Below, piece by piece: positions 1 to 64,000 of a stretch of DNA of 64,000 bases. The position numbers and the translations under genes are program-made. The DNA is from Nitrospiraceae bacterium (GTDB taxonomy: Bacteria; Nitrospirota; Nitrospiria; Nitrospirales; Nitrospiraceae). The stretch covers positions 1-64,000 of the forward strand of contig JABFSG010000016.1 of NCBI GenBank assembly GCA_013140715.1, given 5' to 3'. The notes under the pieces are model-generated. The model was not told the origin of the DNA. It saw nothing but the letters and a program-made list of their open reading frames with translations, and did not search any database. Numbering within the stretch: the first letter of the stretch is position 1; each line of letters opens with the position of its first letter.

Positions 1-298
1 CTCTAAGTAATTGAATAGTAACGCAAAAAGTAATTCATGATTGACCGCTCAACACAAACTCAATTTTTACGACTGGGTATTTACTGTATCGCACAACCTA
101 TTGGCGAGCGCATTTTATAATACAACTAGCGAATAAATCAACACTTTATTCAAACTGCCTGCCTGTTACATTTTGGTAGCGTTTCTTGAATGATGTAACG
201 AAGGTAGCAACTGCCGATACGAATCAAGTGTTATTAGAGAGCTTGACAGTCTTGTTCTCTCATCAGTAGAATCCCACCCCTCTGACCGACTGGATCGA
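1..298. other. AT-rich intergenic flank, no gene seen
   Basis: No convincing reading frame is present on either strand. The first 240 bases are clearly richer in A and T than the rest of the window, with several T and A runs. The stretch ends in the promoter and tRNA-Gly gene listed separately. AT-rich sequence beside a tRNA gene can mark the edge of an integrated element, but no integrase or duplicated tRNA end is visible here, so this stays a suggestion. Confidence 0.6.
243..272 (+). promoter_or_regulatory. Sigma70-type promoter of tRNA-Gly
   Basis: A perfect -35 box TTGACA (243-248) is followed after 18 bases by TAGAAT (267-272), which differs from the -10 consensus at one position. Transcription would start near 279, about 20 bases before the mature tRNA. 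The placement and the near-consensus boxes suit a stable-RNA promoter. Confidence 0.65.
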
Positions 299-373
299 GC
301 GGGAATAGCTCAGTGGTAGAGCATCGCCTTGCCAAGGCGAGGGTCGCGGGTTCAAATCCCGTTTCCCGCTCCA
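299..373 (+). tRNA. tRNA-Gly (anticodon GCC)
   Basis: The acceptor arms GCGGGAA (299-305) and TTCCCGC (363-369) pair perfectly. The anticodon arm CGCCTTGCCAAGGCG carries GCC, which reads glycine GGC and GGU codons. The T arm has the usual TTCAAAT loop, and the 3' end is followed by an encoded CCA (371-373). The gene stands alone and converges on the transglutaminase gene, whose stop lies 14 bases downstream. Confidence 0.96.
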
Positions 374-386
374 AATTATCCCCCCC

Positions 387-2648
387 TCAAAATTTTCTCT
401 CTATTATCCCTGCAGCGTCGCGGCAGATACCACCACGCCTACGGATGGACAATCGGCGAGCTGGATGCGTCAGGGATTGTAGGCGCCCCAACTGTTCCGT
501 CGCACGAGAGAGATCGCTTTGAGTAAGCGGAGTTCGACTAAATCGACCCTGATGATAAAGAGCAGTTACCTCTGCCACCAGAGGGCTGGCTAACTTCCAT
601 TCCCGCTCAACCAGTCTGGCAAATTCACCGGCCGTAGCAGTTGGCGGTTTATTCACTCCACGCTGTTCCACTATGCGAAGCATCCGGGTATAGAGTTGGG
701 CAATCGCGATCTGGGGATGCGATGTGGGTAGAAAATATGTGGTTGCCCAAAACCCTATCCTGTCTCGAAGGATGAGGAGCAGCAAGGATAGGCCGACTAC
801 CATCACTCCCGTGACGAGTCCCCACATCCCAGGATGAAACATCCGAATCTTGTTCGTCAGACGACTGAGAGCCTGAGCTATCGGAGCCGTGAGCGACGAA
901 ACCCAACGGCCTGTCCTTTCACGCACCACATCGCTGCCTTCTCGTACTCCGTGAACAACCGCCAGTTGATCCTTCGCACTGTAATGCACAAACAGGCGAT
1001 CCCATTGGAGCCAAACAGATTCCGCGAGCCTGCTGAGAGGTTCCCAGCGAGAGGTGGCAAGTCCTGCGTTACTGGTCGGGGTGGGATCCATGGTAATCCA
1101 GCCCGAGTGAGGGAAATAGACCTCGACCCAGGCATGGGCATCCCGTTGACGCACAGTGAAATAGCCTCCATACTCATTCCATTCCGTAGCTAGAAACCCA
1201 GTCACAAGTCGAGCGGGGATACCGACAGTTCGCAGCATCACGACCATGGCAGTCGCGTAATGCTCACAGTATCCCGTCTTTCGCGTGAATAAAAACTCAT
1301 CGAGCGGGCGATCGAGCGCGACTGCGGCGCTTTCAAGGCTGTAGCGGTAGTTCTCCAAGAGGTGTCGCTGAATCGCCAGCGTCTGATCAAAAGGAGTCGC
1401 GGCCTGCTGAACAACGCGATGTGCGAGGTCTGCAACCTGCTGTGTCTCCGGGGGAACTTGAAGGTAGTGGGCACGGATTGCGTCGGGGTAGGCCAGGATC
1501 GATACAGTTCGTTCACTTGCGGTGATCTGCGGAATATGAGAGGTGACGGAGTAGCGAATACGGGAAGAGGGAGGGGATAGCAAGTGGAGCCCGCCCATGG
1601 CATCGGCCTGTAGAGCGGGAAACTCCCCACTGACAAGTTCAGCGAATGGCGCGGCAAACAAAACCGCGGTGTCGAGTGTTTCCAGCAAGATATCTTGACG
1701 AATCGTTTCCGGCAGGCCGTCCGAAGGACGATGGCCGAACGGGCGAGCGAGGAATGTTCCATCAGCGACGAGATTCAACGAGCGCCGACTGCTTCCACTA
1801 TGGCTCCATGACTGTCCATTGTACTGATCGTAGGCAAGACCTCTCAGGTAGAAGTGGTCTTTTCCGACAGCGGATTGGCCCCTTAGTTCGACCCGCATGA
1901 CGATCTGTGGGTCTTGCTTCACCGATCCGATCGTTCCCAGATCGACCCGGTCTGAAAACCCCGTCGTTCGCACTGCTTCTCCGGTTGTCTTCTGCAATAC
2001 CCCCGCACCGATGCGAGGGATGAGAAAGAAAATGCCGAGTGTCAAGGTGATCGCCAAGATGGCGATACCGTTGGTCAGCCAAAAGAAACCGTGAGTGACT
2101 CGGTTCGGAAATATCGTGTGACAAACTGCGGTACTCGAAGGTGCGGTGACGGCAGGAACTTCTCTCGTGTCCTGAGTCAAGTGATACAGCAAGAGCGTCC
2201 AGACAGCCGTGAGCAAATACAGCAAGAAGACCGGAATATACCATGCCTCGGTCGTAAGCGCCGCTGAAGCCAGGATTGCCATAAGACTAATCGCGTAGAG
2301 ATGCCGATAGTCGCGCCTCTGCTGAAGGGTGAGCAACTTGATGCTCAGCAGCACAACCAAAAAGTGGATGCCGGCTGGCAGAAGATCTCGCGATACCACC
2401 GTGAGATCAATCAGCAAGATCACAAAGGCGCAGATCAACAGGATATTCCACAGAGTCGCTGAAATGGTGATCTGTGCCATCGCCCGTCGAAGGAAGGGCA
2501 GCCCTCCTGCGTGAAACAGCGAGGTGATAAGAATGCTCGCTGTAGGAAGGGCGAGCCAGAGGGGGACGCTTTGCGCCAGCAGGAGGCCACTAAATGCCGT
2601 GGCAGCAAGGAGGACGGAGCTGAGGGCAAAGGCCCGATCAAAAGGCAT
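387..2648 (-). CDS. TgpA-type transglutaminase-like membrane protein
   Basis: The 753-residue protein has a run of N-terminal membrane segments (about residues 1-215, DUF3488 type), then a periplasmic transglutaminase-like domain. The Cys-His-Asp triad is visible as GYCEHYATAM (Cys), DAHAWVEVYF (His) and MDPTP (Asp). A further membrane segment lies around residue 620, followed by a DUF4129-like tail. In the family these are inner-membrane cysteine-protease-fold enzymes of unknown substrate. It is the last gene of a MoxR, DUF58, transglutaminase operon, an arrangement common in bacteria, and its start overlaps the DUF58 gene by 11 bases, so translational coupling is likely. The family call is firm; the substrate cannot be told. 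Confidence 0.9.
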   Translation of the reverse strand: MPFDRAFALSSVLLAATAFSGLLLAQSVPLWLALPTASILITSLFHAGGLPFLRRAMAQITISATLWNILLICAFVILLIDLTVVSRDLLPAGIHFLVVLLSIKLLTLQQRRDYRHLYAISLMAILASAALTTEAWYIPVFLLYLLTAVWTLLLYHLTQDTREVPAVTAPSSTAVCHTIFPNRVTHGFFWLTNGIAILAITLTLGIFFLIPRIGAGVLQKTTGEAVRTTGFSDRVDLGTIGSVKQDPQIVMRVELRGQSAVGKDHFYLRGLAYDQYNGQSWSHSGSSRRSLNLVADGTFLARPFGHRPSDGLPETIRQDILLETLDTAVLFAAPFAELVSGEFPALQADAMGGLHLLSPPSSRIRYSVTSHIPQITASERTVSILAYPDAIRAHYLQVPPETQQVADLAHRVVQQAATPFDQTLAIQRHLLENYRYSLESAAVALDRPLDEFLFTRKTGYCEHYATAMVVMLRTVGIPARLVTGFLATEWNEYGGYFTVRQRDAHAWVEVYFPHSGWITMDPTPTSNAGLATSRWEPLSRLAESVWLQWDRLFVHYSAKDQLAVVHGVREGSDVVRERTGRWVSSLTAPIAQALSRLTNKIRMFHPGMWGLVTGVMVVGLSLLLLILRDRIGFWATTYFLPTSHPQIAIAQLYTRMLRIVEQRGVNKPPTATAGEFARLVEREWKLASPLVAEVTALYHQGRFSRTPLTQSDLSRATEQLGRLQSLTHPARRLSIRRRGGICRDAAGIIERKF

Positions 2649-3786
2649 GTGTCAACTCTTCAAGTTGTACGGCATGAAGCACCCGATCAGCTTGCACAGT
2701 CTGCGTGGGTGCCCCCTCTCCGGCCCATGGTATGACCGCTACCGTGTAGCCTCGTTCTCCTGCACAGGCGGCCACTGGAGGCTCGGCCTGAAGATTGATT
2801 TCATCGGCTGTAGGCAGCTGCCGTTTGCATTGGGCCAACATGCGCAGCATGGCCATCAGATGAGGGTGTCCGGAGCCGAGCCCTGAGTCATCCGTTCCTA
2901 CGATAAGCCGCACCGGGTGGACTCGCTCGTTCAGTTGCCAGAGAAGCGATGCCACGAACGTCACACTGCGTTCGAATAGAGGTTCGCTTTCTTCGGGAGC
3001 CACGATTGAAAGGACGACTGTGACGCGTCGTTGATCCTCTGCTTCGGTTTCCCTCACGATGAGCTGAGAAGTGCGGGCGGTCGTCACCCAGTGGATGGCG
3101 CGCGAGTCATCGCCCGGTTGATACAGTCGAAGGTTATACAATTGGGTCCCATCTCCTCGTCGTGCGAGAGCGGTCCCTTGCCCTTCGCTGACCAATTCAT
3201 CCACGAATCGCAAGGAGAGCGGCTTGATGGGAGGGCTGACGAGCAGAAACGCTTCTGCAAAGTACCGCCCCTTCTTCAGGAAGAGCCCAAAGGGAAATAG
3301 TGTCTGTGCCCCGATGCCTTCGAAACGGATCCACCCCCTTTTCGTGGCAATCAACGGATAGGACAAAAGCGCCGAGCCCTGCGGAGGCAGGAGGTGGATC
3401 GCAAGGCCCCGGTCGACATCTTGGCCTTCTGCGACGTCAAAAAGGCGTAAAGAAAAACTGGGCAGATGCCGGTTTCGGTTGGTGACTGAGATGGTGAGGG
3501 TGGTCGGCTCGTTGGCCATGATAAGGTCCGGCACATGCCGACGAAACTCCAATCGCCGAAGACAGTGTTCAGACAGTAACCCCGAGATCACAATCAGACT
3601 GAGCATCATCGCGAGGAGTAAATAAAACAGATTGTTGCCGGTGTTAATCGCGGCGAGCCCGATCCCTAATGTGAAGAGAAGAAATCTGGTCCCTTCAGGC
3701 GTAAAACGTACCGACCGCCTCCGGGACAGCCCTCGGACGAAGGTGAAGACAGTGGATGCGCGGAGGTTGAAGAGTGGGGACTTCAC
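2638..3786 (-). CDS. DUF58 domain protein
   Basis: A 382-residue protein with two closely spaced membrane helices near residues 35-70, a beta-rich middle section and the DUF58 signature PGDDSRAIHW around residue 225, followed by an RETEAED acidic motif. DUF58 proteins have a von Willebrand A-like fold and are nearly always encoded with MoxR AAA ATPases, which are thought to act on them like a chaperone. Here the MoxR gene ends 40 bases upstream and the transglutaminase gene overlaps downstream, so the three probably form one membrane-associated system. The biological role is unknown in the family. Confidence 0.9.
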   Translation of the reverse strand: MKSPLFNLRASTVFTFVRGLSRRRSVRFTPEGTRFLLFTLGIGLAAINTGNNLFYLLLAMMLSLIVISGLLSEHCLRRLEFRRHVPDLIMANEPTTLTISVTNRNRHLPSFSLRLFDVAEGQDVDRGLAIHLLPPQGSALLSYPLIATKRGWIRFEGIGAQTLFPFGLFLKKGRYFAEAFLLVSPPIKPLSLRFVDELVSEGQGTALARRGDGTQLYNLRLYQPGDDSRAIHWVTTARTSQLIVRETEAEDQRRVTVVLSIVAPEESEPLFERSVTFVASLLWQLNERVHPVRLIVGTDDSGLGSGHPHLMAMLRMLAQCKRQLPTADEINLQAEPPVAACAGERGYTVAVIPWAGEGAPTQTVQADRVLHAVQLEELTHAF

Positions 3787-3826
3787 GCACGTAGCTTATC
3801 CAGTTGACCGGACCATCTTCGACTGG

Positions 3827-4768
3827 CTACACAGGAACGGGAACAGTCTCGACGATGTCGAGCACCATGCGCTCCGCCTGCTCGAAGCTCTGCGTCCGCA
3901 TGCCGTGGGTCCGATTCAGCATGACGCGGTGGGACAGCACGATCGGCGCCAGTTCCTTAACGTCGTCGGGAAGACAATAGTCGCGTCCGCGGACAACCGC
4001 CAATGCCCTGGCCGCCTTGCTCAACCCCAGAGCTCCGCGTGTACTGACTCCCAGAGATAAGAGCTCGCTTTGACGGGTCGCCTGTACGATCGCGAGCAGA
4101 TAGTCCGTCAAACTCTCTTCCATGTGGACTTGATCGACCTGGGCCTGTAATGCCAGCACCTCGTGGGCCGACAACACCGCTTCCAGCATTTCAGCGGGAT
4201 GCAGCGAGTGGGGACGGTCGAGCACCTTCCGCTCTTCTTCGAGCGCAGGATATCCAATGCAGAGGCGCATCAGAAACCGGTCGAGTTGGGACTCTGGAAG
4301 AGGGAACGTCCCGTGATATTCAGCGGGATTTTGCGTAGCGATCACCATAAAGGGCTGCTCAAGGGGATGAGTCTGATTGTCGACGGAAATCTGCGCTTCA
4401 CTCATTGCTTCCAAGAGACTGCTCTGGGTCTTCGGCGAAGTGCGATTAATCTCGTCGGCCAGCACGACATTGGCGAAGATCGGACCTGGTATAAACTCAA
4501 ATCCCTGTTTTTGTCGGTTAAACATGGATATGCCGACGATGTCGGACGGCAAGAGATCGCTGGTGAATTGAATACGCTTGAACGAGCAGTCCAGCGACCG
4601 GGCCAAACTGTGTGCCAACGTGGTTTTCCCGACTCCGGGAACGTCTTCAAGCAGAAGATGACCGCGCGCCAATAGGCAGACCACCACCATCTCGATCACA
4701 TGGGTCTTCCCCTTGATGACCAGGGCAATATTATCCTGGATAGCCCGGATGGTGTGAGCTGAACTCAT
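3827..4768 (-). CDS. MoxR-family AAA+ ATPase
   Basis: The 313-residue protein has a Walker A motif (PGVGKTTLA, near residue 45), Walker B (VLADEINR, near 108), sensor motif (ATQNP, near 148) and the MoxR stretch TFPLPESQLDRFLMR. These features define the MoxR subfamily of AAA+ ATPases, which assemble as rings and remodel partner proteins. It is the first gene of the MoxR, DUF58, transglutaminase operon. A 167-base spacer separates it from the upstream gene on the same strand, so the operon promoter probably lies there. Confidence 0.93.
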   Translation of the reverse strand: MSSAHTIRAIQDNIALVIKGKTHVIEMVVVCLLARGHLLLEDVPGVGKTTLAHSLARSLDCSFKRIQFTSDLLPSDIVGISMFNRQKQGFEFIPGPIFANVVLADEINRTSPKTQSSLLEAMSEAQISVDNQTHPLEQPFMVIATQNPAEYHGTFPLPESQLDRFLMRLCIGYPALEEERKVLDRPHSLHPAEMLEAVLSAHEVLALQAQVDQVHMEESLTDYLLAIVQATRQSELLSLGVSTRGALGLSKAARALAVVRGRDYCLPDDVKELAPIVLSHRVMLNRTHGMRTQSFEQAERMVLDIVETVPVPV

Positions 4769-4935
4769 GTTGGGATTAGTCGTCCTGGAAGTTCAGAAAT
4801 ACATGGTGATTTGGCACGATCGAAGTCTAACAAAGGGTCTGAAGACGGTCAATTTTCGCGTGAATTCTTGCATTGATCAGGCTGCAAGTGGCGATTCGTA
4901 TGGACTTGCGGCGAAGAGACAGTCTCGGTTCCGGT

Positions 4936-6249
4936 CTATTCCGGCACGAGAATCAGCATCCAAGGGGGGCTCTCTTCCACCATGTCAGAGAACCGTCTGG
5001 CAGTACTACTGGCAGGAAGGCCGGAAAAGATGGCTCCGCGACGGACCTGAATGGAACGGAACCGATAAAAGGGTTCCTGTGCCGAGAGCAAGGGAAGGAC
5101 TCGCGGAATCTGTTTGCGTAACGAGCCGCAATCCGACAAGCTCATGGTCTCACCCAGCGTAAGACGAGAAAGCCTCTCGAATGTCTCTCCAAAAATCGTC
5201 CGGAGATTATCGGAAGTGAACGGTTGATTACTCGGTCGATAGCGTTCGTCATCGAGGAGCTGCGCCAGGATTTCCCAAAAGACCTGGGTGTCGACGGCGC
5301 CAAGGACACAAAGATGGCCTCGACGCGCCAGCAGATCGAGTAGTGCAAGAGGGCCACGAATCTCGAACTTCCATGCCGGAAAGAGGAGGGCGCGGTCTCC
5401 ATGCTGGACCTCTAGTGCCAGTTCGCCTGAAAAGCTGGCCTGTCGAAACGTCCCTTTAGTTCGATGAAGCTCTTGAGTGATAACCTGATCGGATAATCTG
5501 GTCGGTTCATAAGCAAACGTAGGTGTCGCGGGAGCCCAACAGGTCGCAATCGTATAGCGAGGTGCGAGTTTTCCGGTCAGGTCGAGCGTACCCAATTCGA
5601 ACATATCCTGATTCCCGTAGAATTGGAACGAGAGTCCGGTTCGAGATCGGAGGCTGTTGAGGCGCTCCCGTTCCGGATGAAGTGGACCGCCCAGCTTCGA
5701 TCCTGGCTGAAGCCGATCGAGACCATGAAGAATCAACTCCCTCTGTCGCTGTTGAAGAGGGGCTACGTAGAGATCCACGAGTTCCGTCGCGAACGAGAGG
5801 TCGCCGGCTCCCAGATCGAGCAGTGAGGCCACGTCTGCATCGAGCAGCAAGTCAAAGGGATTGGAGTGGGTACGGGTGAAGGCCTCAATCTCCTCGCTCT
5901 GCAGGGATGTCGCCGGCCACTGAGCCATCGGGTCCTGGACGACGCCGAACCATACACAGAGGGCCCTCACGGCTTTGGTCGGAGGGAGGCCCGTAAGCTC
6001 CTTGAGTCGAGAACCTGGGAGATCTTGAATTCGTGCGGCTTCTGAACCGCCCAACGCCAGAGTGATCGCATCACGGACAACGACGGGAACATCGGCGCGA
6101 TGAGCTTCTACAATCAACCGTCCCAATGTTGCAGCAAGCTGCTTCGCCTCAACAAGCTTGCGTGAGGCTTCCCACTCTTTGTCTCGTTCCTGCAAGAGCT
6201 GGGTGACCTGCGATCGAAAGTCTGCAAGGACCTGTGCGGTGGAGTTCAT
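4936..6249 (-). CDS. Unrecognised protein with methyltransferase-like motif
   Basis: I do not recognise this 437-residue protein. The N-terminal 60 residues are a charged predicted helix (LLQERDKEWEASRKLVEAKQ). Near residue 143 lies LLDLGAGDLSFATELV, which matches the glycine-rich SAM-binding motif I of Rossmann-fold methyltransferases. The next stretch is rich in Leu and Arg, and later motifs are not obvious, so substrate and activity are unclear. The C-terminal part (SDCGSLRKQIPRVLPLL) looks globular. No signal peptide or membrane segment is seen. It is on the same strand as the MoxR operon but 167 bases from it, so co-transcription is possible, not shown. Confidence 0.75.
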   Translation of the reverse strand: MNSTAQVLADFRSQVTQLLQERDKEWEASRKLVEAKQLAATLGRLIVEAHRADVPVVVRDAITLALGGSEAARIQDLPGSRLKELTGLPPTKAVRALCVWFGVVQDPMAQWPATSLQSEEIEAFTRTHSNPFDLLLDADVASLLDLGAGDLSFATELVDLYVAPLQQRQRELILHGLDRLQPGSKLGGPLHPERERLNSLRSRTGLSFQFYGNQDMFELGTLDLTGKLAPRYTIATCWAPATPTFAYEPTRLSDQVITQELHRTKGTFRQASFSGELALEVQHGDRALLFPAWKFEIRGPLALLDLLARRGHLCVLGAVDTQVFWEILAQLLDDERYRPSNQPFTSDNLRTIFGETFERLSRLTLGETMSLSDCGSLRKQIPRVLPLLSAQEPFYRFRSIQVRRGAIFSGLPASSTARRFSDMVEESPPWMLILVPE

Positions 6250-6385
6250 GAATCGGTCACTGCGCGGGCGTGTGGAGGAACTGATGTTATCCAGTTAGTC
6301 AATGGGTAGAAGCATAACGACCCCGCCCACCAGCGTCAAGGTTGCCGTCTTGCCCATTTCGAGAAGCCTATGTTAGGTAGAAGCT

Positions 6386-7405
6386 ATGGCCACAACACAA
6401 CTGCTGTTCGCAACACGAGCAATCCTTGTTCGATGCAACGTGCTGGTAGTCATTACGGTCTTATGCCTCACCGCAGCCTGCGCAAGTAGCGGGATCGTTC
6501 AACCTTATACGGCCTCACAGGACGGGCTTCATAGCCTGTATAAGGAATGGCAGATCATTGATACGGCAACAGGACAGCCGGTCTCCCTTGACCAATGGAC
6601 CGCGTCGTTACTCCAACAGGACATCATTTATCTCGGCGAGGAACATCACAACCGGTTCCATATCGATGCTGCGACGACCGTGCTGCAGAGACTGAAGGCG
6701 GAGGGGCGTAGACCGGCCTTAGGTATGGAAATGTTCGGCTGGGACGGTCAGGCAGCACTTGATCGGTACGTTCTCAATTCAGAAATGACCCGCCAGGAAT
6801 TCCTTCAGGCCGTCAAGTGGCACCAGAACTGGGGTGGTCCGTTCGAAGATTACGAACCGCTGATTCGGCTGGCAAAAGAACACCAGTGGACTGTAGACGC
6901 CATGAACCCTCCGAAGCCGTTGGTGCGGATCGTCGCCAAAAGCGGCTTGGCTCAGGCGTTCCTCGATCCCATGATGGCGCAATGGGGCATGAAGGATGAA
7001 GTGATTCCCGATGATCCGACTTATCGGACACGCATCCTTCAGCAACTTCAAGCCTGTCATGGTGGGTCTGACAGCCTCTATGAGACCATGCTCGAAGCCT
7101 CCATGGTTCGCGATGAAGGGATGGCCAAGACCTTGGTCTCCCGCCTCAACCAGATTCGCTTGGGAACCGATAGGATGGCTGGACCGGTAGTGAGCTATAC
7201 AGGGGCAGGTCACATTCAATATAACCTCCCGGTTCCAAATCGAGTGGCCCGCAGAATGGGCAATCAGATCCGCCAGGTGAGCATCTATATGACCTCGTTC
7301 GACGTGGGGCGCATTGAGGAATTTCACGAGATGATCCGCGAAAAGATTGCAGACTACCTCTGGCTCACCCCGGTCAGTGCAAAGGGGCCGCCACGCCGAT
7401 GTTGA
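6386..7405 (+). CDS. ChaN-family (DUF399) lipoprotein
   Basis: The 339-residue protein starts with a positively charged, then hydrophobic N-terminus ending in the lipobox LTAAC (Cys32), so it is probably an outer-membrane or periplasmic lipoprotein. The ChaN hallmark follows: LGEEHHNRFHIDAA near residue 90 and GMEMFGWDGQ near 117. ChaN proteins have an EreA/ChaN-like fold, and the Campylobacter member binds haem and is tied to iron uptake. The C-terminal SYTGAGHIQYNLPVPNR is also typical of the fold. No iron-uptake genes are adjacent, so a haem role here is inference from the family only. Confidence 0.85.
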   Translation: MATTQLLFATRAILVRCNVLVVITVLCLTAACASSGIVQPYTASQDGLHSLYKEWQIIDTATGQPVSLDQWTASLLQQDIIYLGEEHHNRFHIDAATTVLQRLKAEGRRPALGMEMFGWDGQAALDRYVLNSEMTRQEFLQAVKWHQNWGGPFEDYEPLIRLAKEHQWTVDAMNPPKPLVRIVAKSGLAQAFLDPMMAQWGMKDEVIPDDPTYRTRILQQLQACHGGSDSLYETMLEASMVRDEGMAKTLVSRLNQIRLGTDRMAGPVVSYTGAGHIQYNLPVPNRVARRMGNQIRQVSIYMTSFDVGRIEEFHEMIREKIADYLWLTPVSAKGPPRRC

Positions 7406-7607
7406 GATAGTGGTGCGGAAGCCCGCTGCGCCATAGCTGTATCTCCACAATCCTCGCAAACTCGTAATGTGAGACACCGGGCACAGTCTCTTCGTGTGAA
7501 CGGAAGAAGCCCGCAGGCGACTTTTCAACCGCCCGTTGAAAATCTTTGAATTCTTGACAGTGCCGCTGGTCTGTTTCAGACTGCCCTGAAACAGCCGTGG
7601 GAGTCAT
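7374..7607 (-). CDS. Small hypothetical protein
   Basis: This 77-residue frame begins at an ATG and fills most of the otherwise empty space between the ChaN and SWIM genes. Its 3' end overlaps the ChaN gene by 32 bases in convergent orientation, and its start lies 22 bases from the divergent SWIM gene. The sequence (FKDFQRAVEKSPAGFFRSHE, then a hydrophobic EIQLWRSGLPHHYLNI) has a natural amino-acid mix without low-complexity bias. No clear ribosome binding site is visible. It may be a real small gene, but the evidence is only position and composition. Confidence 0.45.
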   Translation of the reverse strand: MTPTAVSGQSETDQRHCQEFKDFQRAVEKSPAGFFRSHEETVPGVSHYEFARIVEIQLWRSGLPHHYLNIGVAAPLH

Positions 7608-7628
7608 TTTCGATTGGGAACGCAGCGT

Positions 7629-8531
7629 ATGAGAAATAAGATCCCCTGCTCCGCTGAACGGTTGAGCCTTCTGGATCCTCCGATGATCCAAGCGGTAGTT
7701 GATCGCAATGCTTTTCATATCGGCAATCAGTACATTTCTGAAAATCGTGTGCGGATCGTTGAGGCCGACGATGCCCAGATCTCATCCGCCGTCATCGGAA
7801 ACTCCGGCCTCTACGAACAGACGATCCGCCTCAAGGAAGGACACCTGATCTCAAAATGCAGTTGCGCGCTGCCGGAAGAGCCAATGTGTCGCCACTGCAT
7901 TGCGGCGCTCTTGGAGTATCATCGCTGGGCACAACCGAAGAACGGTCAACAGAAAAAAACAGCGCCATCCTCTGCTCCACCACAGGCACAGGCCTCTCCA
8001 AGTCGCGATAGCGCACCTCCGCCAAATCCCGGTTCATCGACCGACCTGAAGCTGGGCGAGGTGATGAACTTCGTCGAATGGCTGCAACCTGCCATAAAGG
8101 CATTGGAGCGCGGTCAGCCGTTACCTGATTCGCCAAAACTCGTCGGCGATCTCGCTCCCTGGATCCAGACGATTCGCGGTCTGGAGGAACGCAGACGGGA
8201 GAGCGAAGAAGTACGGGCCAACCTGGAATCCGACATGCGAGACCGAGAAGCCTATGTCGGTCGACTCACACAGCAGGCCCAGATCTCCATGGAGGAGATC
8301 AAGTCTCTCCAAACCAGCTCCTTGCAGCTGCGGCAGGAACTGACTGCTTGCAAGGAGATGATCGCAAAGGTTTCCGAGGTTGCCTCAGAAGTCGGGAGCT
8401 ACGATAGTCAACTCAAGTCTCTTGCTAGCGAAGTGATGTCAAAGGGATCACAACTCGATAAACTCGCTCATTCTTTCAGAGAAGTCTCGTCTGCACTAAG
8501 GGCTCTGGCTAAATCTCCTTCTATCTCCTAG
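7629..8531 (+). CDS. SWIM zinc-finger protein with coiled-coil tail
   Basis: The 300-residue product has a SWIM-type metal site near residues 78-95: CSC, then CRHC after an eight-residue gap, matching the CxC...CxH pattern. The residues before it (NQYISENRVRIVE) fit the usual beta strand of SWIM proteins. A Pro/Ala/Ser linker follows, then about 150 residues of heptad-rich sequence predicted as coiled coil (RRRESEEVRANLESDMRDRE and onward). SWIM domains bind DNA or protein. I chose the ATG at 7629, with GGGAA eight bases upstream; a TTG at 7614 would add five residues and an ATG at 7683 would still keep the SWIM site. No operon partner is seen. Confidence 0.8.
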   Translation: MRNKIPCSAERLSLLDPPMIQAVVDRNAFHIGNQYISENRVRIVEADDAQISSAVIGNSGLYEQTIRLKEGHLISKCSCALPEEPMCRHCIAALLEYHRWAQPKNGQQKKTAPSSAPPQAQASPSRDSAPPPNPGSSTDLKLGEVMNFVEWLQPAIKALERGQPLPDSPKLVGDLAPWIQTIRGLEERRRESEEVRANLESDMRDREAYVGRLTQQAQISMEEIKSLQTSSLQLRQELTACKEMIAKVSEVASEVGSYDSQLKSLASEVMSKGSQLDKLAHSFREVSSALRALAKSPSIS

Positions 8532-8607
8532 TCCTGTTCCCACCCCTCGCAGGATCGACCACCGTCACGCAAGCAACCCATCGCAACAGGTCGAAACAGC
8601 AGCTACA

Positions 8608-8611
8608 AGAC
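8608..8611. repeat. Left target-site duplication AGAC
   Basis: AGAC directly precedes the left end of the IS element and is repeated at 9835-9838 directly after its right end. A 4-bp duplication fits the IS407-like branch of the IS3 family. Confidence 0.75.
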
Positions 8612-8628
8612 TGACCTTCCCCCGTTTA

Positions 8629-9500
8629 TTACACCAAAGCTGAGGGAGTGAACTCCTGTGTCATCTGAGCCCCGGTTTGATAGTTGTGAATGAACTCCTG
8701 GGGTGCCACATCCCCAATGGTGCTGTGCGTCCGCTCCTCATTGTATTTCCGCCGCCACGCTTCAATCACCAGCTGCGCTTCCTGTAACGTCAGAAACCAG
8801 TGCTCGTTCAAACATTCATCTCGAAACTTGCCATTGAAGCTCTCGATAAACGCGTTCTGCACCGGCTTTCCCGGCTGAATAAAATGCAGGTGCACACCAT
8901 GCTGGGCGGCCCCCAGGCATCCAAGGCCGTCCCGGCGAATTCGGGACCGTTGTCCAGCATCAAGGTCTCTGGCAGCGGGCGAGTGAGAAACAGCCGATCC
9001 AGAATCCGACACACGCGCGCCCCACCAATCGACACATCCACCTCAAGCACCGGCACCTCTTTCGAACAGGGATCAGTCATCGTCAAGCACTTGAACCGCC
9101 GGCCCGTGACGAGCCGATCATGGACGAAGTCCATCGCCTAGCAGCGCCCAGGCTGCGTGGGTTTCGGCAAGGCGACCCGAGGCACCGCCGCGGCCTTCTT
9201 CCGTCGTCGCCGCCATAACGACAGCCGTTCGTCTCGATAATAGAGCCGTTCAACCTTCTTATGGTTCACAGCCCATCCCTCTCGGCGCAACTGCACATAA
9301 ATCCGGGGACACCCATAGCGCCGCTTACTCTCGGCAATTTCCCGGATCCGTGTCCGCAGAGCCGCATCGTCCTGGCGCCGACTGCGATACCGCAGTGTGT
9401 TCCGATCCAGGGCCAGTACGCGGCACACCCGACGCTGACTGAGCCCAAAGCGCTCGGCCATCCACTGAGCGGCCGCTCGCTTCGCCTTGGGCGCTACCAG
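8629..9500 (-). pseudogene. IS3-family transposase OrfB (DDE integrase), broken
   Basis: Read with corrections this gives the whole OrfB: an HTH-like start (SQRRVCRVLALDRNTLRYRS), then the rve integrase core with [17 protein letters not shown] and the downstream [20 protein letters not shown] that holds the catalytic Glu. A TAG at 9138-9140 interrupts it where family members have tryptophan just before MDFVHDR. About 220 bases further on, near 8908-8914, a run of G shifts the frame after LDAW. The C-terminal part (8629 to about 8905) continues intact to TAA. Two separate lesions make loss of function almost certain. Confidence 0.88.
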
Positions 9501-9760
9501 TTTTTTGCGGTGACCGCTTTCAGCGCCTGCATGTCCAGCACTTGCTCCGCCACCATCTGCTTCAATCGCCGGTTTTCGTCTTCCAGCTGGCGGAGCTTCT
9601 TCACGTCGCGGACTTCCAGTCCCGCATACTTGGTTCGCCACTTATAAAACGTTGCGTCCGAAATGCCGTGCTTGCGGCAGAGCTCTGGGCCCCCGAACCC
9701 TGGCTGGGCATCCTTGAGTACGGCAATGATTTATTCCTCCGTGTGTCGTTTCCTGGTCAT
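9494..9760 (-). pseudogene. IS3-family OrfA, nonsense mutated
   Basis: From ATG at 9760 the frame reads MTRKRHTEE, then a TAA stop at 9731-9733, where close relatives have glutamine. Beyond the stop the same frame gives a complete OrfA with a helix-turn-helix (ELCRKHGISDATFYKWRTKY) and leucine-zipper-like helix (LRQLEDENRRLKQMVAEQ), ending at TAG 9494-9496. Just before the end lies A AAA AAC (9501-9506 plus C on the minus strand), the expected slippery site for the -1 frameshift that makes the OrfAB fusion. Confidence 0.85.
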
Positions 9761-9834
9761 GGCCCCTCCTGTGGGACCCATCACAGCACAAGCGGACTTC
9801 CAAGCCAATGGTCTAGTTTTCAGGGGAAAGGTCA

Positions 9835-9838
9835 AGAC
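9835..9838. repeat. Right target-site duplication AGAC
   Basis: Direct repeat of 8608-8611 on the other side of the IS element; see the left copy. Confidence 0.75.
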
Positions 9839-9963
9839 GATGGGAGGCGTGGTCTGGAGAATCCTCTCAACAATTTTTCAGGACATATGAAATCTGGGCG
9901 TTTTTGAGTGAGGAATGCAAGGGTGCTGAGGAGCATATCTTGCGCAATGGAAGAATTATCCGC

Positions 9964-10389
9964 TCATAGCCCGTCACTCACCGGATAACTGTCAGACAGG
10001 CGTGGTCTGAGCGATCCCTTCAGCATTCCAGTCTCTTCAATGCCAATGAGCCTGGCGGAACCAGGCACATTCATCGTCTGACCCAGCAATCGAGGTCGCC
10101 CCGCGCGAAGCGCCTTTGTTCTTTTGGGGAAGGGGCATTGACGGAATGATTCCATCTCTGTGAGCGAGGTCCGTAGGGATTGAGCGATAAGCCATGCGAG
10201 CGTCAAGCTTGGGCTCCAGTAGACTGCATCACGAAGGCGATCGACAAGATCACTGGGAAGACTGACAGTTAACCGAACCGTTCGAGATTGGGGTCGTTCG
10301 GCCTTGCTCGGTCTGGATGGCGGACGAGCAACCATCTGATATTCATGTTTAATCGAGACGCTCCGACCGTCCTGATCAGTCTGTGACAT
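9964..10389 (-). CDS. Ribbon-helix-helix DNA-binding protein
   Basis: The 141-residue product has a central RTVRLTVSLPSDLVDRLRDA segment: a short beta strand followed by helices, the pattern of CopG/Arc ribbon-helix-helix DNA-binding proteins. The following YWSPSLTLAWLIAQSLR and a Gly-Arg-Pro motif (RAGRPRLLG) recall RHH proteins often found on plasmids and integrative elements. The frame is open upstream to 10584, but the ATG at 10389 is the likely start because GGGAGG lies seven bases before it; upstream residues look like translated spacer. It sits next to the dead IS element. The partner operator is not identified. It could be a leftover control gene of a lost element. Confidence 0.65.
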   Translation of the reverse strand: MSQTDQDGRSVSIKHEYQMVARPPSRPSKAERPQSRTVRLTVSLPSDLVDRLRDAVYWSPSLTLAWLIAQSLRTSLTEMESFRQCPFPKRTKALRAGRPRLLGQTMNVPGSARLIGIEETGMLKGSLRPRLSDSYPVSDGL

Positions 10390-10908
10390 TGTCTGCCTCC
10401 CAGGTTGTTCTGAGATTACATAACCCCACGGACATGGTCTGATTTCATTATCCAGTCTCCAGCACCCCTGCTTGATTGAAGGGCCGCACACTGGTGAAGA
10501 AACAGGGTGCGACCCCGATGGCGGAAGCTTGTGGCGGTGGGAGGGCTCTGGATGGGCACAATCCAGAGATGGTTCCACTAACATGAGAGGCGTTAACCTC
10601 GTGAGTGGGACCCACCGGCGTTTCGCTTCGCCAGTAGTCTTTTAGTTTCCGACCAGCATTTTGTGTCCTCTATTTCACGTAATGAAAGGGCTGCATCCAT
10701 ACAGCAACCCCTGTACCAGATCATTCGCGGTATCGATATTCTCGATCTATGTCGTAAGTCGTTGAGTGAATGTGGTTTGGTGAGTCAATGGGAATGAGAG
10801 GTCTCTAAGACAGGGGCGTATCTTATACGGTACGCCCTCTACTCAAGAAGATACAGGCATTGGGGGGACAGCATGGGGCAGAAGAGAGCGCAAGAGACTG
10901 GGAACACT
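10390..10908. other. Intergenic region, no confident gene
   Basis: About 520 bases without a supported gene. The left third is open in the frame of the RHH gene, but its codons (Pro, Ser, His and Cys-rich) look non-coding. A short inverted repeat at 10814-10837 is listed separately. Nothing else recognisable is seen. Confidence 0.5.
10814..10837. terminator. Possible hairpin downstream of CopD-like gene
   Basis: GGGCGTA (10814-10820) pairs perfectly with TACGCCC (10831-10837) across a 10-base loop. It lies about 70 bases past the stop of the minus-strand CopD-like gene. There is no T run on either side, so an intrinsic terminator is only possible. Confidence 0.3.
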
Positions 10909-11421
10909 TTATTGGTGGAGATGTTTCATCGCAGCAGCGCAGAGTAGGATCAAGAAACCTATCCAAAGCGCAGCCTGTTGGAACGGAATCGCTTCGTAGG
11001 ACTCTTCTTCCCCTTCTTCTGCGTCATCGGACTTGAAGACCATCGTGTAGAGAAAGAGCGTGAGAAGACAGAGGACGAGAAACAATTTGACAAAAAAGAC
11101 GGTCAGGTATTTGGCATGGTGTTGAATCCCGCTCCCCGTTTGAGCGGTGATAAGCTGATTGACGTAGTGGACATTGATACCGCCGGTAAACAATAGAACC
11201 AGGAGGAGAATACCTGCGACTTTCTTGTAATGTTGATAAAAGGCATCGGTAATCGGCTTGATCTGTTCCTTCGCAACCGCCTGTTTCAGCCCAGGGGTCA
11301 CAGCTATGACGAGAAATGCGAGTCCGCCGATCCAGATGACCGCCGATACCAAATGGAGCCAATGATTGACGATCGGAATCAGTGTACTAAAGTCGGTGGC
11401 GAGGCTTTGAGGCACGTCCAT
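10909..11421 (-). CDS. CopD-like integral membrane protein
   Basis: A 170-residue protein with four strongly hydrophobic segments (about residues 16-44, 68-87, 106-128 and 150-163). The first contains HWLHLVSAVIWIGGLAF, which resembles the haem- or copper-binding first helix of CopD and related b-type membrane proteins; a second His pair (QHHAKY) starts the third segment and HLHQ ends the protein. CopD-family members are linked to copper handling, while similar four-helix proteins bind haem b. Neither can be chosen from sequence alone. It is the gene downstream of the radical-SAM gene on the same strand, separated by an intergenic hairpin element. Confidence 0.7.
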   Translation of the reverse strand: MDVPQSLATDFSTLIPIVNHWLHLVSAVIWIGGLAFLVIAVTPGLKQAVAKEQIKPITDAFYQHYKKVAGILLLVLLFTGGINVHYVNQLITAQTGSGIQHHAKYLTVFFVKLFLVLCLLTLFLYTMVFKSDDAEEGEEESYEAIPFQQAALWIGFLILLCAAAMKHLHQ

Positions 11422-11432
11422 GCTTAGGTCGA

Positions 11433-11521
11433 TGGTACAGGGTGAGGGATAGGGAGTGCGGGAGCAGAAGAAACATAAATTCTCGGAACTAGTGTTTCTA
11501 CCCCGTTACCCCTTACCAGTT
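11433..11521. repeat. Degenerate-word hairpin element
   Basis: The left arm (11433-11458, iterated GGGTGAGGGATAGGGAG-like words) and the right arm (11498-11521, ACCCCGTTACCCCTTACC-like words) are roughly complementary. The right arm contains the stop codon and last five codons of the radical-SAM gene. One of a family of such elements in this window. Confidence 0.55.
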
Positions 11522-12909
11522 ACGTCAAAATTGAAGACTGGCGCGTCGTTCCCGAATCGTTTCTTGCGGAGCTCTTCCATCAATTCAATGGTAATCACGG
11601 GAATATTATTCTCGCGTGCGTGTTTTTCAACGCCCTTTTTCACCATGGCGCGCAAGAAATAGGGAATCCGGTTGAGTCTGGTTTCTGAGTCCTCATTCCA
11701 CGCTACCTGGCTTTCTTCCGGTGTATTAAATGCGACTTTGATCTTTTCTCCCCCCTTCGGGGTATAGAGACACCATTGATCTTCATCCAGCCAATCGCCG
11801 TGATCGACGTAGGGACGTGCACGGCAACCTCCGCAGATGTCTGTGTACTCGCAATCACCGCATTTACCTTTCAGTTGCGGATAGCGGAAGGAATTGAAGA
11901 CGTCGGACTTTTCCCACAGATCGACAAAACTTGCCTCTCGGATGTTCCCGGCAGACAACGGCATGTAGGGACAAGGGGTCAGCTCGCCATTAGGAGTCAC
12001 GCGCGCGTAATTCGTGCCAGCCAGACATCCGCCGCCCATATAGCCCGTCGCTTTAGTAATAGGGGAGTTTGGATCTTTTTCGTACGCGAGCCGTTTGAAA
12101 TGCGGCGCACAGCGAGCCCGGACGAGCATACCCTTGTAATTATCCTGACAGTTGACCAGGTAGCCAAGAACCTCCTCGTACTGGGCCGGGGTGATATCGG
12201 TTAATTCCTCGCCGCGACCGGTGCAGACCATGAAGAAAACATTGAGCACCTTGGCGCCAAGCTGATGCGCCCAATCGATCACTTCTGGCAATTCCTGATA
12301 ATTCATCGGTTGCGCGCTGAAATGTACTTGAAAGGCCAATCCATTCCGCTTGCAGGCCTCGATACCGGCGAGTGCCGCTTCCCATGCACCAGGCACACCT
12401 CGGAAGCGGTTATGCTTGACGGGATCCAGTGAGTCGATGCTGATACCCATGCCCATCACGCCGATTTCGACAAGTTCCTTTGCCATCCGGTCATCGATCA
12501 ACATACCGTTGGTCCCAAACACCACCATGAAGCCGAGCTTCACAGCGTAACGCGCGATGTCGAGGATGTCAGGACGGACGAGCGGTTCGCCGCCCGTGAT
12601 CACCAGAAGACAACCCCTATTGACCTCGGCAATCTGATCGATGAGTCTGTAGCATTCTTCGGTCGAGAGTTCGTCGTCCCCGCCAGCCGACTTCGTCGTC
12701 GCATCGAGATAACAATGGTCGCACTTGAGATTGCAGCGCTTTGTGAGGTTGAGTGCAATGAGATAGGGCTTGAAGTCATCGACCGTTCGGCCATCATAGG
12801 GCCCTTCGCCTTGAGGGGTAGGCGTGAGAAATTGCGTGACCTGCTGTTGAAAAGCCCCGATCACTCCGCTGAGTAAGGGACCGTTGAAGATTGGTAGCGA
12901 TTTACCCAT
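11506..12909 (-). CDS. Radical SAM/SPASM protein with C-terminal PCP_red module
   Basis: The 467-residue protein has the radical-SAM cluster motif CNLKCDHC (about residues 58-65) and the GGEP motif (near 108). A SPASM-type region follows with cysteines at GGGCLAG, TPCPYMP and CGDCEYTDICGGCRAR, so a second Fe-S cluster is expected. The overall pattern is that of NirJ/AhbC/AhbD-type haem-modifying enzymes. The last 60 residues (NRIPYFLRAMVKKGVEKHAR and onward) match the PCP_red helical module first described in light-independent protochlorophyllide reductase. Two genes downstream of the stress protein that carries three such modules, it may work with it. A haem d1-like or other tetrapyrrole substrate is inference. 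Confidence 0.85.
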   Translation of the reverse strand: MGKSLPIFNGPLLSGVIGAFQQQVTQFLTPTPQGEGPYDGRTVDDFKPYLIALNLTKRCNLKCDHCYLDATTKSAGGDDELSTEECYRLIDQIAEVNRGCLLVITGGEPLVRPDILDIARYAVKLGFMVVFGTNGMLIDDRMAKELVEIGVMGMGISIDSLDPVKHNRFRGVPGAWEAALAGIEACKRNGLAFQVHFSAQPMNYQELPEVIDWAHQLGAKVLNVFFMVCTGRGEELTDITPAQYEEVLGYLVNCQDNYKGMLVRARCAPHFKRLAYEKDPNSPITKATGYMGGGCLAGTNYARVTPNGELTPCPYMPLSAGNIREASFVDLWEKSDVFNSFRYPQLKGKCGDCEYTDICGGCRARPYVDHGDWLDEDQWCLYTPKGGEKIKVAFNTPEESQVAWNEDSETRLNRIPYFLRAMVKKGVEKHARENNIPVITIELMEELRKKRFGNDAPVFNFDVTGKG

Positions 12910-12918
12910 GGTCTAGAA

Positions 12919-13018
12919 GAAATGTGAAACTCTAAATTAAGGACGTAGAATGGGTGGTTCTGGAAAGTCGGCTGTCCGGTCAATTTCACATTTCACATTC
13001 ATCATTCAAACTTTCAAC
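12919..13018. repeat. Degenerate-word hairpin element
   Basis: GAAATGTGAAA (12919-12929) faces ATTTCACATTTCACATTCAT and further CATT/CAAACTTTCAA words at 12983-13018. The arms are complementary over 11 bases. The right arm reaches into the stop codon of the universal-stress/PCP_red gene (13014-13016). Confidence 0.6.
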
Positions 13019-15131
13019 GGGACGATTTCGTCTTTCCGGTCAGGTTGGCAATCATGTCCTTCAAGTTGCCGGTCTTCATGGCTTCCGCCATATAATCCTT
13101 GGCCTGCTCGATACCCTCGTGCGCCACTTCAGCCGTGATGACCGTCACACCGATCTTATCGGCATGTTTTTCGATCAGGGCACGGGTACAGTCTCGCATA
13201 AACCCTTCAGGCGCCCGTTCAAGCCGTGATTGCGCCTCCGGCGTCCAGGCATAAGGAGAGACAGGGGCTGGTTCTTCCGCATGGCCATTCCCATTTCCAT
13301 GACCATTCCCCAGGGGGGCGGTCACGCCAGTGGCGAGGTTCGTTGCAGCAGAAACGGTAGCCAGTGCTTCGGTCGAGGCGCCGGTTCCCTTATTCGCAAA
13401 GATGGGGGTGTAATCCTCCGAGGCTGCTTCCTGAATCATCGGCGCTGCATACTCCAGCGTGATTGTGGTCATGCCGAGTTTACGGGCAGTCTTCTCGATT
13501 TTAGCCTTGGCGCGCCGGCGTTGGAACCCGGCCGGCACCGCGCGGATTCCTTCTTTGGCATCTTTGGTCCATTGCATGGGAACGTCATCGTAGGCCAGGT
13601 CGGTTTCGAGGGCTCCTTCGGCATGTGCCGCTGCATCGAAAAGCGTTTTGTCAACCAGTTTGAAGCGGTCGCCTCCGGCGGCGCAGACGGGGCATTTCAC
13701 AGGCGTTTCGCCCTTTCCGATATAACCGCAGCCGTCGCAGATGAAGTAGTTCTGGGTCATCCGGTCCAGGTAGGCTTGCGTGGCGGCGCTGACCGTCGGT
13801 TTTTCTTCCACGACCTCGGTCATCATGCCGCTGAGCGTCGAACCCATGAGATCCTTCAAGACAGACTCGTCCGCCTGCATCTTGTCTCGGTTAATACCAG
13901 CGGCATCCAAGTTGCCCCCGAGGGCATGCATCGCTTCCATGGCACCCTTGGGCAAGATGTGCCCGACAGCCGTATCGACCACGGTATTACTGATGATGGT
14001 GTGACCCTTTTCGATGGCATAACGATGGATGGCTGTTTTCGCCACCCCTCTGGCAAATATCGGGATCTTTTCCATTCGGCGGAGGGCTTCTTCAGTCCAG
14101 GCGATTGTGTATTCCGCCAACGTATCGATCGGTGGGACATATTTCCTGTTCGACACGAGGATATTGCAGGGTGCAGACCGTAAGAGATTCTCCGTATTGC
14201 TGCCGATATCCATATCCTCGTCACTATGCACGCCGATCCGCCCGACGATCAGTAGTGCCGGGATATCCTTCCGCACATATTGGATGATCTTTTCGAAGGC
14301 CTTGCCGTCCAGCAGAGTAGTCTTGACGTCGGTTTGCTCAGCCTGAGCGATTTCACGGCAGATATCGAGATGCGATTGGTAGATCTTCGCGAGGCCGCTA
14401 TCGATGATTTCCTCATGGAGCTTTTCCTGCTCCTTGAATCGGAACACTTTACCCGCTTCCTCGTTGAGAACACCTGAGATACTGTGAAAGGCGGCATAAT
14501 GGAAATAGGGATCGAAGGCCGAGATGGCCTCCACCGGCATGTTGAAGGCCTTCCCCAGTGCTAGGCCGGTCATAAGTCCGCCGAAGGAATAGGGGCTGCC
14601 GTCCACTGCTACCACGATTCTCCCGCCGGTCATAGGCTGGGTTTGCTTGATGATCAGCATATCCGAACTCCGCACGCGACGAAGCACGCGCTCGGTGTTA
14701 CTGCCGATCACACTGTCTTTGACTGCGCCGACACCCAAGGCGCCCATGATCACCAGATCGTAGGCATTGGTATTGATGTCTTCGGCCAGCACCTTCCAAT
14801 TCCGGCCTTCGAGCGAACGACGCTCGATCGGCAGGTTGTTTTCCGCGCATTTCTTGTCGACATAGTCGAGGTAGGAATCGGTGATGATCTGGAGACCACG
14901 GGTAATCAGCGAATCGTGGATTTGGCGCTGCCGGTCGAGTTCTTTCTCATCGTGGTACTCTTCGGGTAAGCCCGCTTCCATCTGTTTGAAGCGCTTATCA
15001 TGCATTTTGGCTGCATAGACGTGGCTGCCCACGATCTTCGAGCCGAACGCCTTGGCAAAGTGAACGCCGACGTCGACGGCTGTATTGGAATGGTCGGAAT
15101 TATCGACCGGAACATAGATCGTCTTATACAT
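13014..15131 (-). CDS. Tandem universal stress protein fused to rubredoxin-like and PCP_red modules
   Basis: The 705-residue protein has two UspA-like domains (about 1-160 and 168-325; second one with VAVDGSPYSFGG and the nucleotide-binding GSNTENLLRSAPCNILV). A PCP_red-like helical module follows (TEEALRRMEKIPIFARGVAK, about 345-400). Then comes a rubredoxin-type zinc or iron knuckle (CDGCGYIGKGETPVKCPVC, about 470), and two more PCP_red modules (about 520-570 and 640-690). Between them lies a Gly/His-rich linker (GNGHGNGNGHAEE). UspA domains bind ATP or are stress-induced; the PCP_red module is known from protochlorophyllide reductase, but no photosynthesis genes are here. GGAG lies nine bases before the ATG. 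It probably shares a function with the downstream radical-SAM gene, perhaps in redox or tetrapyrrole handling; this is inference. Confidence 0.85.
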   Translation of the reverse strand: MYKTIYVPVDNSDHSNTAVDVGVHFAKAFGSKIVGSHVYAAKMHDKRFKQMEAGLPEEYHDEKELDRQRQIHDSLITRGLQIITDSYLDYVDKKCAENNLPIERRSLEGRNWKVLAEDINTNAYDLVIMGALGVGAVKDSVIGSNTERVLRRVRSSDMLIIKQTQPMTGGRIVVAVDGSPYSFGGLMTGLALGKAFNMPVEAISAFDPYFHYAAFHSISGVLNEEAGKVFRFKEQEKLHEEIIDSGLAKIYQSHLDICREIAQAEQTDVKTTLLDGKAFEKIIQYVRKDIPALLIVGRIGVHSDEDMDIGSNTENLLRSAPCNILVSNRKYVPPIDTLAEYTIAWTEEALRRMEKIPIFARGVAKTAIHRYAIEKGHTIISNTVVDTAVGHILPKGAMEAMHALGGNLDAAGINRDKMQADESVLKDLMGSTLSGMMTEVVEEKPTVSAATQAYLDRMTQNYFICDGCGYIGKGETPVKCPVCAAGGDRFKLVDKTLFDAAAHAEGALETDLAYDDVPMQWTKDAKEGIRAVPAGFQRRRAKAKIEKTARKLGMTTITLEYAAPMIQEAASEDYTPIFANKGTGASTEALATVSAATNLATGVTAPLGNGHGNGNGHAEEPAPVSPYAWTPEAQSRLERAPEGFMRDCTRALIEKHADKIGVTVITAEVAHEGIEQAKDYMAEAMKTGNLKDMIANLTGKTKSSR

Positions 15132-15545
15132 TGAGATATCTCCTCAAGATGCCCTCCAGGCCAGAGCGGAAGAGAGTAATTGTCAAAATTTCCAAACGGT
15201 TGACGTACTTTTCCAGCCTCAAGGAACGGACATGCTAGCACCGGTCTGAATTCGAATGCAAGGTATCGACGGAGGCGAGAGACAGGGAGCTAGGACGCCG
15301 GCGTGATGACAGATTTTTAGCCTGGATCTTTTGCGGAGCGAAACGAGGGTCGGAAACGGAGAATTTCCTCCAGGGACAGAAGGGCGTCGCGTCCGGAGTT
15401 CTCTTCAATCCCTCGGATCAAGCTCTTGTCAGCATAGGGACCTGATTCTTTGGGGGATTGGGATAGAGACCCCGTCCACTTCCGTGGGTCCCGGCTTCCT
15501 TCTTTCCGTTCCCAGGCTCTAAGGCAAGCCTTGCAATGAACGAGT
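15132..15545. other. Intergenic region, no confident gene
   Basis: About 410 bases between the stress-protein start and the methyltransferase stop. It should hold the promoter of the stress-protein gene: reading the minus strand, TTGACA lies near 15182, but no good -10 box follows. Short open frames here have neither good starts nor recognisable content. Confidence 0.5.
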
Positions 15546-16523
15546 TCAGCGGCGCTGCATAGACAACATCACACTCGTAGGGACATTGGCATGCACTGCC
15601 CGAAACATGCCAAAGCGACACAGCCCTGCCCCAAATGCCAGACGCATTAACAGGAACGTGGGCACTTCTCGCAATGATTTAATCACCCCGATCATGCCAA
15701 ACCGAACAATCCCTGCTGGACGGACAACTCCCTGCCAGATGGAATCGAGCCATGAGGGTAAGGTTTCAGCAGTCCAATCTGCTGTGGTGACTTCACCCGC
15801 CACCAGTCCAGTTGCCTCCAGTAATTCTGAAAACCCTTCAATGCTGGAAAACGCCGGATGAGACCACTGATCCAGTAGTTGCCGCATCACTGGCTTTTCC
15901 CAAAAATTGAGTGGAATCTGGCGATCGTCCCGCTGATTCCAATCAGCCACAATAAGAACTCCACCCGGTTTTAAAACGCGCATGAGCTCTCGAGCAAATT
16001 GTGCCTTATCCGGCATGTGCGGCCCTGCCTCGACCGACCAGACCACATCAAAACTGGCATCGGGGAACGACAGGGCCAGCGCATCATCGACCTGAAAGTG
16101 GGCAGTCACCTCTGGGGGGGTCAGTTGTTGAGCACGTCTGACTTGCTGGGGGCTGAGGGTGATTCCTGTGACGGCAAAGCCATACTCCCGCGCCAGAATG
16201 CGACTGCTGCCGCCAATGCCACAGCCCACATCCAAAACCGTCATACCGGAAGACAGCTTGTCTAACCCACCCCAGCGCACCATTTCATGCACAAAGTCTG
16301 ACTTGGCTTTGAGAAAATCCTTTTTGCGGGGTGGAGAGCCATAGTGTCCCAGATGGATATGTTCGCCCCAGTAGAATTCGAGAATGCCGTCAGTCGTCCA
16401 GTCATCATAGGAATTGGCGACAGAATCGGCAGACTGATACTTCCTGGGAAATAGCAGGTAAAGCACGAATCCGATCAGCAGTAAGACCAGGAGAAGGATG
16501 ATCGCCAAGATGAACATGTTCAT
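15546..16523 (-). CDS. MPBQ/MSBQ-type quinone methyltransferase (cyanobacterial type)
   Basis: The 325-residue protein starts with one membrane helix (residues 1-24), then a SAM methyltransferase domain with motif I VLDVGCGIGGSSRILA near 99, motif II DVVWSVEAGPHM near 163 and the post-I loop LKPGGVLIVADWNQRDD. Across its length it closely resembles my recollection of the Synechocystis 2-methyl-6-phytylbenzoquinone methyltransferase of tocopherol and plastoquinone synthesis, including SYDDWTTDGILEFYWGEHIH and NFWEKPVMRQLLDQWSHPAF. That enzyme adds a methyl group to the prenylated benzoquinone ring. The membrane anchor fits a lipid substrate. Neighbours include another quinone methyltransferase relic, an FAD hydroxylase and UbiE/MenG, so a role in making a plastoquinone-like quinone is likely. 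The start is ATG 16523 or the ATG two codons later; no strong ribosome site is seen. Confidence 0.85.
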   Translation of the reverse strand: MNMFILAIILLLVLLLIGFVLYLLFPRKYQSADSVANSYDDWTTDGILEFYWGEHIHLGHYGSPPRKKDFLKAKSDFVHEMVRWGGLDKLSSGMTVLDVGCGIGGSSRILAREYGFAVTGITLSPQQVRRAQQLTPPEVTAHFQVDDALALSFPDASFDVVWSVEAGPHMPDKAQFARELMRVLKPGGVLIVADWNQRDDRQIPLNFWEKPVMRQLLDQWSHPAFSSIEGFSELLEATGLVAGEVTTADWTAETLPSWLDSIWQGVVRPAGIVRFGMIGVIKSLREVPTFLLMRLAFGAGLCRFGMFRAVHANVPTSVMLSMQRR

Positions 16524-16728
16524 CGAATGTCTGAATTACCGTGATGTCATTCGCATTAGGGACAATACAAAGAAAGTGACACGAGTAACCTAGGGAGCAC
16601 CCCACCCCTTCCCCATTATTAATGTGCCAACAGAGGCGAAAAGTGGTGTAGATTAGCCGCGGACGTGCTGCTAAGTCAATGCGAAGGGTATTGGAATCTC
16701 AGGCGAATCCCTCATTTTCTGGGAGAGT

Positions 16729-16890
16729 GATCAACAGAAGAAAGCGAAAGCCAAGCCCGACTTGAACGGCTGCACATTCGCCCGCGAGGATGCGGAGCAG
16801 ATTCCCTATGAGACCGATCGGTTCGACCGGTATGTCTCGGCCGGCAGCCTCGAATATTGGCCAGACCCTGCGCAGGGTATTCAGAATGTG
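16729..16890 (+). pseudogene. Relic of plant/archaeal-type MPBQ methyltransferase
   Basis: In one frame the sequence reads DQQKKAKAKPDLNGCTFARE, then DAEQIPYETDRFDRYVSAGS, LEYWPDPAQGI. This matches the motif region of VTE3-type MPBQ/MSBQ methyltransferases as I recall it (DAEDLPFPTDYADRYVSAGS, IEYWPDPQRGI). Both ends are missing: no SAM-binding motif I precedes it, and after the isoleucine the frame leaves the family and stops at 16971. It is a fragment of about 54 codons of a roughly 300-codon gene. It lies between an intact methyltransferase of the unrelated cyanobacterial type and the FAD hydroxylase, so one enzyme may have replaced the other. Confidence 0.75.
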
Positions 16891-16974
16891 CTATTTGGTA
16901 GCTGTTCCCAGAACCCTGTTGCCATGAGAAACGAGAACGATATCGAGTTCCGGTCTCTGAACATCATCTAGCCA

Positions 16975-18243
16975 ATGAACAAGGAAATGATCGAAACGGA
17001 CGTAGCGATTGTCGGCGCGGGCGGCGGCGGTGCCGTCTTAGCCCTGGCGCTGGCAAAGCAAAACATTCGCACAGTGGTAGTAGATCAGGCAGGCAGTCCG
17101 TCTAAAAGTTTGCGGGGTGAGATTATCCAACCGAACGGGCAAGAAGTCCTTGACCGTTTGGGCGTCTTATCGTCATTGCCGGCCGATGCCACGCTGTCCG
17201 TGCGCCATTTTCATTTTTGCCGGGCCGGGGGCATGCGTCTTTGCACCTTCGACTATGGCGACTTGCCGGCACCGTACAACCGTGCCATCGTGACCCTCGC
17301 CAACGTGGCCCACCATGCGATCATCGCGGCTATACAGCAACAGAAGAGCGTGACACTTCACTATGGTACCTCTTTCACAGGACTCATACTCGAGGACGAT
17401 CGGGTTGTTGGATTATCGACGAAAGGACAGGATGGCCCGCTCACGATCCGCGCAAAGGTTGTCGTCGGTGCTGACGGAGCATTTTCGAAAGTGCGTGAAG
17501 CGCTCAAGATCCCCGTCGATCTGCATCTCTATCCTGATGGATATCTGATTGCGAGCCTGGAGTCGGACGATCAGATAGTGGAATCGTTCTTCTACGTTGG
17601 AGACAAGACCATCTTGGGACTGTTTCCGGTGGCGGGAAAGAAGGTGTACATTTTATACATGATTCCCAAAGATTCGATGGAGGCCGTGAAGCAGCAGGGG
17701 ATCCCTGCGCTCCAGCAGACATGGAGTCGGATCGCACCGCCGTTTACCGGGCTCTTTCGGAATCTGCATGATTGGAGTCAGGTCGCATATCTGCCGACGG
17801 GTCGGGTGCGCACGCCGAGATGGGTGGCAAATGGAGCCGTCCTGATCGGTGATGCCGCCCATGCGATGAATCCCCACGCATCGCAGGGGCGCATGCAGGC
17901 GATGGTCGATGCCATCGCGCTGTCCGATCTCATACCAAGTTGTCTCGCCGACAAAGACTATTCGGCTGCCAGATTGAGTGCGTTTGAACGTGCCAGGCGA
18001 CCGCAAGTGAACATGCTCCAACGCTTGGCCGATCAACAAGTGTTCTATTGGGATACGGGGAATCCGGTGATGGCCTTCATCCGCGATCGTGTGTTTCAGA
18101 CACTAGATCGAAACGCACGGCTACGTTATCAGGTCCTATCGACGACGGCGGGGTTGCGAACCGTGTCGCCATTTAGCGGGATCGATCGAATCATTGCGGC
18201 GGGGTTATTTCCCGATATTCGCTCGCACGAACGATCTCAATAG
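16975..18243 (+). CDS. FAD-dependent hydroxylase (UbiH/PHBH-like)
   Basis: The 422-residue protein opens with the dinucleotide-binding motif VGAGGGGAVLALALAKQ (residues 13-29), then has the DG motif GADGAFSKVREAL (near 164) and the GD motif IGDAAHAMNPHASQGRMQAM (near 288-307). Those three motifs define the class A flavoprotein monooxygenases, which hydroxylate aromatic rings; UbiH-type members act on prenylated quinone precursors. It has no membrane segment. The neighbouring quinone methyltransferases suggest it hydroxylates a quinone ring. Geranylgeranyl-reductase-like or other FAD enzymes of the same fold are the alternative. The ATG overlaps nothing and lies four bases after the relic frame's stop. 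Confidence 0.82.
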   Translation: MNKEMIETDVAIVGAGGGGAVLALALAKQNIRTVVVDQAGSPSKSLRGEIIQPNGQEVLDRLGVLSSLPADATLSVRHFHFCRAGGMRLCTFDYGDLPAPYNRAIVTLANVAHHAIIAAIQQQKSVTLHYGTSFTGLILEDDRVVGLSTKGQDGPLTIRAKVVVGADGAFSKVREALKIPVDLHLYPDGYLIASLESDDQIVESFFYVGDKTILGLFPVAGKKVYILYMIPKDSMEAVKQQGIPALQQTWSRIAPPFTGLFRNLHDWSQVAYLPTGRVRTPRWVANGAVLIGDAAHAMNPHASQGRMQAMVDAIALSDLIPSCLADKDYSAARLSAFERARRPQVNMLQRLADQQVFYWDTGNPVMAFIRDRVFQTLDRNARLRYQVLSTTAGLRTVSPFSGIDRIIAAGLFPDIRSHERSQ

Positions 18244-18461
18244 TCGATCTCGTCATGAGCGCTTACTCTGGAATAACGTCCCATGACAATGCGCTGCCGC
18301 ACCTCCGGCTTGCGTCGATGAATGCAATCGGCGAGATAGGTCAGACCTTCTTACAGGGGAGAAAAATATAGTGACATGGAGCTTATACAACTCGTGAATG
18401 GTGAGGGGTCGAAGACTTACGTTCAGCCAAATTCATCCGCACTCGTTGAAGAGTGAATATT

Positions 18462-19244
18462 CTATTTGGTGGCGATATGGATCGCAACGATTCCGCCGGA
18501 CAAATTGCGATAGGTGACCTGTTGGAACCCTGCATCGAGGAGCATCTGTTTCAACCGTTCCTGGTCCGGGAAATTCCGAATCGAGGCAGGGAGATATTCG
18601 TAGACGCCGGTCGTGTCATGCGCCACTTTCGTGCCGATCCAGGGAAGAAGCCTGAATGAGTACCAATCGTAGAGGGCTCGCAGCCACCCGAAAATCGGTC
18701 GGGAAAATTCCAGACAGACAAATCGCCCGCCCGGTTTCACAATACGGTGAATGTCCGAGAGGGCTTGCCGGAGATTACCGACATTTCTCATACAGAACCC
18801 CGTGGTCACGGCATGAAACGTCCCGTCAGGAAAGCCCAAATGCTCGGCATTGGCCTCGAGGCAGGTAATCTTCTGGCCCAACCCACGCCCAGTGACTTTT
18901 TTCAGCCCCTCCGCCAGCATGGCATGGTTGAGATCGGAAGCAATGACACGACCGCCTACTCCCATGCGCGGTTCGAGCAAGAGCGCGAGATCGGCTGTGC
19001 CGGAGCCGACGTCAAGTGCTCGCCCCCCTGTCGTAACAGGCACATAGGAAGCGGTAATCTTCTTCCAACGGTAGTGCAGCCCGAAACTCAAGAGGGTGTT
19101 GTTTAGATCATAGACGTCGGCAATGGCCGTAAACATCCGCTGGACTGCGTCCTCACGGGCCCTGCCGGACCAGGTCGAAACAGCGAGCGGAGCCGCTGGA
19201 GCGTCGGTCCCCTTCTCAACTGGGGGTGTATCCACATGTACCAT
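18462..19244 (-). CDS. ubiE: UbiE/MenG C-methyltransferase
   Basis: The 260-residue protein has the UbiE motif order: VQRMFTAIADVYDLNNTLLS at the start, SAM motif ALDVGSGTADLALLL, then FHAVTTGFCMRNVGNLRQAL and LEFSRPIFGWLRALYDWYSF, ending in a typical LSGGIVAIHIATK. The enzyme transfers a methyl group to the demethylated menaquinone or 2-polyprenyl benzoquinone ring. It is divergent from uvrA, with 72 bases between the starts, and is the third quinone-ring enzyme within 4 kb. A TTG-started extension to 19280 is open, but the ATG at 19244 fits the family length better. Confidence 0.93.
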   Translation of the reverse strand: MVHVDTPPVEKGTDAPAAPLAVSTWSGRAREDAVQRMFTAIADVYDLNNTLLSFGLHYRWKKITASYVPVTTGGRALDVGSGTADLALLLEPRMGVGGRVIASDLNHAMLAEGLKKVTGRGLGQKITCLEANAEHLGFPDGTFHAVTTGFCMRNVGNLRQALSDIHRIVKPGGRFVCLEFSRPIFGWLRALYDWYSFRLLPWIGTKVAHDTTGVYEYLPASIRNFPDQERLKQMLLDAGFQQVTYRNLSGGIVAIHIATK

Positions 19245-19315
19245 GAGAGCTTGGTAACACCGGCCTTCCTGGTTTGTCAAGATAGCCTAGCCCTCATGCT
19301 ATAATCCCGCCCCTG

Positions 19316-21829
<2,514 letters not shown>

Positions 21830-21978
21830 ATGAAGTTGATGGTACCGCTCGGCCCCGATGAACTCCCTCCGGTTCTTCCCCAGAATATCGATGACCTACC
21901 TTCGTGATCAACGGCACACCACAGGCATTGAAACTGACCATCGATTTTCAGGTACATCTCTGATTTCGAGGAAACACC

Positions 21979-22287
21979 GTGGATCCTGAGTTAGTCACGC
22001 GAATTGCGAACAATCCGAATTATCAAATACTGAAAGCCAAGAGAACCAGCTTCGGCTGGTCGCTGACCCTGGCGATGATGATCGTCTACTACGGCTTTAT
22101 TCTTCTCGTGGCATTCAACAAGAGTTTTCTGTCGCAGAGACTTGGCGCCGGCGTGATGACCCTGGGCATCCCGATCGGTTTTGGCGTCATTGTGTTCACG
22201 ATCCTGATCACCGCGTACTACGTAAATCGCGCCAACCGCGAGTTCGATGCCTTGACCGAAACCATTGTCAACGAGTCACTGAAATGA
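21979..22287 (+). CDS. yjcH: DUF485 membrane protein (YjcH)
   Basis: A 102-residue protein with two membrane helices (about residues 28-48 and 57-77) and the DUF485 pattern of short N-terminal helix ([20 protein letters not shown]-like) before them. YjcH is encoded just before acetate permease in many proteobacteria. Here it overlaps the permease gene by four bases (ATGA), so the two are translationally coupled. Its own role is unknown. Base use (GCC, CTG, GTG codons) looks more proteobacterial than the neighbours. Confidence 0.88.
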
Positions 22288-24023
22288 TCGACTTGCATCG
22301 CAAGTATTCCCATGCAGTACGTTTCGGGCTGATCATGGCTGCGTTGCTTGCTGTAGCTGCATCTGTGTATGCCGCAGGCCCGGATGTCGGTCAGACACAG
22401 ATGCAGGCAATCAATTGGACGGCCATCGGCATGTTCGGTGTGTTTGTATCGCTCACGCTCATCATCACGAAATGGGCGGCGGCTCGAACCAAGTCGGCCG
22501 CTGATTTTTATACAGCCGGCGGGGGCATTACTGGTTTCCAGAACGGTCTGGCGATTGCCGGAGACTTCATGTCTGCCGCCTCGTTCCTGGGTATTTCGGC
22601 AGCGGTGATGGCCAGTGGCTACGACGGCCTCATCTACTCGATCGGCTTTTTGGTCGGCTGGCCGGTGCTCACGTTCCTGATGGCCGAACGCCTGCGCAAC
22701 CTCGGCAAGTTCACCTTCGCCGATGTCGCTGCCTTCCGGTTCAAGCAGGCGCCGATCCGCATCTTCGCAGCCTCCGGCACACTGGTGGTGGTGTCTTTCT
22801 ATCTGATCGCGCAGATGGTCGGCGCCGGCCAGTTGATCAAGCTCCTATTCGGCCTCGAATATTGGGTGGCGGTGATCCTCGTCGGCGCGCTGATGATGGT
22901 CTACGTGTTGTTCGGCGGCATGACGGCCACCACCTGGGTGCAGATCATCAAGGCTTGCATGCTGCTGGGAGGCGCAACCTTCATGGCCTTCATGGTGCTG
23001 CTGAACTTCGGCTTCAGCCTGGAGGCGATGTTTGCCAACGCAGTCGAGATCAAAGCCGGCTTGGCCCTGGCCTCGGGCATGCCGTCGGCGGAAGCAGCGG
23101 CTGCCGGTCAGTCGATCATGGGACCGGGCAACCTCGTCAAGGACCCGATCTCGGCGATCTCGTTCGGCATGGCGCTGATGTTCGGTACGGCCGGCCTGCC
23201 GCACATCCTGATGCGTTTTTTCACGGTACCGAACGCCAAGGAAGCGCGCAAGTCGGTGATGTGGGCGACCGGATGGATCGGCTATTTCTATCTGCTGACC
23301 TTTATCATCGGTTTCGGCGCCATCACCTTCGTGCTGACCAACCCGGAGTTCCTCGATGCCAACGGTACGCTCAAGGGCGGCAGCAATATGGCGGCGGTGC
23401 ACCTGGCCAACGCGGTGGGTGGCAATGTGTTCCTCGGCTTCATCTCGGCGGTGGCATTCGCAACCATCCTGGCGGTCGTGGCCGGTCTCACATTGTCCGG
23501 TGCGTCGGCCGTGTCACACGATTTGTACGCAACGGTCATCAATGGTGGCAAAGCCGACGGCGCTTCCGAGTTGCGGGTGTCGCGCATGACCACGGTGGCA
23601 CTGGGAATCCTGGCCGTGTTGCTGGGTATCCTGTTCGAGAAACAGAACGTGGCGTTCATGGTGTCCCTGGCATTCGCGATCGCGGCATCGGCCAACTTCC
23701 CGGTATTGTTTATGTCAGTGTTGTGGAAAGACTGCACGACCCGCGGCGCGGTCATTGGCGGATTTCTCGGGCTGACTTCATCGGTCCTGCTCACAATCGT
23801 ATCCCCGTCGGTGTGGGAAGCGGCCTTGGGCTATCCGAAAGGCAGTGCGTTATTCCCGTACGCCTCACCAGCGCTGTTCTCGATCACAATCGGCTTCGTG
23901 GGCATCTGGCTGTTCTCGATTCTCGACCGAAGCAGCCAGGCGGCAAAAGACCGTAGCGGTTTTCTGGCCCAACAGGTACGCTCGGAAACAGGCATCGGCG
24001 CCACAACCGCATCCAAGCACTGA
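22284..24023 (+). CDS. actP: ActP-type acetate/sodium symporter
   Basis: The 579-residue protein starts with a signal-like segment, then shows about 13 membrane segments of the sodium:solute symporter family. The SSS signature region is visible as [20 protein letters not shown] and [15 protein letters not shown], with [16 protein letters not shown] further on, typical of ActP (YjcG) acetate/glycolate permeases. The signal peptide region ([13 protein letters not shown]) also fits ActP. In Nitrospira-like hosts acetate or pyruvate uptake would supplement autotrophic growth. Codon use with heavy GCC, CTG and GTG resembles Betaproteobacteria, which, together with the UvrA-like relic just downstream, suggests acquisition by transfer. 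That needs a phylogeny. Confidence 0.9.
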
Positions 24024-24052
24024 ATCCAGGCTTCCGGGAGTTTCAGGGCGAC

Positions 24053-24151
24053 AGGCAAATAGCAAACTACCTGCTCGATCGGTTTGTCGAAGCCGGCAGC
24101 ACCATTGTCGTCATTGAGCATACTTTTCTTGAGCGTCGGTCTTACCGTTAG
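24053..24151 (+). pseudogene. UvrA-like C-terminal fragment
   Basis: After the actP stop, one frame reads RQIANYLLDRFVEAGSTIVV, IEHTF, then runs to TAG at 24149. This matches the ABC D-loop and H-loop region of UvrA ([20 protein letters not shown] in the gene at 19316) but differs at many bases from it, so it is not a recent copy of that gene. It has no start or Walker motifs. It looks like a remnant of another UvrA-type ABC ATPase. The strength of the match is limited by the short length. Confidence 0.5.
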
Positions 24152-24184
24152 CTATCAGCCACATACTCTTTCCGAAAGGACCCT

Positions 24185-24514
24185 ATGTACACCATCGCAC
24201 TGCTCACCATCTCCAACATTTTCATGACCATCGCCTGGTATGGACACCTCAAGTACAAGGACTCACCGCTGTGGATCGTGATTTTGGCAAGCTGGGGGAT
24301 TGCTTTCGTCGAGTATTGCTTCCAAGTGCCGGCGAATCGCATCGGACATTACCAATTCAACGCCGCGCAATTGAAAACCATCCAGGAAGTGATTACCCTG
24401 GTCGTGTTTTGTGTCTTCTCGGTGGTCTACCTGAAGGAAGAACTGAAATGGAATTATATTGCCGGTTTTGCCATGATGATTGGAGCGGTTTTCGTGATCT
24501 TCAAAGAATGGTGA
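24185..24514 (+). CDS. DUF486 membrane protein (DMT superfamily)
   Basis: A 109-residue protein with four predicted membrane helices, one starting at residue 3. The segments AWYGHLKYK, SWGIAFVEYCFQVPANRIGH, AQLKTIQEVITL and AGFAMMIGAVFVIFKEW are the DUF486 pattern, a small relative of drug/metabolite transporters. Members are thought to act as dimers; the substrate is unknown. The ATG is preceded by GAAAGGACC. It starts 160 bases past actP and 34 bases past the relic's stop, so it may not belong to the same transcript. Confidence 0.88.
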   Translation: MYTIALLTISNIFMTIAWYGHLKYKDSPLWIVILASWGIAFVEYCFQVPANRIGHYQFNAAQLKTIQEVITLVVFCVFSVVYLKEELKWNYIAGFAMMIGAVFVIFKEW

Positions 24515-24553
24515 GGGAGGCGGGCGCAGGGGGTTAAGGAAAGGAACCGAATC

Positions 24554-27076
24554 ATGGCCACAAAGAAGAAAGACTCAGCTACGTCGAGTGAACCGGCAAA
24601 GGCATCGGCTTCCGCAGCAGGCGGGAGTACGGCTGAAGATTTTGAAAAGCTCGGTGTCTTTTATCTCGGACGGCCCTATGACTTGGTGGCCAAACAGCCA
24701 AAGCCTGGTTGGTTGCTGTACGATTCGAAAGATCTGGTCACCCATGCGGTCTGCGTCGGCATGACCGGCAGCGGCAAGACGGGTCTGTGCCTCTCACTTC
24801 TCGAAGAAGCGGCGATCGACAACATTCCCGCCATCATTATCGATCCCAAGGGCGACCTTGGGAACTTGATGCTGACCTTTCCGAGCCTGAAGGGCGAGGA
24901 TTTCCAGCCCTGGATCAATGAAGACGATGCACGCAAGAAAGGATTATCACCGGCCGATTTTGCGAAGGCTCAGGCAGAGCTATGGGCGAAGGGATTAGGA
25001 GGCTGGCAGCAGAACGGCGCGCGCATCCAGCGTTTGCGCGATGCAGCCGAGGTCGCCATCTATACGCCGGGTAGCAACGCAGGCTTGCCTGTCTCCATTT
25101 TGAAATCGTTTGCCGCGCCGGCCGCTGACGTACGCGACGATGGGGAACTGTTCCGCGAGCGCATCGGCACCACCGTGACCAGCCTGCTCGGTCTGCTCGG
25201 CATTGAAGCCGACCCGATTCAAAGCCGCGAGCATATCCTGCTTTCGACGATTCTCAATCACACATGGATGAAAGAAGAAGACCTCGACCTCGCCGCGCTT
25301 ATTCAAGCGATCCAATCGCCACCGGTCTCGAAGATCGGCGTGATGAATGTCGATTCGTTTTTCCCATCCAAAGATCGATTCGCATTAGCGATGAAATTGA
25401 ACAACCTACTCGCAGCTCCCGGATTCCAGTCCTGGCTTGAAGGGGAGGCTCTGGATATTCAGTCGCTCCTCTACACACCCACAGGCAAGCCGCGCTTAGC
25501 CATCTTTTCTATCGCGCATCTGAACGACGCCGAACGTATGTTCTTTGTCACGCTCCTGTTGAGCCAGATGGTCGGTTGGATGAGGGGGCAATCGGGCACG
25601 ACGAGTCTGCGGGCCCTGCTCTATATGGATGAAATCTTCGGCTACTTCCCTCCGGTGGCCAATCCTCCGTCGAAGTTGCCCCTGATGACTCTGCTCAAGC
25701 AGGCGCGCGCTTTTGGACTCGGTGTCGTGCTGGCGACACAGAATCCGGTCGATCTTGATTACAAAGGACTCTCCAATACCGGCACCTGGTTTATCGGACG
25801 GCTACAGACAGAGCGCGACAAGGCACGTGTGCTGGAAGGATTAGAAGGAGCCTCCTCCAGCGCCGGAAAGAAATTCGATAGGGGACGGATGGAACAGACG
25901 CTGGCAGGGCTTGGCGCCAGAATTTTCTTGATGAACAATGTGCATGAGGATGAGCCGATCGTGTTCGAAACCCGCTGGTGCCTATCTTACCTACGTGGTC
26001 CCCTTACGAGAACGCAGATTAAGATGCTCATGGATCCGGTGAGACGTGAGGGGTTAGGGGTGAGGGGTGAGGCGAAGGAGAAGACGGCTTCTTTGGCTAA
26101 CACCTCACGCCTTACGCCTCACACCTCACGTCCGATGTTGCCCCCCGACGTCCCGCAATATTTTGTACCGCTGCGTAGCTCCAAACCGGACGGCTGTGAG
26201 TTGGTCTATGCCCCGATGCTCTTGGGATCGTCTCAGATCCGCTTCTCCGATACGAAAAGCGGCGTCGATACGACGCAGGATATGGCGGTGCTTGCACCCA
26301 TGACCGACGGGGCAGTGACCGTCGATTGGGACCATGTAACGGTTGCGGACTTCGCCGTGGCTGATTTAGAGCAGGGACCTGAAGGCGACGCCCAGTTTCT
26401 TCCGCTTCCCACCGGCGCCGGCAAGACCAAGAATTATACGGACTGGACCAAGGATTTCAGCGGCTGGATCTTCCGCACTCAGAAAATGGAATTGTTCAAG
26501 AGCCCGAGCACGAAGGACTGCTCCAAGCCTGGAGAATCCGAGCGGGACTTCCGTGTGCGACTGCAACAATCCGGACGTGAAACACGAGACAAACAATCGG
26601 ACAGCCTGCGTCAAAAGTACGCGCCGAAGATCGCAACGCTCCAAGATCGCATCAGGCGAGCCGAACAGATGAAGGAAAGGCAACAGGCTGAATCGCGTTC
26701 CAGCCAGATGCAGGCGGCTATTTCAGTCGGAGCCTCGATCCTTGGGGCCTTTCTCGGGCGCAAGACGATCAGTGCGTCGAACATCGGCCGAGCGACCACG
26801 GCAATTCGCGGAGCCGGTCGCGCGATCAAGGAATCTCAAGACGTCGGCCAAGCCGAAGAAAACGTCTCGGCGCTGCAGCAACAACTGGCCGACCTCGAAG
26901 CACAGTTCAAAACGGAAACTGATGTGCTCGCAGCCGCGACCGATCCGCTCAACGAAAAGCTTGAGCTGATTTCGCTGAAGCCCACCAAAGCCAACATCGC
27001 CGTGAAACTCGTAGCCCTCGCCTGGATGCCTCACTGGCGCGACTCGGGTGGCACAACGGTACCAGCCTGGTCCTAA
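24554..27076 (+). CDS. HerA-like ATP-binding protein (DUF87/DUF853 type)
   Basis: The 840-residue protein starts with a Lys/Ala-rich leader, then has Walker A GMTGSGKTGLCLS (near 76), the following IIIDPKGDLGNLM, and Walker B LLYMDEIFGYFPP (near 358), with QARAFGLGVVLATQNPVDLD (near 387) typical of HerA/VirB4-like motors. These move DNA or remodel protein-DNA complexes. The C-terminal half has a long charged coiled coil (near 670-720 and 770-805) and a Gly/Ala-rich middle that may be membrane-proximal. An in-frame block of intergenic-type repeat (26040-26134, residues about 496-527) splits the protein between the motor and the C-terminal part. No conjugation genes are nearby, so the role is unknown. 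Confidence 0.8.
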   Translation: MATKKKDSATSSEPAKASASAAGGSTAEDFEKLGVFYLGRPYDLVAKQPKPGWLLYDSKDLVTHAVCVGMTGSGKTGLCLSLLEEAAIDNIPAIIIDPKGDLGNLMLTFPSLKGEDFQPWINEDDARKKGLSPADFAKAQAELWAKGLGGWQQNGARIQRLRDAAEVAIYTPGSNAGLPVSILKSFAAPAADVRDDGELFRERIGTTVTSLLGLLGIEADPIQSREHILLSTILNHTWMKEEDLDLAALIQAIQSPPVSKIGVMNVDSFFPSKDRFALAMKLNNLLAAPGFQSWLEGEALDIQSLLYTPTGKPRLAIFSIAHLNDAERMFFVTLLLSQMVGWMRGQSGTTSLRALLYMDEIFGYFPPVANPPSKLPLMTLLKQARAFGLGVVLATQNPVDLDYKGLSNTGTWFIGRLQTERDKARVLEGLEGASSSAGKKFDRGRMEQTLAGLGARIFLMNNVHEDEPIVFETRWCLSYLRGPLTRTQIKMLMDPVRREGLGVRGEAKEKTASLANTSRLTPHTSRPMLPPDVPQYFVPLRSSKPDGCELVYAPMLLGSSQIRFSDTKSGVDTTQDMAVLAPMTDGAVTVDWDHVTVADFAVADLEQGPEGDAQFLPLPTGAGKTKNYTDWTKDFSGWIFRTQKMELFKSPSTKDCSKPGESERDFRVRLQQSGRETRDKQSDSLRQKYAPKIATLQDRIRRAEQMKERQQAESRSSQMQAAISVGASILGAFLGRKTISASNIGRATTAIRGAGRAIKESQDVGQAEENVSALQQQLADLEAQFKTETDVLAAATDPLNEKLELISLKPTKANIAVKLVALAWMPHWRDSGGTTVPAWS
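26040..26134. repeat. Degenerate-word hairpin inside a coding region
   Basis: GTGAGACGTGAGGGGTTAGG and further GGGTGAGGGGTGAGGCG words (26040-26075) face CCTCACGCCTTACGCCTCAC-like words (26101-26132). The arms are imperfect complements. The words are the same type as those of the intergenic elements at 49712-49780. Here the block is a multiple of three in effect and stays open in the HerA-like gene. Confidence 0.7.
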
Positions 27077-27114
27077 TTGGTGAATTGTGAGTGGGACAGG
27101 CAGGAAAGGAAATT

Positions 27115-27202
27115 CTGAGTGCTGAATTCTGAGTTTCAAAAACCTCAAACTCTTTTCTATCACGGCTTTCTTATCTTCCTCTAACTCAGCCCCAGCACTC
27201 AG
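27115..27202 (+). repeat. Hairpin element after HerA-like gene
   Basis: CTGAGTGCTGAATTCTGAGTT (27115-27135, one base longer than the usual arm) pairs with AACTCAG plus CAGCACTCAG (27183-27202) over 17 bases with a small internal mismatch. It starts 39 bases past the stop of the HerA-like gene and could act as a terminator or RNA-stabilising structure. Both arms consist of iterated CTGA/CTCAG words. Confidence 0.6.
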
Positions 27203-27324
27203 AACTTCTTCGCGAGTCTCGCATGAATGCGAGGGGCCGCATCGGCTGATAGGGCTATTCGTCTCTATAGCACTGTCGCTGCCGAATTGAGTACGGTGCC
27301 TATGCTCTAACAAAAAGGTAGATT

Positions 27325-30300
27325 TTGATCGTGACACCAAAACCTTCCTGCGAGTCCGCAAGACTCGAAGCACTCTATCACTACGAAATCCTCGACACAT
27401 TGTCAGATCCTGCATTTGACGATCTGGCTCGGCTAGCCTCATACGTCTGCCATACGCCGATCGCGGAGATCTCCTTCGTCGATGCTGAGCGCCAATGGTT
27501 CAAGTCCGTCGTGGGGCTTGACCACAAGGAAACACAGAGAAAAACGGCTTTCTGTTCCCATACCATTCTGGGAACCGACTTCTTCATTGTGGAAAATGCC
27601 GATACGGACGAGCGGTTTAAGGATTATCCCTGGGTGATCGGACCACCGGCATTGCGATTCTATACCGGGGTTCCGTTGATATCGCCGGATGGCTATGCGA
27701 TCGGGAGCCTCGCCGTCATGGATATGATCCCGCGGACCTTGTCCTCGGAGCAGAGGGCTTGCCTGCGCACCATCGCGAATCAAGTCATGGCCCAGCTGGA
27801 ACTCCGGCGACCTCCCCGGTTGGACAGTCGGCAGGAACGGGATCGCCGGAAAGAATCAGAAGACCAATTACAAAAAATACTGGAACGGACAGCCTATCAT
27901 GCCGGATCGGCATACTTTGCGGCGCTCGTCCAGGAGCTCGCGACTGCGACGGGAGTCAACCATGCCTTCTGCGCGAGGGTACTTCCCGGGGGGATCCGGG
28001 CACAGACGATAGCGCTGTGGAGTGGCGGGGCTGCTCAACCGAATTTCGATTACGATCTGGCAGGAACCCCCTGCGAGCAAGTCAGTGACGGTACACTGTG
28101 TCACTACCCGACCGGCGTGCAGACGCTCTTTCCAGACAGTACATTGCTGCAACAGATGGGCATCGAGTCCTATATGGGCGTTCCGCTTCTTGGATCGCGG
28201 GGAACACCGGTTGGCTGGATCTCCATTATGGGGGCCGGGACGATTCAAGCGCCCACTCGTGCAGAAGCCATTCTTCGGCTCTGCGGAGGGAGAGCCAGCA
28301 GCGAACTGGAACGGATGGAAGCGGAGGTTGCGCGACAGAAATCCCAACAGCTCCTGGAAAACATCGTCGAGAATATCCCTCTGGCCGTCTTCGTCAAGGA
28401 CCCCGAAGATGAGTTCCGTATTCGATTGTGGAACCAGGCAGCGGAATCCATCTTCGGAATTCCGCGCACGGACATGCTCGGGCGCAACGCCCATGACCTT
28501 TGGCCTAAGCAGCAGGCCGACTCCGACCTGACCAACGACCAGCGGTGTATCGCTGAGGGCGTCGCTCAGGATATCCTCGAAGAGCCCGGCATCAGTCAGA
28601 GACGCGGGGACATAGCGCTTCACACCCGCAAAGTTCCGTTTTTTGATGAGGCCGGGAGGGCCACCCATCTTCTCTCCCTCTGCGAGGACATTACGGATCG
28701 TAAACGGACCGAGGAGGAGCGGTCAAAGCAGGAATTGCTCATCAGCCTCATGTTGAGCACGGGCCCCGGCTGCATCAAACGCGTCGCAGCCGACGGCACC
28801 TTACTGCATATGAATCCGGCGGGGCTGGCGATGATCGAGGCCTGCCGGGAGGAAGATGCGATTGGCCTTTCGGTGTTCGACCTAGTGCTCCCCGAGCATC
28901 GCGCTGCGTTTATGAGCATGCATCAGGACGTGATCAGCGGAGCTTCGCGAATCCTCCAGTTCGAAATCCAAAGCCTCCAAGGCAACCGTAGGTGGATGGA
29001 GACCCATGCGGCCCCCTTCCGGAATCCCGTCACCGACAGCATGGAACATCTAGCGGTAACCCACGACATCACCGAGCGTAAACAGGCCGAAGAGGCACTG
29101 AAACAAAGCGAAGAGCGCTATCGGGTACTCTACGATGAGACTCCGACGATGTACTTCACGCTGGCCACGGACGGCACGGTGCGCTCTGTCAACCGTTTCG
29201 GATCGACGCAGCTCCTGTATCAGGCGGAAGAATTAATCGGACATTCCGTACTGGACATTTTTCACGAAGAGGATAGGGAGGCCGTTACCGCGAGTCTGTC
29301 GGAATGCCTCGCGACACCGGAGATGACGAGACACTGGGAGTTTCGAAAAGTACGGAAAGACGGGAGCATCATTTGGGTGCAGGAAACGGCCCATGTGAGT
29401 CGGTCGTCTTCCGGAGAGACAGTCGTATTGGTGACCTGCGAGGACGTCACTGCACGCAAGCGGACGGAACAGGCGCTGACGTTTTTTCGAACCTTGCTCG
29501 ACTACGTCGATGATTCCATCGAGATCATCGATCCCCACACCGGGCAATTCCTGGACGGCAATAAAGGGGCCGCGTCGAACCTCGGTTACACGCGCGACGA
29601 ACTCCTCACGCTGACCGTGCCTGACATCGACCCGTTGGTCACAGGGCCGGTCTTCGCAGGCCTGATGAAACAGTTGAAGGACACACCCGACCCGATGATC
29701 CTGGACAGCCTCCATCGGCGGAAAGACGGCACGACGTTTCCCGTCGAGGTGAGCGCGCAACTGATCCGTCTGGACAAAGACTATCTCGTCGCGATCGTGC
29801 GCGACAGCACCGAGCGGAAGCAGACGGAGCAGGCGTTGCGGCTTGCAAAATTCTCGATGGACCGGGCCGCTGACGCCGTATATTGGGTCACTGCGCGGGC
29901 CGAGATCTTGGATGTGAACGAGGCGGCCAGCCTGATGCTGGGCTACTCGAAAGAAGAATTGTGCGCCATGACCCTCCACGATCTGAATCCCGATTTTCCG
30001 GCGGATATGTGGCCAGGGCTTTGGGCCGAAACCAAACGGCGCAGGACCATGGTGATGGAGACGGTCCATCGGGCCAAGAATGGCCAGCTGATCCCCATCG
30101 AGGTGAGTGTCAACTTTCTGGCCTACGAAGGACAGGAATACCACTGTGCATTTGTGCGCGACATCTCTCTACGGAAGAAGGCTGAGGCCTTTGCAGAGGG
30201 TCAACGAATCGTGCTGGACCTGATCGCGAAGAATGCGCCGTTACCGGACATCCTATCTAGTCTTTGTTTGGAAATAGAGAAACAGAGCGACGGCATGCTC

Positions 30301-31827
30301 TGTTCAATTCTCCTCTTGGAGGGGGTGAAGCTGCGGCACGGCGCCGGGCCAAGCTTGCCTGACGAATACAATCGCGCGATTGACGGAATGACGATCGGCC
30401 CCTCGGCCGGCTCGTGCGGGACGGCTGCATACACGAACGAAACCGTGCTCGTCGGAGACATTGCCACCGATCCTTTCTGGGCCGACTATAAAGACCTGGC
30501 GTTGCGCCATGGATTGAAGACATGTTGGTCGACACCGATCCACGATGCAGCAGGAATCGTCCTGGGCACCTTTGCGGTCTATTATCGCACTCCTTCAATG
30601 CCATCTCCCGCACACCGTGAGTTAATCGCCACATCGGTCTATTTCGCGGGAATTGCCATCGAGCGCAATCTGGCGGAGGAGGCACTGCGGTCTAGCGAGG
30701 AACGGTTTCGCTTGGTGACCGAGGCGACTCAGGATATTTTATGGGATTGGGATTTGGTCACCAACGAACACTGGTGGAGCCCGAATGCCCGGGCGATGTT
30801 CGGGTACGATCCGAGCACGGAGCCTAGCATCGAAGCCTGGACGAAGCGGCTGCATCCTGAGGATCGGGACCGACTCCTTGCGCTGGTGAAGGATGTCTTG
30901 GCCTCGGACCTGCGCGCCTTTACAGAAGAGTATCGATTCCGTCTCGCGGACGGCTCCTATGGTCATTTCTACAATCGAGGACAGATCGTGCGCGACCCGT
31001 CAGGGAAGCCGACCCGCATGATCGGAGCCATGATCAACCTCACCATCCCAAAGCAGGCCTTTGCCTCTCTCCAAGAAGCCTATGGCCGGCTGCAGGCGAT
31101 GTCGAACGAACTACAGACGGTCGAGTCCAACGAACGCCGCCGGCTATCGCGGGAACTTCACGACGAGGTGGGCCAGCTTCTAGCCGCCCTAAAATTCGAT
31201 CTGGAATCCGTCAGGCGAAGAGGAATCGGCAAGAAAAAGTTATCGCCGACACAGGTCACAGAACGGCTCACCCGCGCACTGGAGACGACCGATCTCCTCT
31301 TTAGCCGTCTCCGGCAGATCGTGCGAGCCCTGCGCCCTCAGGTGCTCGAAGAACTGGGTTTGAAAGCGGCGCTGGAATCCTTGACCGCTGATGTGCAAGC
31401 CCGCACCAGCCTGTCATGCTCAGTGGTCATCGAGGGAGACGACCGTCAACCTGGCCTCTCGCCGACCCAGGAGACGGCACTCTATCGGATCGCCCAAGAA
31501 CTGCTGACCAACGTGATACGGCATGCTCAGGCCAAGACTGCATCCGTCAGTCTCACGGTAGGCTCGGATCACTGGATTCTCACCGTGGAGGATGACGGGA
31601 TCGGATTCGATCCCACAGCTCTGCCGCAGACCGGCGGGATCGGGCTTCGTGGGATACGGGAACGGGTTGAGATTCTTGGCGGACGTATCGACCTTACCTC
31701 ACAGCGAGGACAGGGGACATTGGCCGTCGTCTGGATTCCAGTTATGGCGGAACCGACTTCTCCTACCGCCCGCAAGCCCAGACTGACACCATCGACACGC
31801 CGACGCGGCCGAGAGCAAGCACTATGA
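27325..31827 (+). CDS. Multi-PAS/GAF sensor histidine kinase (HisKA_3)
   Basis: The 1500-residue protein has no membrane segments and so senses in the cytoplasm. In order it shows a GAF domain (about 20-165), a second GAF-like domain (190-330), five PAS domains (about 350-960, each ending in a DITERKQAEEAL-type motif), a third GAF (975-1110) and a sixth PAS (1125-1245). Then comes a HisKA_3 dimerisation domain with the phosphoacceptor His in LSRELHDEVGQ (near 1270) and a HATPase with DDGIGFDP and GGIGLRGIRERVE. That type pairs with NarL-family regulators, and the next gene is one, overlapping by four bases. Start is uncertain: TTG 27325 or GTG 27331. Ligands are unknown; many domains suggest integration of several signals. 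Confidence 0.93.
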   Translation: MIVTPKPSCESARLEALYHYEILDTLSDPAFDDLARLASYVCHTPIAEISFVDAERQWFKSVVGLDHKETQRKTAFCSHTILGTDFFIVENADTDERFKDYPWVIGPPALRFYTGVPLISPDGYAIGSLAVMDMIPRTLSSEQRACLRTIANQVMAQLELRRPPRLDSRQERDRRKESEDQLQKILERTAYHAGSAYFAALVQELATATGVNHAFCARVLPGGIRAQTIALWSGGAAQPNFDYDLAGTPCEQVSDGTLCHYPTGVQTLFPDSTLLQQMGIESYMGVPLLGSRGTPVGWISIMGAGTIQAPTRAEAILRLCGGRASSELERMEAEVARQKSQQLLENIVENIPLAVFVKDPEDEFRIRLWNQAAESIFGIPRTDMLGRNAHDLWPKQQADSDLTNDQRCIAEGVAQDILEEPGISQRRGDIALHTRKVPFFDEAGRATHLLSLCEDITDRKRTEEERSKQELLISLMLSTGPGCIKRVAADGTLLHMNPAGLAMIEACREEDAIGLSVFDLVLPEHRAAFMSMHQDVISGASRILQFEIQSLQGNRRWMETHAAPFRNPVTDSMEHLAVTHDITERKQAEEALKQSEERYRVLYDETPTMYFTLATDGTVRSVNRFGSTQLLYQAEELIGHSVLDIFHEEDREAVTASLSECLATPEMTRHWEFRKVRKDGSIIWVQETAHVSRSSSGETVVLVTCEDVTARKRTEQALTFFRTLLDYVDDSIEIIDPHTGQFLDGNKGAASNLGYTRDELLTLTVPDIDPLVTGPVFAGLMKQLKDTPDPMILDSLHRRKDGTTFPVEVSAQLIRLDKDYLVAIVRDSTERKQTEQALRLAKFSMDRAADAVYWVTARAEILDVNEAASLMLGYSKEELCAMTLHDLNPDFPADMWPGLWAETKRRRTMVMETVHRAKNGQLIPIEVSVNFLAYEGQEYHCAFVRDISLRKKAEAFAEGQRIVLDLIAKNAPLPDILSSLCLEIEKQSDGMLCSILLLEGVKLRHGAGPSLPDEYNRAIDGMTIGPSAGSCGTAAYTNETVLVGDIATDPFWADYKDLALRHGLKTCWSTPIHDAAGIVLGTFAVYYRTPSMPSPAHRELIATSVYFAGIAIERNLAEEALRSSEERFRLVTEATQDILWDWDLVTNEHWWSPNARAMFGYDPSTEPSIEAWTKRLHPEDRDRLLALVKDVLASDLRAFTEEYRFRLADGSYGHFYNRGQIVRDPSGKPTRMIGAMINLTIPKQAFASLQEAYGRLQAMSNELQTVESNERRRLSRELHDEVGQLLAALKFDLESVRRRGIGKKKLSPTQVTERLTRALETTDLLFSRLRQIVRALRPQVLEELGLKAALESLTADVQARTSLSCSVVIEGDDRQPGLSPTQETALYRIAQELLTNVIRHAQAKTASVSLTVGSDHWILTVEDDGIGFDPTALPQTGGIGLRGIRERVEILGGRIDLTSQRGQGTLAVVWIPVMAEPTSPTARKPRLTPSTRRRGREQAL

Positions 31828-32462
31828 CTAAATGCCGTTGTCTACTAGCGGACGATCATCCTATCGTGCGGCGCGGCATCCGGGATCTGCTCCAGATTGA
31901 ACAGGTCTGTTCGGAGATCCAGGAGGTGGGTAGTGGAGAGGCTGCGCTGACGGAAATCCGCCGTCAATCGTGGGATCTTTTGATTCTCGACGTCGCACTT
32001 CCCGACAAGCATGGCCTGGAAGTATTGAAAGAGGTCAAGCTGCTCCAGCCTCGACTACCCGTTCTGATGTTGAGTTTGTATCCCGAGAAGGAATTTGCAT
32101 TGCGCGCGATCAAGGCTGGCGCATCCGGATACCTCACGAAAGACCGCGCACCGTCTGAATTGATGGCTGCGGTGAAACGGGTGCTGCGGGGCGGCCGCTA
32201 CATCACCGAAGATCTGGCCGAACAGCTGGCGGTTATGGTGGAATCGGGAAAAGACGAACCGCTTCACTCCAGCCTCTCCGACCGCGAGATGCAGGTACTG
32301 CGCCTGCTGGGAAAGGGCAAGACCGCATCTGCAATCGCCAAAGATCTCTGTCTTTCTATCAAGACGATCAGCACCTACCGCTCACGCATCCTCCACAAGC
32401 TCTCCTGCAGGACGACCGGCGAACTCATGCGTTATGCGATCGAACAACGCTTGATCGACTGA
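31824..32462 (+). CDS. NarL/FixJ-family response regulator
   Basis: The 212-residue protein has a receiver domain with acidic pair DD at 10-11, phosphoacceptor Asp56 (LLILDVALPD) and Lys106 (YLTKD), then a LuxR-type helix-turn-helix (LSDREMQVLRLLGKGKTASA). It overlaps the large kinase gene by ATGA and is its likely partner. The DNA targets are unknown. Confidence 0.95.
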   Translation: MTKCRCLLADDHPIVRRGIRDLLQIEQVCSEIQEVGSGEAALTEIRRQSWDLLILDVALPDKHGLEVLKEVKLLQPRLPVLMLSLYPEKEFALRAIKAGASGYLTKDRAPSELMAAVKRVLRGGRYITEDLAEQLAVMVESGKDEPLHSSLSDREMQVLRLLGKGKTASAIAKDLCLSIKTISTYRSRILHKLSCRTTGELMRYAIEQRLID

Positions 32463-32489
32463 CCTCCTCCCGCTCAGAACGTAACTACT

Positions 32490-32536
32490 CAGGTATTCAG
32501 GCTGAAGTTGGTTTCTGCCCCGAAAGGCCTTCAACC
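32490..32536. repeat. REP-like dispersed repeat, copy A
   Basis: CAGGTATTCAGGCTGAAG, a TTGGTTTCTGCCCC middle and GCCTTCAACC. The same unit occurs inverted at 34997-35042, with only a few substitutions. GCTGAAG and CCTTCA form a stem of a hairpin with about 25 bases between. It lies in the 218-base space after the response regulator. Confidence 0.7.
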
Positions 32537-32680
32537 GATCTACCCGAGCGGTGCTGTCAGAGAAACACCGACAACACATTCGGAGTTTATCCGATACGTT
32601 CATACAGCCGATAGGTCGATACTATACAAAGAGTGTCAATGCCGTCCGTTCGAGAAGTCAATCCTTGGAGAGGATGATCT

Positions 32681-33352
32681 GTGGCACGCCGGTCTCCAAT
32701 TCGAGTGCTGTTGGTCGATGACCATAGCTTGGTCAGAATCGGCATCAGGGAACAACTGGCGGGTTGCCAGGATTTTTCTGTCGTCGGCGAGGCTGCGTCC
32801 GTCAAACAAGCGGTCGAACTTGCCCACAGTCTCACCCCTCAGGTCGTGATGCTGGATCTGAACCTTCCCGACGGGTCCGGGATTCAGGCCTGTCGCCGAA
32901 TCCTCGCCGATGCACCGGACATGCGCGTGCTGATCATGACAATCTGCGACGATTCGGCAGCGGTGCGTGCGGCCATAGCGGCTGGCGCCCATGGATACGC
33001 GCTCAAGGACATCAGACCGGACATGCTGGTAGAGGCGGTGCGGACGGTCGCGACCGGGATCTCGTTCTTTCATCCCCGTTCGATGTGCGCAGTTCTGTCC
33101 GCTTCCTCTGCGGTTTCCGATCCGGAAGCACTCTATGGGCTGGGGGAGCTTTCCCGGCAAGAACAACGGATTCTTCCGTTGCTGGGGGAAGGCAAGACTA
33201 ATAAAGAGATCGGCTTCGTACTAGCTCTCTCTGAAAAGACCGTCAAGAACTACCTGTCAAATATGTTTAGAAAATTGAAGATTTCGCGTCGCACACAAGC
33301 CGTGACACTATACCAGCGACAGCAGCAGCGTTGCGACCTTTTGAATGTCTGA
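32681..33352 (+). CDS. NarL/FixJ-family response regulator
   Basis: The 223-residue product starts at GTG 32681. The receiver domain has acidic DD at 13-14, phosphoacceptor Asp59 (VVMLDLNLPDGSG) and Lys (ALKDIRP), then a LuxR-type DNA-binding domain (LSRQEQRILPLLGEGKTNKE) with the recognition helix SEKTVKNYLSNMFRKL. No kinase follows directly, so its partner may be the kinase upstream or one elsewhere. A single-domain receiver protein lies just downstream. Confidence 0.92.
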   Translation: MARRSPIRVLLVDDHSLVRIGIREQLAGCQDFSVVGEAASVKQAVELAHSLTPQVVMLDLNLPDGSGIQACRRILADAPDMRVLIMTICDDSAAVRAAIAAGAHGYALKDIRPDMLVEAVRTVATGISFFHPRSMCAVLSASSAVSDPEALYGLGELSRQEQRILPLLGEGKTNKEIGFVLALSEKTVKNYLSNMFRKLKISRRTQAVTLYQRQQQRCDLLNV

Positions 33353-33367
33353 CTCTGAGCGTAACGC

Positions 33368-33751
33368 ATGAGCAAAGACACACCGTTGATTCTGGTCGTC
33401 GATGACGATGTTCAAGCTGGGAAATGGACGCGGACTCTTCTGGAAGTGGAAGGAGGGTACGAGGCTCTTGAGGCGAAAGACGGGAACGAAGCTCTTGCTC
33501 TGTCTACCCTCCATCAACCGGATCTGGCCGTGATAGATGTTCACATACCGGGGGAGGAAGGCCTAGAAGCGATCCTGTTGATGAGGAGACACTATTTACG
33601 CGTCAAGATTCTCGCCATCTCTGGCCATTTCCACGAGGGTGACGATGCGGGCAGAATAGCGAAATCTTTCGGAGCCAACGCGATACTATCGAGACCGTTC
33701 AGCACAGAGGAGTTATTGAACCACATAGAGACCCTCCTGAAAACTGACTAG
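33368..33751 (+). CDS. Single-domain response regulator (receiver only)
   Basis: The 127-residue protein is a lone receiver domain with VDDDVQAG (acidic residues), phosphoacceptor Asp57 in AVIDVHIPGEEG and the switch Ser/Thr in LAISGHFHEG. There is no output domain. Such proteins often shuttle phosphoryl groups or control a partner by binding. It starts 15 bases past the previous regulator and is probably co-transcribed. Confidence 0.9.
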   Translation: MSKDTPLILVVDDDVQAGKWTRTLLEVEGGYEALEAKDGNEALALSTLHQPDLAVIDVHIPGEEGLEAILLMRRHYLRVKILAISGHFHEGDDAGRIAKSFGANAILSRPFSTEELLNHIETLLKTD

Positions 33752-33841
33752 CCGTTCGCCGTCGTAAAACGGTCAATGTCGGACAGTCTCCCACAGCATA
33801 CATGGCTGCCTGAGTCATTCTCCCTTACCGACAGCGTTGGC

Positions 33842-34975
33842 TTATGGGGTCGAGACTGGCGCATCTCTTGGCTCATCCTGATCATTCGCAGCGATAGCCG
33901 ACGTCACCTCACTTATCTGATAGTAGCAGAAGCCTTCGTGTTCGATAAGTTTCTTCGCGATCACCCCTGCGGCTGCTTCAAGGGTGGCAGCGAGCGTCTC
34001 GTTTTGGGTACTGAAGACACTTCCACCGCGCACCGCTTTCCCCACGAGCGAAGTCACAGCGGCCTCTGCGCGCAAGGCGTCACGGGTCACTCGGGCCAAG
34101 GCCTCTAGGGGGATGGTCGGATGATCGGCATCGAATTCAGGGTAGGGCGATTCCTGGAAGCTCCCTCCCACTTGTAATGCAGTGGCGCCATGTACGGCCG
34201 GTACGCGAAAGGCCGTGTCGAAGAAGGCTTCCAGAAAAATGCGGGTGAGATCGGCGCTGACACGTTGGGAGTCGACTGTGCCGGCTGAGATACGCAGTGA
34301 TTTGGCAGGACTCACCTCTATTTCAGCCGAGAGCCCCGGAAACAACAAAATGTTGCCGCTTCGATCGACAAATCCTTTCGAGACGACTTTAACGATCCCG
34401 CGAAGGCTGCTTCCTGTGGAAGCCGATCTCGCTGTGAAGCTGAGGTCGCCAAAGTAAGCTTTGTTATAGGTCAGCAGCGTCCGAGCGAATCGGGAGGAGT
34501 CCTGCTCGAGTTGATCCTCATCCAGACCCAGATGCCCATGCCATCGTCTGGCCGTGTCGATCACCTGCGTGAGTTTATCCAGGTCTATGCGCGCAGTCTC
34601 GTCGTTCGCCATTTCAATGAGAATATCGGAAAGGATGGAGAGGGAGGTTCCCTTTTCATGATGCCGTCGGCGAATCGCATCGATAACGATCCCCAGGGGA
34701 CGGACACTCGTCGCATGCGCCTCCAGGGAATCCGGGGATGGAGATTCGAACGAGGCGCCGGAATCACGGGGCTCGCTCAGCGGTTCGTCATGGGCTTGCT
34801 TGGTGCAAGCCAGAAATTTCGCCGCCAGTTCTTTCTTGTCAGCCAGCTTCTGGCGGAAGTCTCCGCGATGGAGATCGAGTTGCCTGCGAAGCTCCAGGAC
34901 CGAAGAGCTGCAACCGGCTTGTAGGAACAGAATGGCCAGCAGGGGAAACAGGAAATGGGGTAATCGGTTCATCAT
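33842..34975 (-). CDS. Hypothetical lipoprotein
   Basis: The 377-residue protein has a signal peptide ending in a lipobox (FLQAGCSSS, Cys22), so the mature protein is lipid-anchored. The N-terminal mature part is a charged predicted helix (ELRRQLDLHRGDFRQKLADK). The middle and C-terminal parts are globular, with SLRGIVKVVSKGFVDRSGNI. I recognise no family. It sits between the response-regulator cluster and the YqhA gene, on the minus strand, so it is not co-transcribed with the plus-strand regulators. Confidence 0.7.
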   Translation of the reverse strand: MMNRLPHFLFPLLAILFLQAGCSSSVLELRRQLDLHRGDFRQKLADKKELAAKFLACTKQAHDEPLSEPRDSGASFESPSPDSLEAHATSVRPLGIVIDAIRRRHHEKGTSLSILSDILIEMANDETARIDLDKLTQVIDTARRWHGHLGLDEDQLEQDSSRFARTLLTYNKAYFGDLSFTARSASTGSSLRGIVKVVSKGFVDRSGNILLFPGLSAEIEVSPAKSLRISAGTVDSQRVSADLTRIFLEAFFDTAFRVPAVHGATALQVGGSFQESPYPEFDADHPTIPLEALARVTRDALRAEAAVTSLVGKAVRGGSVFSTQNETLAATLEAAAGVIAKKLIEHEGFCYYQISEVTSAIAANDQDEPRDAPVSTP

Positions 34976-34996
34976 TGCCTCCTGTCAGGCGGACTA

Positions 34997-35042
34997 GGCT
35001 GAAGGCTGTTAGGAGCAGAAACCACCTTCAGCCTGAATACCT
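34997..35042. repeat. REP-like dispersed repeat, copy B (inverted)
   Basis: GGCTGAAGG (34997-35005) pairs perfectly with CCTTCAGCC (35025-35033). The reverse complement of the unit reads almost the same as copy A at 32490-32536. It lies between the YqhA and lipoprotein genes and may serve as terminator or as a dispersed repeat. Confidence 0.75.
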
Positions 35043-35060
35043 GGGCATCGGCACATTGGG

Positions 35061-35624
35061 TCAGTGCTTGCGTTCTTTCTGCATGATCTTGTCGGTCCAG
35101 GCCAACAGAATGGCGGATCCAATGAAGGTCATGTGGATAAAGATCTTCCACTTGATGTGCTCGAGATCTTCATTCGCAATGTTGACGAACGATTTCAGGA
35201 GATGAATGCTGGAAATGCCGATCAACGAGGCGGCAAGTTTAATTTTAATGGTGCCAGGGTCGATATGAGTAAGCCAGTCCGGTCGATCGGGATGCCCCTC
35301 TAAGTCCAGCTTACTCACGAAGGTGGCATAGCCGCCAATGATCACCATCGTGAGCAAGTTCGCCACCATTGTGACATCGATCAGCCCCAGGACGCCCAGC
35401 ATGAAGACGGTCTCTTGTTGCTGATTGACGTGCCAAACCATCTCCCACAGTTCGACGAGAAATTTATACGCGTACAGCAACTCAGCCACGATGAGGCCGC
35501 CATAGAGTGGCGCCTGAATCCACCGGCTGGCGAACACGATCGTTTCAAATACGTGCTCGACGCGGCTGCCAGGAGAGTGGGGCTGTTTCAAGGCGGCGGT
35601 TTCTGAAAAATTGGAATGACTCAC
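35061..35624 (-). CDS. YqhA-family (UPF0114) membrane protein
   Basis: The 187-residue protein has three to four membrane helices, and the family pattern is clear: FASRWIQAPLYGGLIVAEL, VFMLGVLGLIDVTMVANLL and VKIKLAASLIGISSIHLLK-like (IKIKLAASLIGISSIHLLKS), ending in a helix before a Lys/Arg-rich tail. YqhA members are small inner-membrane proteins of unknown function, linked by some data to electron transfer or stress. No obvious partner gene is adjacent. Confidence 0.88.
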   Translation of the reverse strand: MSHSNFSETAALKQPHSPGSRVEHVFETIVFASRWIQAPLYGGLIVAELLYAYKFLVELWEMVWHVNQQQETVFMLGVLGLIDVTMVANLLTMVIIGGYATFVSKLDLEGHPDRPDWLTHIDPGTIKIKLAASLIGISSIHLLKSFVNIANEDLEHIKWKIFIHMTFIGSAILLAWTDKIMQKERKH

Positions 35625-35723
35625 GGCCCGTTATCCTAGTCGGCAAGGGAACGAGCTGTCAATTCACGCGCCGGCATTCAAGTCGCGGGAGATGCGCAGG
35701 ATCCGCGTGAGTCATCGGTTGGA

Positions 35724-36371
35724 CTATTCCACCAAATGACGGTCGAAGGCGTACCGAATGAGTTCAGCGGTGGTCTCAAGCTGCAACTTGTCCAGAAGAC
35801 GGGCCCGATAGGTACTGACGGTCTTCACGCTGAGAGTGAGGAACTGTGCAATGTGTTTGATCGACCGGCCCTGCGCGAGCAGAACAAGAACTTCAAACTC
35901 TCTCTCAGACAATGGCGCATGCTCTGGACCGTCAGAACTCTTCTCCAGACTATCAGCCATCTGCCCTTCGATGGAGGATGTGACGTACCGATGGCCGGTC
36001 AGAACCTGCTTGACTGCCCTGGCCAGCTCTTCCGGTGCAGTGTGTTTGGTGAGATAGGCCATAGCTCCGGCACGAAAGGCACAAACGGCATATTGTTCCT
36101 CCGGGTGCAGGCTCAACACCATCAGAGGGAGCTTGGGCGCTGTTCTGTGTAGCTCTTGAAGGAGTTCCAATCCGCTCTGGTCGGGAAGACTGATATCCAC
36201 GATCGCCAGATCCCACGACCCCCGCCGCACTTCAGCGATCCCCTCCCGCGCAGTCTCCACTTCGCCGATCTCAACGTACAGGAAATTCTCCTCGAGAATC
36301 TGCTTCACGCCCCGACGCACGATCTCGTGATCGTCGATGATGAGAACTTTTAGCGACTCTGTCGCAATCAT
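35724..36371 (-). CDS. NarL/FixJ-family response regulator
   Basis: The product is 215 residues from the ATG at 36371, which overlaps the kinase stop as ATGA; an ATG four codons upstream (36383) is also open. The receiver domain has acidic DD, phosphoacceptor Asp in AIVDISLPDQSG and Lys in YLTKHTAP, then a LuxR-type helix-turn-helix (LSEREFEVLVLLAQGRSIKH). It is the third gene of a minus-strand kinase, kinase, regulator operon. Its targets are unknown. Confidence 0.93.
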   Translation of the reverse strand: MIATESLKVLIIDDHEIVRRGVKQILEENFLYVEIGEVETAREGIAEVRRGSWDLAIVDISLPDQSGLELLQELHRTAPKLPLMVLSLHPEEQYAVCAFRAGAMAYLTKHTAPEELARAVKQVLTGHRYVTSSIEGQMADSLEKSSDGPEHAPLSEREFEVLVLLAQGRSIKHIAQFLTLSVKTVSTYRARLLDKLQLETTAELIRYAFDRHLVE

Positions 36372-37141
36372 GAGATGAAACACTCCGTAACCGGCACGGA
36401 GACGCCAGCCGTGGTTCCGACCCCGGAGCTGCCTAGGATATGAAAGTGGCCGCCTATGAGGGATGCTCGTTCCTGTATTCCTCGAAGCCCAAAGGAGTCC
36501 GGCCTGTCCACCCTCTCGCGAATGAGGCCTTTCCCGTTGTCTGTTACTTCCAATCTGACATAGCCGTCACTCTGATAAAGCCGAATGCGCACCAGTGAGG
36601 CGGCAGCATGACGCATCACATTGGTCAGCAATTCCTGCGCGATTCGAAACAAGGCAGTAGCGGCTTCGGAAAGCAAAGTGGTGGACGACAACGCCGGGTC
36701 CACATCGATGGTGCAACGAGCGCCCGTTCGAATCTGAAACGTCGTAGCGAGAGTTTCCAACGCCGGAACCAGGCCAAGATCGTCCAACATCGCAGGGCGC
36801 AGAGCTGCCGTTGTTGCGCGAAGGGACCTCAAGAGTGCGTCGACCGATCCAGACATGGTACGGGCTTTGTCCTGTAGCTCCATGCCGTCCGTTGGAAAAG
36901 GCGATTGCGCCAGCTTCCTGCCAAACCAAGCCAGATCGAACTTTAGGCCGGTTAGGGCCTGTCCGAATTCGTCGTGCAACTCCCGTGCGATCCTACGCCG
37001 CTCCTCCTCTACCGCCTTCTGAGCCAAGCGAGCGGCCTGCTTCAAAGAAGCTATTGAGTCGGCTTGGTTGCTCCTGCCCCTCCCTCGACCGAGAAGGTTC
37101 GAGGATGAGGCCGCAATGCGATAGGTGCGTGAGTGTTTCAT
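36368..37141 (-). CDS. HisKA_3 histidine kinase
   Basis: The 257-residue protein has a short N-terminal charged region, then the HisKA_3 motif RRIARELHDEFGQALTGLKF with the phosphoacceptor His near 56, and a HATPase domain with DNGKGL and FGLRGIQERASLIGG. No sensory domain is present, so the input may come through a partner. Its stop overlaps the regulator's ATG and its start overlaps the upstream kinase's stop, each by four bases, so the three are translationally linked. Confidence 0.92.
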   Translation of the reverse strand: MKHSRTYRIAASSSNLLGRGRGRSNQADSIASLKQAARLAQKAVEEERRRIARELHDEFGQALTGLKFDLAWFGRKLAQSPFPTDGMELQDKARTMSGSVDALLRSLRATTAALRPAMLDDLGLVPALETLATTFQIRTGARCTIDVDPALSSTTLLSEAATALFRIAQELLTNVMRHAAASLVRIRLYQSDGYVRLEVTDNGKGLIRERVDRPDSFGLRGIQERASLIGGHFHILGSSGVGTTAGVSVPVTECFIS

Positions 37142-37968
37142 ATCGTCGTGAGCACCGGTTCAAGATAGACGTCAGCGGTGATGCATGTCCCTCGGCCCAC
37201 CTTGGATTGGATACTCAAATGACCGCCGATCTTCCGAACCAGATTATCCATCTGTGCGAGTCCAATGCCCCTTGCCTGCTCATGAGTGATTTTGAAGCCA
37301 CATCCGTTGTCGCAAATGCGCAGTCGTATCCGCGAACCGATATGCCGAAGGACGATCACGACTCGGGTGGCGCGAGCGTGATGGACACAATTACTCAAGG
37401 CTTCTCGGGAAATTGCGACAAGTTCATGCGCCTCTTCGCCGGTCAACACTTCCTCTGCCGCGGGGGAGACCACCACCCGAATCCGTAACCCGCTTACCCG
37501 TTCGCAAGTCTGGGCAAGAGCTTGTAATTCATAGACCAACCTAAAGGGATCCACCCTGTCGGATTCCACCCTCACGATCATGCGTCGGATGTCTTGGATG
37601 AGCTTGTTGAGCTGGTCTGTCGCATGACCTTGAACATTCTGCAGAGCGGATGGCGCCTCTCTGCACGATTCAGGGGATTGCACACGGCTCACCGCGATCG
37701 CATAGAGGGCTTGCAACACTGAATCGTGCAGCTCCCTCCCAATTCGGCTGCGATCGTGCAGTAAGGCGCTTAGCCGCTGCTCTGAGGCCTTGAGGGCTGC
37801 GGCAAGATCGCTTCCGACCTGTTCACGTACCAGGAAAGGAAGAGCCTCCGTTGTATCGTAGGGAATCGCTTGAGCGAAAGCAGCTCGTTGCTGTGCCGGC
37901 TTTCCCGGTGATTGCCGAAACCCGTCGAGAATCTGGAACCCCCGTCGGTCCATCATCGGTTGAACCAT
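37138..37968 (-). CDS. HisKA_3 histidine kinase
   Basis: The 276-residue protein has a HisKA_3 motif (IGRELHDSVLQALYAIAVSR, phosphoacceptor His near 100), a HATPase domain with ISREALSNCVHHARA and CDNGCGFKI, and GIGLAQMDNLVRKIGGHLSI. The N-terminal 85 residues show no recognised sensor. It is the first gene of a kinase, kinase, regulator operon. Two kinases for one regulator is unusual; either they form heterodimers or the second is a modifier. The 176-base space to the divergent luxI carries the lux-box-like palindrome, which may also affect this operon. Confidence 0.88.
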   Translation of the reverse strand: MVQPMMDRRGFQILDGFRQSPGKPAQQRAAFAQAIPYDTTEALPFLVREQVGSDLAAALKASEQRLSALLHDRSRIGRELHDSVLQALYAIAVSRVQSPESCREAPSALQNVQGHATDQLNKLIQDIRRMIVRVESDRVDPFRLVYELQALAQTCERVSGLRIRVVVSPAAEEVLTGEEAHELVAISREALSNCVHHARATRVVIVLRHIGSRIRLRICDNGCGFKITHEQARGIGLAQMDNLVRKIGGHLSIQSKVGRGTCITADVYLEPVLTTI

Positions 37969-38062
37969 CCTTTCTAAGTCTGCGCACGAAACGTCAACGG
38001 AGTTTTTTGTCTGTAGGAGATCCTAAGTTTTGAGGAGCTCTACTAGTACGCGACTGCCGTCC

Positions 38063-38098
38063 ATTCCGTCACCTGGCGGTTCCGCCAGGTGACGGAAT
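38063..38098. promoter_or_regulatory. Lux-box-like 36-bp palindrome
   Basis: Two perfect 17-base arms (38063-38079 and 38082-38098) are separated by TT. Its central 20 bases, ACCTGGCGGTTCCGCCAGGT (38071-38090), have the ACCTG...CAGGT ends of the Vibrio lux box. It lies 70 bases before the luxI ATG and 95 bases from the divergent kinase start. A LuxR-type dimer probably binds here. A terminator is unlikely, since no gene converges on this spot and no T run follows. Confidence 0.75.
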
Positions 38099-38168
38099 AC
38101 GTAGATTGTGAAAAACAATGCACGGAAAACGGTAGGGCCTGGATGTGCTTAACGAAAGGGGACAACGG

Positions 38169-38882
38169 ATGCGGGTAATGAACGATGTCGAGTTCAGCGA
38201 AAACGGCTTTGTCGTAAAGACCTTACATGGGGAACAACTTGCCCAATCCTATCGACTTCGACACAAAGTGTTCGCCGAGTCATTGAAGTGGGTTCCCGAA
38301 ACGGAAGACAGGCAGGAGGTAGACCTCTACGATTTATGGGGAACAACCGTTGGCCTGGTCAGGGATGATGGAGCAGTGGTTGGGGTGGCTCGACTCCTTC
38401 CCTCTTCCGGGCAATTCATGCTCGAAAAGGAGTTCGGCGCCCTGCTCCCAAATGGCTACCAAGTCAGAAAAAATTCAGATACCGCCGAGATCACCAGGCT
38501 TGCGGTCGATCCTGAAATCCGCGACAAAGGACTCTCGTCCAAGATGATGCTGGCCCTGCTGAAAGGCGTCTATCAATGGGCCGTTGCGAACGACATTCGG
38601 TACTACTATCTTGAGGTCGAACACCGATTCTTCCGAACGCTTCGAGCGCTAGGGTTCCCTTGTGAGATGATAGGCGAGCCGGTGATGCTTCCGCCCGCGG
38701 GAGCCAGTTCCGTGGCAGCGCTGTATGACATGGTTCGATTTGACGAAGAGAACGCGATCAAAAAACCACAGTTACTGAACTGGATGTCCTCAATTGAGAC
38801 GCTACAGGGTGAGATGATTGTGGGTCGGACTTCTGCCTATTCAAACCGTGAAATCTTGGTGCCAGAGGCTGCAGCAGCGTGA
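38169..38882 (+). CDS. LuxI-family acyl-homoserine lactone synthase
   Basis: The protein makes AHL signals from acyl-ACP and SAM. The 237-residue product shows the family residues: RLRHKVFAESLKWVPETEDR (conserved Arg, Phe, Trp), DLYDLWGTTVGLVRDDGAVV (conserved Asp), then GVARLLPS (conserved Arg) and AEITRLAVDPEIRDKG (conserved Glu, Arg). The C-terminal acyl-binding half is present. I chose the ATG at 38169, with AAAGGGG seven bases before; a GTG at 38145 is also in frame. It is convergent with luxR. The lux box upstream indicates positive autoregulation. The acyl chain length cannot be read from sequence. Confidence 0.92.
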   Translation: MRVMNDVEFSENGFVVKTLHGEQLAQSYRLRHKVFAESLKWVPETEDRQEVDLYDLWGTTVGLVRDDGAVVGVARLLPSSGQFMLEKEFGALLPNGYQVRKNSDTAEITRLAVDPEIRDKGLSSKMMLALLKGVYQWAVANDIRYYYLEVEHRFFRTLRALGFPCEMIGEPVMLPPAGASSVAALYDMVRFDEENAIKKPQLLNWMSSIETLQGEMIVGRTSAYSNREILVPEAAAA

Positions 38883-38906
38883 TGAACCGTCGACGGTGAT
38901 CGATAC

Positions 38907-38935
38907 TGCCGAATGTGATCACACGACATTCGGCA
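38907..38935. terminator. Hairpin between luxI and luxR
   Basis: TGCCGAATGT (38907-38916) pairs perfectly with ACATTCGGCA (38926-38935) across nine bases. It lies between the convergent luxI and luxR stops and overlaps the last codons of luxR, so it probably ends both transcripts. There is no clear T run. Confidence 0.5.
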
Positions 38936-39719
38936 GGCCATGCTCAAGAGCGGTCGCAACAGCATGGGATCGCGAGGTGACGTCCAGCTTCGAAAAGATG
39001 CTCTCAACATGGAACCGTATGGTCCGTTCGGTCACACCCATGATTTTGGCGATCTCCCAGTTCGTCTTGCCGTTTTTCACCCAGTTGAGGATCGTCATCT
39101 CACGCAGCGTGAGTTCCCTGACGCAGGGAGCCACCGCTTGCGAACTCTTTGGAGCGGTCCGTAAGAGCGCAAGATGGATGTGATAGCCGAAGTATTCGAC
39201 CAGCGGTATATAACGTTTTGCATCCACTCGTCCTGCAGAGGCGAATGAACAAAAGGTTGCGACCCCGCATGCGGAGTCCGATGTTCCCGTTGTGATCCCA
39301 TCCCCTAGACCGAACTCCTTCGCCGCTTCCATAAATTCGCTCTGTTTGTCCGAGCTCCCGGCCTTGTACGTGGATTCCCAATGTTGAGTCCCTGGTCTCT
39401 GTAAGGCAGTCTGCAAGACCGGGTCGACGTCAAAATACCCCCTCTGCCAGTAGAGGCGGATCCACTCCTCGGGATAGCTGACATTGAGCACGTTGGTAAA
39501 GCCCTCAAATCCTCCGGTGCGGCTGAGTTTTGCAAGCCCGCCGATCGTCCTGGTAAAAGAAAACAGCGCTTCAAACCGAGCCAGCACGTCTTTGACATCT
39601 TCGACGTTTTCCGATTGCGCCGCATAGTGAAGGATCTCGATAAAACTTTCACACTCCGCTTTGGTGAGCTGGGTAAAGAGAGCTTTGGGAAAGGGGCGTT
39701 TCATTTTGACCTGTGCCAT
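38919..39719 (-). CDS. LuxR-family AHL-responsive regulator
   Basis: The 266-residue protein has an N-terminal autoinducer-binding domain with the usual aromatic and acidic residues (YPEEWIRLYWQRGYFDVDPV, QHWESTYKAG, EFGLGDGITTG) and a C-terminal LuxR-type helix-turn-helix (LTLREMTILNWVKNGKTNWE, recognition helix TERTIRFHVESIFSKL). It binds AHL and then the lux box. It is convergent with luxI 36 bases away. GGAGGGCAATCT precedes its ATG. The N-terminus is longer than in Vibrio LuxR by about 25 residues. Confidence 0.92.
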   Translation of the reverse strand: MAQVKMKRPFPKALFTQLTKAECESFIEILHYAAQSENVEDVKDVLARFEALFSFTRTIGGLAKLSRTGGFEGFTNVLNVSYPEEWIRLYWQRGYFDVDPVLQTALQRPGTQHWESTYKAGSSDKQSEFMEAAKEFGLGDGITTGTSDSACGVATFCSFASAGRVDAKRYIPLVEYFGYHIHLALLRTAPKSSQAVAPCVRELTLREMTILNWVKNGKTNWEIAKIMGVTERTIRFHVESIFSKLDVTSRSHAVATALEHGLPNVV

Positions 39720-39914
39720 AGATTGCCCTCCTTATAGTATTGGAATGTACGAAATCTACCATAGAACGAAGGGGGGTTGCGATAAGCATTTTAGCCCTAG
39801 CGAGTTCTGGTCGATTCAGCTATATAGGTCGGGAACATCGAGAAGTTCCGCTGCCGTGAGGAATGCATAATCTTTGAACTGTCAGAAAATGATGACATCA
39901 TGTAGGAATCAGGC

Positions 39915-41279
39915 ATGAGAGGCCAGCAATGGCTCTTGGCTCTGGTGCTGTTTTTTATCCTGTGCCCGCAGCTTGGACATGCGCAGGGGGTTCGGTTCCA
40001 GCCACAGGGAGCAACGGCGGCCGGGCAGGGCAATGCTTTTGCGGCGCAGGCCGATGATGCCTCCGCCATTCATTACAACCCTGCCGGGATGACCCAACTT
40101 TCCGGCATTCACATGCAACTCAATACATTCTTGGTCGGAGGATCCGTCAAGTTTACGAATCCAGCCGGCGTCAACACCCAAGGGGATTTCGGCGGTAGTA
40201 TCGCCTGGCCTCCCCCAACTCAATCGTACTTTACGGCCAATCTTCGAGACCTAGGATTCCGCCATGTGGGCAACACCGTCATTGGTCTGGGGCTCACGAC
40301 CCCGTATGCGCTGCAGACACATTATCCTCTCAATGGCCCATTTCAAACGGCTGTCACATCGGCCGCCCTCCCTCTTTTGGACATTAAACCTACTGTGGCG
40401 TATCAAATAAACGATCAACTTTCCATCGGTGTGGGAGCGGATATTTATACGTTCGCCAGTTTCATCGGGGAAGGCCACCTCGAACAAAAATTCAACTGGC
40501 CTGGGGGCGGAAGCATTCTCGCCGGCACGCCGGTCGAAGTCAACGGTAGCGGAACGGCGCTGGGCTTTAATCTGAGTCTTCTATACACTCCGTTCCGGAA
40601 CCAAGATGGGAAGCCGCTTGTCAATGTCGGCCTGCAATATAGAAGTCAGGCCAGGACGGAGTTAACAGGGCAATTTCTGGTGAACGGAGCCCTGGAGGCT
40701 GATACCAGAATTCCCGTCACACTTCCGCAAATATATACGCTTGCTGTCGCTCTCTGGCCGGTGCGGGACCGCGACCACGAATGGAAGATCGAGTTCGATG
40801 TCGACTATGTCGGGTGGAAATCATTCCGATCCCTCGATGTTCATCTATCGACAGGCGGCACGCTCCCTCAACCACAAAACTGGCGCAACAGCCCTGTCTT
40901 CATGCTCGGGACGGAATACAAATGGTTGCATCTGGACGTGCTGCCCAATTGGGAAGCTGCCCTGCGCGGTGGCTATACTTACACGGAAAATCCAGGCCCA
41001 GACAGTACGTTTACTCCTGCCGCAGCCACGTTGAGTAGTCATGGTATGACTCTTGGGACTGGCCTCCTGTGTCGACCAGGTGGTCATTTTCTTGGACTCA
41101 TTCCCTGTGGAGGGGCCGAGGGCCAATGGTACTTCCCTAAGGCCATTGGAACCTCGGTTGCGTATCTCTCGTATATCCATGAAGCTCGGTCTGTCATGGG
41201 TAATAACAATCCCACCGTCGACGGGACCTATCGACTGTGGTCCCACATGGGGACCTTCAACCTCAATCTGATCTTCTAA
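39915..41279 (+). CDS. FadL/OmpP1-type outer-membrane channel
   Basis: The 454-residue protein has a signal peptide (MRGQQWLLALVLFFILCPQL, cleavage after GHA), then the FadL start GVRFQPQGATAAGQGNAFAA with ADDASAIHYNPAGM. FadL proteins are beta-barrels that take up long-chain fatty acids or other hydrophobic compounds by lateral diffusion. Near residues 385-396 a CRPGGHFLGLIPC segment may carry a disulfide. It converges with the CapA gene and overlaps it by four bases. A damaged second copy lies 1.5 kb downstream. Confidence 0.9.
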   Translation: MRGQQWLLALVLFFILCPQLGHAQGVRFQPQGATAAGQGNAFAAQADDASAIHYNPAGMTQLSGIHMQLNTFLVGGSVKFTNPAGVNTQGDFGGSIAWPPPTQSYFTANLRDLGFRHVGNTVIGLGLTTPYALQTHYPLNGPFQTAVTSAALPLLDIKPTVAYQINDQLSIGVGADIYTFASFIGEGHLEQKFNWPGGGSILAGTPVEVNGSGTALGFNLSLLYTPFRNQDGKPLVNVGLQYRSQARTELTGQFLVNGALEADTRIPVTLPQIYTLAVALWPVRDRDHEWKIEFDVDYVGWKSFRSLDVHLSTGGTLPQPQNWRNSPVFMLGTEYKWLHLDVLPNWEAALRGGYTYTENPGPDSTFTPAAATLSSHGMTLGTGLLCRPGGHFLGLIPCGGAEGQWYFPKAIGTSVAYLSYIHEARSVMGNNNPTVDGTYRLWSHMGTFNLNLIF

Positions 41280-42619
41280 TCCAGCGAGTGCATTCCCGTC
41301 ATCTTGCCGCCAAGCGCCAGCTCGGCATAGCGCCGGATCTCGGCAACGTATTGCGTCTTCTCGTGGTTGTCCTGCGTCCCCATGCAGCGATCCAGCTTCT
41401 CAATCCTGGTCAGGGTCCGGTCGCCGTCCCGTACTTGGGCACGAAAGACCGGCGTGACCGATGCGCTTTGGATCAAGGTCGTCGGCTTGCCGCGATACGT
41501 TCCCTTGGCGAACGACAGGTTCAGAATGGCGCTCAACACGAGGTGCGGTGCAGTATACGACCAGAGCAGGCTTCCGAGCGAGTACGCAATGACCGCAACC
41601 CGGTCCGGGTCACGCTGTGTTCGGTAATATTCCACCGGCTGGATGACATGGGGATGATGGGCAATCAGCGCATCGACCCCCCATTCGATCAAGGTATGCG
41701 CGATGTCGATCTGTCGTGCGCGCGGAAAGAATTCGAATTCATAGCCCCAATGCAAGGACGCGATGATCACGTCACATTGTTGTTCCCGGCAATGATCGAT
41801 CTGCCGTTTCAGCAGTGACAGATCGGAGGGGCCCCGCTTCGGGAGCAGTTTCGCAACATGGATCAGGTACGCCTGGTCCGGCGCCGGATTCCTGCCGTTC
41901 AGCCCGAATGCTGCGGAAATGAATCCGACCTTGATCCCGTTCCGTTCCAGGATCCTCCCCTTGCCATATTGTGATGGTTCCCGATTCGTGCCGATGTCGA
42001 CAATGCCGTCCCGCGCGAACTGATCAAGCGTCGTGTGCACACCCTCTGCCCCCATGTCGAACATGTGATTGGAGGCCGTGTGGATGACCGTCAGGCACTT
42101 GCCGTTGTGACCTTTCATGACGTCGAACTGCTCCCGAGAACAACACTCGATCGGGCTTTCCTTCTCGCTGATCACCTCTGCTTTCCGTTCCTGGTCGGTA
42201 AGCGGAGCTTCGAGGCTCGCGTAGGAAATTGTTCGGTCGAAGATCAGGTCGGCGACATGCTCGTACAACACATCTTTGGACTGTTCAAGCCCGCCGCTCG
42301 GTATCAAATCCCCCACCGCGGCGAGACTGATGGAGCGTTCCGTTTCGAAGTCTTCTGGCAGTTGGATCATGTTGTCGGCGCCACACAGGGCGCCGACGGC
42401 GGTGCCGCGCTCCGGACGAATGGTCGGGTGTGCGCACTTGTAGACCCAGTATATCTTGTCCAGCAACGTCATTTCCTCGAATGCGGTTGCGGCTTTCGTG
42501 AACGGCCGATCCCAATATTTACAAATCTCCGCCGACTTGCACACGGCCCGCAAGAAGAATCGAAGCGCCCCGGAAGTTTGAACCGCATCTGCGGGTGTCG
42601 CTGCTAAATCTTGAGACAT
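41276..42619 (-). CDS. CapA-family (PGA_cap) metallophosphatase-like protein
   Basis: The 447-residue protein has the CapA fold signatures: AAVGDLIPSGG (near 107), SLEAPLTDQ, HTASNHMFDMGAEGV (near 185), SLHWGYEFEF (near 290) and HHPHVIQPVEYY. CapA proteins are metallophosphatase-like enzymes first linked to poly-gamma-glutamate capsule. The role here is unknown. The first 100 residues (EICKYWDRPFTKAATAFEEM and onward) are not part of the usual domain, and no signal peptide is seen, so it may act in the cytoplasm, in contrast to the classic membrane-anchored CapA. Confidence 0.85.
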   Translation of the reverse strand: MSQDLAATPADAVQTSGALRFFLRAVCKSAEICKYWDRPFTKAATAFEEMTLLDKIYWVYKCAHPTIRPERGTAVGALCGADNMIQLPEDFETERSISLAAVGDLIPSGGLEQSKDVLYEHVADLIFDRTISYASLEAPLTDQERKAEVISEKESPIECCSREQFDVMKGHNGKCLTVIHTASNHMFDMGAEGVHTTLDQFARDGIVDIGTNREPSQYGKGRILERNGIKVGFISAAFGLNGRNPAPDQAYLIHVAKLLPKRGPSDLSLLKRQIDHCREQQCDVIIASLHWGYEFEFFPRARQIDIAHTLIEWGVDALIAHHPHVIQPVEYYRTQRDPDRVAVIAYSLGSLLWSYTAPHLVLSAILNLSFAKGTYRGKPTTLIQSASVTPVFRAQVRDGDRTLTRIEKLDRCMGTQDNHEKTQYVAEIRRYAELALGGKMTGMHSLD

Positions 42620-42782
42620 GCGTGTCCTTCAGCGGCAACCGGTCGGACAATACGGAAAAGATTCATTGGTCTTGCCAGTCAGAATATCGTCACGATTAAG
42701 AATACACAGGGGAGCGACCACTTCTAACTGAAGGTACAGTGAGCTGTCAATTATGGACGTAACGAGGTGTCGACTTGGTTCA

Positions 42783-43307
42783 ATGAAGCGAAGCGGAATC
42801 GAGGGGCTGGGATGGAAACTTGAACTCGACGTGGAATATGTCGGATAGAAATCGAATCGCAACCTTGACGTTCATCTCTCGTCCAGTGGAACTATCCCAC
42901 AACCGTAATAATGGAAGACCGTCACGGTCGTAGCCGTCGGCACCGAATACAAATGGCTCAACTCCTCGTGGTTGCCTTATTGGGATGTGGCAGTCCGATC
43001 TGGGCACACCAGGACCGAGAATCCCGTTCCCGATATCACGTTCAACCCGGCGACGATTTCTTTATCTGCCAACACGCTGTCCATCAGGGCTGGCTTCCTA
43101 TGCAAAGGCCCGGCTAGGTTTCTAGGCCTGGTGCCTTGCGGAGGAGCCTCCGCCCTGTGGCCGAAGGCAATTGGGATCAATGCAGCGTTTCAGGAATGGT
43201 TCTATGAGTCACGCACGGTCACCGGCAACCTCATCAATCCAAACGTCAACGGGAACTACCATGCCCATATCCATCTGGGAACCTTCAGCTTCAGATTCAT
43301 GTTTTGA
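42783..43307 (+). pseudogene. Decayed FadL-type porin, C-terminal half
   Basis: In one unbroken frame the sequence gives the last third of a FadL protein, closely parallel to the gene at 39915: GWKLELDVEYVG, stop, KSNRNLDVHLSSSGTIPQP, two stops, then VGTEYKWL, FLGLVPCGGASALWPKAIG and an HIHLGTFSFRFMF end. Stops are TAG 42846, TAA 42906 and TAA 42909; there are no frameshifts. The N-terminal two thirds and the signal peptide are missing. It looks like a duplicated copy of the intact neighbour or a close paralogue, cut by the CapA gene's insertion or by deletion. Confidence 0.85.
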
Positions 43308-43329
43308 GGTGAGACACGGGCCGGCACAT

Positions 43330-45156
43330 TCAACTCTGAGAGGAAGTAGGTTTTGCAAGCGCTTCTCGTATCTCTGAGACGGCCTTGCTATCGAGACCGG
43401 CTGCCGTCAATTCGTCGTCCGTGGCGGCAGCGATGTTTGCCACGCTGCCATATCGTTTGAGCAGGCTGGCCCGCTTGATTTCGCCGATACCGATCACCTG
43501 ATCCAATCGCGAGGCCATCAGGGCCTTGCCGCGCAGCTTGCGGTGGAAGGTGATCGCAAATCGATGGGCTTCGTCGCGGATGCGCTGCACGAGATGGGTG
43601 GCGGGAGAATTCGATCGAAGCACAATGGGGTTCTTTCGTCCTGGCAGGAAGATCCGCTCGTCCTTCTCGCCGCGCGCCTTGGCCAATCCGATAATCGGCA
43701 GATCCCGATGACCGACCTGCTTCAGACCTTCCATGGCCGCAGCGAGTTGGCCTAATCCCCCATCGATCAGGATAAGGTCCGGACGTGCCAGCTCTTCGTT
43801 GTCTCCATAGCGGCGCGTGACGACCTCCTGCATGCTGGCGAAATCGTTGGCCCCGGTCACGGTTTTGATTTTGAACCGGCGATAGTCTGATTTCTTCATC
43901 TGGCCGTCTTCCCAAACGACCATGGACGCGACCGATTGGTTGCCCATGGTATTTGAAATGTCGAATCCTTCGATACGCCGAGGCGCAACGGCTAATCGCA
44001 CGAGCCGTTTCAGCTCTTCAACCGCTTGCCGTCCAACTTCTTCGTCCCGCAGGTGATTGGCGGCAGCGGCTGCCGCATTCTCTTCCGCCAGAAGGAGCAA
44101 TTGGTGCTTCACGCCGCGCTCAGGTGCGACAATACGAACCGTGTTCCCGCGCTTGCCCGAAAGCCACTCTTCGATCACCGTCACGTCGTCGAGGTCGGTG
44201 GGAATGAGCAGTTCTTTGGGCGGCTGACCGTCTTTGTTGTAGAACTGTTCGATCGCGGACCGCACAAGCTCCTCATCGCTTGCGTCGGCTGAATTGGGCC
44301 AAAAGAAGTCTTTGCGTCCGATCAAAAGGCCCCCGCGCACAAAGAGGATCTGAAGATCGACCGCCGTTCCTTGCCGCGCCAGACCGATCACATCCTGATC
44401 GGTCGTCGTCGTTTGGGTGATGCGCTGTTTTTCGAGCGTTCGTTCGATGTTGAAAAGCCGATCGCGCAAGCGCGCCGCTTCTTCGAATTCCTCACGCGCC
44501 GCCACCGTTTCCATTTGCGTGCGCAAGTCGTCCAGCAATTCATGGTCGCGTCCTTCGAGAAACTGGCGAACTTGCGCGACAATGTGCCGGTAATCCTCTT
44601 TCGATTGATTGCCGGTACAGGGGGCCATACACCGTTTGATTTCAAATTCGAGGCAGGCTCGCTCAGCCTTGCCGTCGATCTCGATCGTGCAGGTGGCCAA
44701 GGGAAAAGCCTTCTTGATGACTTTCAACGTCTCCCTCAACGCGCCGGCCGGCGTGTAGGGGCCGTAGTAGAGTGCGCCGTCCTGTTGCACACGCCGGACG
44801 ATGGAGAGACGTGGAAAGTCTTCTTTGATCGGCAGGCGAAGGTAGGGATATTGCTTGTCGTCACGTAGCACGACATTGAAACGGGGGCGATGCTGCTTGA
44901 TCAGATTGCTTTCGAGAATAAGCGCTTCAAGCTCGGAGCGGGTGACGATCGTTTCCAGATCTGCGATGTGGCTGACCAGGACGATGTTTTTCGGAGAGTG
45001 GTCTGTGCCCTTCTGAAAGTAAGACCGCACGCGGTTGGACAGGACTGCGGCTTTCCCAATATAGAGCAATTCCCCCTGTTCGTCCCTGAATAGATAGACA
45101 CCGGGCTGGTCCGGAAGGTGGTCGAGTTTGGATTGAAGGGCAGCAACGAGATTCAT
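43330..45156 (-). CDS. uvrC: UvrC excinuclease subunit
   Basis: The product is 608 residues from the ATG at 45156 (an ATG at 45198 is in frame, but the codons between are translated repeat words). It has the GIY-YIG nuclease domain (PGVYLFRDEQGELLYIGKA), a UvrB-binding UVR segment (EEFEEAARLRDRLFNIERTL), the C-terminal endonuclease half (RRIEGFDISNTMGNQSVASM, LILIDGGLGQL) and helix-hairpin-helix DNA-binding motifs at the end. UvrC makes both incisions beside a lesion marked by UvrA and UvrB. It is far from uvrA here, as is usual. Confidence 0.96.
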   Translation of the reverse strand: MNLVAALQSKLDHLPDQPGVYLFRDEQGELLYIGKAAVLSNRVRSYFQKGTDHSPKNIVLVSHIADLETIVTRSELEALILESNLIKQHRPRFNVVLRDDKQYPYLRLPIKEDFPRLSIVRRVQQDGALYYGPYTPAGALRETLKVIKKAFPLATCTIEIDGKAERACLEFEIKRCMAPCTGNQSKEDYRHIVAQVRQFLEGRDHELLDDLRTQMETVAAREEFEEAARLRDRLFNIERTLEKQRITQTTTTDQDVIGLARQGTAVDLQILFVRGGLLIGRKDFFWPNSADASDEELVRSAIEQFYNKDGQPPKELLIPTDLDDVTVIEEWLSGKRGNTVRIVAPERGVKHQLLLLAEENAAAAAANHLRDEEVGRQAVEELKRLVRLAVAPRRIEGFDISNTMGNQSVASMVVWEDGQMKKSDYRRFKIKTVTGANDFASMQEVVTRRYGDNEELARPDLILIDGGLGQLAAAMEGLKQVGHRDLPIIGLAKARGEKDERIFLPGRKNPIVLRSNSPATHLVQRIRDEAHRFAITFHRKLRGKALMASRLDQVIGIGEIKRASLLKRYGSVANIAAATDDELTAAGLDSKAVSEIREALAKPTSSQS

Positions 45157-45185
45157 GGTCAATGGCAAATGGTCAATGGAGAATG
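45156..45185. repeat. Degenerate-word repeat arm (left)
   Basis: ATGGTCAATGGCAAATGGTC and AATGGAGAATG words cover the uvrC start region. A complementary-type arm with CCATGAACCATTACCCATC words lies at 45640-45661. The two flank the frameshifted four-helix-bundle gene. Confidence 0.5.
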
Positions 45186-45194
45186 ACCGATAAG

Positions 45195-45655
45195 TCAAGA
45201 AGAGTTCGATTGAGGCTCGACCTTGATCTTTCCTCGTTGGCGGATCTTGCGTTGAATGCTCGCAATGAGATTCGCGAGTTGCACGAGAGCGTTGTCATAT
45301 CCTTCTGCCAATGCCTGTCCTTTCTCGTCCGACAACTGCTTGATCGCCATTGCGTAGCGCACGTGTGTCATCGTTTCCCGTCCTTCACGACGGCATCGAT
45401 ACAAGGCCTGAAGATATTCCGTGCTGTATTGGGAATAGAATCCTTCGGTCATATTCGCACAGACCGACTCAGATGAACGCGCATCTGCCCACGAAGCCAT
45501 TTGAAGTCAACCGCAAAGGCACGCCAGTCTTTCTCAATGCTCAAAGCTAACGCGAAGCAGGCATGTCTTCGACTCGTTCCATTTTCCTCTTTTCCACCTC
45601 TCCTTGGTTCTCTGCATTTCATATTTTCCGCAATCATCCATGAACCATTACCCAT
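45195..45655 (-). pseudogene. Four-helix-bundle (23S rRNA IVS-type) protein, frameshifted
   Basis: The C-terminal frame (45195-45500) has SSESVCANMTEGFYSQYSTE, YLQALYRCRREGRE, the core of the S23/IVP-type four-helix-bundle family (usually RRAAVSIPSNIAEGFGR). The N-terminal part of the family, AFAVDFKWLRGQM, is found only in a different frame (45449-45655) that overlaps it by about 50 bases. One frameshift near 45470-45480 would join them. The family function is unknown; many members sit inside rRNA genes. The gene lies between the two repeat arms, so it may have been inserted into a hairpin element. Confidence 0.6.
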
Positions 45656-45661
45656 CTACCG
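45640..45661. repeat. Degenerate-word repeat arm (right)
   Basis: CCATGAACCATTACCCATC words; complement-type partner of the arm at 45156-45185. Confidence 0.5.
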
Positions 45662-45670
45662 TCGATTCTC

Positions 45671-46543
45671 TCATCGGAGCGATCTCACAAACGACGGACT
45701 CAGGGTTCCCCTGGCTACTTCTGCAACAGGGCCCTTCATAGTCAGGCTGAAGTCTGCAGCAACTTCGATGTTCAGCTGGCCCCCCGGCATTTTCACCGTG
45801 ACAGGGCTTTTCACCAACCCGAGCCGGACTGCCGCACTCGCAGCAGCGCAGGAAGAGGACCCTGATGCCTGGGTTTCACCGGCTCCTCGCTCCCAAATCA
45901 AGATGAAGAGTTCCTTTGGGCCGGCTGGTACGGCCAGCTGCACGTTCGTTCGCTTTGGGAACAGGACATGGTTCTCTAATGCCGGACCCAGTTTCAAGAG
46001 ATCCTCTCGCAACCAGGACTGTCCGACTGGTTTGAAGACGACACAGTGGGGATTCCCCACACTCACTCCGGTGAAGGTGAGGGATTGGCCTGCGGCATCG
46101 ATAGACTGCTCGATCAATTCGTTGACCGTGAGGGTGCAGGGGAGCGAAGCAGGCTGGAACGTGGCCCGACCCATTTCGACTGTGACAGAACTCGCATCCC
46201 CATGCCGGTCCACATGGAGCGCAATCGTCACCAGTCCGCCCTTCGTCTCGACAGTGAATTGTTTTTTCTTCGTCTTGCCTGTGGCATGGAGATAGCGCGC
46301 GAAAATGCGCAGGCCGTTGCCGGACTTTTCCGCTTCGCTCCCGTCAGGGTTGAAGATTCGTAGCCCGAAGTCCGCTTTTTTTGACGGAGCCAGAGCAAGA
46401 ATCCCATCGCTGCCGAGGCCCCAATTGCGATCACAAATGGATCTGATTCTCGATGGGGTGAGCGAGAAGGACAGTTCTTTGGGGTCCATCACGACATAGT
46501 CATTACCCAGCCCATGCCCGCGAAAGAATCCATTCTTCATCAT
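45671..46543 (-). CDS. DapF-fold epimerase homologue with Ser at both catalytic Cys
   Basis: The 290-residue protein has the diaminopimelate-epimerase pattern: HGLGNDYVVMD, DGSEAEKSGNGLRIFA, SVGNPHCVVF and WERGAGETQASGSSSCAAA. DapF turns LL- into meso-diaminopimelate through two cysteines. In E. coli these sit in AQCGNGAR and QACGSGAC; here both are serine (Ser74 and Ser227, counted from the ATG at 46543). All other core residues are kept and the frame is intact. Either the enzyme uses serine, or it acts on a different substrate, or it is inactive. AAGGAG lies four bases before the ATG. It may be the cell's only DapF or a paralogue; the window cannot tell. Confidence 0.85.
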   Translation of the reverse strand: MMKNGFFRGHGLGNDYVVMDPKELSFSLTPSRIRSICDRNWGLGSDGILALAPSKKADFGLRIFNPDGSEAEKSGNGLRIFARYLHATGKTKKKQFTVETKGGLVTIALHVDRHGDASSVTVEMGRATFQPASLPCTLTVNELIEQSIDAAGQSLTFTGVSVGNPHCVVFKPVGQSWLREDLLKLGPALENHVLFPKRTNVQLAVPAGPKELFILIWERGAGETQASGSSSCAAASAAVRLGLVKSPVTVKMPGGQLNIEVAADFSLTMKGPVAEVARGTLSPSFVRSLR

Positions 46544-46657
46544 CGGTCTCCTTCTGGTATCTCGTCGTTCGTGAAGCGCGGGGAACAATACTTGGTCGGT
46601 CATTACCGGTCAATAGTCATTGAGGAAGAGGTAACGTCAAAGACCGACACCCTGTGG

Positions 46658-47056
46658 CTAGACAATCTTGACGCCGGCAGGCCGTTCGATGAGTTCGATT
46701 TCGTAGCCGTCCGGCGCGTCGATGAAGATGAAAGAACTGCCGGAGGAAGTCCGGGTCGGGCCATCGGTGATCTTTATGCCTTGAGCTTTCAGTGAAGCGA
46801 TTGTGTCGTCGAGACTCTCCACTTGAAATGCGAGATGGACGAGATCTTCTTGGACTTTTACTGGCCCGCTGGGGGGGAAGCTGGTGAGTTCAATGAGCTC
46901 CTCGCTGTTAGGGACTTTCAAAAATGCGAGCTGCGATCCGCGAGGGGACGTTTTTCTCTCCAATACTTCGAGCCCCAACACAGTTGTGTAAAATTGGATT
47001 GTCTGATCCAGATCGCTGACCCTCATGCGGGTATGCAAGAGCTTGGTGACTCGCAT
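46658..47056 (-). CDS. VOC-family (glyoxalase I-like) protein
   Basis: The 132-residue protein has the vicinal-oxygen-chelate fold with two beta-alpha-beta repeats. HTRMRVSDLDQTIQFYTTVL starts the first and HLAFQVESLDDTIASLKAQG the second; the metal ligands expected in glyoxalase I are His8 and Glu in ELIEL, then His in VHLAF and Glu in YEIEL. The shape fits glyoxalase I or a related isomerase. I start at the ATG at 47056; the upstream extension is repeat sequence. Confidence 0.82.
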   Translation of the reverse strand: MRVTKLLHTRMRVSDLDQTIQFYTTVLGLEVLERKTSPRGSQLAFLKVPNSEELIELTSFPPSGPVKVQEDLVHLAFQVESLDDTIASLKAQGIKITDGPTRTSSGSSFIFIDAPDGYEIELIERPAGVKIV

Positions 47057-47065
47057 AGAGACTCC

Positions 47066-47176
47066 AAATGGTGAATGGATAATGGTCGATGAATCGAGAG
47101 CGTTTCCATCGTCTTTCACCATTACCCATTGACCATTATCCATTTACCATTCACCTTCGACCATTCTCATTTACCC
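47066..47176. repeat. Degenerate-word hairpin element (strong example)
   Basis: The left arm 47066-47094 (AATGGTGAATGGATAATGG words) and the right arm 47115-47176 (CCATTACCCATTGACC, ATTATCCATTTACC, ATTCACC words) are nearly complementary: GGTGAATGG, ATAATGG and GGTC occur in both orders. The right arm includes the stop codon of the GNAT gene (47167-47169). It separates the VOC and GNAT genes. Confidence 0.75.
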
Positions 47177-47640
47177 TTCGCTGGCCCGCTGGTCTTGCGC
47201 AGCAGAATCTCGGAGCTGCCTGAGACCAGAAAATTCGGCAGGGGGCCGATCTCCTGGTAACCCTGTTTCTGGTAAAAGCGCCTGGCCTGATCGTTAAAAT
47301 CCGACACACAGACGAACAGGTTTTTCGCCCGCTCGAAGACTACCGCTTCGACGTGGGCGAGTAACAGGCCCCCTAGCCCCGCTCCTCTCGCCCATCCCGC
47401 CACTCCCAGTAACTCCACATAGTCTCCGAGCAGGAATTTCTGACGAAGGACTGCGATGCCGGCTACTCTGCCGTCATGATCCAAGACGTAACTGTCACGT
47501 CCCTGTGGGAGCGGTGCGAAATAACTGTCCCAGTCGTTAACATTGTAGCCCAACCGTTTCCAGGGATCGGAGTCGGCAAGCCATTCGATGACATCGGCCC
47601 GATCCTCCACCTCCATAGGCCGAACGATTGGGTTGCTCAC
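47167..47640 (-). CDS. GNAT-family N-acetyltransferase
   Basis: The 157-residue protein has the GNAT fold: LLGVAGWARGAGLGGLLLAH carries the acetyl-CoA pyrophosphate loop (GxGxG-like), and the final helix has NDQARRFYQKQGYQEIG. The substrate is unknown. It starts at GTG 47640, sharing GTGA with the stop of the polysaccharide deacetylase gene, and is probably co-transcribed with it. Its last codons and stop lie inside the hairpin element. Confidence 0.82.
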   Translation of the reverse strand: MSNPIVRPMEVEDRADVIEWLADSDPWKRLGYNVNDWDSYFAPLPQGRDSYVLDHDGRVAGIAVLRQKFLLGDYVELLGVAGWARGAGLGGLLLAHVEAVVFERAKNLFVCVSDFNDQARRFYQKQGYQEIGPLPNFLVSGSSEILLRKTSGPAKGK

Positions 47641-48350
47641 TGAGTCGCCTGGCCATTACAGACCAAGAGGTCGCTCATCGTCATGGGGGTGAGATTCCGC
47701 TGGGGCAGAAACTGCCGATGCAGACCTTGCACGACTTCATGTGTATGTCTGCCCTTCCCGTTGGCATGCATTACAATCACGCTACCCTTCTTGACGGTCC
47801 GCTTCAAATGGTCTTCGATTTGAAGGGTCGTAATCGTCGGGTCGGGATCGCCGGATACGACATTCCAGAGAATGAATTGAAGGCCGAGGGCGCGAGTCAC
47901 CTCGACCGTGACATCATTGAACTCTCCATAGGGGGGACGAAACAATGTTGCGTCATGGCTGTACTTGGCTTTGAGCATGCGAACCGGGCCGAGAATCTCT
48001 TGTTTCTGCTCCTCGGCTGAATGGAGCGGCAGATGGGCATGAACATCGCCATGGGTGCCGATTTCAAAGAATGGGATCTGCAGAAGGTCTCGTACTTGTG
48101 GGTCGTGTTTCGCAATCCATTTTCCCGACATGAAGAAGGTGGCTGGGATCTTGTGTTCAATCAAATAGTCGATCAACGCTTGATCGTAGCCCGCTCCGTT
48201 CCGCACCGGGCAGAGATCGAACGTCAAGGCAACTCCGGGGCATGAAGCCGGGCCTGACTTGATCACTTGGGCCTGCGTATAGAGCGGCATAACTGGAACA
48301 AGCAGGACTGCGAGGATAAGGCACAGCATATATGGGCAGTAACGCGGCAT
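47637..48350 (-). CDS. Polysaccharide deacetylase (NodB-type)
   Basis: The 237-residue product starts with a signal peptide (LCLILAVLLVPVMPLYTQAQ), so it is exported. The NodB domain has TFDLCP (motif 1, usually TFDD; the second Asp is Leu), IGTHGDVHAHL (metal-binding His pair) and LFRPPYGEFN, ending in VIVMHANG. Motif 1 with one Asp is still compatible with function in some relatives. It removes acetyl groups from cell-wall or surface sugars. I use the ATG at 48350; an ATG at 48401 lies in repeat sequence. Confidence 0.82.
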   Translation of the reverse strand: MPRYCPYMLCLILAVLLVPVMPLYTQAQVIKSGPASCPGVALTFDLCPVRNGAGYDQALIDYLIEHKIPATFFMSGKWIAKHDPQVRDLLQIPFFEIGTHGDVHAHLPLHSAEEQKQEILGPVRMLKAKYSHDATLFRPPYGEFNDVTVEVTRALGLQFILWNVVSGDPDPTITTLQIEDHLKRTVKKGSVIVMHANGKGRHTHEVVQGLHRQFLPQRNLTPMTMSDLLVCNGQATQ

Positions 48351-48372
48351 GGTGGCAAGTATACCTGATTCC

Positions 48373-48503
48373 GCAGGCTGCTCAAAATATCCGCCTACCA
48401 AGGCCCCACCACCTAAAGAAGGTTGAGTGTCGATGAGACTCTTGTTTTCTCAACCTTGGCCTCAGCCTTCCCATACGCTGGCTGGATTTTTCAGCAGCCT
48501 GCT
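48373..48503. repeat. Nested inverted repeat between deacetylase and M50 genes
   Basis: Outer arms GCAGGCTGCTCAAAAT (48373-48388) and ATTTTTCAGCAGCCTGC (48487-48503) pair over 15 of 16 bases. Inside, AAGGTTGAG (48419-48427) pairs with CTCAACCTT (48449-48457). It lies between divergent genes, so it is unlikely to be only a terminator. Confidence 0.65.
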
Positions 48504-48554
48504 ATAAGACGAAGCCGAGTTGACGCTCGAATTCCTGCACTGCTACGGTGACGC

Positions 48555-49733
48555 ATGGCTTTGCCTCATTGGAAAATCGGCCGTGCACTCGGCATCCCGA
48601 TTTACGTGCATGCCTCTTGGTTTGTCGTATTTCTGTTTGTGACGTCATCTCTAGCGACAGGTTATTTGCCGGACATGCTGCCAGGCCTGTCAACTCCACG
48701 CTATTGGGGGATGGGTGGCATAGCGGCCCTGTTGCTGTTCCTCTCTGTGTTGCTCCATGAATTGGGCCATTCTTATGTAGCGCTGCGCTACCAGATCCCG
48801 ATCAGACAGATCACTCTCTTCATCTTCGGCGGGATGGCCCACATGGGGAAGGAGCCACCCAGTCCACGAGCCGAATTTTTGATCGCAATGGCTGGACCGC
48901 TCGTAAGTTTGATCCTTGGGGCTGCTTGTCTCGGTGGAGCCATGGCAATGGATCATCTGTTCGCACGACCTGGACTTCAAGGACTCGCCGTCCTTGGGAG
49001 CTTGCTCGGCGTGGTGAATGTGCAGCTCGGCCTGTTTAACCTGATCCCGGGGTTTCCACTAGATGGAGGACGTGTCTTACGGGCAGGACTATGGGCCTGG
49101 AACAAGGATTTTAATCGTGCAACCAGTCAGGCATCGCTCGCGGGATTGGGATTCGGCATAGCTCTTGGGTTGATCGGTACAGGCCTGATGGTGGGGAACT
49201 GGTCCGGCGCCTTGGGACAGTCTCTCACAACGAACGGAGGCTGGCTCATCTTTATCGGCATCTTCCTCTTTTCGGCAGCCCTGGCAAGCAGACGGCAGGC
49301 AACCCGACAGACCGCTCTGACTTCTCTCACCGTTCGCCAGGTCATGGTTCACCGAGTCGTGACGCTGTTACCGGATATGACTGTTCAAGATGCGGTCGAT
49401 CGCTACTTTGTCACACAGGGATTTGGTGGATTCCCCGTATGCGAAGAGGGACAGCTTCTCGGTGTGGTCACAGTGCGAGACGTACATGCACTTCCCATCG
49501 GGCTCTGGCCGTTACGCCACGTTCGCGAGATCATGCGCCAAGCATCGCCGGCCCTCTGCATCCCTCCGGACTGGTCCGTCACGCAGGCAATGGATCGGAT
49601 GGCCCAGAGTGGGTTGGACCGTCTTGTGGTGATCGAGAACGAAGAAATCGTGGGGCTTGTCACTCAATCGGCCATCGCTCACTTTCTCCAGCTTCGCGGA
49701 TCGGAATCGTTAAGCGTGAGGCGGCAGAGGTAA
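48555..49733 (+). CDS. Site-2 protease-like M50 metalloprotease with CBS domains
   Basis: The 392-residue protein has about six membrane helices with the zinc-binding motif LLHELGHSYVAL (near 70) and the third ligand in NLIPGFPLDGGRVLRAGLWA (near 162), as in Rip3-type site-2 proteases that cleave membrane-bound anti-sigma factors or other proteins. Two CBS domains follow (about 262-380), VRQVMVHRVVTLLPDMTVQD and later VREIMRQASPALCIPPDW, which usually bind adenine nucleotides and may set activity. The last four codons and stop lie within a hairpin element. Confidence 0.9.
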   Translation: MALPHWKIGRALGIPIYVHASWFVVFLFVTSSLATGYLPDMLPGLSTPRYWGMGGIAALLLFLSVLLHELGHSYVALRYQIPIRQITLFIFGGMAHMGKEPPSPRAEFLIAMAGPLVSLILGAACLGGAMAMDHLFARPGLQGLAVLGSLLGVVNVQLGLFNLIPGFPLDGGRVLRAGLWAWNKDFNRATSQASLAGLGFGIALGLIGTGLMVGNWSGALGQSLTTNGGWLIFIGIFLFSAALASRRQATRQTALTSLTVRQVMVHRVVTLLPDMTVQDAVDRYFVTQGFGGFPVCEEGQLLGVVTVRDVHALPIGLWPLRHVREIMRQASPALCIPPDWSVTQAMDRMAQSGLDRLVVIENEEIVGLVTQSAIAHFLQLRGSESLSVRRQR

Positions 49734-49780
49734 GGGGCCGTTCTCTCCATGCCCCTAACAGCTCATCCCTCACGCCTTAC
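49712..49780. repeat. Degenerate-word hairpin element
   Basis: AAGCGTGAGGCGGCAGAGG and TAAGGGG words (49712-49738) face CCCCTAACAGCTCATCCC and TCACGCCTTAC (49750-49780). The arms are imperfect complements. The left arm carries the stop of the M50 gene. Confidence 0.65.
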
Positions 49781-49782
49781 AA

Positions 49783-51150
49783 TTAGTCGTTCATGCGTGC
49801 AATGGAGATGTTTTGCGCAATGGCAATACGCACAAGATGGACCACGAGGAGAAATCCGTAGACGACGCAGAAGAACTTGAAGGTAGCCCGGTAAAAGTCT
49901 GTGAGGAGAATGGGGAGACAGAGAGCAAAGAGCAGGCTGACGATCAGCGTCATGAAGGTCAATCGTTTGCAGAACTCATGGGAGGCTTCTCTTCCAATTT
50001 GTTTCAGCGCCCGGGCGTAGCGTTCAGCCCGTTGAAGCCTGGCTGTCTGCAGAGCAGCCTCGCCTATCCCCCAATGCCGCAGATAGACATAGCCGCCCAG
50101 AATCAACAGCCAAGGCAGAGCCCACAGAGGCCAATAGGCCGCACTTCCGTAGGCTTCTCCGCTCAGGAGCGCGGCGAATGGGAGAGCATAGAGCAGTCCC
50201 AATACCAGGGGCAGGATACGCTCATCCTTTGGACGTTCCCCTTCCGGCCCGCCCTGGATCAGCTCCCGTTCAAAGAGGGGGTAACCGTATTTGAGGACCA
50301 CCAGCGCAATGGCGGCACTCATGGTCTTGTCCGGAATGTAACGAATCCAGTTCTGAAACCAATTGACGATCCACCAACTCAGACTCTCTCCCCAGGTGAT
50401 CCCGAAAAGGGATTCGAGGTAGAGTCGCACGGCCTGTTCCCATTGGAGCACGCGCTGGCTCATCGATTCTGCAACTTCGGGATTCAACGCAAAGGCTGTT
50501 TGTTCATGCAGTGCTGACTGGACGAAGGTTCCGGGCAGACTCATGACCAGCGCACTGCCGACTCCGAAAATATAGAGGAACCAGGCATGGGACAGGGCGG
50601 AACTGCGTCCCGTCCTAAGATATTTTTGAAACCCTGTTTGCCTGGCCATCCAACCCCAATAACAGGCTCCGACCATACTCACCAGCGACCAGGGGAAAAT
50701 CACCACGTCGCCTCCGGTTTCCGGGTACAACAGCCAATTCACGACAGAATTCGAGAGGAGGGCGGCGATGGCTCCCCACCAGGGACCCAAAAGAAAGGCA
50801 ACCAACGCTGTGCCTGTCATGTCGAGAAATAGAATGCTCTCCAGATGGCGGCTCAACGTGAGCCCGATGTAGTTGAGGATCAGGCCTGCTGCAATAATGA
50901 CACTGGTTTCGTACAAGAGGAGATAGGAGATCCCACGGAATGGCTTGGACGAAAAGAAGTCGATCGAAAGAGAGGAATCAGCGGCTTGACGCTCAGGAAC
51001 GGAGGGCGACTTTCGTTCCTTCTTCGATGTCATCCGATTGCGAAAATCCAGCAGCTTCTCCAGGACGGACAACAGGGCCGCGATGAAGCCCACCACGGTG
51101 CCGCCGAGCATGAACATGTCTTTGCCGAATTCCCCGAGCAAGTCGAGCAT
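49783..51150 (-). CDS. Integral membrane protein, ECF S-component-like
   Basis: The 455-residue protein has about eight to nine membrane helices. The segment LFLDMTGTALVAFLLGPWWG, AIAALLSNSVVNWLLYP resembles the substrate-binding (S) subunits of energy-coupling-factor transporters. The N-terminal 60 residues and C-terminal 150 residues (ARLQRAERYARALKQIGREA and onward) go beyond a usual S component of about 180 residues. No ECF ATPase or T-component genes are adjacent. It may instead be a distinct membrane protein with a shared motif. Confidence 0.6.
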   Translation of the reverse strand: MLDLLGEFGKDMFMLGGTVVGFIAALLSVLEKLLDFRNRMTSKKERKSPSVPERQAADSSLSIDFFSSKPFRGISYLLLYETSVIIAAGLILNYIGLTLSRHLESILFLDMTGTALVAFLLGPWWGAIAALLSNSVVNWLLYPETGGDVVIFPWSLVSMVGACYWGWMARQTGFQKYLRTGRSSALSHAWFLYIFGVGSALVMSLPGTFVQSALHEQTAFALNPEVAESMSQRVLQWEQAVRLYLESLFGITWGESLSWWIVNWFQNWIRYIPDKTMSAAIALVVLKYGYPLFERELIQGGPEGERPKDERILPLVLGLLYALPFAALLSGEAYGSAAYWPLWALPWLLILGGYVYLRHWGIGEAALQTARLQRAERYARALKQIGREASHEFCKRLTFMTLIVSLLFALCLPILLTDFYRATFKFFCVVYGFLLVVHLVRIAIAQNISIARMND

Positions 51151-51237
51151 GAGACGATCCCCTTTTTACACCGCTTGATATTCTAGCTGCGAAGGGATAT
51201 CCCCGCCAGCAAAAGCCAGGAAGCCGACAGCCTCAAT

Positions 51238-51330
51238 TGGTTCATTTTGTTGGTCTGGTTTGTTTGGTTTATCTGGTTAGTTTCATTCAACCAAATGCAC
51301 AAAACAGACCTGATGAACCAGATAAACCGG
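51238..51330. repeat. Degenerate-word hairpin element
   Basis: Left arm 51238-51279 (TGGTTCATTTTGTTGGTCTG and GTTTGGTTTATCTGG words) faces right arm 51288-51330 (CAACCAAATGCACAAAACAG and GAACCAGATAAACCGG words). GGTTTATCTGGTT and AACCAGATAAACC are exact complements. It lies six bases from the BrkB stop. Confidence 0.7.
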
Positions 51331-51335
51331 TTTTC

Positions 51336-52220
51336 TTATACCGGCGGGCCATCCGGGGATGTTGAGATTGAAGGGAGGGCTCCTGCGGCCGTAGCTGACA
51401 GCACCTGCTCCTGCTGTTGGAGATGGTGGGCGACTTCGGCGCCGATCAGCAAGAGGGCCGCGGAGTAGTAGACCCATAAGAGCAGCAGAATGACTTCCAA
51501 GAGAGATCCGTAGAGATGGGCATACACGCTCGCGTAGGCGCTATAGGTTACGAATAAAAGCTTGGCTGCGACCCAGAGCAGGCTGAACGTCAACGCACCG
51601 ATCATCGCCTCACGCCATTGAGGCCGTCGCCGTGGAACGAATCGATAGAGCCCCGTGACCGCGAGAAAGGCCAGGGCGAAGGGGAGCGTGTAGGTGAGAA
51701 ACAGGTCGTGGGCTGCGAGGGCCAGGAGATCGAGCCCCCAGAGGGTCGGAACATATCCCGTCAGGATGTTCACGATGTGGGTCGCGCCGTAGGAGAGCAG
51801 CATCGCGAATTCCGTCACGGCGAGCGAGGCAACGGCGATACCGGTTGAAATGAGAGGATGCCGCCGCCAGGTACTCTCGAATACGACGTTCAAGGCATAG
51901 TCGAGTTCATAAAACACCAATGTGCCGAACCAGACGAAGGTTAGAAACACCGCCCATCTGACGGTTTCCAAGCCGCCCACCCGGTGTAGTTCCTTGGCGA
52001 CGAGTTCTCCCATCGAGGGGAGAAAGCCCTCGAGAAAATTAGGGAGCACCTGTTCTCCGATAACTTGCTGACTTACGACGAAACTCAGTCCGTAGAGCAG
52101 GAGGAAGCCGAGCGGAAAGAGGGAAAGCAGAGAGAAAAATGCCAGAGAGGCAGCCAGACTGGCGCACCCATGGCGCAGAAACGATCGTACGAGGTCTCGG
52201 AGAACACGAAAGGGCTGCAT
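51336..52220 (-). CDS. YihY/BrkB-family membrane protein
   Basis: The 294-residue protein has six membrane helices and the family pattern ASLAASLAFFSLLSLFPLGF near the N-terminus, VRWAVFLTFVWFGTLVFYEL in the middle and VILLLLWVYYSAALLLIGAE near the end. The family was once called ribonuclease BN, but that activity belongs to another protein. Its function is unknown; some members are linked to serum resistance or envelope homeostasis. The following BrkB stop overlaps nothing. Confidence 0.9.
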   Translation of the reverse strand: MQPFRVLRDLVRSFLRHGCASLAASLAFFSLLSLFPLGFLLLYGLSFVVSQQVIGEQVLPNFLEGFLPSMGELVAKELHRVGGLETVRWAVFLTFVWFGTLVFYELDYALNVVFESTWRRHPLISTGIAVASLAVTEFAMLLSYGATHIVNILTGYVPTLWGLDLLALAAHDLFLTYTLPFALAFLAVTGLYRFVPRRRPQWREAMIGALTFSLLWVAAKLLFVTYSAYASVYAHLYGSLLEVILLLLWVYYSAALLLIGAEVAHHLQQQEQVLSATAAGALPSISTSPDGPPV

Positions 52221-52306
52221 AGGACACGATGGGTGATGGGTGTGCTACCACCGTAGCATGAGTCGCCCTCTCCTGCACCTATTCAGGCCCTTATCGGACG
52301 CGAGAG

Positions 52307-53794
52307 TTACTTGAAGGTCAGGACGGACTGGAGCGCGAAACTGACAAGCGGGTTGGGAAAAAGGCCGAATAGAATCACACCGGCGACGGCACAGGCCAAC
52401 ACGAAGGATAGGGCCGGGGAAGTCACGAGTCCAGGCGGCGCGACGGAAGAGGGATTCGGATCGCGCATATACATCACCATCACCACCCGCATGTAGTAGT
52501 AGGCCGATACGGCGGCGAAAATCAGCGCAACGGCAGCGAGCCAGGCCAAGCCTGCTTCGACTGCGGCCATGAACACATAAAACTTTGCGATAAAGCCTGC
52601 AGTCGGCGGAATGCCGGCGAGCGAAGCCATGAAGACCAGCATCAAAAAGGCCGCGAGCGGCTGACGTTTTGCGAGGCCTGCAAAATCCTCGATTTCTTCT
52701 CCCTCCATCCCGCCTTTTCTGAGCATGCCGATGACGGCGAATGCACCGAGCGTCATGAACGAATAGATGGCAAGATATATCATGACGCTCGCGAGGCCCG
52801 GTGTGCCTCCTGATGCGCCATCCCCGCGGCCTGCAGCCACAAAACCGACCAATACGTAGCCTGCATGCACAATGCTGGAGTAGGCCAGCATCCGTTTGAT
52901 GTTGGTCTGCACGATGGCAACGACATTACCCAATACCAGAGTCAGGATGGAAATGATCAGGAACAGAATCGACCAGTCCGCCTTGAGCCCCCCAAGCCCT
53001 TCGACGAAGACACGGATAAACGCGGCAAAACTGGCGGCCTTTGACGCCACCGCCATGAAGGCCGTAATCGAGGTGGGGGCGCCTTGATAGACGTCGGGCG
53101 TCCACATATGAAACGGCACCGCGGCGAGCTTAAAACTAAAGCCGACTGCAATCAGAATCGTCGCGATCAGCACAAGGGGATCATCCGTCCCGCGCGTCCC
53201 AATAGCGCCTGCGATCGATGCCAGCTTGGTGCTGCCGGCCAGACCGTACAGCAACGAGATGCCGTACAACAGAATTCCCGAGGAAAAGGCGCCGAGGACG
53301 AAATATTTGGCTGAGGCCTCCAGCGAGCGCGGCTTGGAGCGATTGAGGCCTGTCATCACATAGAGCGAAATGGACATGAGCTCGGTGCCGAGGTAAATCG
53401 TGAGCAAGTCGACTGCGGAGACCATGACCAGCATGCCGGAAAGGGCGAGGAGGATGAATCCATAGTATTCGCCGAGGTGTATACGCTCGGCCTTCAGATA
53501 GGGCAGCGACAGTACGATGGTTACGCCGGTCACGCTATAGAGGAGGATTTTCCAGAATCTGGCATAGGCATCGATCGCCACCAGATCGCTGAAAGCAGAC
53601 ACTCGAACATTTTCCACGCTGATCTGCCAGCCGGTAAGCCCAAGACAGAGGGCGAGGGCGCCAACGCTCAGCCAAGCCAGGAGGTCTCGTCGCGAGGCGG
53701 GAGTGATCGGGTCCAACGCAATGACGACACAAGCCGTGACGACGACAATGAGTTCTGGAAGCAAGGCCAAGAGGTCGGTACCGTAGAGACTCAT
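52307..53794 (-). CDS. nuoN: NADH-quinone oxidoreductase subunit N
   Basis: The 495-residue protein has 14 membrane helices and the antiporter-like proton channel pattern: LSGMLVMVSAVDLLTIYLGT, ELMSISLYVMTGLNRSKPRS and AAVPFHMWTPDVYQGAPTSI. NuoN is one of three antiporter-like subunits that pump protons in the membrane arm of complex I. It is the last nuo gene here and overlaps nuoM by four bases. Confidence 0.97.
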   Translation of the reverse strand: MSLYGTDLLALLPELIVVVTACVVIALDPITPASRRDLLAWLSVGALALCLGLTGWQISVENVRVSAFSDLVAIDAYARFWKILLYSVTGVTIVLSLPYLKAERIHLGEYYGFILLALSGMLVMVSAVDLLTIYLGTELMSISLYVMTGLNRSKPRSLEASAKYFVLGAFSSGILLYGISLLYGLAGSTKLASIAGAIGTRGTDDPLVLIATILIAVGFSFKLAAVPFHMWTPDVYQGAPTSITAFMAVASKAASFAAFIRVFVEGLGGLKADWSILFLIISILTLVLGNVVAIVQTNIKRMLAYSSIVHAGYVLVGFVAAGRGDGASGGTPGLASVMIYLAIYSFMTLGAFAVIGMLRKGGMEGEEIEDFAGLAKRQPLAAFLMLVFMASLAGIPPTAGFIAKFYVFMAAVEAGLAWLAAVALIFAAVSAYYYMRVVMVMYMRDPNPSSVAPPGLVTSPALSFVLACAVAGVILFGLFPNPLVSFALQSVLTFK

Positions 53795-55350
53795 CGCGAT
53801 CCGCCTTGGATCTCCAGCTGTTCGTCACTGTCCACCAGCAACGGCGCTGTCCCACCGGCAGAGGGGTGGGCAGTCGGTGCCACCTTCTCGCGGGACATGG
53901 AGGCAAGGGTGTTGGTCACGCTCTCGTGCATCCGGCTGACGATCGGATTCGGATAGAACCCGATCCAAAATATCAGCAGGACCAGCGGGACCAAGGTGAC
54001 GAATTCCCGTTGGTCAAGGTCCCTGAGAGTCGGAAGATGGTGCGGCGACGGAACCCCGAAGACCACTCGCTGGACCATCCAGAGGAGATAGGTAGCGGCG
54101 AGAATAATGCCCAACGATGCCACGGCAGTTGCGATCTTGCTCCAGGAAAACGTGCCAACGAGGACTAGGAATTCTCCGACAAAACTATTGGTGCCGGGAA
54201 GGCCGAGCGAAGACAGGGCAAAAATCACCAAGAAAGTTGCATACTGCGGCATCGGTGCTGCCAGTCCGACATTGTCGGCGATCAGCCGGCTGTGGGTGCG
54301 CTCATAGATGATCCCGACACAGAGGAACAGCCCGCCGGTCGTAATCCCATGGTTGACCATCTGAAGGACAGCGCCTTCGATGCCCTGTTGGTTTAAAACA
54401 AACAGGCCCAGGGTCACAAACCCCATGTGGCTCACACTCGAATAGGCAATCAGTTTCTTGAGATCGACTTGGGCCAGCGCCATATAGGCGCCGTAGATGA
54501 TCGCGATGATGGAGAGGACGACCATGATGGGTGTAAAAAAACGGCTGGCATCCGGCAACATCGGCAAGCTGAATCGCAGAAATCCATAGGTGCCCATTTT
54601 CAACAGAATGCTGGCGAGAATGACGCTCCCGGCGGTTGGGGCTTCGACGTGGGCGTCCGGGAGCCAGGTGTGAAAGGGAAACATGGGAACCTTCACGGCG
54701 AAGGCTGCGAAAAACGCGAGAAAGAGCCACATTTGCAGCTGAGCGGGGTAGGTGCCTTGGCTCAATGCGAGGATGTCGAACGTATGCCCGCCATAATAGT
54801 ACATGACGAAGATGGCCACGAGCAGGAGCATGCTCCCTGCAAGGGTGTACAGAAAGAACTTGATGGCAGCATAGAGCCTGTTAGCCCCTCCCCAGACTCC
54901 GATGAGGAGGTACATCGGAATCAGCATGGCCTCCCAAAAGACATAGAACAGGACGAAATCCAAGGCGGCAAAGACCCCAATCATGGCCGTCTCCATGACG
55001 AGCACCATGGCCATGAAGCCCCGAACTCTCGTGGTGATCGCATTCCAGGATGCCAAGACGCAGAGCGGCATGATCCCGACGGTCATCAACACCAAGGGAA
55101 GACTGATTCCATCCAGACCCAGACTGTAGTAAATGGGAGGAGCGTTGATCCAGGCGACGTGTTCGGTGAACTGCATCTGACTGGTCTGGGGATCGAAGAG
55201 CCACCAGAGCGGGAGAGCGACACACAGATCGGCCAGGGTCGCGGCCAACGCAATCCATCGAGCGGTTGATTCCGGCACGAACGACATCGCAATGGCTCCC
55301 GCGAGGGGAAGCACAAGGAGCAGCGAGAGCCATGGGAAGGAATTGGTCAT
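53791..55350 (-). CDS. nuoM: NADH-quinone oxidoreductase subunit M
   Basis: The 519-residue protein has about 14 membrane helices with the antiporter motif FYVFWEAMLIPMYLLIGVWG (conserved Glu), VKVPMFPFHTWLPDAHVEAP (conserved Lys and His) and KKLIAYSSVSHMGFVTLGLF. NuoM is an antiporter-like proton-pumping subunit. The frame is open upstream to 55611, but that part is not family-like; the ATG at 55350 gives the standard N-terminus. The final four bases overlap nuoN. Confidence 0.97.
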   Translation of the reverse strand: MTNSFPWLSLLLVLPLAGAIAMSFVPESTARWIALAATLADLCVALPLWWLFDPQTSQMQFTEHVAWINAPPIYYSLGLDGISLPLVLMTVGIMPLCVLASWNAITTRVRGFMAMVLVMETAMIGVFAALDFVLFYVFWEAMLIPMYLLIGVWGGANRLYAAIKFFLYTLAGSMLLLVAIFVMYYYGGHTFDILALSQGTYPAQLQMWLFLAFFAAFAVKVPMFPFHTWLPDAHVEAPTAGSVILASILLKMGTYGFLRFSLPMLPDASRFFTPIMVVLSIIAIIYGAYMALAQVDLKKLIAYSSVSHMGFVTLGLFVLNQQGIEGAVLQMVNHGITTGGLFLCVGIIYERTHSRLIADNVGLAAPMPQYATFLVIFALSSLGLPGTNSFVGEFLVLVGTFSWSKIATAVASLGIILAATYLLWMVQRVVFGVPSPHHLPTLRDLDQREFVTLVPLVLLIFWIGFYPNPIVSRMHESVTNTLASMSREKVAPTAHPSAGGTAPLLVDSDEQLEIQGGSR

Positions 55351-55439
55351 GGATCGTTGGTCACGAGTCACGTGTCGTCGTCGAGAGAACAAGCATTCGT
55401 TGTTCCCGCCATCCGACGACCGTCGCCCGGTAACACTCC

Positions 55440-57341
55440 TTAAAGAAAGAAGTACATCGTAAAAAGAACCACCGCCCCAAGCGCCATCCCGAGCGCATAA
55501 TGTTGCGCCTGCCCGCTTTGCGTGAGCCTCAGGAGCCATCCTCCCCAGGCAATCGCGCGGGCAACACCGTTCACTGCGCCATCGATCACGTTCACATCCA
55601 CACGCTTCCACAGTTCGCTCGCGCCGAAAAAGGTCGGTCGGACGATCGTTCGATCATAGGCCTCGTCGACATACCATTTGTTCAGCGACGCCCGATACAA
55701 CGATTGCCACTGGCTGGCAAGTCGATCAGGCAGGGCCGGGTTGACTACATAGAAGTAATAGGCACCGGCAATTCCGAGCAACCCCATACATGTGGCCGCC
55801 ACCATGATGCCGATGGCAGCTCCTCCCTCGTGAGTCGCCTCGGCTGCGCCTGTCTCGAACAGAGGGTCAAGAAACTCCGGAATGCCGAGATAGCCTGTCA
55901 GGATGCTGAGCATAGCCAAGACGATGAGCGGCAAGGTCATGGTGTTCGAAGGTTCGTGGACGTGGTCTGCATGGTGTGGATCGACATGCGAGGGCCCCCA
56001 AAACGTGACAAAGACCAGCCGGAAGCTGTAGAAGGCCGTCATCAGCGCCGTCACCAGGCCGAGCAGGGTCAGGCACTGACCGAGGGGACCGGCTGACCAA
56101 GCCGAGACGAGCAGATGGTCCTTGCTGAAGAATCCTGACGTCAGGGGGAATCCTGCAAGGGCAAGAGAGCCGACCACGAACGTCCAATAGGTAATTGGCA
56201 ATTTATGTTTCAGCCCGCCCATGCGCCGCATATCCTGTTCGTGATGCAGGGCGATGATGACGGACCCGCAACCGAGAAACAGGAGGGCTTTGAAGGCGCC
56301 GTGCGTCAGGAGATGGTACATACCGGCGGCATAGGCGCCGAGACCGCAGGCCATGACCATGTAGCCGAGCTGGCTGATAGTCGAGTAGGCAACGACGCGC
56401 TTGATATCGGTCTGGGTCAAGGCAATGGTTGCCCCCACAATCATCGTGATACCGCCCGTGATCGCCACGAGCGTCATGGCGGTGGGGGACAAGTTATAAA
56501 GAGGAGCCAATCGTGCGACCATGAACACGCCGGCAGTGACCATCGTAGCGGCATGGATCAACGCCGAAATAGGGGTCGGACCTTCCATGGCATCCGGCAG
56601 CCAAACGTGGAGGGGTACCTGCGCCGATTTGCCGACTGCGCCGGTGAATAATAAAACGCAGATGAGTGTGAGCAGGGAGACGTCCCAGGTTCCTCCAAAT
56701 GGGCCGAGGACATTGATGACCTCGCCTGCGGACTCATGCGCACGAACGAATATTTCGGAATAGTCGAGCGACCCAAAGCTGTACCAGACCAACAGGAGAC
56801 CGAGCATGAAGCCGAAGTCGCCGATACGGTTGACGATGAAGGCCTTCATGGCGGCGGAGCAGGCAGCCGGACGATCGTACCAGTGACCGATGAGCAAATA
56901 GGAACAGAGACCGACCGCTTCCCAGAATACGAAGAGCTGAAGCAGGTTGTCTGCCATCACCAACATCAGCATCGAGAAGGTAAAGAGGGCGATATAGCTG
57001 AAAAACCGGGCATAGCCGGGATCTCTGTGCATGTACCCGATGGTATAGATGTGGACGAGCGAACTCACGGTCGTAACGAGTAACAACATCACGGCGGTGA
57101 GCCGGTCGATGGAGAAGCCGATATGGATATCGAGCAGACCGGAGGTGAGCCAGCTGTAGAGTGGGAAACTCGTCTGGTGGCCACCGGCTACATCGAAAAA
57201 GACCATGAGCGCGAGCAGCCATGACACGACAACCGCCGGGACGGCAACGAGATGGGCCTTGTCCTTGATCCAATGTCCGAAGATCCCGAGAATCAGGAAA
57301 GCGGCGAAGGGAAGCAATGGGATCAGTGTGTACGTCATCAT
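55440..57341 (-). CDS. nuoL: NADH-quinone oxidoreductase subunit L
   Basis: The 633-residue protein is the largest antiporter-like subunit, with the motif LFVFWEAVGLCSYLLIGHWY (conserved Glu), SAQVPLHVWLPDAMEGPTPI (conserved Lys and His) and DIKRVVAYSTISQLGYMVMA. The C-terminal part, with the long lateral helix of complex I, is present. An 89-base spacer separates it from nuoM. Confidence 0.97.
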   Translation of the reverse strand: MMTYTLIPLLPFAAFLILGIFGHWIKDKAHLVAVPAVVVSWLLALMVFFDVAGGHQTSFPLYSWLTSGLLDIHIGFSIDRLTAVMLLLVTTVSSLVHIYTIGYMHRDPGYARFFSYIALFTFSMLMLVMADNLLQLFVFWEAVGLCSYLLIGHWYDRPAACSAAMKAFIVNRIGDFGFMLGLLLVWYSFGSLDYSEIFVRAHESAGEVINVLGPFGGTWDVSLLTLICVLLFTGAVGKSAQVPLHVWLPDAMEGPTPISALIHAATMVTAGVFMVARLAPLYNLSPTAMTLVAITGGITMIVGATIALTQTDIKRVVAYSTISQLGYMVMACGLGAYAAGMYHLLTHGAFKALLFLGCGSVIIALHHEQDMRRMGGLKHKLPITYWTFVVGSLALAGFPLTSGFFSKDHLLVSAWSAGPLGQCLTLLGLVTALMTAFYSFRLVFVTFWGPSHVDPHHADHVHEPSNTMTLPLIVLAMLSILTGYLGIPEFLDPLFETGAAEATHEGGAAIGIMVAATCMGLLGIAGAYYFYVVNPALPDRLASQWQSLYRASLNKWYVDEAYDRTIVRPTFFGASELWKRVDVNVIDGAVNGVARAIAWGGWLLRLTQSGQAQHYALGMALGAVVLFTMYFFL

Positions 57342-57356
57342 GAGCTAATAGCTGCC

Positions 57357-57474
57357 GGCGTATGGTCTATAGCCAAGAGTTGCTGGCGGACGAGAGACAT
57401 GCTGTAGCTTGGTGTCGACTCATTCCCACGCGCTCTGGCTTTCTCTCCCGGTCCGAGCCATACGCTATGGGCCA
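57357..57474. repeat. Degenerate-word hairpin between nuoK and nuoL
   Basis: GGCGTATGGTCTATAGCC (57357-57374) and GAGCCATACGCTATGGGCC (57455-57473) contain complementary GCGTATGG and CCATACGC and related words. It occupies most of the 151-base space between the two genes. Confidence 0.5.
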
Positions 57475-57492
57475 TCACCTCTGTGATCCGTT

Positions 57493-57798
57493 CTACCATT
57501 TCAGCAACTGAAATTCGTCGATGTTGATCGTGGATTTGGTTCGATACAGGGCAATGATGATGGCCAACCCGACTGCGACTTCCGCCGCAGCGACGGTCAG
57601 GGTAAAAAATACGAACACCTGTCCTGCTACATTGTGGAAGTACTGAGAAAAGGCGACGAAGTTGATATTTGTCGCGTTCAACATCAATTCGACCGACAGC
57701 AGAATAATGATGATATTTCGGCGCAGGAGCACCCCGACGACTCCCGTCAGGAACATGATGCCGCTCAGTACAAGATAATAGGACAACGGGACCGTCAT
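57493..57798 (-). CDS. nuoK: NADH-quinone oxidoreductase subunit K
   Basis: The 101-residue protein has three membrane helices. The conserved glutamates lie in [20 protein letters not shown] and [20 protein letters not shown], as in NuoK, which helps form the proton path at the junction of the membrane arm. Length and motifs are standard. Confidence 0.97.
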
Positions 57799-57821
57799 GA
57801 AACCCTCGTGAAGCGCGCCTG

Positions 57822-57907
57822 GTGAAACGTGAAACGTGAAACGTGAAACGCCGGAAGAAGGTAACGACTCGGGGCCTTTAACGAATTACGATTCACGCTT
57901 CACGCTC
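57822..57907. repeat. Degenerate-word hairpin element
   Basis: The left arm (57822-57850) is four tandem copies of GTGAAAC; the right arm (57881-57907) has ATTCACGCTTCACGC words. The right arm contains the nuoJ stop and last four codons. It sits between nuoK and nuoJ. Confidence 0.7.
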
Positions 57908-58408
57908 TCCAACGTCTTTTTTGGCCAGGACGATCGCCCCGATCATCGCCACGAGTAGAATCAAAGACGCCACCTCGAAGGGAAACAAATAGGTGGTATA
58001 GAGCACGTCGCCTATCGCCGCCGTATTTCCTGCTCCGCCGATTGCCGTTTCTGCGTCGGTTGCAACGGCAGGAGTCGTCGAACCCTTCATCGCCGTCAAG
58101 ATAATAGCTTCGATCACCAGAGTCGCTCCCACCGCCGCGGCCATGGGCCATTGTCGATGGTAGCGGACATCCTGTTTCAGATTCAGCAACATGACGACGA
58201 ACAGATAGAGGACCAAGATGGCGCCGGCGTAGACGATAATTTGAACGGCTGCGAGGAATTCAGCATGAAGCGTGACATAGAGCCCCGCCACGTGGAAAAA
58301 CATGACCAGAAGCGCCAGCGTACTATAGATAGGATTGCGCAACGCGACCACGAGCACCGATGTTGCGGCGATCACACAAGCAAAATAGAAAAAGAATGCC
58401 TGTTCCAT
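57893..58408 (-). CDS. nuoJ: NADH-quinone oxidoreductase subunit J
   Basis: The 171-residue protein has five membrane helices with the NuoJ pattern RNPIYSTLALLVMFFHVAGL and QIIVYAGAILVLYLFVVMLL, which holds the pi-bulge helix of complex I. The ATG at 58408 is used; the 27 upstream residues in the open frame are not family-like. Its final residues EREA are encoded by the hairpin words. Confidence 0.96.
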   Translation of the reverse strand: MEQAFFFYFACVIAATSVLVVALRNPIYSTLALLVMFFHVAGLYVTLHAEFLAAVQIIVYAGAILVLYLFVVMLLNLKQDVRYHRQWPMAAAVGATLVIEAIILTAMKGSTTPAVATDAETAIGGAGNTAAIGDVLYTTYLFPFEVASLILLVAMIGAIVLAKKDVGEREA

Positions 58409-58560
58409 TACGCGTGTTCCTCTAGACTGCTGCCATCTTGCCCGCACGAGCGGCGAACCGAGCGAGACAGGCGACGCACCAGATGCCACACCCTGTTCCT
58501 GCCTGTCGCGCAGCTCACGCCCATCTACGCCAGTCTTGCGCAGTTATCCGGCGTGGAGAT

Positions 58561-59100
58561 TCAGTCAGGTTTTTGCGGCAGGTGCTTGAATGCGACGTTG
58601 AAGAACGCCACATTCGGATGCTGGAGCTCCAACTGCTTCTCGCGAACCGGGAACGACCGGTCGCCGATGGCGAGCAATTGTTCCTTATTGAGGTGCAGTT
58701 GCCGCTTGTCGTATACCGACCACTCGTATTCGCGCGTCATGCCGAGGGCATCGACCGGACAGGCATCGACGCACAGGCCGCAAAACAAGCAGCGGGTCAT
58801 GTCCATGTAATACTCTTTCGAATAGCGCTTCGTCGGCTCGCCCGGCACTTCCGCGCTGACCACGCGAATCACACGAGAGGGACAGGCGGCTTCGCACAGG
58901 TCGCAGCCGACACATTTTTCCGTCCCGTCGTCGTACCGCAACAAGGACAGCATCCCGCGATAGTTATCCGGCAACGCCCGCTTTTCATGCGGGTATTGCA
59001 TGGTGATCGGCTTGTAATGCAGGAGATGCGACATCGTCGCTCTCATCCCGACGACAAGCTCGTAGAACGTGATGGTTTTGATCCATGCCTTGAACGTCAT
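58561..59100 (-). CDS. nuoI: NADH-quinone oxidoreductase subunit I
   Basis: The 179-residue protein binds two [4Fe-4S] clusters (N6a and N6b): CVGCDLCEAACPSRVIRV and CLFCGLCVDACPVDALGM. They pass electrons from the NADH arm toward the quinone site. The ATG at 59100 gives the usual N-terminus; the long open frame upstream to 59427 is hairpin and nuoH-side sequence. Confidence 0.97.
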   Translation of the reverse strand: MTFKAWIKTITFYELVVGMRATMSHLLHYKPITMQYPHEKRALPDNYRGMLSLLRYDDGTEKCVGCDLCEAACPSRVIRVVSAEVPGEPTKRYSKEYYMDMTRCLFCGLCVDACPVDALGMTREYEWSVYDKRQLHLNKEQLLAIGDRSFPVREKQLELQHPNVAFFNVAFKHLPQKPD

Positions 59101-59102
59101 GT

Positions 59103-59243
59103 CTGTCTGGTTCGTCTCGTTGGTTTGTTCGGTTTCTTTGGTTTGTTTAGTCGTTCTGCATTGTCTAGATGGAGTTAATACCTGCGCACCCTCCTCAATT
59201 TCGATCCTGCCAACCAAAGAAACGAAAGAAGCCGAACAAACCC
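59103..59243. repeat. Degenerate-word hairpin between nuoI and nuoH
   Basis: Left arm 59103-59150 (GGTTTGTTCGGTTTCTTTGG words) faces right arm 59210-59243 (CCAACCAAAGAAACGAAAGA and GCCGAACAAACCC). About 25 of 30 bases pair. It fills the space between the nuoH stop and nuoI start. Confidence 0.7.
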
Positions 59244-59252
59244 AACACCGCT

Positions 59253-60347
59253 TCAGCCCCTCGGAAATAAATACACGGTGACCGCCGTGATGATGATGTT
59301 GGCCAAGGCAATCGGCAATAGAACTTTCCAGCCAAACCGCATCAATTGATCGTATCGCAATCGAGGCAACGTGGCGCGCAACCAGATGAACATGAAGAGG
59401 AAAAAATAGACTTTGGCGGCAAACCAAACAATGTGCTCTATCCAGGCCAGCTGTTCGAGGCCGATATACTCGAAGATTGTGCCAGGGTAGGGCGCGTTCC
59501 AGCCACCCAAGAACAACGACGCGGCGACGCAGGACACGAGGACCATGCTGGCGTATTCCGCGCTGACGAAAAAGGCGAACTTCATACCGCTGTATTCCGT
59601 GAAGAACCCCGCCACCAATTCGCTTTCTGCTTCAGGAAGATCGAAGGGGATACGATTGGTCTCGGCCACGCCGGCAATGACAAAGACGACAAAGGCGAAC
59701 ACTTGGGTATGGATGGGAAAGAATCCATCGGGGCGCGCCCCCCAAACGAACCAATGCCAAAAACCGCCTGCCTGGGCTTCCGTAATCTCCACCAGGCTCA
59801 AAGACCCCGACAATAGCAGCACGCCGACGATAGCCAGCCCGACGTTCAACTCGTAGCTGATGACCTGGGCCGCAGAGCGTAAGCCTCCCAGCAGCGAATA
59901 TTTGCTGTTGGACGACCAACCTCCCAGAATAATGCCGTAGGCACCGATCGAAGCAATCGCCAGGATGTACAAGATCCCGATGTTGATATCGGCGACGACG
60001 AACGGTTTAATCGTCAGCCCACCGATGTCCAGAGTCATGTCCGGGCCGAAGGGAATGACGGCGAATCCGATCATGGAGACGACCATCGTCAGCATCGGCG
60101 CCAGAGCGAACATGGCCTTGTTCGCGCCGGCTGGCACAATGTCCTCCTTGAAGAACAATTTGACTCCGTCGGCGAGCGGTTGCAGGATGCCATAGGGGCC
60201 GACTTCCATCGGTCCCATGCGGTCCTGCATCCAGCCGAGCACCTTTCGCTCGGCCAGGGTCATGATCGCGACCGTCAACATCACGATGCTCATCTCTGCC
60301 AATATCTGCACAAAGGAAATTGCCAGTCGCAAGCTTAGCTCAGTCAC
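59253..60347 (-). CDS. nuoH: NADH-quinone oxidoreductase subunit H
   Basis: The 364-residue protein has eight membrane helices and the quinone-site signatures ERKVLGWMQDRMGPMEVGPY, ADGVKLFFKEDI and PFDLPEAESELVAGFFTEYS. NuoH links the quinone-binding chamber to the membrane arm. I place the start at GTG 60347, with GGGAG eight bases before; an in-frame TTG lies at 60368. Confidence 0.96.
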   Translation of the reverse strand: MTELSLRLAISFVQILAEMSIVMLTVAIMTLAERKVLGWMQDRMGPMEVGPYGILQPLADGVKLFFKEDIVPAGANKAMFALAPMLTMVVSMIGFAVIPFGPDMTLDIGGLTIKPFVVADINIGILYILAIASIGAYGIILGGWSSNSKYSLLGGLRSAAQVISYELNVGLAIVGVLLLSGSLSLVEITEAQAGGFWHWFVWGARPDGFFPIHTQVFAFVVFVIAGVAETNRIPFDLPEAESELVAGFFTEYSGMKFAFFVSAEYASMVLVSCVAASLFLGGWNAPYPGTIFEYIGLEQLAWIEHIVWFAAKVYFFLFMFIWLRATLPRLRYDQLMRFGWKVLLPIALANIIITAVTVYLFPRG

Positions 60348-60396
60348 TGCCGCACTCCCTGATGACAAGTGAAAAATACCATCGGTTTCCGTCCGT

Positions 60397-63063
60397 TCAC
60401 GTTGCTTTCAACACGGACACAATCGCCGTCCGAAAGGACGGGACTTTCGTATCCGGATCGATGACACAGTCGAAAAGTCGCAAGGCCTCCTGCGCGAAGT
60501 GATCGGGGAGCCAGGCCAACCCCTCAGGCACCCGCTCGAGCACTTTCACCGTAGTGATGAATTGACCACGGTTGTTCGAAAGACGAACTCGATCTCCCGA
60601 TCCGAGAGAAAATCGAGCGGCATCTACTGGATTCATCTGCAACAACCCGCTCGGTTCGATCTGCAACAGTCCCTTTGAGTGGGTCGACAGTTTCCCTGAA
60701 TGAAACAGGCTCTGGACCAGTCCAAGCTGGACCGTGCCTTCCTGCCGCACGGCTCGCGGAGGCAGTGTATACCGAATCGCCACGTCATGGCGATATCCCT
60801 CGGTTACGTATCGGTCGATTGCGGAAGGATCTGCAGTGGGAGCGATCGGCGAAGGCCCGAGGGAGCCATAGCCTGGAATCACCGACCGAATCTCTTTGAG
60901 GATCTCTTTGGCTTCGCCGTATTCCAACGGCGCGCCGAGAAAGACCGAGAATGCCGACAGGATTTCCCAGTCGGGGCGGCTGTCGCCCACCGGATCGATT
61001 GCGGGCCTGACAGCCTGGACATGGCCCTCGGTATTGGTGAAGGTCCCGGCTTTTTCCATGGCCGAAGCTGCGGGAAGCACGACATGGGCAAGCGCGGCTG
61101 TTTCCGTGAGAAACAGCTCCTGGCATACAAGAAAATCGAGTTTGCTCAGCGCTTCTTTGGTTCTGATCTGGGAGGGAAGGCTCCCAACAGGATTCTCTCC
61201 CACGACGAAGAGACTCTTAATGATCCCGGCGCTCGCTCGGTCGATCATCTCGATGAGAGTGCTTCCCGGTACGAGAGGAATCTCCTCTTTCCAGGCGCGA
61301 GCCATCCGGTCGCGCGAGTCCTGATCCGTCAGGTCGAGCGCTCCCGGCAGCAGCTCCGCAACCGCCCCCATTTCAACCGCTCCCTGATCGTTATTCTCTT
61401 CCGCCAAGGGAGCGAAGCCGCAACCGGGCGAGGTCAACTTTCCAGACAAGAGAAGCAGGTCGAGGAGATTGAGGCAAATGCCGTAACCACCCTGGCTGCG
61501 CAACAGGATCTGTCCGGCAAGGACCACGACACGGCGCCCCCGAACCAGAGAAGCGGCCATCTGGGAGAACAAGTCGCGCGAGATCCCCGTGTTCACGGCA
61601 AGATCTTCCCAGGCTATTTGCTGAACCGCGTGAGAGAGGACCGAGACATAGTCCGGCGCCCGTTGCCGGATTCCAGAATCGACATGGTCTCCTTCAATCA
61701 CAGCCTTCAAGAGGCCGAGAACGGCTGCGCCGAATTGGGACGGGGCGACACAGACATGTTGCCGGGATAGATTGGTAATGTTGCTGATCGTGCCGACCGC
61801 TGGCTGAAGCGCCTCGATCGTCAACAACGTCGCCTCGTATTTTTTGACGGCTTCTTTTACTTTAAGTCCCGTAATCGGATTGGCTTCAGTGATATTCGTA
61901 CCGACCAGGAGCAGCACGTCCGCTTGCACGATGTCCTCGAACGTCACGGTCCAGCGGTGCGTGCCTTGTACCCGTCGCATCGCCTGTACTCCGTTGACGT
62001 GGCCGTACCGCGCGCTGCTGTCCAGGTTATTCGTCCCGATCGTGAGGCGCATAAACTTCTGGAAGAGATAGAGTTCTTCGTTGGTGCAGCGGCCGGAGAT
62101 CAGCCCACCGAAGGCCTGTGGGCCATGAGCCTGCTTGATCCGGTTGGTCTGTTCGGCCACAAACAGGAGCGCCTCCTCCCACGTGGCCTCGACCAGCGTG
62201 CCGTTCCGTCTGATCATCGGATAGGTCACTCGGTCGGGATGACTCGTCGCATGAAATCCAAAATAGCCTCGCGCACAGAGGTCTCCGTTGTTCCGGCCGC
62301 CGCTATGGGCGCTGTTCACCTCGATCAGCTCCTGATCCTTGGTTTGCACCGTGATCTGGCAACCGTCGCCGCAAAACGTGCAGATCGTATCGGCGCGTTT
62401 GAGCATCCAGGGACGGTACTCGTACATCGAGAGCCGGCTGGTGATGGCGCCGACCGGACAGATCTGCACGCAGCCGCCGCAGAACTCACAATCCAAGGGA
62501 TGGTTGCCGAAGGACTTGATCTCGGTCATCGTACCTCGCCCGATCGGGGCGAGAGCCTTCACGTCCATGACCTCGTCGCAATAGCGGACGCAACGCAAAC
62601 ATTGGACGCAACGGTTCATCTGCGTTTCGATCAAGGGGCTGAAATATTCTTTCTGAAAAATACGCTTGGTCTCGGCAAATCGGCTGGTCGCGGTGTATTG
62701 ATGGGAAAAATCTTGAAGGTCGCACCTACCGCCTTGGTCGCAGACCGGGCAATCCAACGGATGATTGGCCAGAATGAATTCGAGCACCGACTTGTGGGCG
62801 TCATTCACGACCGTCGTGGCCGTCCGAACGGCCATGCCTTCGGTTGCCACGGTGCTGCAGGAGGTCTGGAGTTTTCTCACTCGTTCGATCTCGACCAGAC
62901 ACATGCGGCAGTTTGCATCCGGCTTGAGTTTCGGATGGTAGCAGAAATGCGGGATCATCACGCCGGCCTGACGAGCGGCTTCGATCACCAAGGTGCCTTT
63001 CGGCACCGAAATGGAAATGCCGTCGATGGTCAAGCGGACAGTTTCTGTGGTCACATTAGCCAT
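60397..63063 (-). CDS. nuoG: NADH-quinone oxidoreductase subunit G
   Basis: The 888-residue protein starts with a [2Fe-2S] domain (CYHPKLKPDANCRMC), then HPLDCPVCDQGGRCDLQ, CVQCLRCVRYC and CEFCGGCVQICP, which bind further clusters. CTFCGDGC at the start of the molybdopterin-like domain could bind an N7-type cluster. The rest is the formate-dehydrogenase-like fold typical of NuoG. A cluster-rich N-terminus and full C-terminal half are both intact. It ends 50 bases before the nuoH GTG. Confidence 0.97.
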   Translation of the reverse strand: MANVTTETVRLTIDGISISVPKGTLVIEAARQAGVMIPHFCYHPKLKPDANCRMCLVEIERVRKLQTSCSTVATEGMAVRTATTVVNDAHKSVLEFILANHPLDCPVCDQGGRCDLQDFSHQYTATSRFAETKRIFQKEYFSPLIETQMNRCVQCLRCVRYCDEVMDVKALAPIGRGTMTEIKSFGNHPLDCEFCGGCVQICPVGAITSRLSMYEYRPWMLKRADTICTFCGDGCQITVQTKDQELIEVNSAHSGGRNNGDLCARGYFGFHATSHPDRVTYPMIRRNGTLVEATWEEALLFVAEQTNRIKQAHGPQAFGGLISGRCTNEELYLFQKFMRLTIGTNNLDSSARYGHVNGVQAMRRVQGTHRWTVTFEDIVQADVLLLVGTNITEANPITGLKVKEAVKKYEATLLTIEALQPAVGTISNITNLSRQHVCVAPSQFGAAVLGLLKAVIEGDHVDSGIRQRAPDYVSVLSHAVQQIAWEDLAVNTGISRDLFSQMAASLVRGRRVVVLAGQILLRSQGGYGICLNLLDLLLLSGKLTSPGCGFAPLAEENNDQGAVEMGAVAELLPGALDLTDQDSRDRMARAWKEEIPLVPGSTLIEMIDRASAGIIKSLFVVGENPVGSLPSQIRTKEALSKLDFLVCQELFLTETAALAHVVLPAASAMEKAGTFTNTEGHVQAVRPAIDPVGDSRPDWEILSAFSVFLGAPLEYGEAKEILKEIRSVIPGYGSLGPSPIAPTADPSAIDRYVTEGYRHDVAIRYTLPPRAVRQEGTVQLGLVQSLFHSGKLSTHSKGLLQIEPSGLLQMNPVDAARFSLGSGDRVRLSNNRGQFITTVKVLERVPEGLAWLPDHFAQEALRLFDCVIDPDTKVPSFRTAIVSVLKAT

Positions 63064-63065
63064 AG

Positions 63066-63116
63066 GTTCGTCTTCAAGTCAGAACGTCCGAAAGTCTTCA
63101 CGTCGAAACGTTCGAC
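63066..63116. repeat. Degenerate-word repeat between nuoF and nuoG
   Basis: GTCTTCAAGTCAGAACGTCC and GAAAGTCTTCACGTCGAAACG words fill the 58-base space. Complementary GTCTTC/GAAAGAC-like arms are imperfect. Same style as the other spacer elements. Confidence 0.45.
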
Positions 63117-63121
63117 CATTT

Positions 63122-64000
63122 TCAATGCCTCGCTACCGTCGGTTCCAGCCTGATGAGATTCGCCGTTTCTGCTTCCTGAATCAGCGCCACGTACTCAGAG
63201 CGCCAATATTTGAGCGTGCTCATAATCGGCGCCACTTCTGCATCCCCGAACGCGCAAACCGTTCTACCTTCGATGTTCTTGCATAGATCGACTAAGGTTT
63301 CAAGATCTGCCATCTGTCCCCGCTTCGCGACGATTCGACGCATGGTTTGGACCAGCCAAGAGCTTCCCTCGCGGCAGGGGCTGCACTTACCGCAAGACTC
63401 ATGATAGAAAAATTCCATCAAGCGGAGCGCGGCCCATACCATGGGAGTGCCCTCTTCCATCACCGTGACCCCTCCGGAACCGAGCATGGAGCCGGCGGCT
63501 GCAACGGACTCAAAGTCGAGTTTGACGTCGAGGTGGTCCGGCGTGAGGAATGGTGCGGACGCCCCTCCCGGAATGAACGCCTTGAGCGGCTTGTCGGAAC
63601 GCATGCCTCCTGCTTCCCCGTAAATCAATTCACGGAAGGTGATCCCCATCGGCGTTTCGTAGTTCCCCGGCCGCTTCACATGGCCGCTGACGCAGAAGAC
63701 TCTGGTTCCCGTGCTTTTCGGCGGAGAACCGATCGATGCAAACCATTCAGGGCCACGGGCGATAATGTGAGGAAGGTTGGCTAGGGTCTCGACGTTGTTG
63801 ACCACAGTCGGCTTGTTGTAGAGACCATGTGTCGCGGGGAAGGGAGGCTTGACTCTCGGTAAGCCCCGCTTACCTTCAAGCGACTCCAGTAATGCCGTTT
63901 CTTCTCCGCAAATATAGGCGCCAGCGCCCCGGTGTACCCACACATTGGCGGTAATGCCTGTACCCAATATGTTGGATCCGATATAACCGGCGGCCCGTGC
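63122..64000 (-). CDS. nuoF: NADH-quinone oxidoreductase subunit F (3' part)
   Basis: The gene runs off the window end, so about the first third is missing. The visible part has GAGAYICGEETALLESLEGK, the NADH- and FMN-binding region, and SCGKCSPCREGSSWLVQTMR, three of the cysteines of the N3 [4Fe-4S] cluster; the fourth lies in GRTVCAFGDAEVAP. NuoF takes electrons from NADH. The presence of the FMN and NADH motifs shows a full NADH-oxidising complex I rather than a ferredoxin-type one, as far as the window shows. Confidence 0.96.
   Translation of the reverse strand, partial: ARAAGYIGSNILGTGITANVWVHRGAGAYICGEETALLESLEGKRGLPRVKPPFPATHGLYNKPTVVNNVETLANLPHIIARGPEWFASIGSPPKSTGTRVFCVSGHVKRPGNYETPMGITFRELIYGEAGGMRSDKPLKAFIPGGASAPFLTPDHLDVKLDFESVAAAGSMLGSGGVTVMEEGTPMVWAALRLMEFFYHESCGKCSPCREGSSWLVQTMRRIVAKRGQMADLETLVDLCKNIEGRTVCAFGDAEVAPIMSTLKYWRSEYVALIQEAETANLIRLEPTVARH

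What the first reader, a model, noticed from the sequence alone, without database searches (positions are those of the whole stretch)
11433..63116. Family of spacer hairpins built from degenerate short words, often covering the stop codon upstream
At least ten spacers (11433, 12919, 27115, 47066, 49712, 51238, 57357, 57822, 59103, 63066) hold two arms made of iterated but non-identical 6-9 bp words, such as four copies of GTGAAAC or runs of ATGG/CCAT variants. The word set differs between sites, so they share a building principle but not a sequence. In five cases the arm includes the stop codon and last codons of the gene before it: rSAM, stress/PCP_red, GNAT, M50, nuoJ. This suggests a slippage-born terminator or 3'-end stabiliser.
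Basis: partly seen in the sequence, partly recalled or inferred. Interest (0 to 1): 0.72.

Follow-up and report, generated by a model that had tools for sequence, protein, structure and literature searches.

The report
Swappable repeat-word hairpins between genes
Many gaps between genes in this Nitrospira genome hold hairpins built from repeated 7- or 9-letter DNA words, and comparing related species shows that whole hairpins, words and all, are swapped, gained or lost at the same gap while the genes on either side stay in place.

Summary
Of the ten named sites, six have both a hairpin and a word array beyond shuffling, one a hairpin only, one words only, two (11433, 57357) neither. Genome-wide it is strong: 49 of 435 spacers in a 766-kb own-genome sample and 40 of 217 in a second species pass both tests, against 0 of 75 in E. 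coli. Word length is mostly 7 or 9 bp. The words are not private to sites: they recur at many places, in species-dependent numbers.

"Terminator" is not supported: hairpins sit between nuo genes and rarely carry a T-tract. "Slippage-born" fits the arrays. Within alleles pairing is kept, but two-sided changes are rare. What changes between close species is the whole spacer: 12 replacements and 4 gains/losses in 69 comparisons; in the pairs examined, gene sequence is sister-like again within about 30-60 nt. One 77-bp hairpin appears to have moved between species about 15% diverged. I read them as exchangeable intercistronic hairpin alleles; 7-bp word spacers also occur in other phyla. Each ingredient is known; their combination was not listed by ten paper searches. 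Function is unproven.

The parts
11422..11520 (-). Spacer after the rSAM gene (11506-12909); C/G-run words, weak
   Evidence: Arms p=0.28, words p=0.15; RNA z=-2.08. Not established.
12921..12999 (-). Word hairpin, arms 12921-12938 and 12982-12999 (GTGAAA-type words)
   Evidence: arms p=0.002, words lag 7 p<0.002. RNA z only -1.56.
27109..27208 (+). Word hairpin, arms 27109-27124 and 27193-27208 (TGAATTC/TGAGTGC words)
   Evidence: arms p<0.002, words lag 14 p=0.008. RNA z only -0.98.
47067..47168 (-). Word hairpin between GNAT and glyoxalase genes, arms 47067-47091 and 47127-47151 (ATGGTNA words), a further arm reaching the GNAT stop codon
   Evidence: both tests p<0.002; lag 14; RNA z=-3.71.
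49712..49782 (+). Convergent-spacer hairpin over the M50 stop codon, without iterated words
   Evidence: Arms p=0.002, words p=0.83; RNA z=-3.28.
51239..51331 (-). Word hairpin of GGTTTRTYT 9-bp words downstream of the BrkB gene
   Evidence: arms p<0.002, words lag 18 p=0.002; RNA z=-5.13.
57342..57492 (-). nuoK-nuoL spacer, weak (probably decayed) copy of the 'ATAGC/TATGGC' allele
   Evidence: Not significant in this genome; homologous alleles with clear hairpins in relatives.
57807..57904 (-). nuoJ-nuoK word hairpin, (GTGAAAC)4 arm and arm covering the nuoJ stop codon
   Evidence: both p<0.002, lag 7; allele of the same class in five related species.
59122..59242 (-). nuoH-nuoI word hairpin of GGTTTNTTY 9-bp words
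   Evidence: both p<0.002, lag 9; orthologous allele in relatives.
63064..63121 (-). nuoF-nuoG spacer with GAACGTC/GAAAGTC word array, no significant hairpin
   Evidence: Words lag 24 p=0.004, arms p=0.52; spacer replaced relative to G003.
52307..63967 (-). nuo genes nuoF (63122-63967) to nuoN (52307-53794), whose spacers were compared across species
   Evidence: Pfam matches.

Best explanation
Each site holds an intercistronic hairpin allele: two arms made of 7-bp or 9-bp word arrays around a locus-specific loop. The arrays are most likely made by slippage in a 7/9-bp register, and the matching arm by copying the array backwards in a fold-back event, so that a hairpin is born whole (inferred). 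Afterwards it is inherited as one allele of its spacer, collects mostly one-sided point changes, and is replaced, lost or gained as a block (shown), partly by short-tract recombination between Nitrospira species that reaches only some tens of bases into the adjoining genes (inferred from identity profiles). Pairing is mildly protected, so the hairpins probably do something at the gene boundary, most likely as punctuation of a joint mRNA (stability or uncoupling of neighbouring genes) or as a DNA structure; which of these is not shown.
For: Excess: 49 of 435 and 40 of 217 spacers pass both tests, E. coli 0 of 75 (there 16 pass the inverted-repeat test and 0 the word test). Period: own genome lag 7 in 18 spacers (0.2 expected), lag 9 in 34 (0.2 expected), lag 10 none; 7- or 9-family in 64 of 435 spacers against 4 of 435 matched coding stretches, G002 40 of 217 against 5 of 217. 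Arms belong together: native halves score 19.6 on average, left half of one species with right half of a dissimilar one 11.8. Whole-block change: in 11 close species pairs that I chose from the tree, 69 orthologous nuo spacers: 33 same allele, 20 short in both, 12 replaced, 4 gained/lost; 10 of the 11 pairs appear, at four-fold synonymous divergence 0.13-0.22. Sharp borders: G003 and G000 nuoK-nuoL spacers are 39% identical, the adjoining 30-nt windows 90% and 96%; G030 and G001 nuoH-nuoI replaced, adjoining 60-nt windows 98% and 98%. Apparent transfer: nuoJ-nuoK spacer 94% identical between G006 and G009, nuoJ's last 30 nt 100% (83% and 72% between G006 and G018 or G004), other nuo genes 85%; G009's closest relatives G004, G010, G017 have a different 58-59-bp allele. 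Near-full-length matches of three alleles lie at the nuo spacer wherever the contig lets me tell (exception: one 73% match in G016), while 25-36-nt pieces of their word arrays match many other places. Pairing kept: 64-75% of cells pair against 17-37% when slid; arms change less than loops (0.145 v 0.204 per site, 44 non-independent comparisons, p=0.001).
Against: Fold-back birth is not observed. Arms slower than loops could also reflect array homogenisation. Pairs changed on both sides are few (6 against 197 one-sided): decay rather than active maintenance. Borders are not always sharp: next to other replaced spacers the adjoining 30-60 nt of the genes differ too (nuoJ's last 60 nt 74-82% between hairpin-bearing and overlapping species; G009/G010 nuoJ-nuoK 77% and 59%; G019/G016 nuoF-nuoG 80% and 77%). 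The 100% identity of nuoK's first 30 nt between G006 and G009 is not diagnostic, since G006 and G018, with different alleles, also show 100%; strong conservation instead of transfer is not excluded. No strand asymmetry of mismatches in the genome-wide set (85 v 87), but a G-T excess in two of five nuo allele sets (39:19 and 35:19, non-independent; the others 11:15, 10:7, 40:48), so DNA v RNA is open. The reference structure comes from the best-folding member, which favours it over the slid control. In some species the nuoK-nuoL arms carry two different words and are not complementary. At least one word hairpin looks inserted like a transposon (G031 nuoG-nuoH, direct repeat GTTTCACT on both sides, read by eye).
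Confidence: 0.5

Rival explanations
1. They are transcription terminators or attenuators at gene 3' ends.
For: Scarcer in divergent spacers (4 of 74 v 85 of 578); predicted RNA folds beyond z=-3 at four of the ten sites.
Against: T-tract after the 3' arm in 2 of 40 and 0 of 30; position between co-directional nuo genes in this genome and relatives; no strand asymmetry of mismatches. Rho-dependent ends cannot be excluded by sequence.
Confidence: 0.08
2. They are remnants of mobile miniature elements (MITE-like), each word family being the terminal inverted repeats of one element family.
For: One case in G031: a hairpin with ends GTAACYACTCAGGTGTTYAGGCTGAAGG sits in the nuoG-nuoH spacer, which is 48-50 bp in the other 23 of 24 species listed, between copies of GTTTCACT; similar ends at L072:16400 (own genome) and L191:14694 (G002), the latter with iterated GGCTGAAGG words inside.
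Against: For three other alleles searched whole, near-full-length matches lie at the orthologous nuo spacer where position can be told, bar one 73% match in G016; of 8 inserts in the automatic test, 7 show no flanking duplication, and the test also failed to report the G031 one.
Confidence: 0.17
3. They are REP/BIME-type elements spread by a RAYT (Y1_Tnp) transposase.
For: Extragenic palindromes, scarce in divergent spacers; Y1_Tnp matches in 19 of 32 genomes of the genus (18 over the family cut-off).
Against: Y1_Tnp not found in 13 of 32, including G018, G025, G026, G027 and G031, which carry such spacers (several of the 13 are incomplete genomes); words of several unrelated families instead of one core sequence.
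Confidence: 0.04
4. Purely mutational: 7/9-bp slippage and fold-back copying in sequence that tolerates it, with no function at all.
For: Spacers of other phyla also show the 7-bp period (17 of 207 at lag 7, 0.25 expected); in five of six nuo spacers some species have only 2-25 bp or an overlap instead; two-sided changes rare.
Against: Arms change less than loops and slightly less than four-fold sites (p=0.001 and 0.04, non-independent comparisons); alleles of one class persist in several species.
Confidence: 0.21

Closest known systems
Over-represented intergenic heptamer repeats of bacteria (GGGAATC in Xanthomonas, GGGGA(C/T)T in Nostoc; PMC4692102, passages and the whole Discussion section read)
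   Same: 7-bp units, intergenic, under-represented between divergent genes, same gene pairs in related species with extensive length and sequence variation, polymerase slippage cited as origin; inverted copies mentioned as possible stem-loops.
   Different: There G-rich units of one type per genome, studied for G-quadruplexes; here several word families per genome, 9-bp as well as 7-bp, paired arms, whole alleles replaced.
[quoted passage not shown] Costa 2002 known only as cited there)
   Same: Degenerate heptanucleotide repeats that pair into a hairpin, with two classes of repeat motif.
   Different: A single site inside an intron; here many intercistronic sites.
TAACTGA direct repeats of Beggiatoaceae (PMC4679880, passages incl. 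parts of the abstract read)
   Same: Intergenic heptamer arrays, some overlapping the end of the upstream gene.
   Different: One word, direct repeats (one inverted case), mostly upstream of start codons.
Switched intergenic regions / horizontal regulatory transfer (PMC5890482, passages read)
   Same: Spacers between the same genes replaced by unrelated sequence, distribution incongruent with gene trees.
   Different: Described there for regions upstream of genes within S. aureus and E. coli; here word hairpins between co-directional genes of different species.
REP/BIME elements (features recalled, not from a call)
   Same: Extragenic palindromes.
   Different: REPs share a sequence family per genome, linked to a RAYT; several unrelated word families here and no Y1_Tnp match in 13 of 32 genomes.

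Membership tests
Intrinsic (rho-independent) terminators | Stem-loop directly followed by a T-tract | tested here: not met
   >=6 T of 10 in 2 of 40 and 0 of 30 tandem hairpins.
Intrinsic (rho-independent) terminators | Transcripts end there | not testable with these tools
   No RNA data; position between nuo genes speaks against.
REP/BIME with RAYT | Shared conserved palindrome core within a genome (definition recalled) | tested here: not met
   Several unrelated word families per genome.
REP/BIME with RAYT | Cognate Y1_Tnp gene in the genome (definition recalled) | tested here: inconclusive
   Match in 19 of 32 genomes; cognateness not tested.
Heptameric intergenic SSRs | 7-bp tandem units in spacers above chance | tested here: met
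   Lag 7 in 18 of 435 spacers v 0.2 expected (own); 17 of 207 v 0.25 in other phyla. The 9-bp families fall outside the definition.
Switched intergenic regions | Divergent alleles between the same two genes | tested here: met
   12 replaced and 4 gained/lost of 69 comparisons in 11 close species pairs.
Switched intergenic regions | Allele distribution discordant with the tree | tested here: inconclusive
   Alleles look scattered on a tree of concatenated Nuo proteins for six spacers and one apparent transfer; no formal reconciliation was run.
MITEs | Terminal inverted repeats with target-site duplication | tested here: inconclusive
   One case read by eye (G031 nuoG-nuoH); 7 of 8 inserts without duplication in the automatic test, which also did not report the G031 one.
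Structured RNA (selection on pairing in RNA) | G-U tolerated, A-C not, in the sense strand | tested here: inconclusive
   85 v 87 in 70 tandem hairpins against tRNA control 13 v 0 (14 tRNAs); terminator-like control too small, 3 v 5; nuo allele sets pooled 135 v 108, non-independent.
Rfam families | Match to a curated family | tested here: not met
   Only tRNA at 299-370 in the window at gathering scores.

The most novel reading that the evidence does not exclude
Each Nitrospira species uses its own 'dialect' of hairpin words, set genome-wide by trans-acting factors that recognise a 7- or 9-bp word; when a factor is lost, its hairpins vanish everywhere, including between the nuo genes. Supporting hint: carriers of the CATCACY nuoJ-nuoK allele (9 genomes, defined) have a median of 3.0 such word pairs per Mb elsewhere, non-carriers (20) 0.0 (p=7e-5), and in all 6 independent sister contrasts the carrier is higher; one carrier, G029, has none elsewhere. 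Other words agree less: GTGAARC 3 of 3 contrasts, TCAGCAC 2 of 3, GGTTTRTYT 1 of 5 (3 lower, 1 tie).
Probability: 0.1. Interest if true: 0.85.

Novelty: new variant of a known kind. Interest (0 to 1): 0.55.

Why it matters
Intergenic heptamer repeats have been reported for years without a settled explanation (PMC4692102). Here such words are paired into hairpins, found in a sizeable share of spacers, mostly 7 or 9 bp long, and replaced as whole alleles between close species while the genes on either side stay. That turns 'why 7 bp' and 'how do spacers evolve' into questions that comparative genomics and simple reporter tests in one genus could answer.

Tried and rejected
Terminators: rejected on T-tracts and position. 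In-situ concerted evolution of the two arms (my own first idea): rejected, because within alignable alleles two-sided changes are 6 against 197 one-sided and arms are slower than loops. REP/RAYT: disfavoured. Long recombination tracts carrying the spacer: not seen at 60- or 30-nt resolution in the pairs examined. A universal dialect rule: only the CATCACY word behaves so clearly; GGTTTRTYT does not after phylogenetic pairing.

Weaknesses of the tests. Genes were called with my own hexamer caller, so spacer borders are approximate. The IR statistic can count short-loop palindromes twice; arms were measured by splitting the spacer, and the geometry, chirality and mismatch counts printed are superseded. 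The output was cut in the middle (parts of nuoI-nuoJ and nuoJ-nuoK); nuoJ-nuoK was seen. Word classes are regular expressions of mine, and the tree is of Nuo proteins only. One search scored CATCACY carriers by such an expression and missed four genomes that one search shows to carry the homologous allele; one search repeats it with the carriers. In one search the L-M rows with length -238 (G010) are gene-border artefacts, since one search finds the allele there. In 'replaced' includes G015/G031 nuoG-nuoH, which is an insertion. Matches with 25-36 nt are individually weak, and that pattern hits lie in spacers was not checked. Position not verified for near-full matches in G012 and G013 and a 76% match in G022 (on another contig than its nuoK); of the two 71-73% matches, the one in G018 is its own nuoK-nuoL spacer, the one in G016 lies elsewhere. 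In one search six same-genus loci (L089-L092, L094, L098) were left out; two of the 28 nuo loci and five of 54 other-phyla loci gave no usable spacer; its own-genome rows used per-locus training and are superseded. The own sample includes contigs in which one search had found GTGAAAC (C17, C24, C31, C36, C61), a mild bias; the first part alone (plus window, 204 spacers, 32 with both) is not lower. The word pair TGACCATTGACCATTG was searched in 118 genomes of the phylum and found in 4 (G003 and three of other families). One search crashed and was rerun.

Literature: ten searches; judged from titles and abstract starts, none listed a description of word hairpins in Nitrospira; two found no paper. 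Subscription papers are not in the library.
Full report
What the window is. The window is bases 1-64000 of contig C61 of a 3.58-Mb draft genome. NuoK of the window is 96% identical to NuoK of a Nitrospira sp. metagenome genome and 84% to that of Candidatus Nitrospira defluvii, so I take the genome to be a Nitrospira. The minus-strand block 52307-63967 holds nuoF to nuoN.

Anatomy. Arms have a median length of 30 (own) and 26 nt (G002), loops 20 and 18.5 nt. The arm on the 5' side has more G than C in 47 of 49 own hairpins and 34 of 40 in G002, in tandem and convergent spacers alike; because a hairpin reads the same on both strands this polarity is not about transcription direction, and I have no explanation for it. 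Divergent spacers hold few (4 of 74 against 85 of 578). The upstream stop or last codons lie in the 5' arm in 10 of 40 and 2 of 30 tandem cases.

Orthologous spacers in other species of the genus. The nuo region was fetched from 28 genomes and its spacers laid out by gene pair (part of the listing was cut, for nuoJ-nuoK). NuoM and nuoN overlap in all 24 species listed, and nuoG-nuoH is 48-50 bp in 23 of 24; the other six spacers hold word hairpins in some species and, in five of the six, only 2-25 bp or an overlap in others. The same spacer carries different words in different species. For nuoK-nuoL these include ATAGC/TATGGC words, CGTCGTTCGT words, TGGTCAA words, and a form with TGGTCAA words on one side and TCAGCAC words on the other, whose arms are not complementary. 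On a tree of concatenated Nuo proteins these alleles look scattered.

Do arms belong together. Pairing the left half of a spacer with its own right half gives a mean score of 19.6; with the right half of a species whose spacer is dissimilar 11.8; shuffled spacers 12-14. So the two arms match within a genome although the words differ between genomes.

How do they change. Within alignable alleles of close species, arms differ at 0.145 per site, loops at 0.204, four-fold synonymous sites at 0.179 (44 comparisons, not independent; arms v loops p=0.001, arms v synonymous p=0.04), and pairs changed on both sides are 6 against 197 changed on one side. Within five allele sets across the genus 64-75% of cells pair, 17-37% when the partner is slid, with 23 double-changed cells among 1478. 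The arms are therefore mildly protected but not rewritten in step. The word change comes instead from whole-spacer events. In 11 close species pairs chosen from the tree, 69 comparable spacers: 33 same allele, 20 short in both, 12 replaced (identity below 0.55), 4 gained or lost. Around some of these events the genes look like those of the sister species right up to the spacer: G003 against G000 at nuoK-nuoL, 39% identity in the spacer, 90% and 96% in the 30 nt on either side; G030 against G001 at nuoH-nuoI, 98% and 98% in 60 nt. Around others the adjoining 30-60 nt differ as well (nuoJ-nuoK: 74-82% in nuoJ's last 60 nt between carriers and overlapping species; G009/G010 77% and 59%; G019/G016 nuoF-nuoG 80% and 77%). 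The G003 nuoK-nuoL spacer is of the CGTCGTTCGT class also found in G028, G009, G013 and G004. The clearest case for transfer is nuoJ-nuoK of G006 and G009: 94% over 77 bp and 100% in the 30 nt on each side, against 85% for other nuo genes; the three closest relatives of G009 carry another allele. NuoK's first 30 nt are also 100% between G006 and G018, so only the upstream side and the spacer itself are telling.

What is shared between sites. Three alleles were searched as whole sequences in 32 genomes of the genus. Matches over most of the length lie at the nuo spacer where the contig lets me tell; not verified for G012 and G013 and a 76% match in G022; a 73% match in G016 lies elsewhere. Pieces of 25-36 nt from the arrays match many other places. 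Word vocabularies differ between species: TCAGCACTCAGCAC has 58 hits in G008 and 46 in G031 but none in G000, G001, G012, G013, G014, G019 and G029; GTGAARCGTGAARC has hits in all 32 (2 to 139) against one control hit in total. The nuo allele tends to follow the vocabulary of its genome, clearly for CATCACY words and less or not for others.

Beyond Nitrospira. The 80 named loci include 54 from other phyla; of 207 spacers in 49 of them, 17 show self-similarity at lag 7, 13 at lag 14 and 8 at lag 21, against about 0.25, 0.2 and 0 expected, and 19 of 49 loci have one. Examples with both arms are in Chloroflexota (L135, L136, L147, L150, L165) and Methylomirabilota (L113). In seven loci labelled as other Nitrospirota or Nitrospirales none of 35 spacers passed both tests or showed any lag at the score used. 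The 9-bp GGTTTRTYT pair is in 23 of 32 genomes of this genus and in 11 of 198 of a phylum-wide sample.

RNA or DNA. If pairing were selected in the mRNA, G-T mismatches (G-U in RNA) should exceed A-C mismatches in the sense strand. They do not: 85 against 87 in 70 tandem hairpins; 14 tRNAs of the sampled sequence give 13 against 0. The terminator-like control was too small (3 v 5). In the nuo allele sets the pooled count is 135 against 108, from related sequences. I take RNA-level selection as unproven, not as refuted.

Mechanism. Shown: word period, genome-wide excess, matched arms, whole-spacer replacement and gain/loss with nearby gene sequence little changed. Inferred: slippage as the source of the arrays, in line with the proposal for heptamers cited in PMC4692102; fold-back copying as the source of the second arm; recombination as the carrier, including the G006/G009 case. 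One hairpin class behaves like a small transposon (G031 nuoG-nuoH with GTTTCACT on both sides and ends similar to L072 and L191). Function remains open between mRNA punctuation, DNA structure and none.

Against what is known. Heptamer repeats, heptad hairpins at one intron site, and switching of intergenic regions are each in print (PMC4692102, PMC3488679, PMC4679880, PMC5890482; passages, and for the first the Discussion, read). Ten searches of an open-access library listed no description of their combination. I therefore call it a new variant of a known kind.

Noticed in passing
own-genome loci, e.g. L073:5138-5249, L087:19721-19922, L176; also nuoN-BrkB spacers of G030, G028, G009, G010 and, in part, G004: A dispersed element with inverted ends GCAGGATGCT(G/C)AAAAA ... 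TTTTT(G/C)AGCATCCTGC, 16 end motifs in 766 kb of the own genome; not seen in the nuoN-BrkB spacer of the window and of many relatives, so it looks like a mobile miniature element.
   Followed up: partly
L062 (G031) around 2575-2720; L072:16400; L191:14694: Element with ends GTAACYACTCAGGTGTTYAGGCTGAAGG and its rough inverse; flanked by GTTTCACT on both sides in G031, and with iterated GGCTGAAGG words inside in G002: a possible bridge between miniature elements and word hairpins.
   Followed up: partly
window 38063-38098: Perfect 17-nt inverted repeat with a 2-nt gap (ATTCCGTCACCTGGCGG) in a divergent spacer, without significant word repetition; perhaps an operator.
   Followed up: no
hairpins of own genome and G002: Strand-symmetric polarity: the 5' arm has more G than C in 47 of 49 and 34 of 40 hairpins, in convergent spacers too. 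Unexplained.
   Followed up: partly
window 8532-10908: About 2.4 kb in which my gene caller placed only a 36-aa ORF (9494-9604); either short or decayed genes, or a caller failure.
   Followed up: no
window 34997-35033: Short GGCTGAAGG ... CCTTCAGCC hairpin in a spacer not among the ten listed.
   Followed up: no
Chloroflexota loci L147, L150: 8-bp words (GTAATTNN) as well as 7-bp ones form intergenic hairpins near nuoK in Chloroflexota loci.
   Followed up: no

Follow-up and report, generated by a model that had tools for sequence, protein, structure and literature searches.

The PCP_red domain owes its name to chlorophyll synthesis (protochlorophyllide reductase), and its presence in a Nitrospiraceae bacterium, on the tail of a universal stress protein (USP) and again on the radical-SAM protein encoded next to it, raises the question of what such a module does there. 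The DNA analysed here, a stretch of 64,000 nucleotides (the window), carries three close genes on its minus strand: that of the USP fusion protein (15131 to 13014), that of the radical-SAM protein, which we call rSAM-PCP (12909 to 11506), and that of a membrane protein (11421 to 10909). A literature search on PCP_red in Nitrospira, with PCP_red sought under its Pfam name, found nothing, and in the papers searched the gene pair is apparently undescribed.

Architecture of the gene pair

The fusion protein (13014..15131, minus strand; open reading frame and Pfam) is 705 amino acids long, and the order originally predicted for it, UspA-UspA-PCP_red-rubredoxin knuckle-PCP_red-PCP_red, was recovered by Pfam both module by module and in sequence. 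Usp (PF00582; E 5e-31) matches two stretches, the first domain at residues 1–155 (14667..15131; Pfam, alignment, AF2 and Foldseek) and the second at about 170–330 (14142..14624; Pfam, alignment and AF2). PCP_red (PF08369; E 4e-32) matches three, module 1 at residues 345–388 (13968..14099), module 2 at 13452..13571 and module 3 at 13125..13247, and the copies scored one by one give 52, 39.6 and 39.2 bits, all above the gathering cut-off of 32.5. The knuckle (RUBY_RBDX, residues 464–491, 13659..13742; Pfam E 4e-06, 26.7 bits against a cut-off of 26.5) is of the rubrerythrin-type rubredoxin kind, and its cysteines 465, 468, 480 and 483 form two CxxC pairs that are unchanged in 31 sequences. With identities of 80–95% across the family where measured, and with the knuckle cysteines invariant, chance is excluded as the source of the module assignment and order.

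The two Usp domains were compared in an alignment of 22 sequences. The ATP motif of the first reads G130-x2-G133-x9-G143-S144, with G130, G133 and G143 invariant, and that of the second G297-x2-G300-x9-G310-S311, with G297, G300, G310 and S311 invariant; one serine of these motifs is nearly invariant. The helical insert of the first domain holds the invariant residues H37, H44, M51 and H72, the insert of the second H211, H239 and H254, and in this alignment no cysteine is invariant in either USP half. An AF2 model was usable for these halves and poor for the linkers and the first PCP_red, and Foldseek matches the USP part to the tandem USPs Rv2623 (E 6e-15) and UspE. The fusion shares fold and ATP motif with these proteins and with TTHA0350, but differs from them in its His/Met-bearing helical inserts, its C-terminal PCP_red and rubredoxin modules and its fixed gene partner.

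NirJ and NirJ2 belong to haem d1 biosynthesis and AhbD is a haem b synthase, and it is to these enzymes that the partner, rSAM-PCP (11506..12909, minus strand; open reading frame and Pfam), comes closest among curated families. Its 467 residues match Radical_SAM (E 1e-25) and SPASM (3e-10) and end in PCP_red (residues 404–448, 11566..11700; E 1e-14), the last at 54.5 bits against 32.5, which confirms the terminal module that had been predicted. NirJ2 (TIGR04055) is the best-scoring curated model at 329 bits, followed by AhbD (TIGR04545) at 315, both over the full length and both short of an equivalog cut-off of 500, whereas PqqE scores 112 bits; the best solved-structure match by sequence is nonetheless PqqE. 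BchB (TIGR01278) reached 65 bits of 490 over the C-terminal module only, short of a full-length match. The cysteines of rSAM-PCP are arranged as C59xxxC63xxC66 and C350xxC353x5C359x20C380, and CX3CX2C and CX2CX5CX20-21C both occur in every PCP_red-bearing radical-SAM sequence examined; the latter is the motif described for NirJ (PMC10548856).

In a tree of 38 sequences, all from Nitrospirota, the PCP_red-bearing radical-SAM proteins form one group with moderate support (82/88) next to an AhbD-like group, beside which an AhbD-like protein with its own PCP_red stands as a separate case. The likeness to AhbD thus spans radical SAM, a SPASM-like C-terminal cluster motif, full-length similarity and an adjoining clade, and that to NirJ and NirJ2 the best curated score and both cysteine motifs; rSAM-PCP nevertheless differs from all of them in its sub-threshold scores and its extra C-terminal PCP_red, and in having a regular USP partner, and its surroundings showed none of the nir genes for haem d1. 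All curated equivalog cut-offs lie above its scores (329 of 500 at best), so that no family name gives away its reaction, and sequence comparison makes rSAM-PCP a relative of AhbD and NirJ that probably works as they do. An AF2 model of rSAM-PCP, made to learn whether PCP_red lies over the active site, was poor (mean pLDDT 56) and was set aside.

The third gene (10909..11421, minus strand) encodes a 170-residue membrane protein with conserved W21, H23, W30 and K112, and across the class it likewise comes after rSAM-PCP. CopD and DUF4149 outscore PF03653 (HemJ, UPF0093) for this protein, yet in the window they stay below their own cut-offs; PF03653 itself matches weakly, in 3 of 16 members, with a best E of 0.016, which lends no clear support to a HemJ identity. 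Some families encode an extra PCP_red protein of about 330 residues between the rSAM-PCP and membrane-protein genes, and its orthologue in the window genome lies elsewhere, on contig C3. In most of the Nitrospiraceae sampled, a B12-binding radical-SAM gene (slr0320-like, 445 of 775 bits) is the upstream neighbour; because it is absent at the window we do not count it in the cluster. Downstream of the cluster, at 8629–9641 on the minus strand, transposase-like open frames of integrase type, apparently split, are, judged by eye, likely the remnant of an insertion element.

Spread of the pair and its respiratory setting

Of 60 genomes of the family, 57 have the fusion, as a single copy, among them all 47 of good quality; the named records with it range from Nitrospira moscoviensis to many metagenome-assembled genomes. 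On all 69 named contigs of sufficient length, the rSAM-PCP gene follows the fusion gene, often touching or overlapping its stop codon, and a USP gene adjoins rSAM-PCP in 40 of 43 loci. Outside the class, the Nitrospirota families f12, f16, f18, f26 and f27 also have USP and rSAM-PCP pairs. The PCP_red tail of the USP varies. The window protein has three copies; f5 and f8 have five, together with three knuckles; f12 and f18 have two, one being weak in the case of f18; f26 and f27 have none, and from these last two families it follows that the constant unit is a tandem USP with rSAM-PCP. The pair is no oddity; it is core to the Nitrospira family and recurs across the Nitrospirota. PCP_red was thus found by profile in both proteins and the linkage of the pair holds in several families, the two points on which the original prediction had staked itself, while its setting of a "nitrifier-type cell" is too narrow for a pair found in many families of the phylum.

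The canonical haem-copper oxidases are missing from most Nitrospira genomes, and respiration is thought to proceed through poorly understood bd-like oxidases (PMC6606698). Of 118 Nitrospirota genomes, 38 have rSAM-PCP together with a bd-like oxidase and 76 have neither, with two genomes having only the one and two only the other; in at least one of these four, G120, the discordance is a contig edge. Fisher's test gives 5e-26 by genome and 1e-9 by genus, values inflated by the shared ancestry that the test ignores, and the same pattern is seen when genera are compared within f18 and within f27. Gene order adds a link: in G103 the genes upstream include those of a bd-like oxidase and cytochrome c, and in G155 a single strand carries rSAM-PCP, USP, a bd-like oxidase, two cytochromes c, a NarJ-like chaperone, a molybdopterin subunit, an Fe-S subunit and EB_dh, which puts the pair at the head of an operon for a bd-like oxidase and NXR-type subunits.

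Haem genes are neighbours as well. HemY follows the pair in L065 (TIGR00562, 304 bits, cut-off 97.85), L185 and L186, the USP/PCP genes in L064 and the radical-SAM gene in f18; in other bacteria ahbD is found near hemY, hemH and hemQ (PMC10548856). Over the 58 genomes of the class, HemY scores above cut-off in 53, HemH in 47, the HemQ/Cld family in 49 and HemN in 4, which makes the coproporphyrin-dependent route the rule and means that another enzyme already makes haem b there. The ferrochelatase family PF00762 was not found in G000, G037 and the f2 genomes G116 and G130, the last a single-contig genome, though HemY and HemQ-family proteins are present in them. That rSAM-PCP supplies a missing last step of haem b synthesis was considered as a sole explanation and rejected, given HemQ-family proteins in 49 of the 58; rSAM-PCP adds to the coproporphyrin-dependent route and is no simple replacement for it.

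PCP_red on porphyrin enzymes

Solved copies of PCP_red are the C-terminus of BchB and the free-standing Asr4154. In BchB/ChlB (PDB 2kru, 3aek) the domain belongs to an enzyme acting on protochlorophyllide, whereas here it has no nitrogenase-type domain with it, stands in tandem and is fused to USP, rubredoxin, radical SAM or HemQ. Four loci of the window genome encode five proteins with PCP_red, which together give 11 matches, or 12 if a weak copy is counted; BchB is not among these proteins, and in these bacteria PCP_red is not a photosynthesis marker. A single protein may hold up to five copies. The signature from 214 distinct copies, W-x3-A-x2-R-L-x3-P-x-F-x-R ... A-x3-G-x3-(I/V)-(T/S), is conserved at W (100%), P (98%), A (96%), F (91%) and R (88%), and those 214 copies show no conserved Cys, His or Met, which makes a metal-ligand domain unlikely.

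What PCP_red is fused to elsewhere is more telling. Families f6 and f7 have HemQ-type proteins (PF06778, E about 1e-57) with an N-terminal PCP_red above the gathering score (L224:2645-3592, L225:1801-2745, L226:7904-8998, L227:2083-3042); compared with the PDB, such a protein matches coproheme decarboxylase best (E 2e-23), and in L224 and L225 a HemY gene adjoins. At L218:993-2378 an AhbD-like radical-SAM protein ends in PCP_red and reaches 488 bits against the AhbD cut-off of 500 (TIGR04545). The N-terminal PCP_red on PF06778 proteins of f6, f7 and f19 is the point of likeness to HemQ/ChdC; the catalytic domain of the window proteins is a different one. These fusions to porphyrin enzymes are the strongest evidence for the tetrapyrrole role that had been proposed from the window, and they suggest PCP_red as a general porphyrin-enzyme module. 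In f19 (L178:7036-8058, L179:6551-7675, L228:2454-3836) the PF06778 domain joined to PCP_red is divergent: where HemQ-type proteins have "YP", inspection by eye finds R-P or K-P, and this protein may possibly bind haem and be non-decarboxylating.

Further PCP_red genes lie apart from the pair. A zinc-ribbon PCP_red protein (window genome C2:35441-35734, L009; relatives L193, L201, L202, L060 and L187) is encoded, in the relatives, directly after an Mrp/NUBPL-type P-loop Fe-S carrier. Another, with a zinc ribbon and two PCP_red copies, lies between DUF420 and bd-like oxidase genes (window genome C36:95000-114000, L011; also L195 and L198), and a methyltransferase near it has BchU as its best curated model (80 of 276 bits). 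G169 packs several of these loci into about 10 kb, and in L180:6442-8443 and L181:6004-8000 a B12-binding radical-SAM gene is directly upstream of a zinc-ribbon PCP_red protein.

Proposed function and alternatives

The most likely task of the pair is to make, tailor or regulate haem for the unusual respiratory chain of these bacteria, because relatives fuse PCP_red to haem-making enzymes. Put more precisely, and with evenly balanced confidence, we read it as a haem (tetrapyrrole) enzyme with a porphyrin-handling PCP_red and an ATP-binding stress-protein partner, together serving respiration. Domains, conservation, linkage, the PCP_red–haem enzyme fusions and the co-distribution and linkage with bd-like oxidases are observed; the substrate, the chemistry, a carrier or sensor role and binding between the two proteins are inferred. 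rSAM-PCP would probably act on the propionate side chains of a coproheme-type tetrapyrrole, with no need for O2, and its C-terminal PCP_red would hold or cover the macrocycle. The partner may be seen as a tandem ATP-binding USP that gained PCP_red modules and a rubredoxin iron site, and it probably carries the tetrapyrrole or tunes the enzyme to ATP and to redox or oxygen state; the product would pass to the bd-like oxidase/cytochrome c/NXR-type chain. Against a haem function stand the PqqE structure match, the missed equivalog cut-offs and the making of haem b by other means.

SPASM enzymes often modify peptides, and the PqqE match, along with a USP paired in nearly all loci even where it lacks PCP_red (L204-L207), could indicate a peptide or protein maturase with the USP or another protein as substrate, as in other SPASM systems. 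We consider this improbable, since NirJ2 and AhbD score far above PqqE, PCP_red and HemY tie the pair to haem, and the USP halves lack an invariant cysteine. PCP_red might alternatively be a docking module, multi-copy proteins serving as scaffolds that gather haem, Fe-S and oxidase-assembly proteins with the tetrapyrrole itself untouched. The abundance of copies per genome and per protein fits this, as do the neighbouring Mrp-type carriers, DUF420 and bd-like oxidase and the lack of conserved Cys, His or Met; PCP_red is also found, however, on the single enzymes HemQ, AhbD-like and BchB, whose sole common feature is a porphyrin substrate, and its strictly conserved Trp and Arg would be as apt for binding a ligand as for contact with another protein, so that we regard docking as doubtful.

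A somewhat better, still tentative, case can be made for a regulatory pair in which the USP senses low O2 or energy and switches haem b synthesis between the peroxide-dependent HemQ and the O2-independent radical-SAM routes. Both Usp domains keep the ATP motif, most of the class has HemQ-family proteins, and low O2 strongly raises four UspA proteins of N. marina, next to clusters that are induced (PMC8115632), a response that fits without being tied to the fusion gene; regulation alone, however, leaves the tie to the bd-like oxidase and the many PCP_red copies unexplained.

The haem-enzyme reading could be extended to all Nitrospirota PCP_red proteins, namely the USP fusion, rSAM-PCP, a four-PCP_red protein and the two zinc-ribbon proteins beside the Mrp ATPase and the bd-like oxidase, as one undescribed pathway by which nitrite oxidisers make a modified haem and deliver it to the bd-like oxidases and cytochromes that need it, an extension that we think unlikely as a whole. 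Nitrospira drive nitrite oxidation, and a phylum-wide gene pair that tracks the bd-like oxidases and bears a domain of porphyrin enzymes offers a concrete lead on how those oxidases are built.
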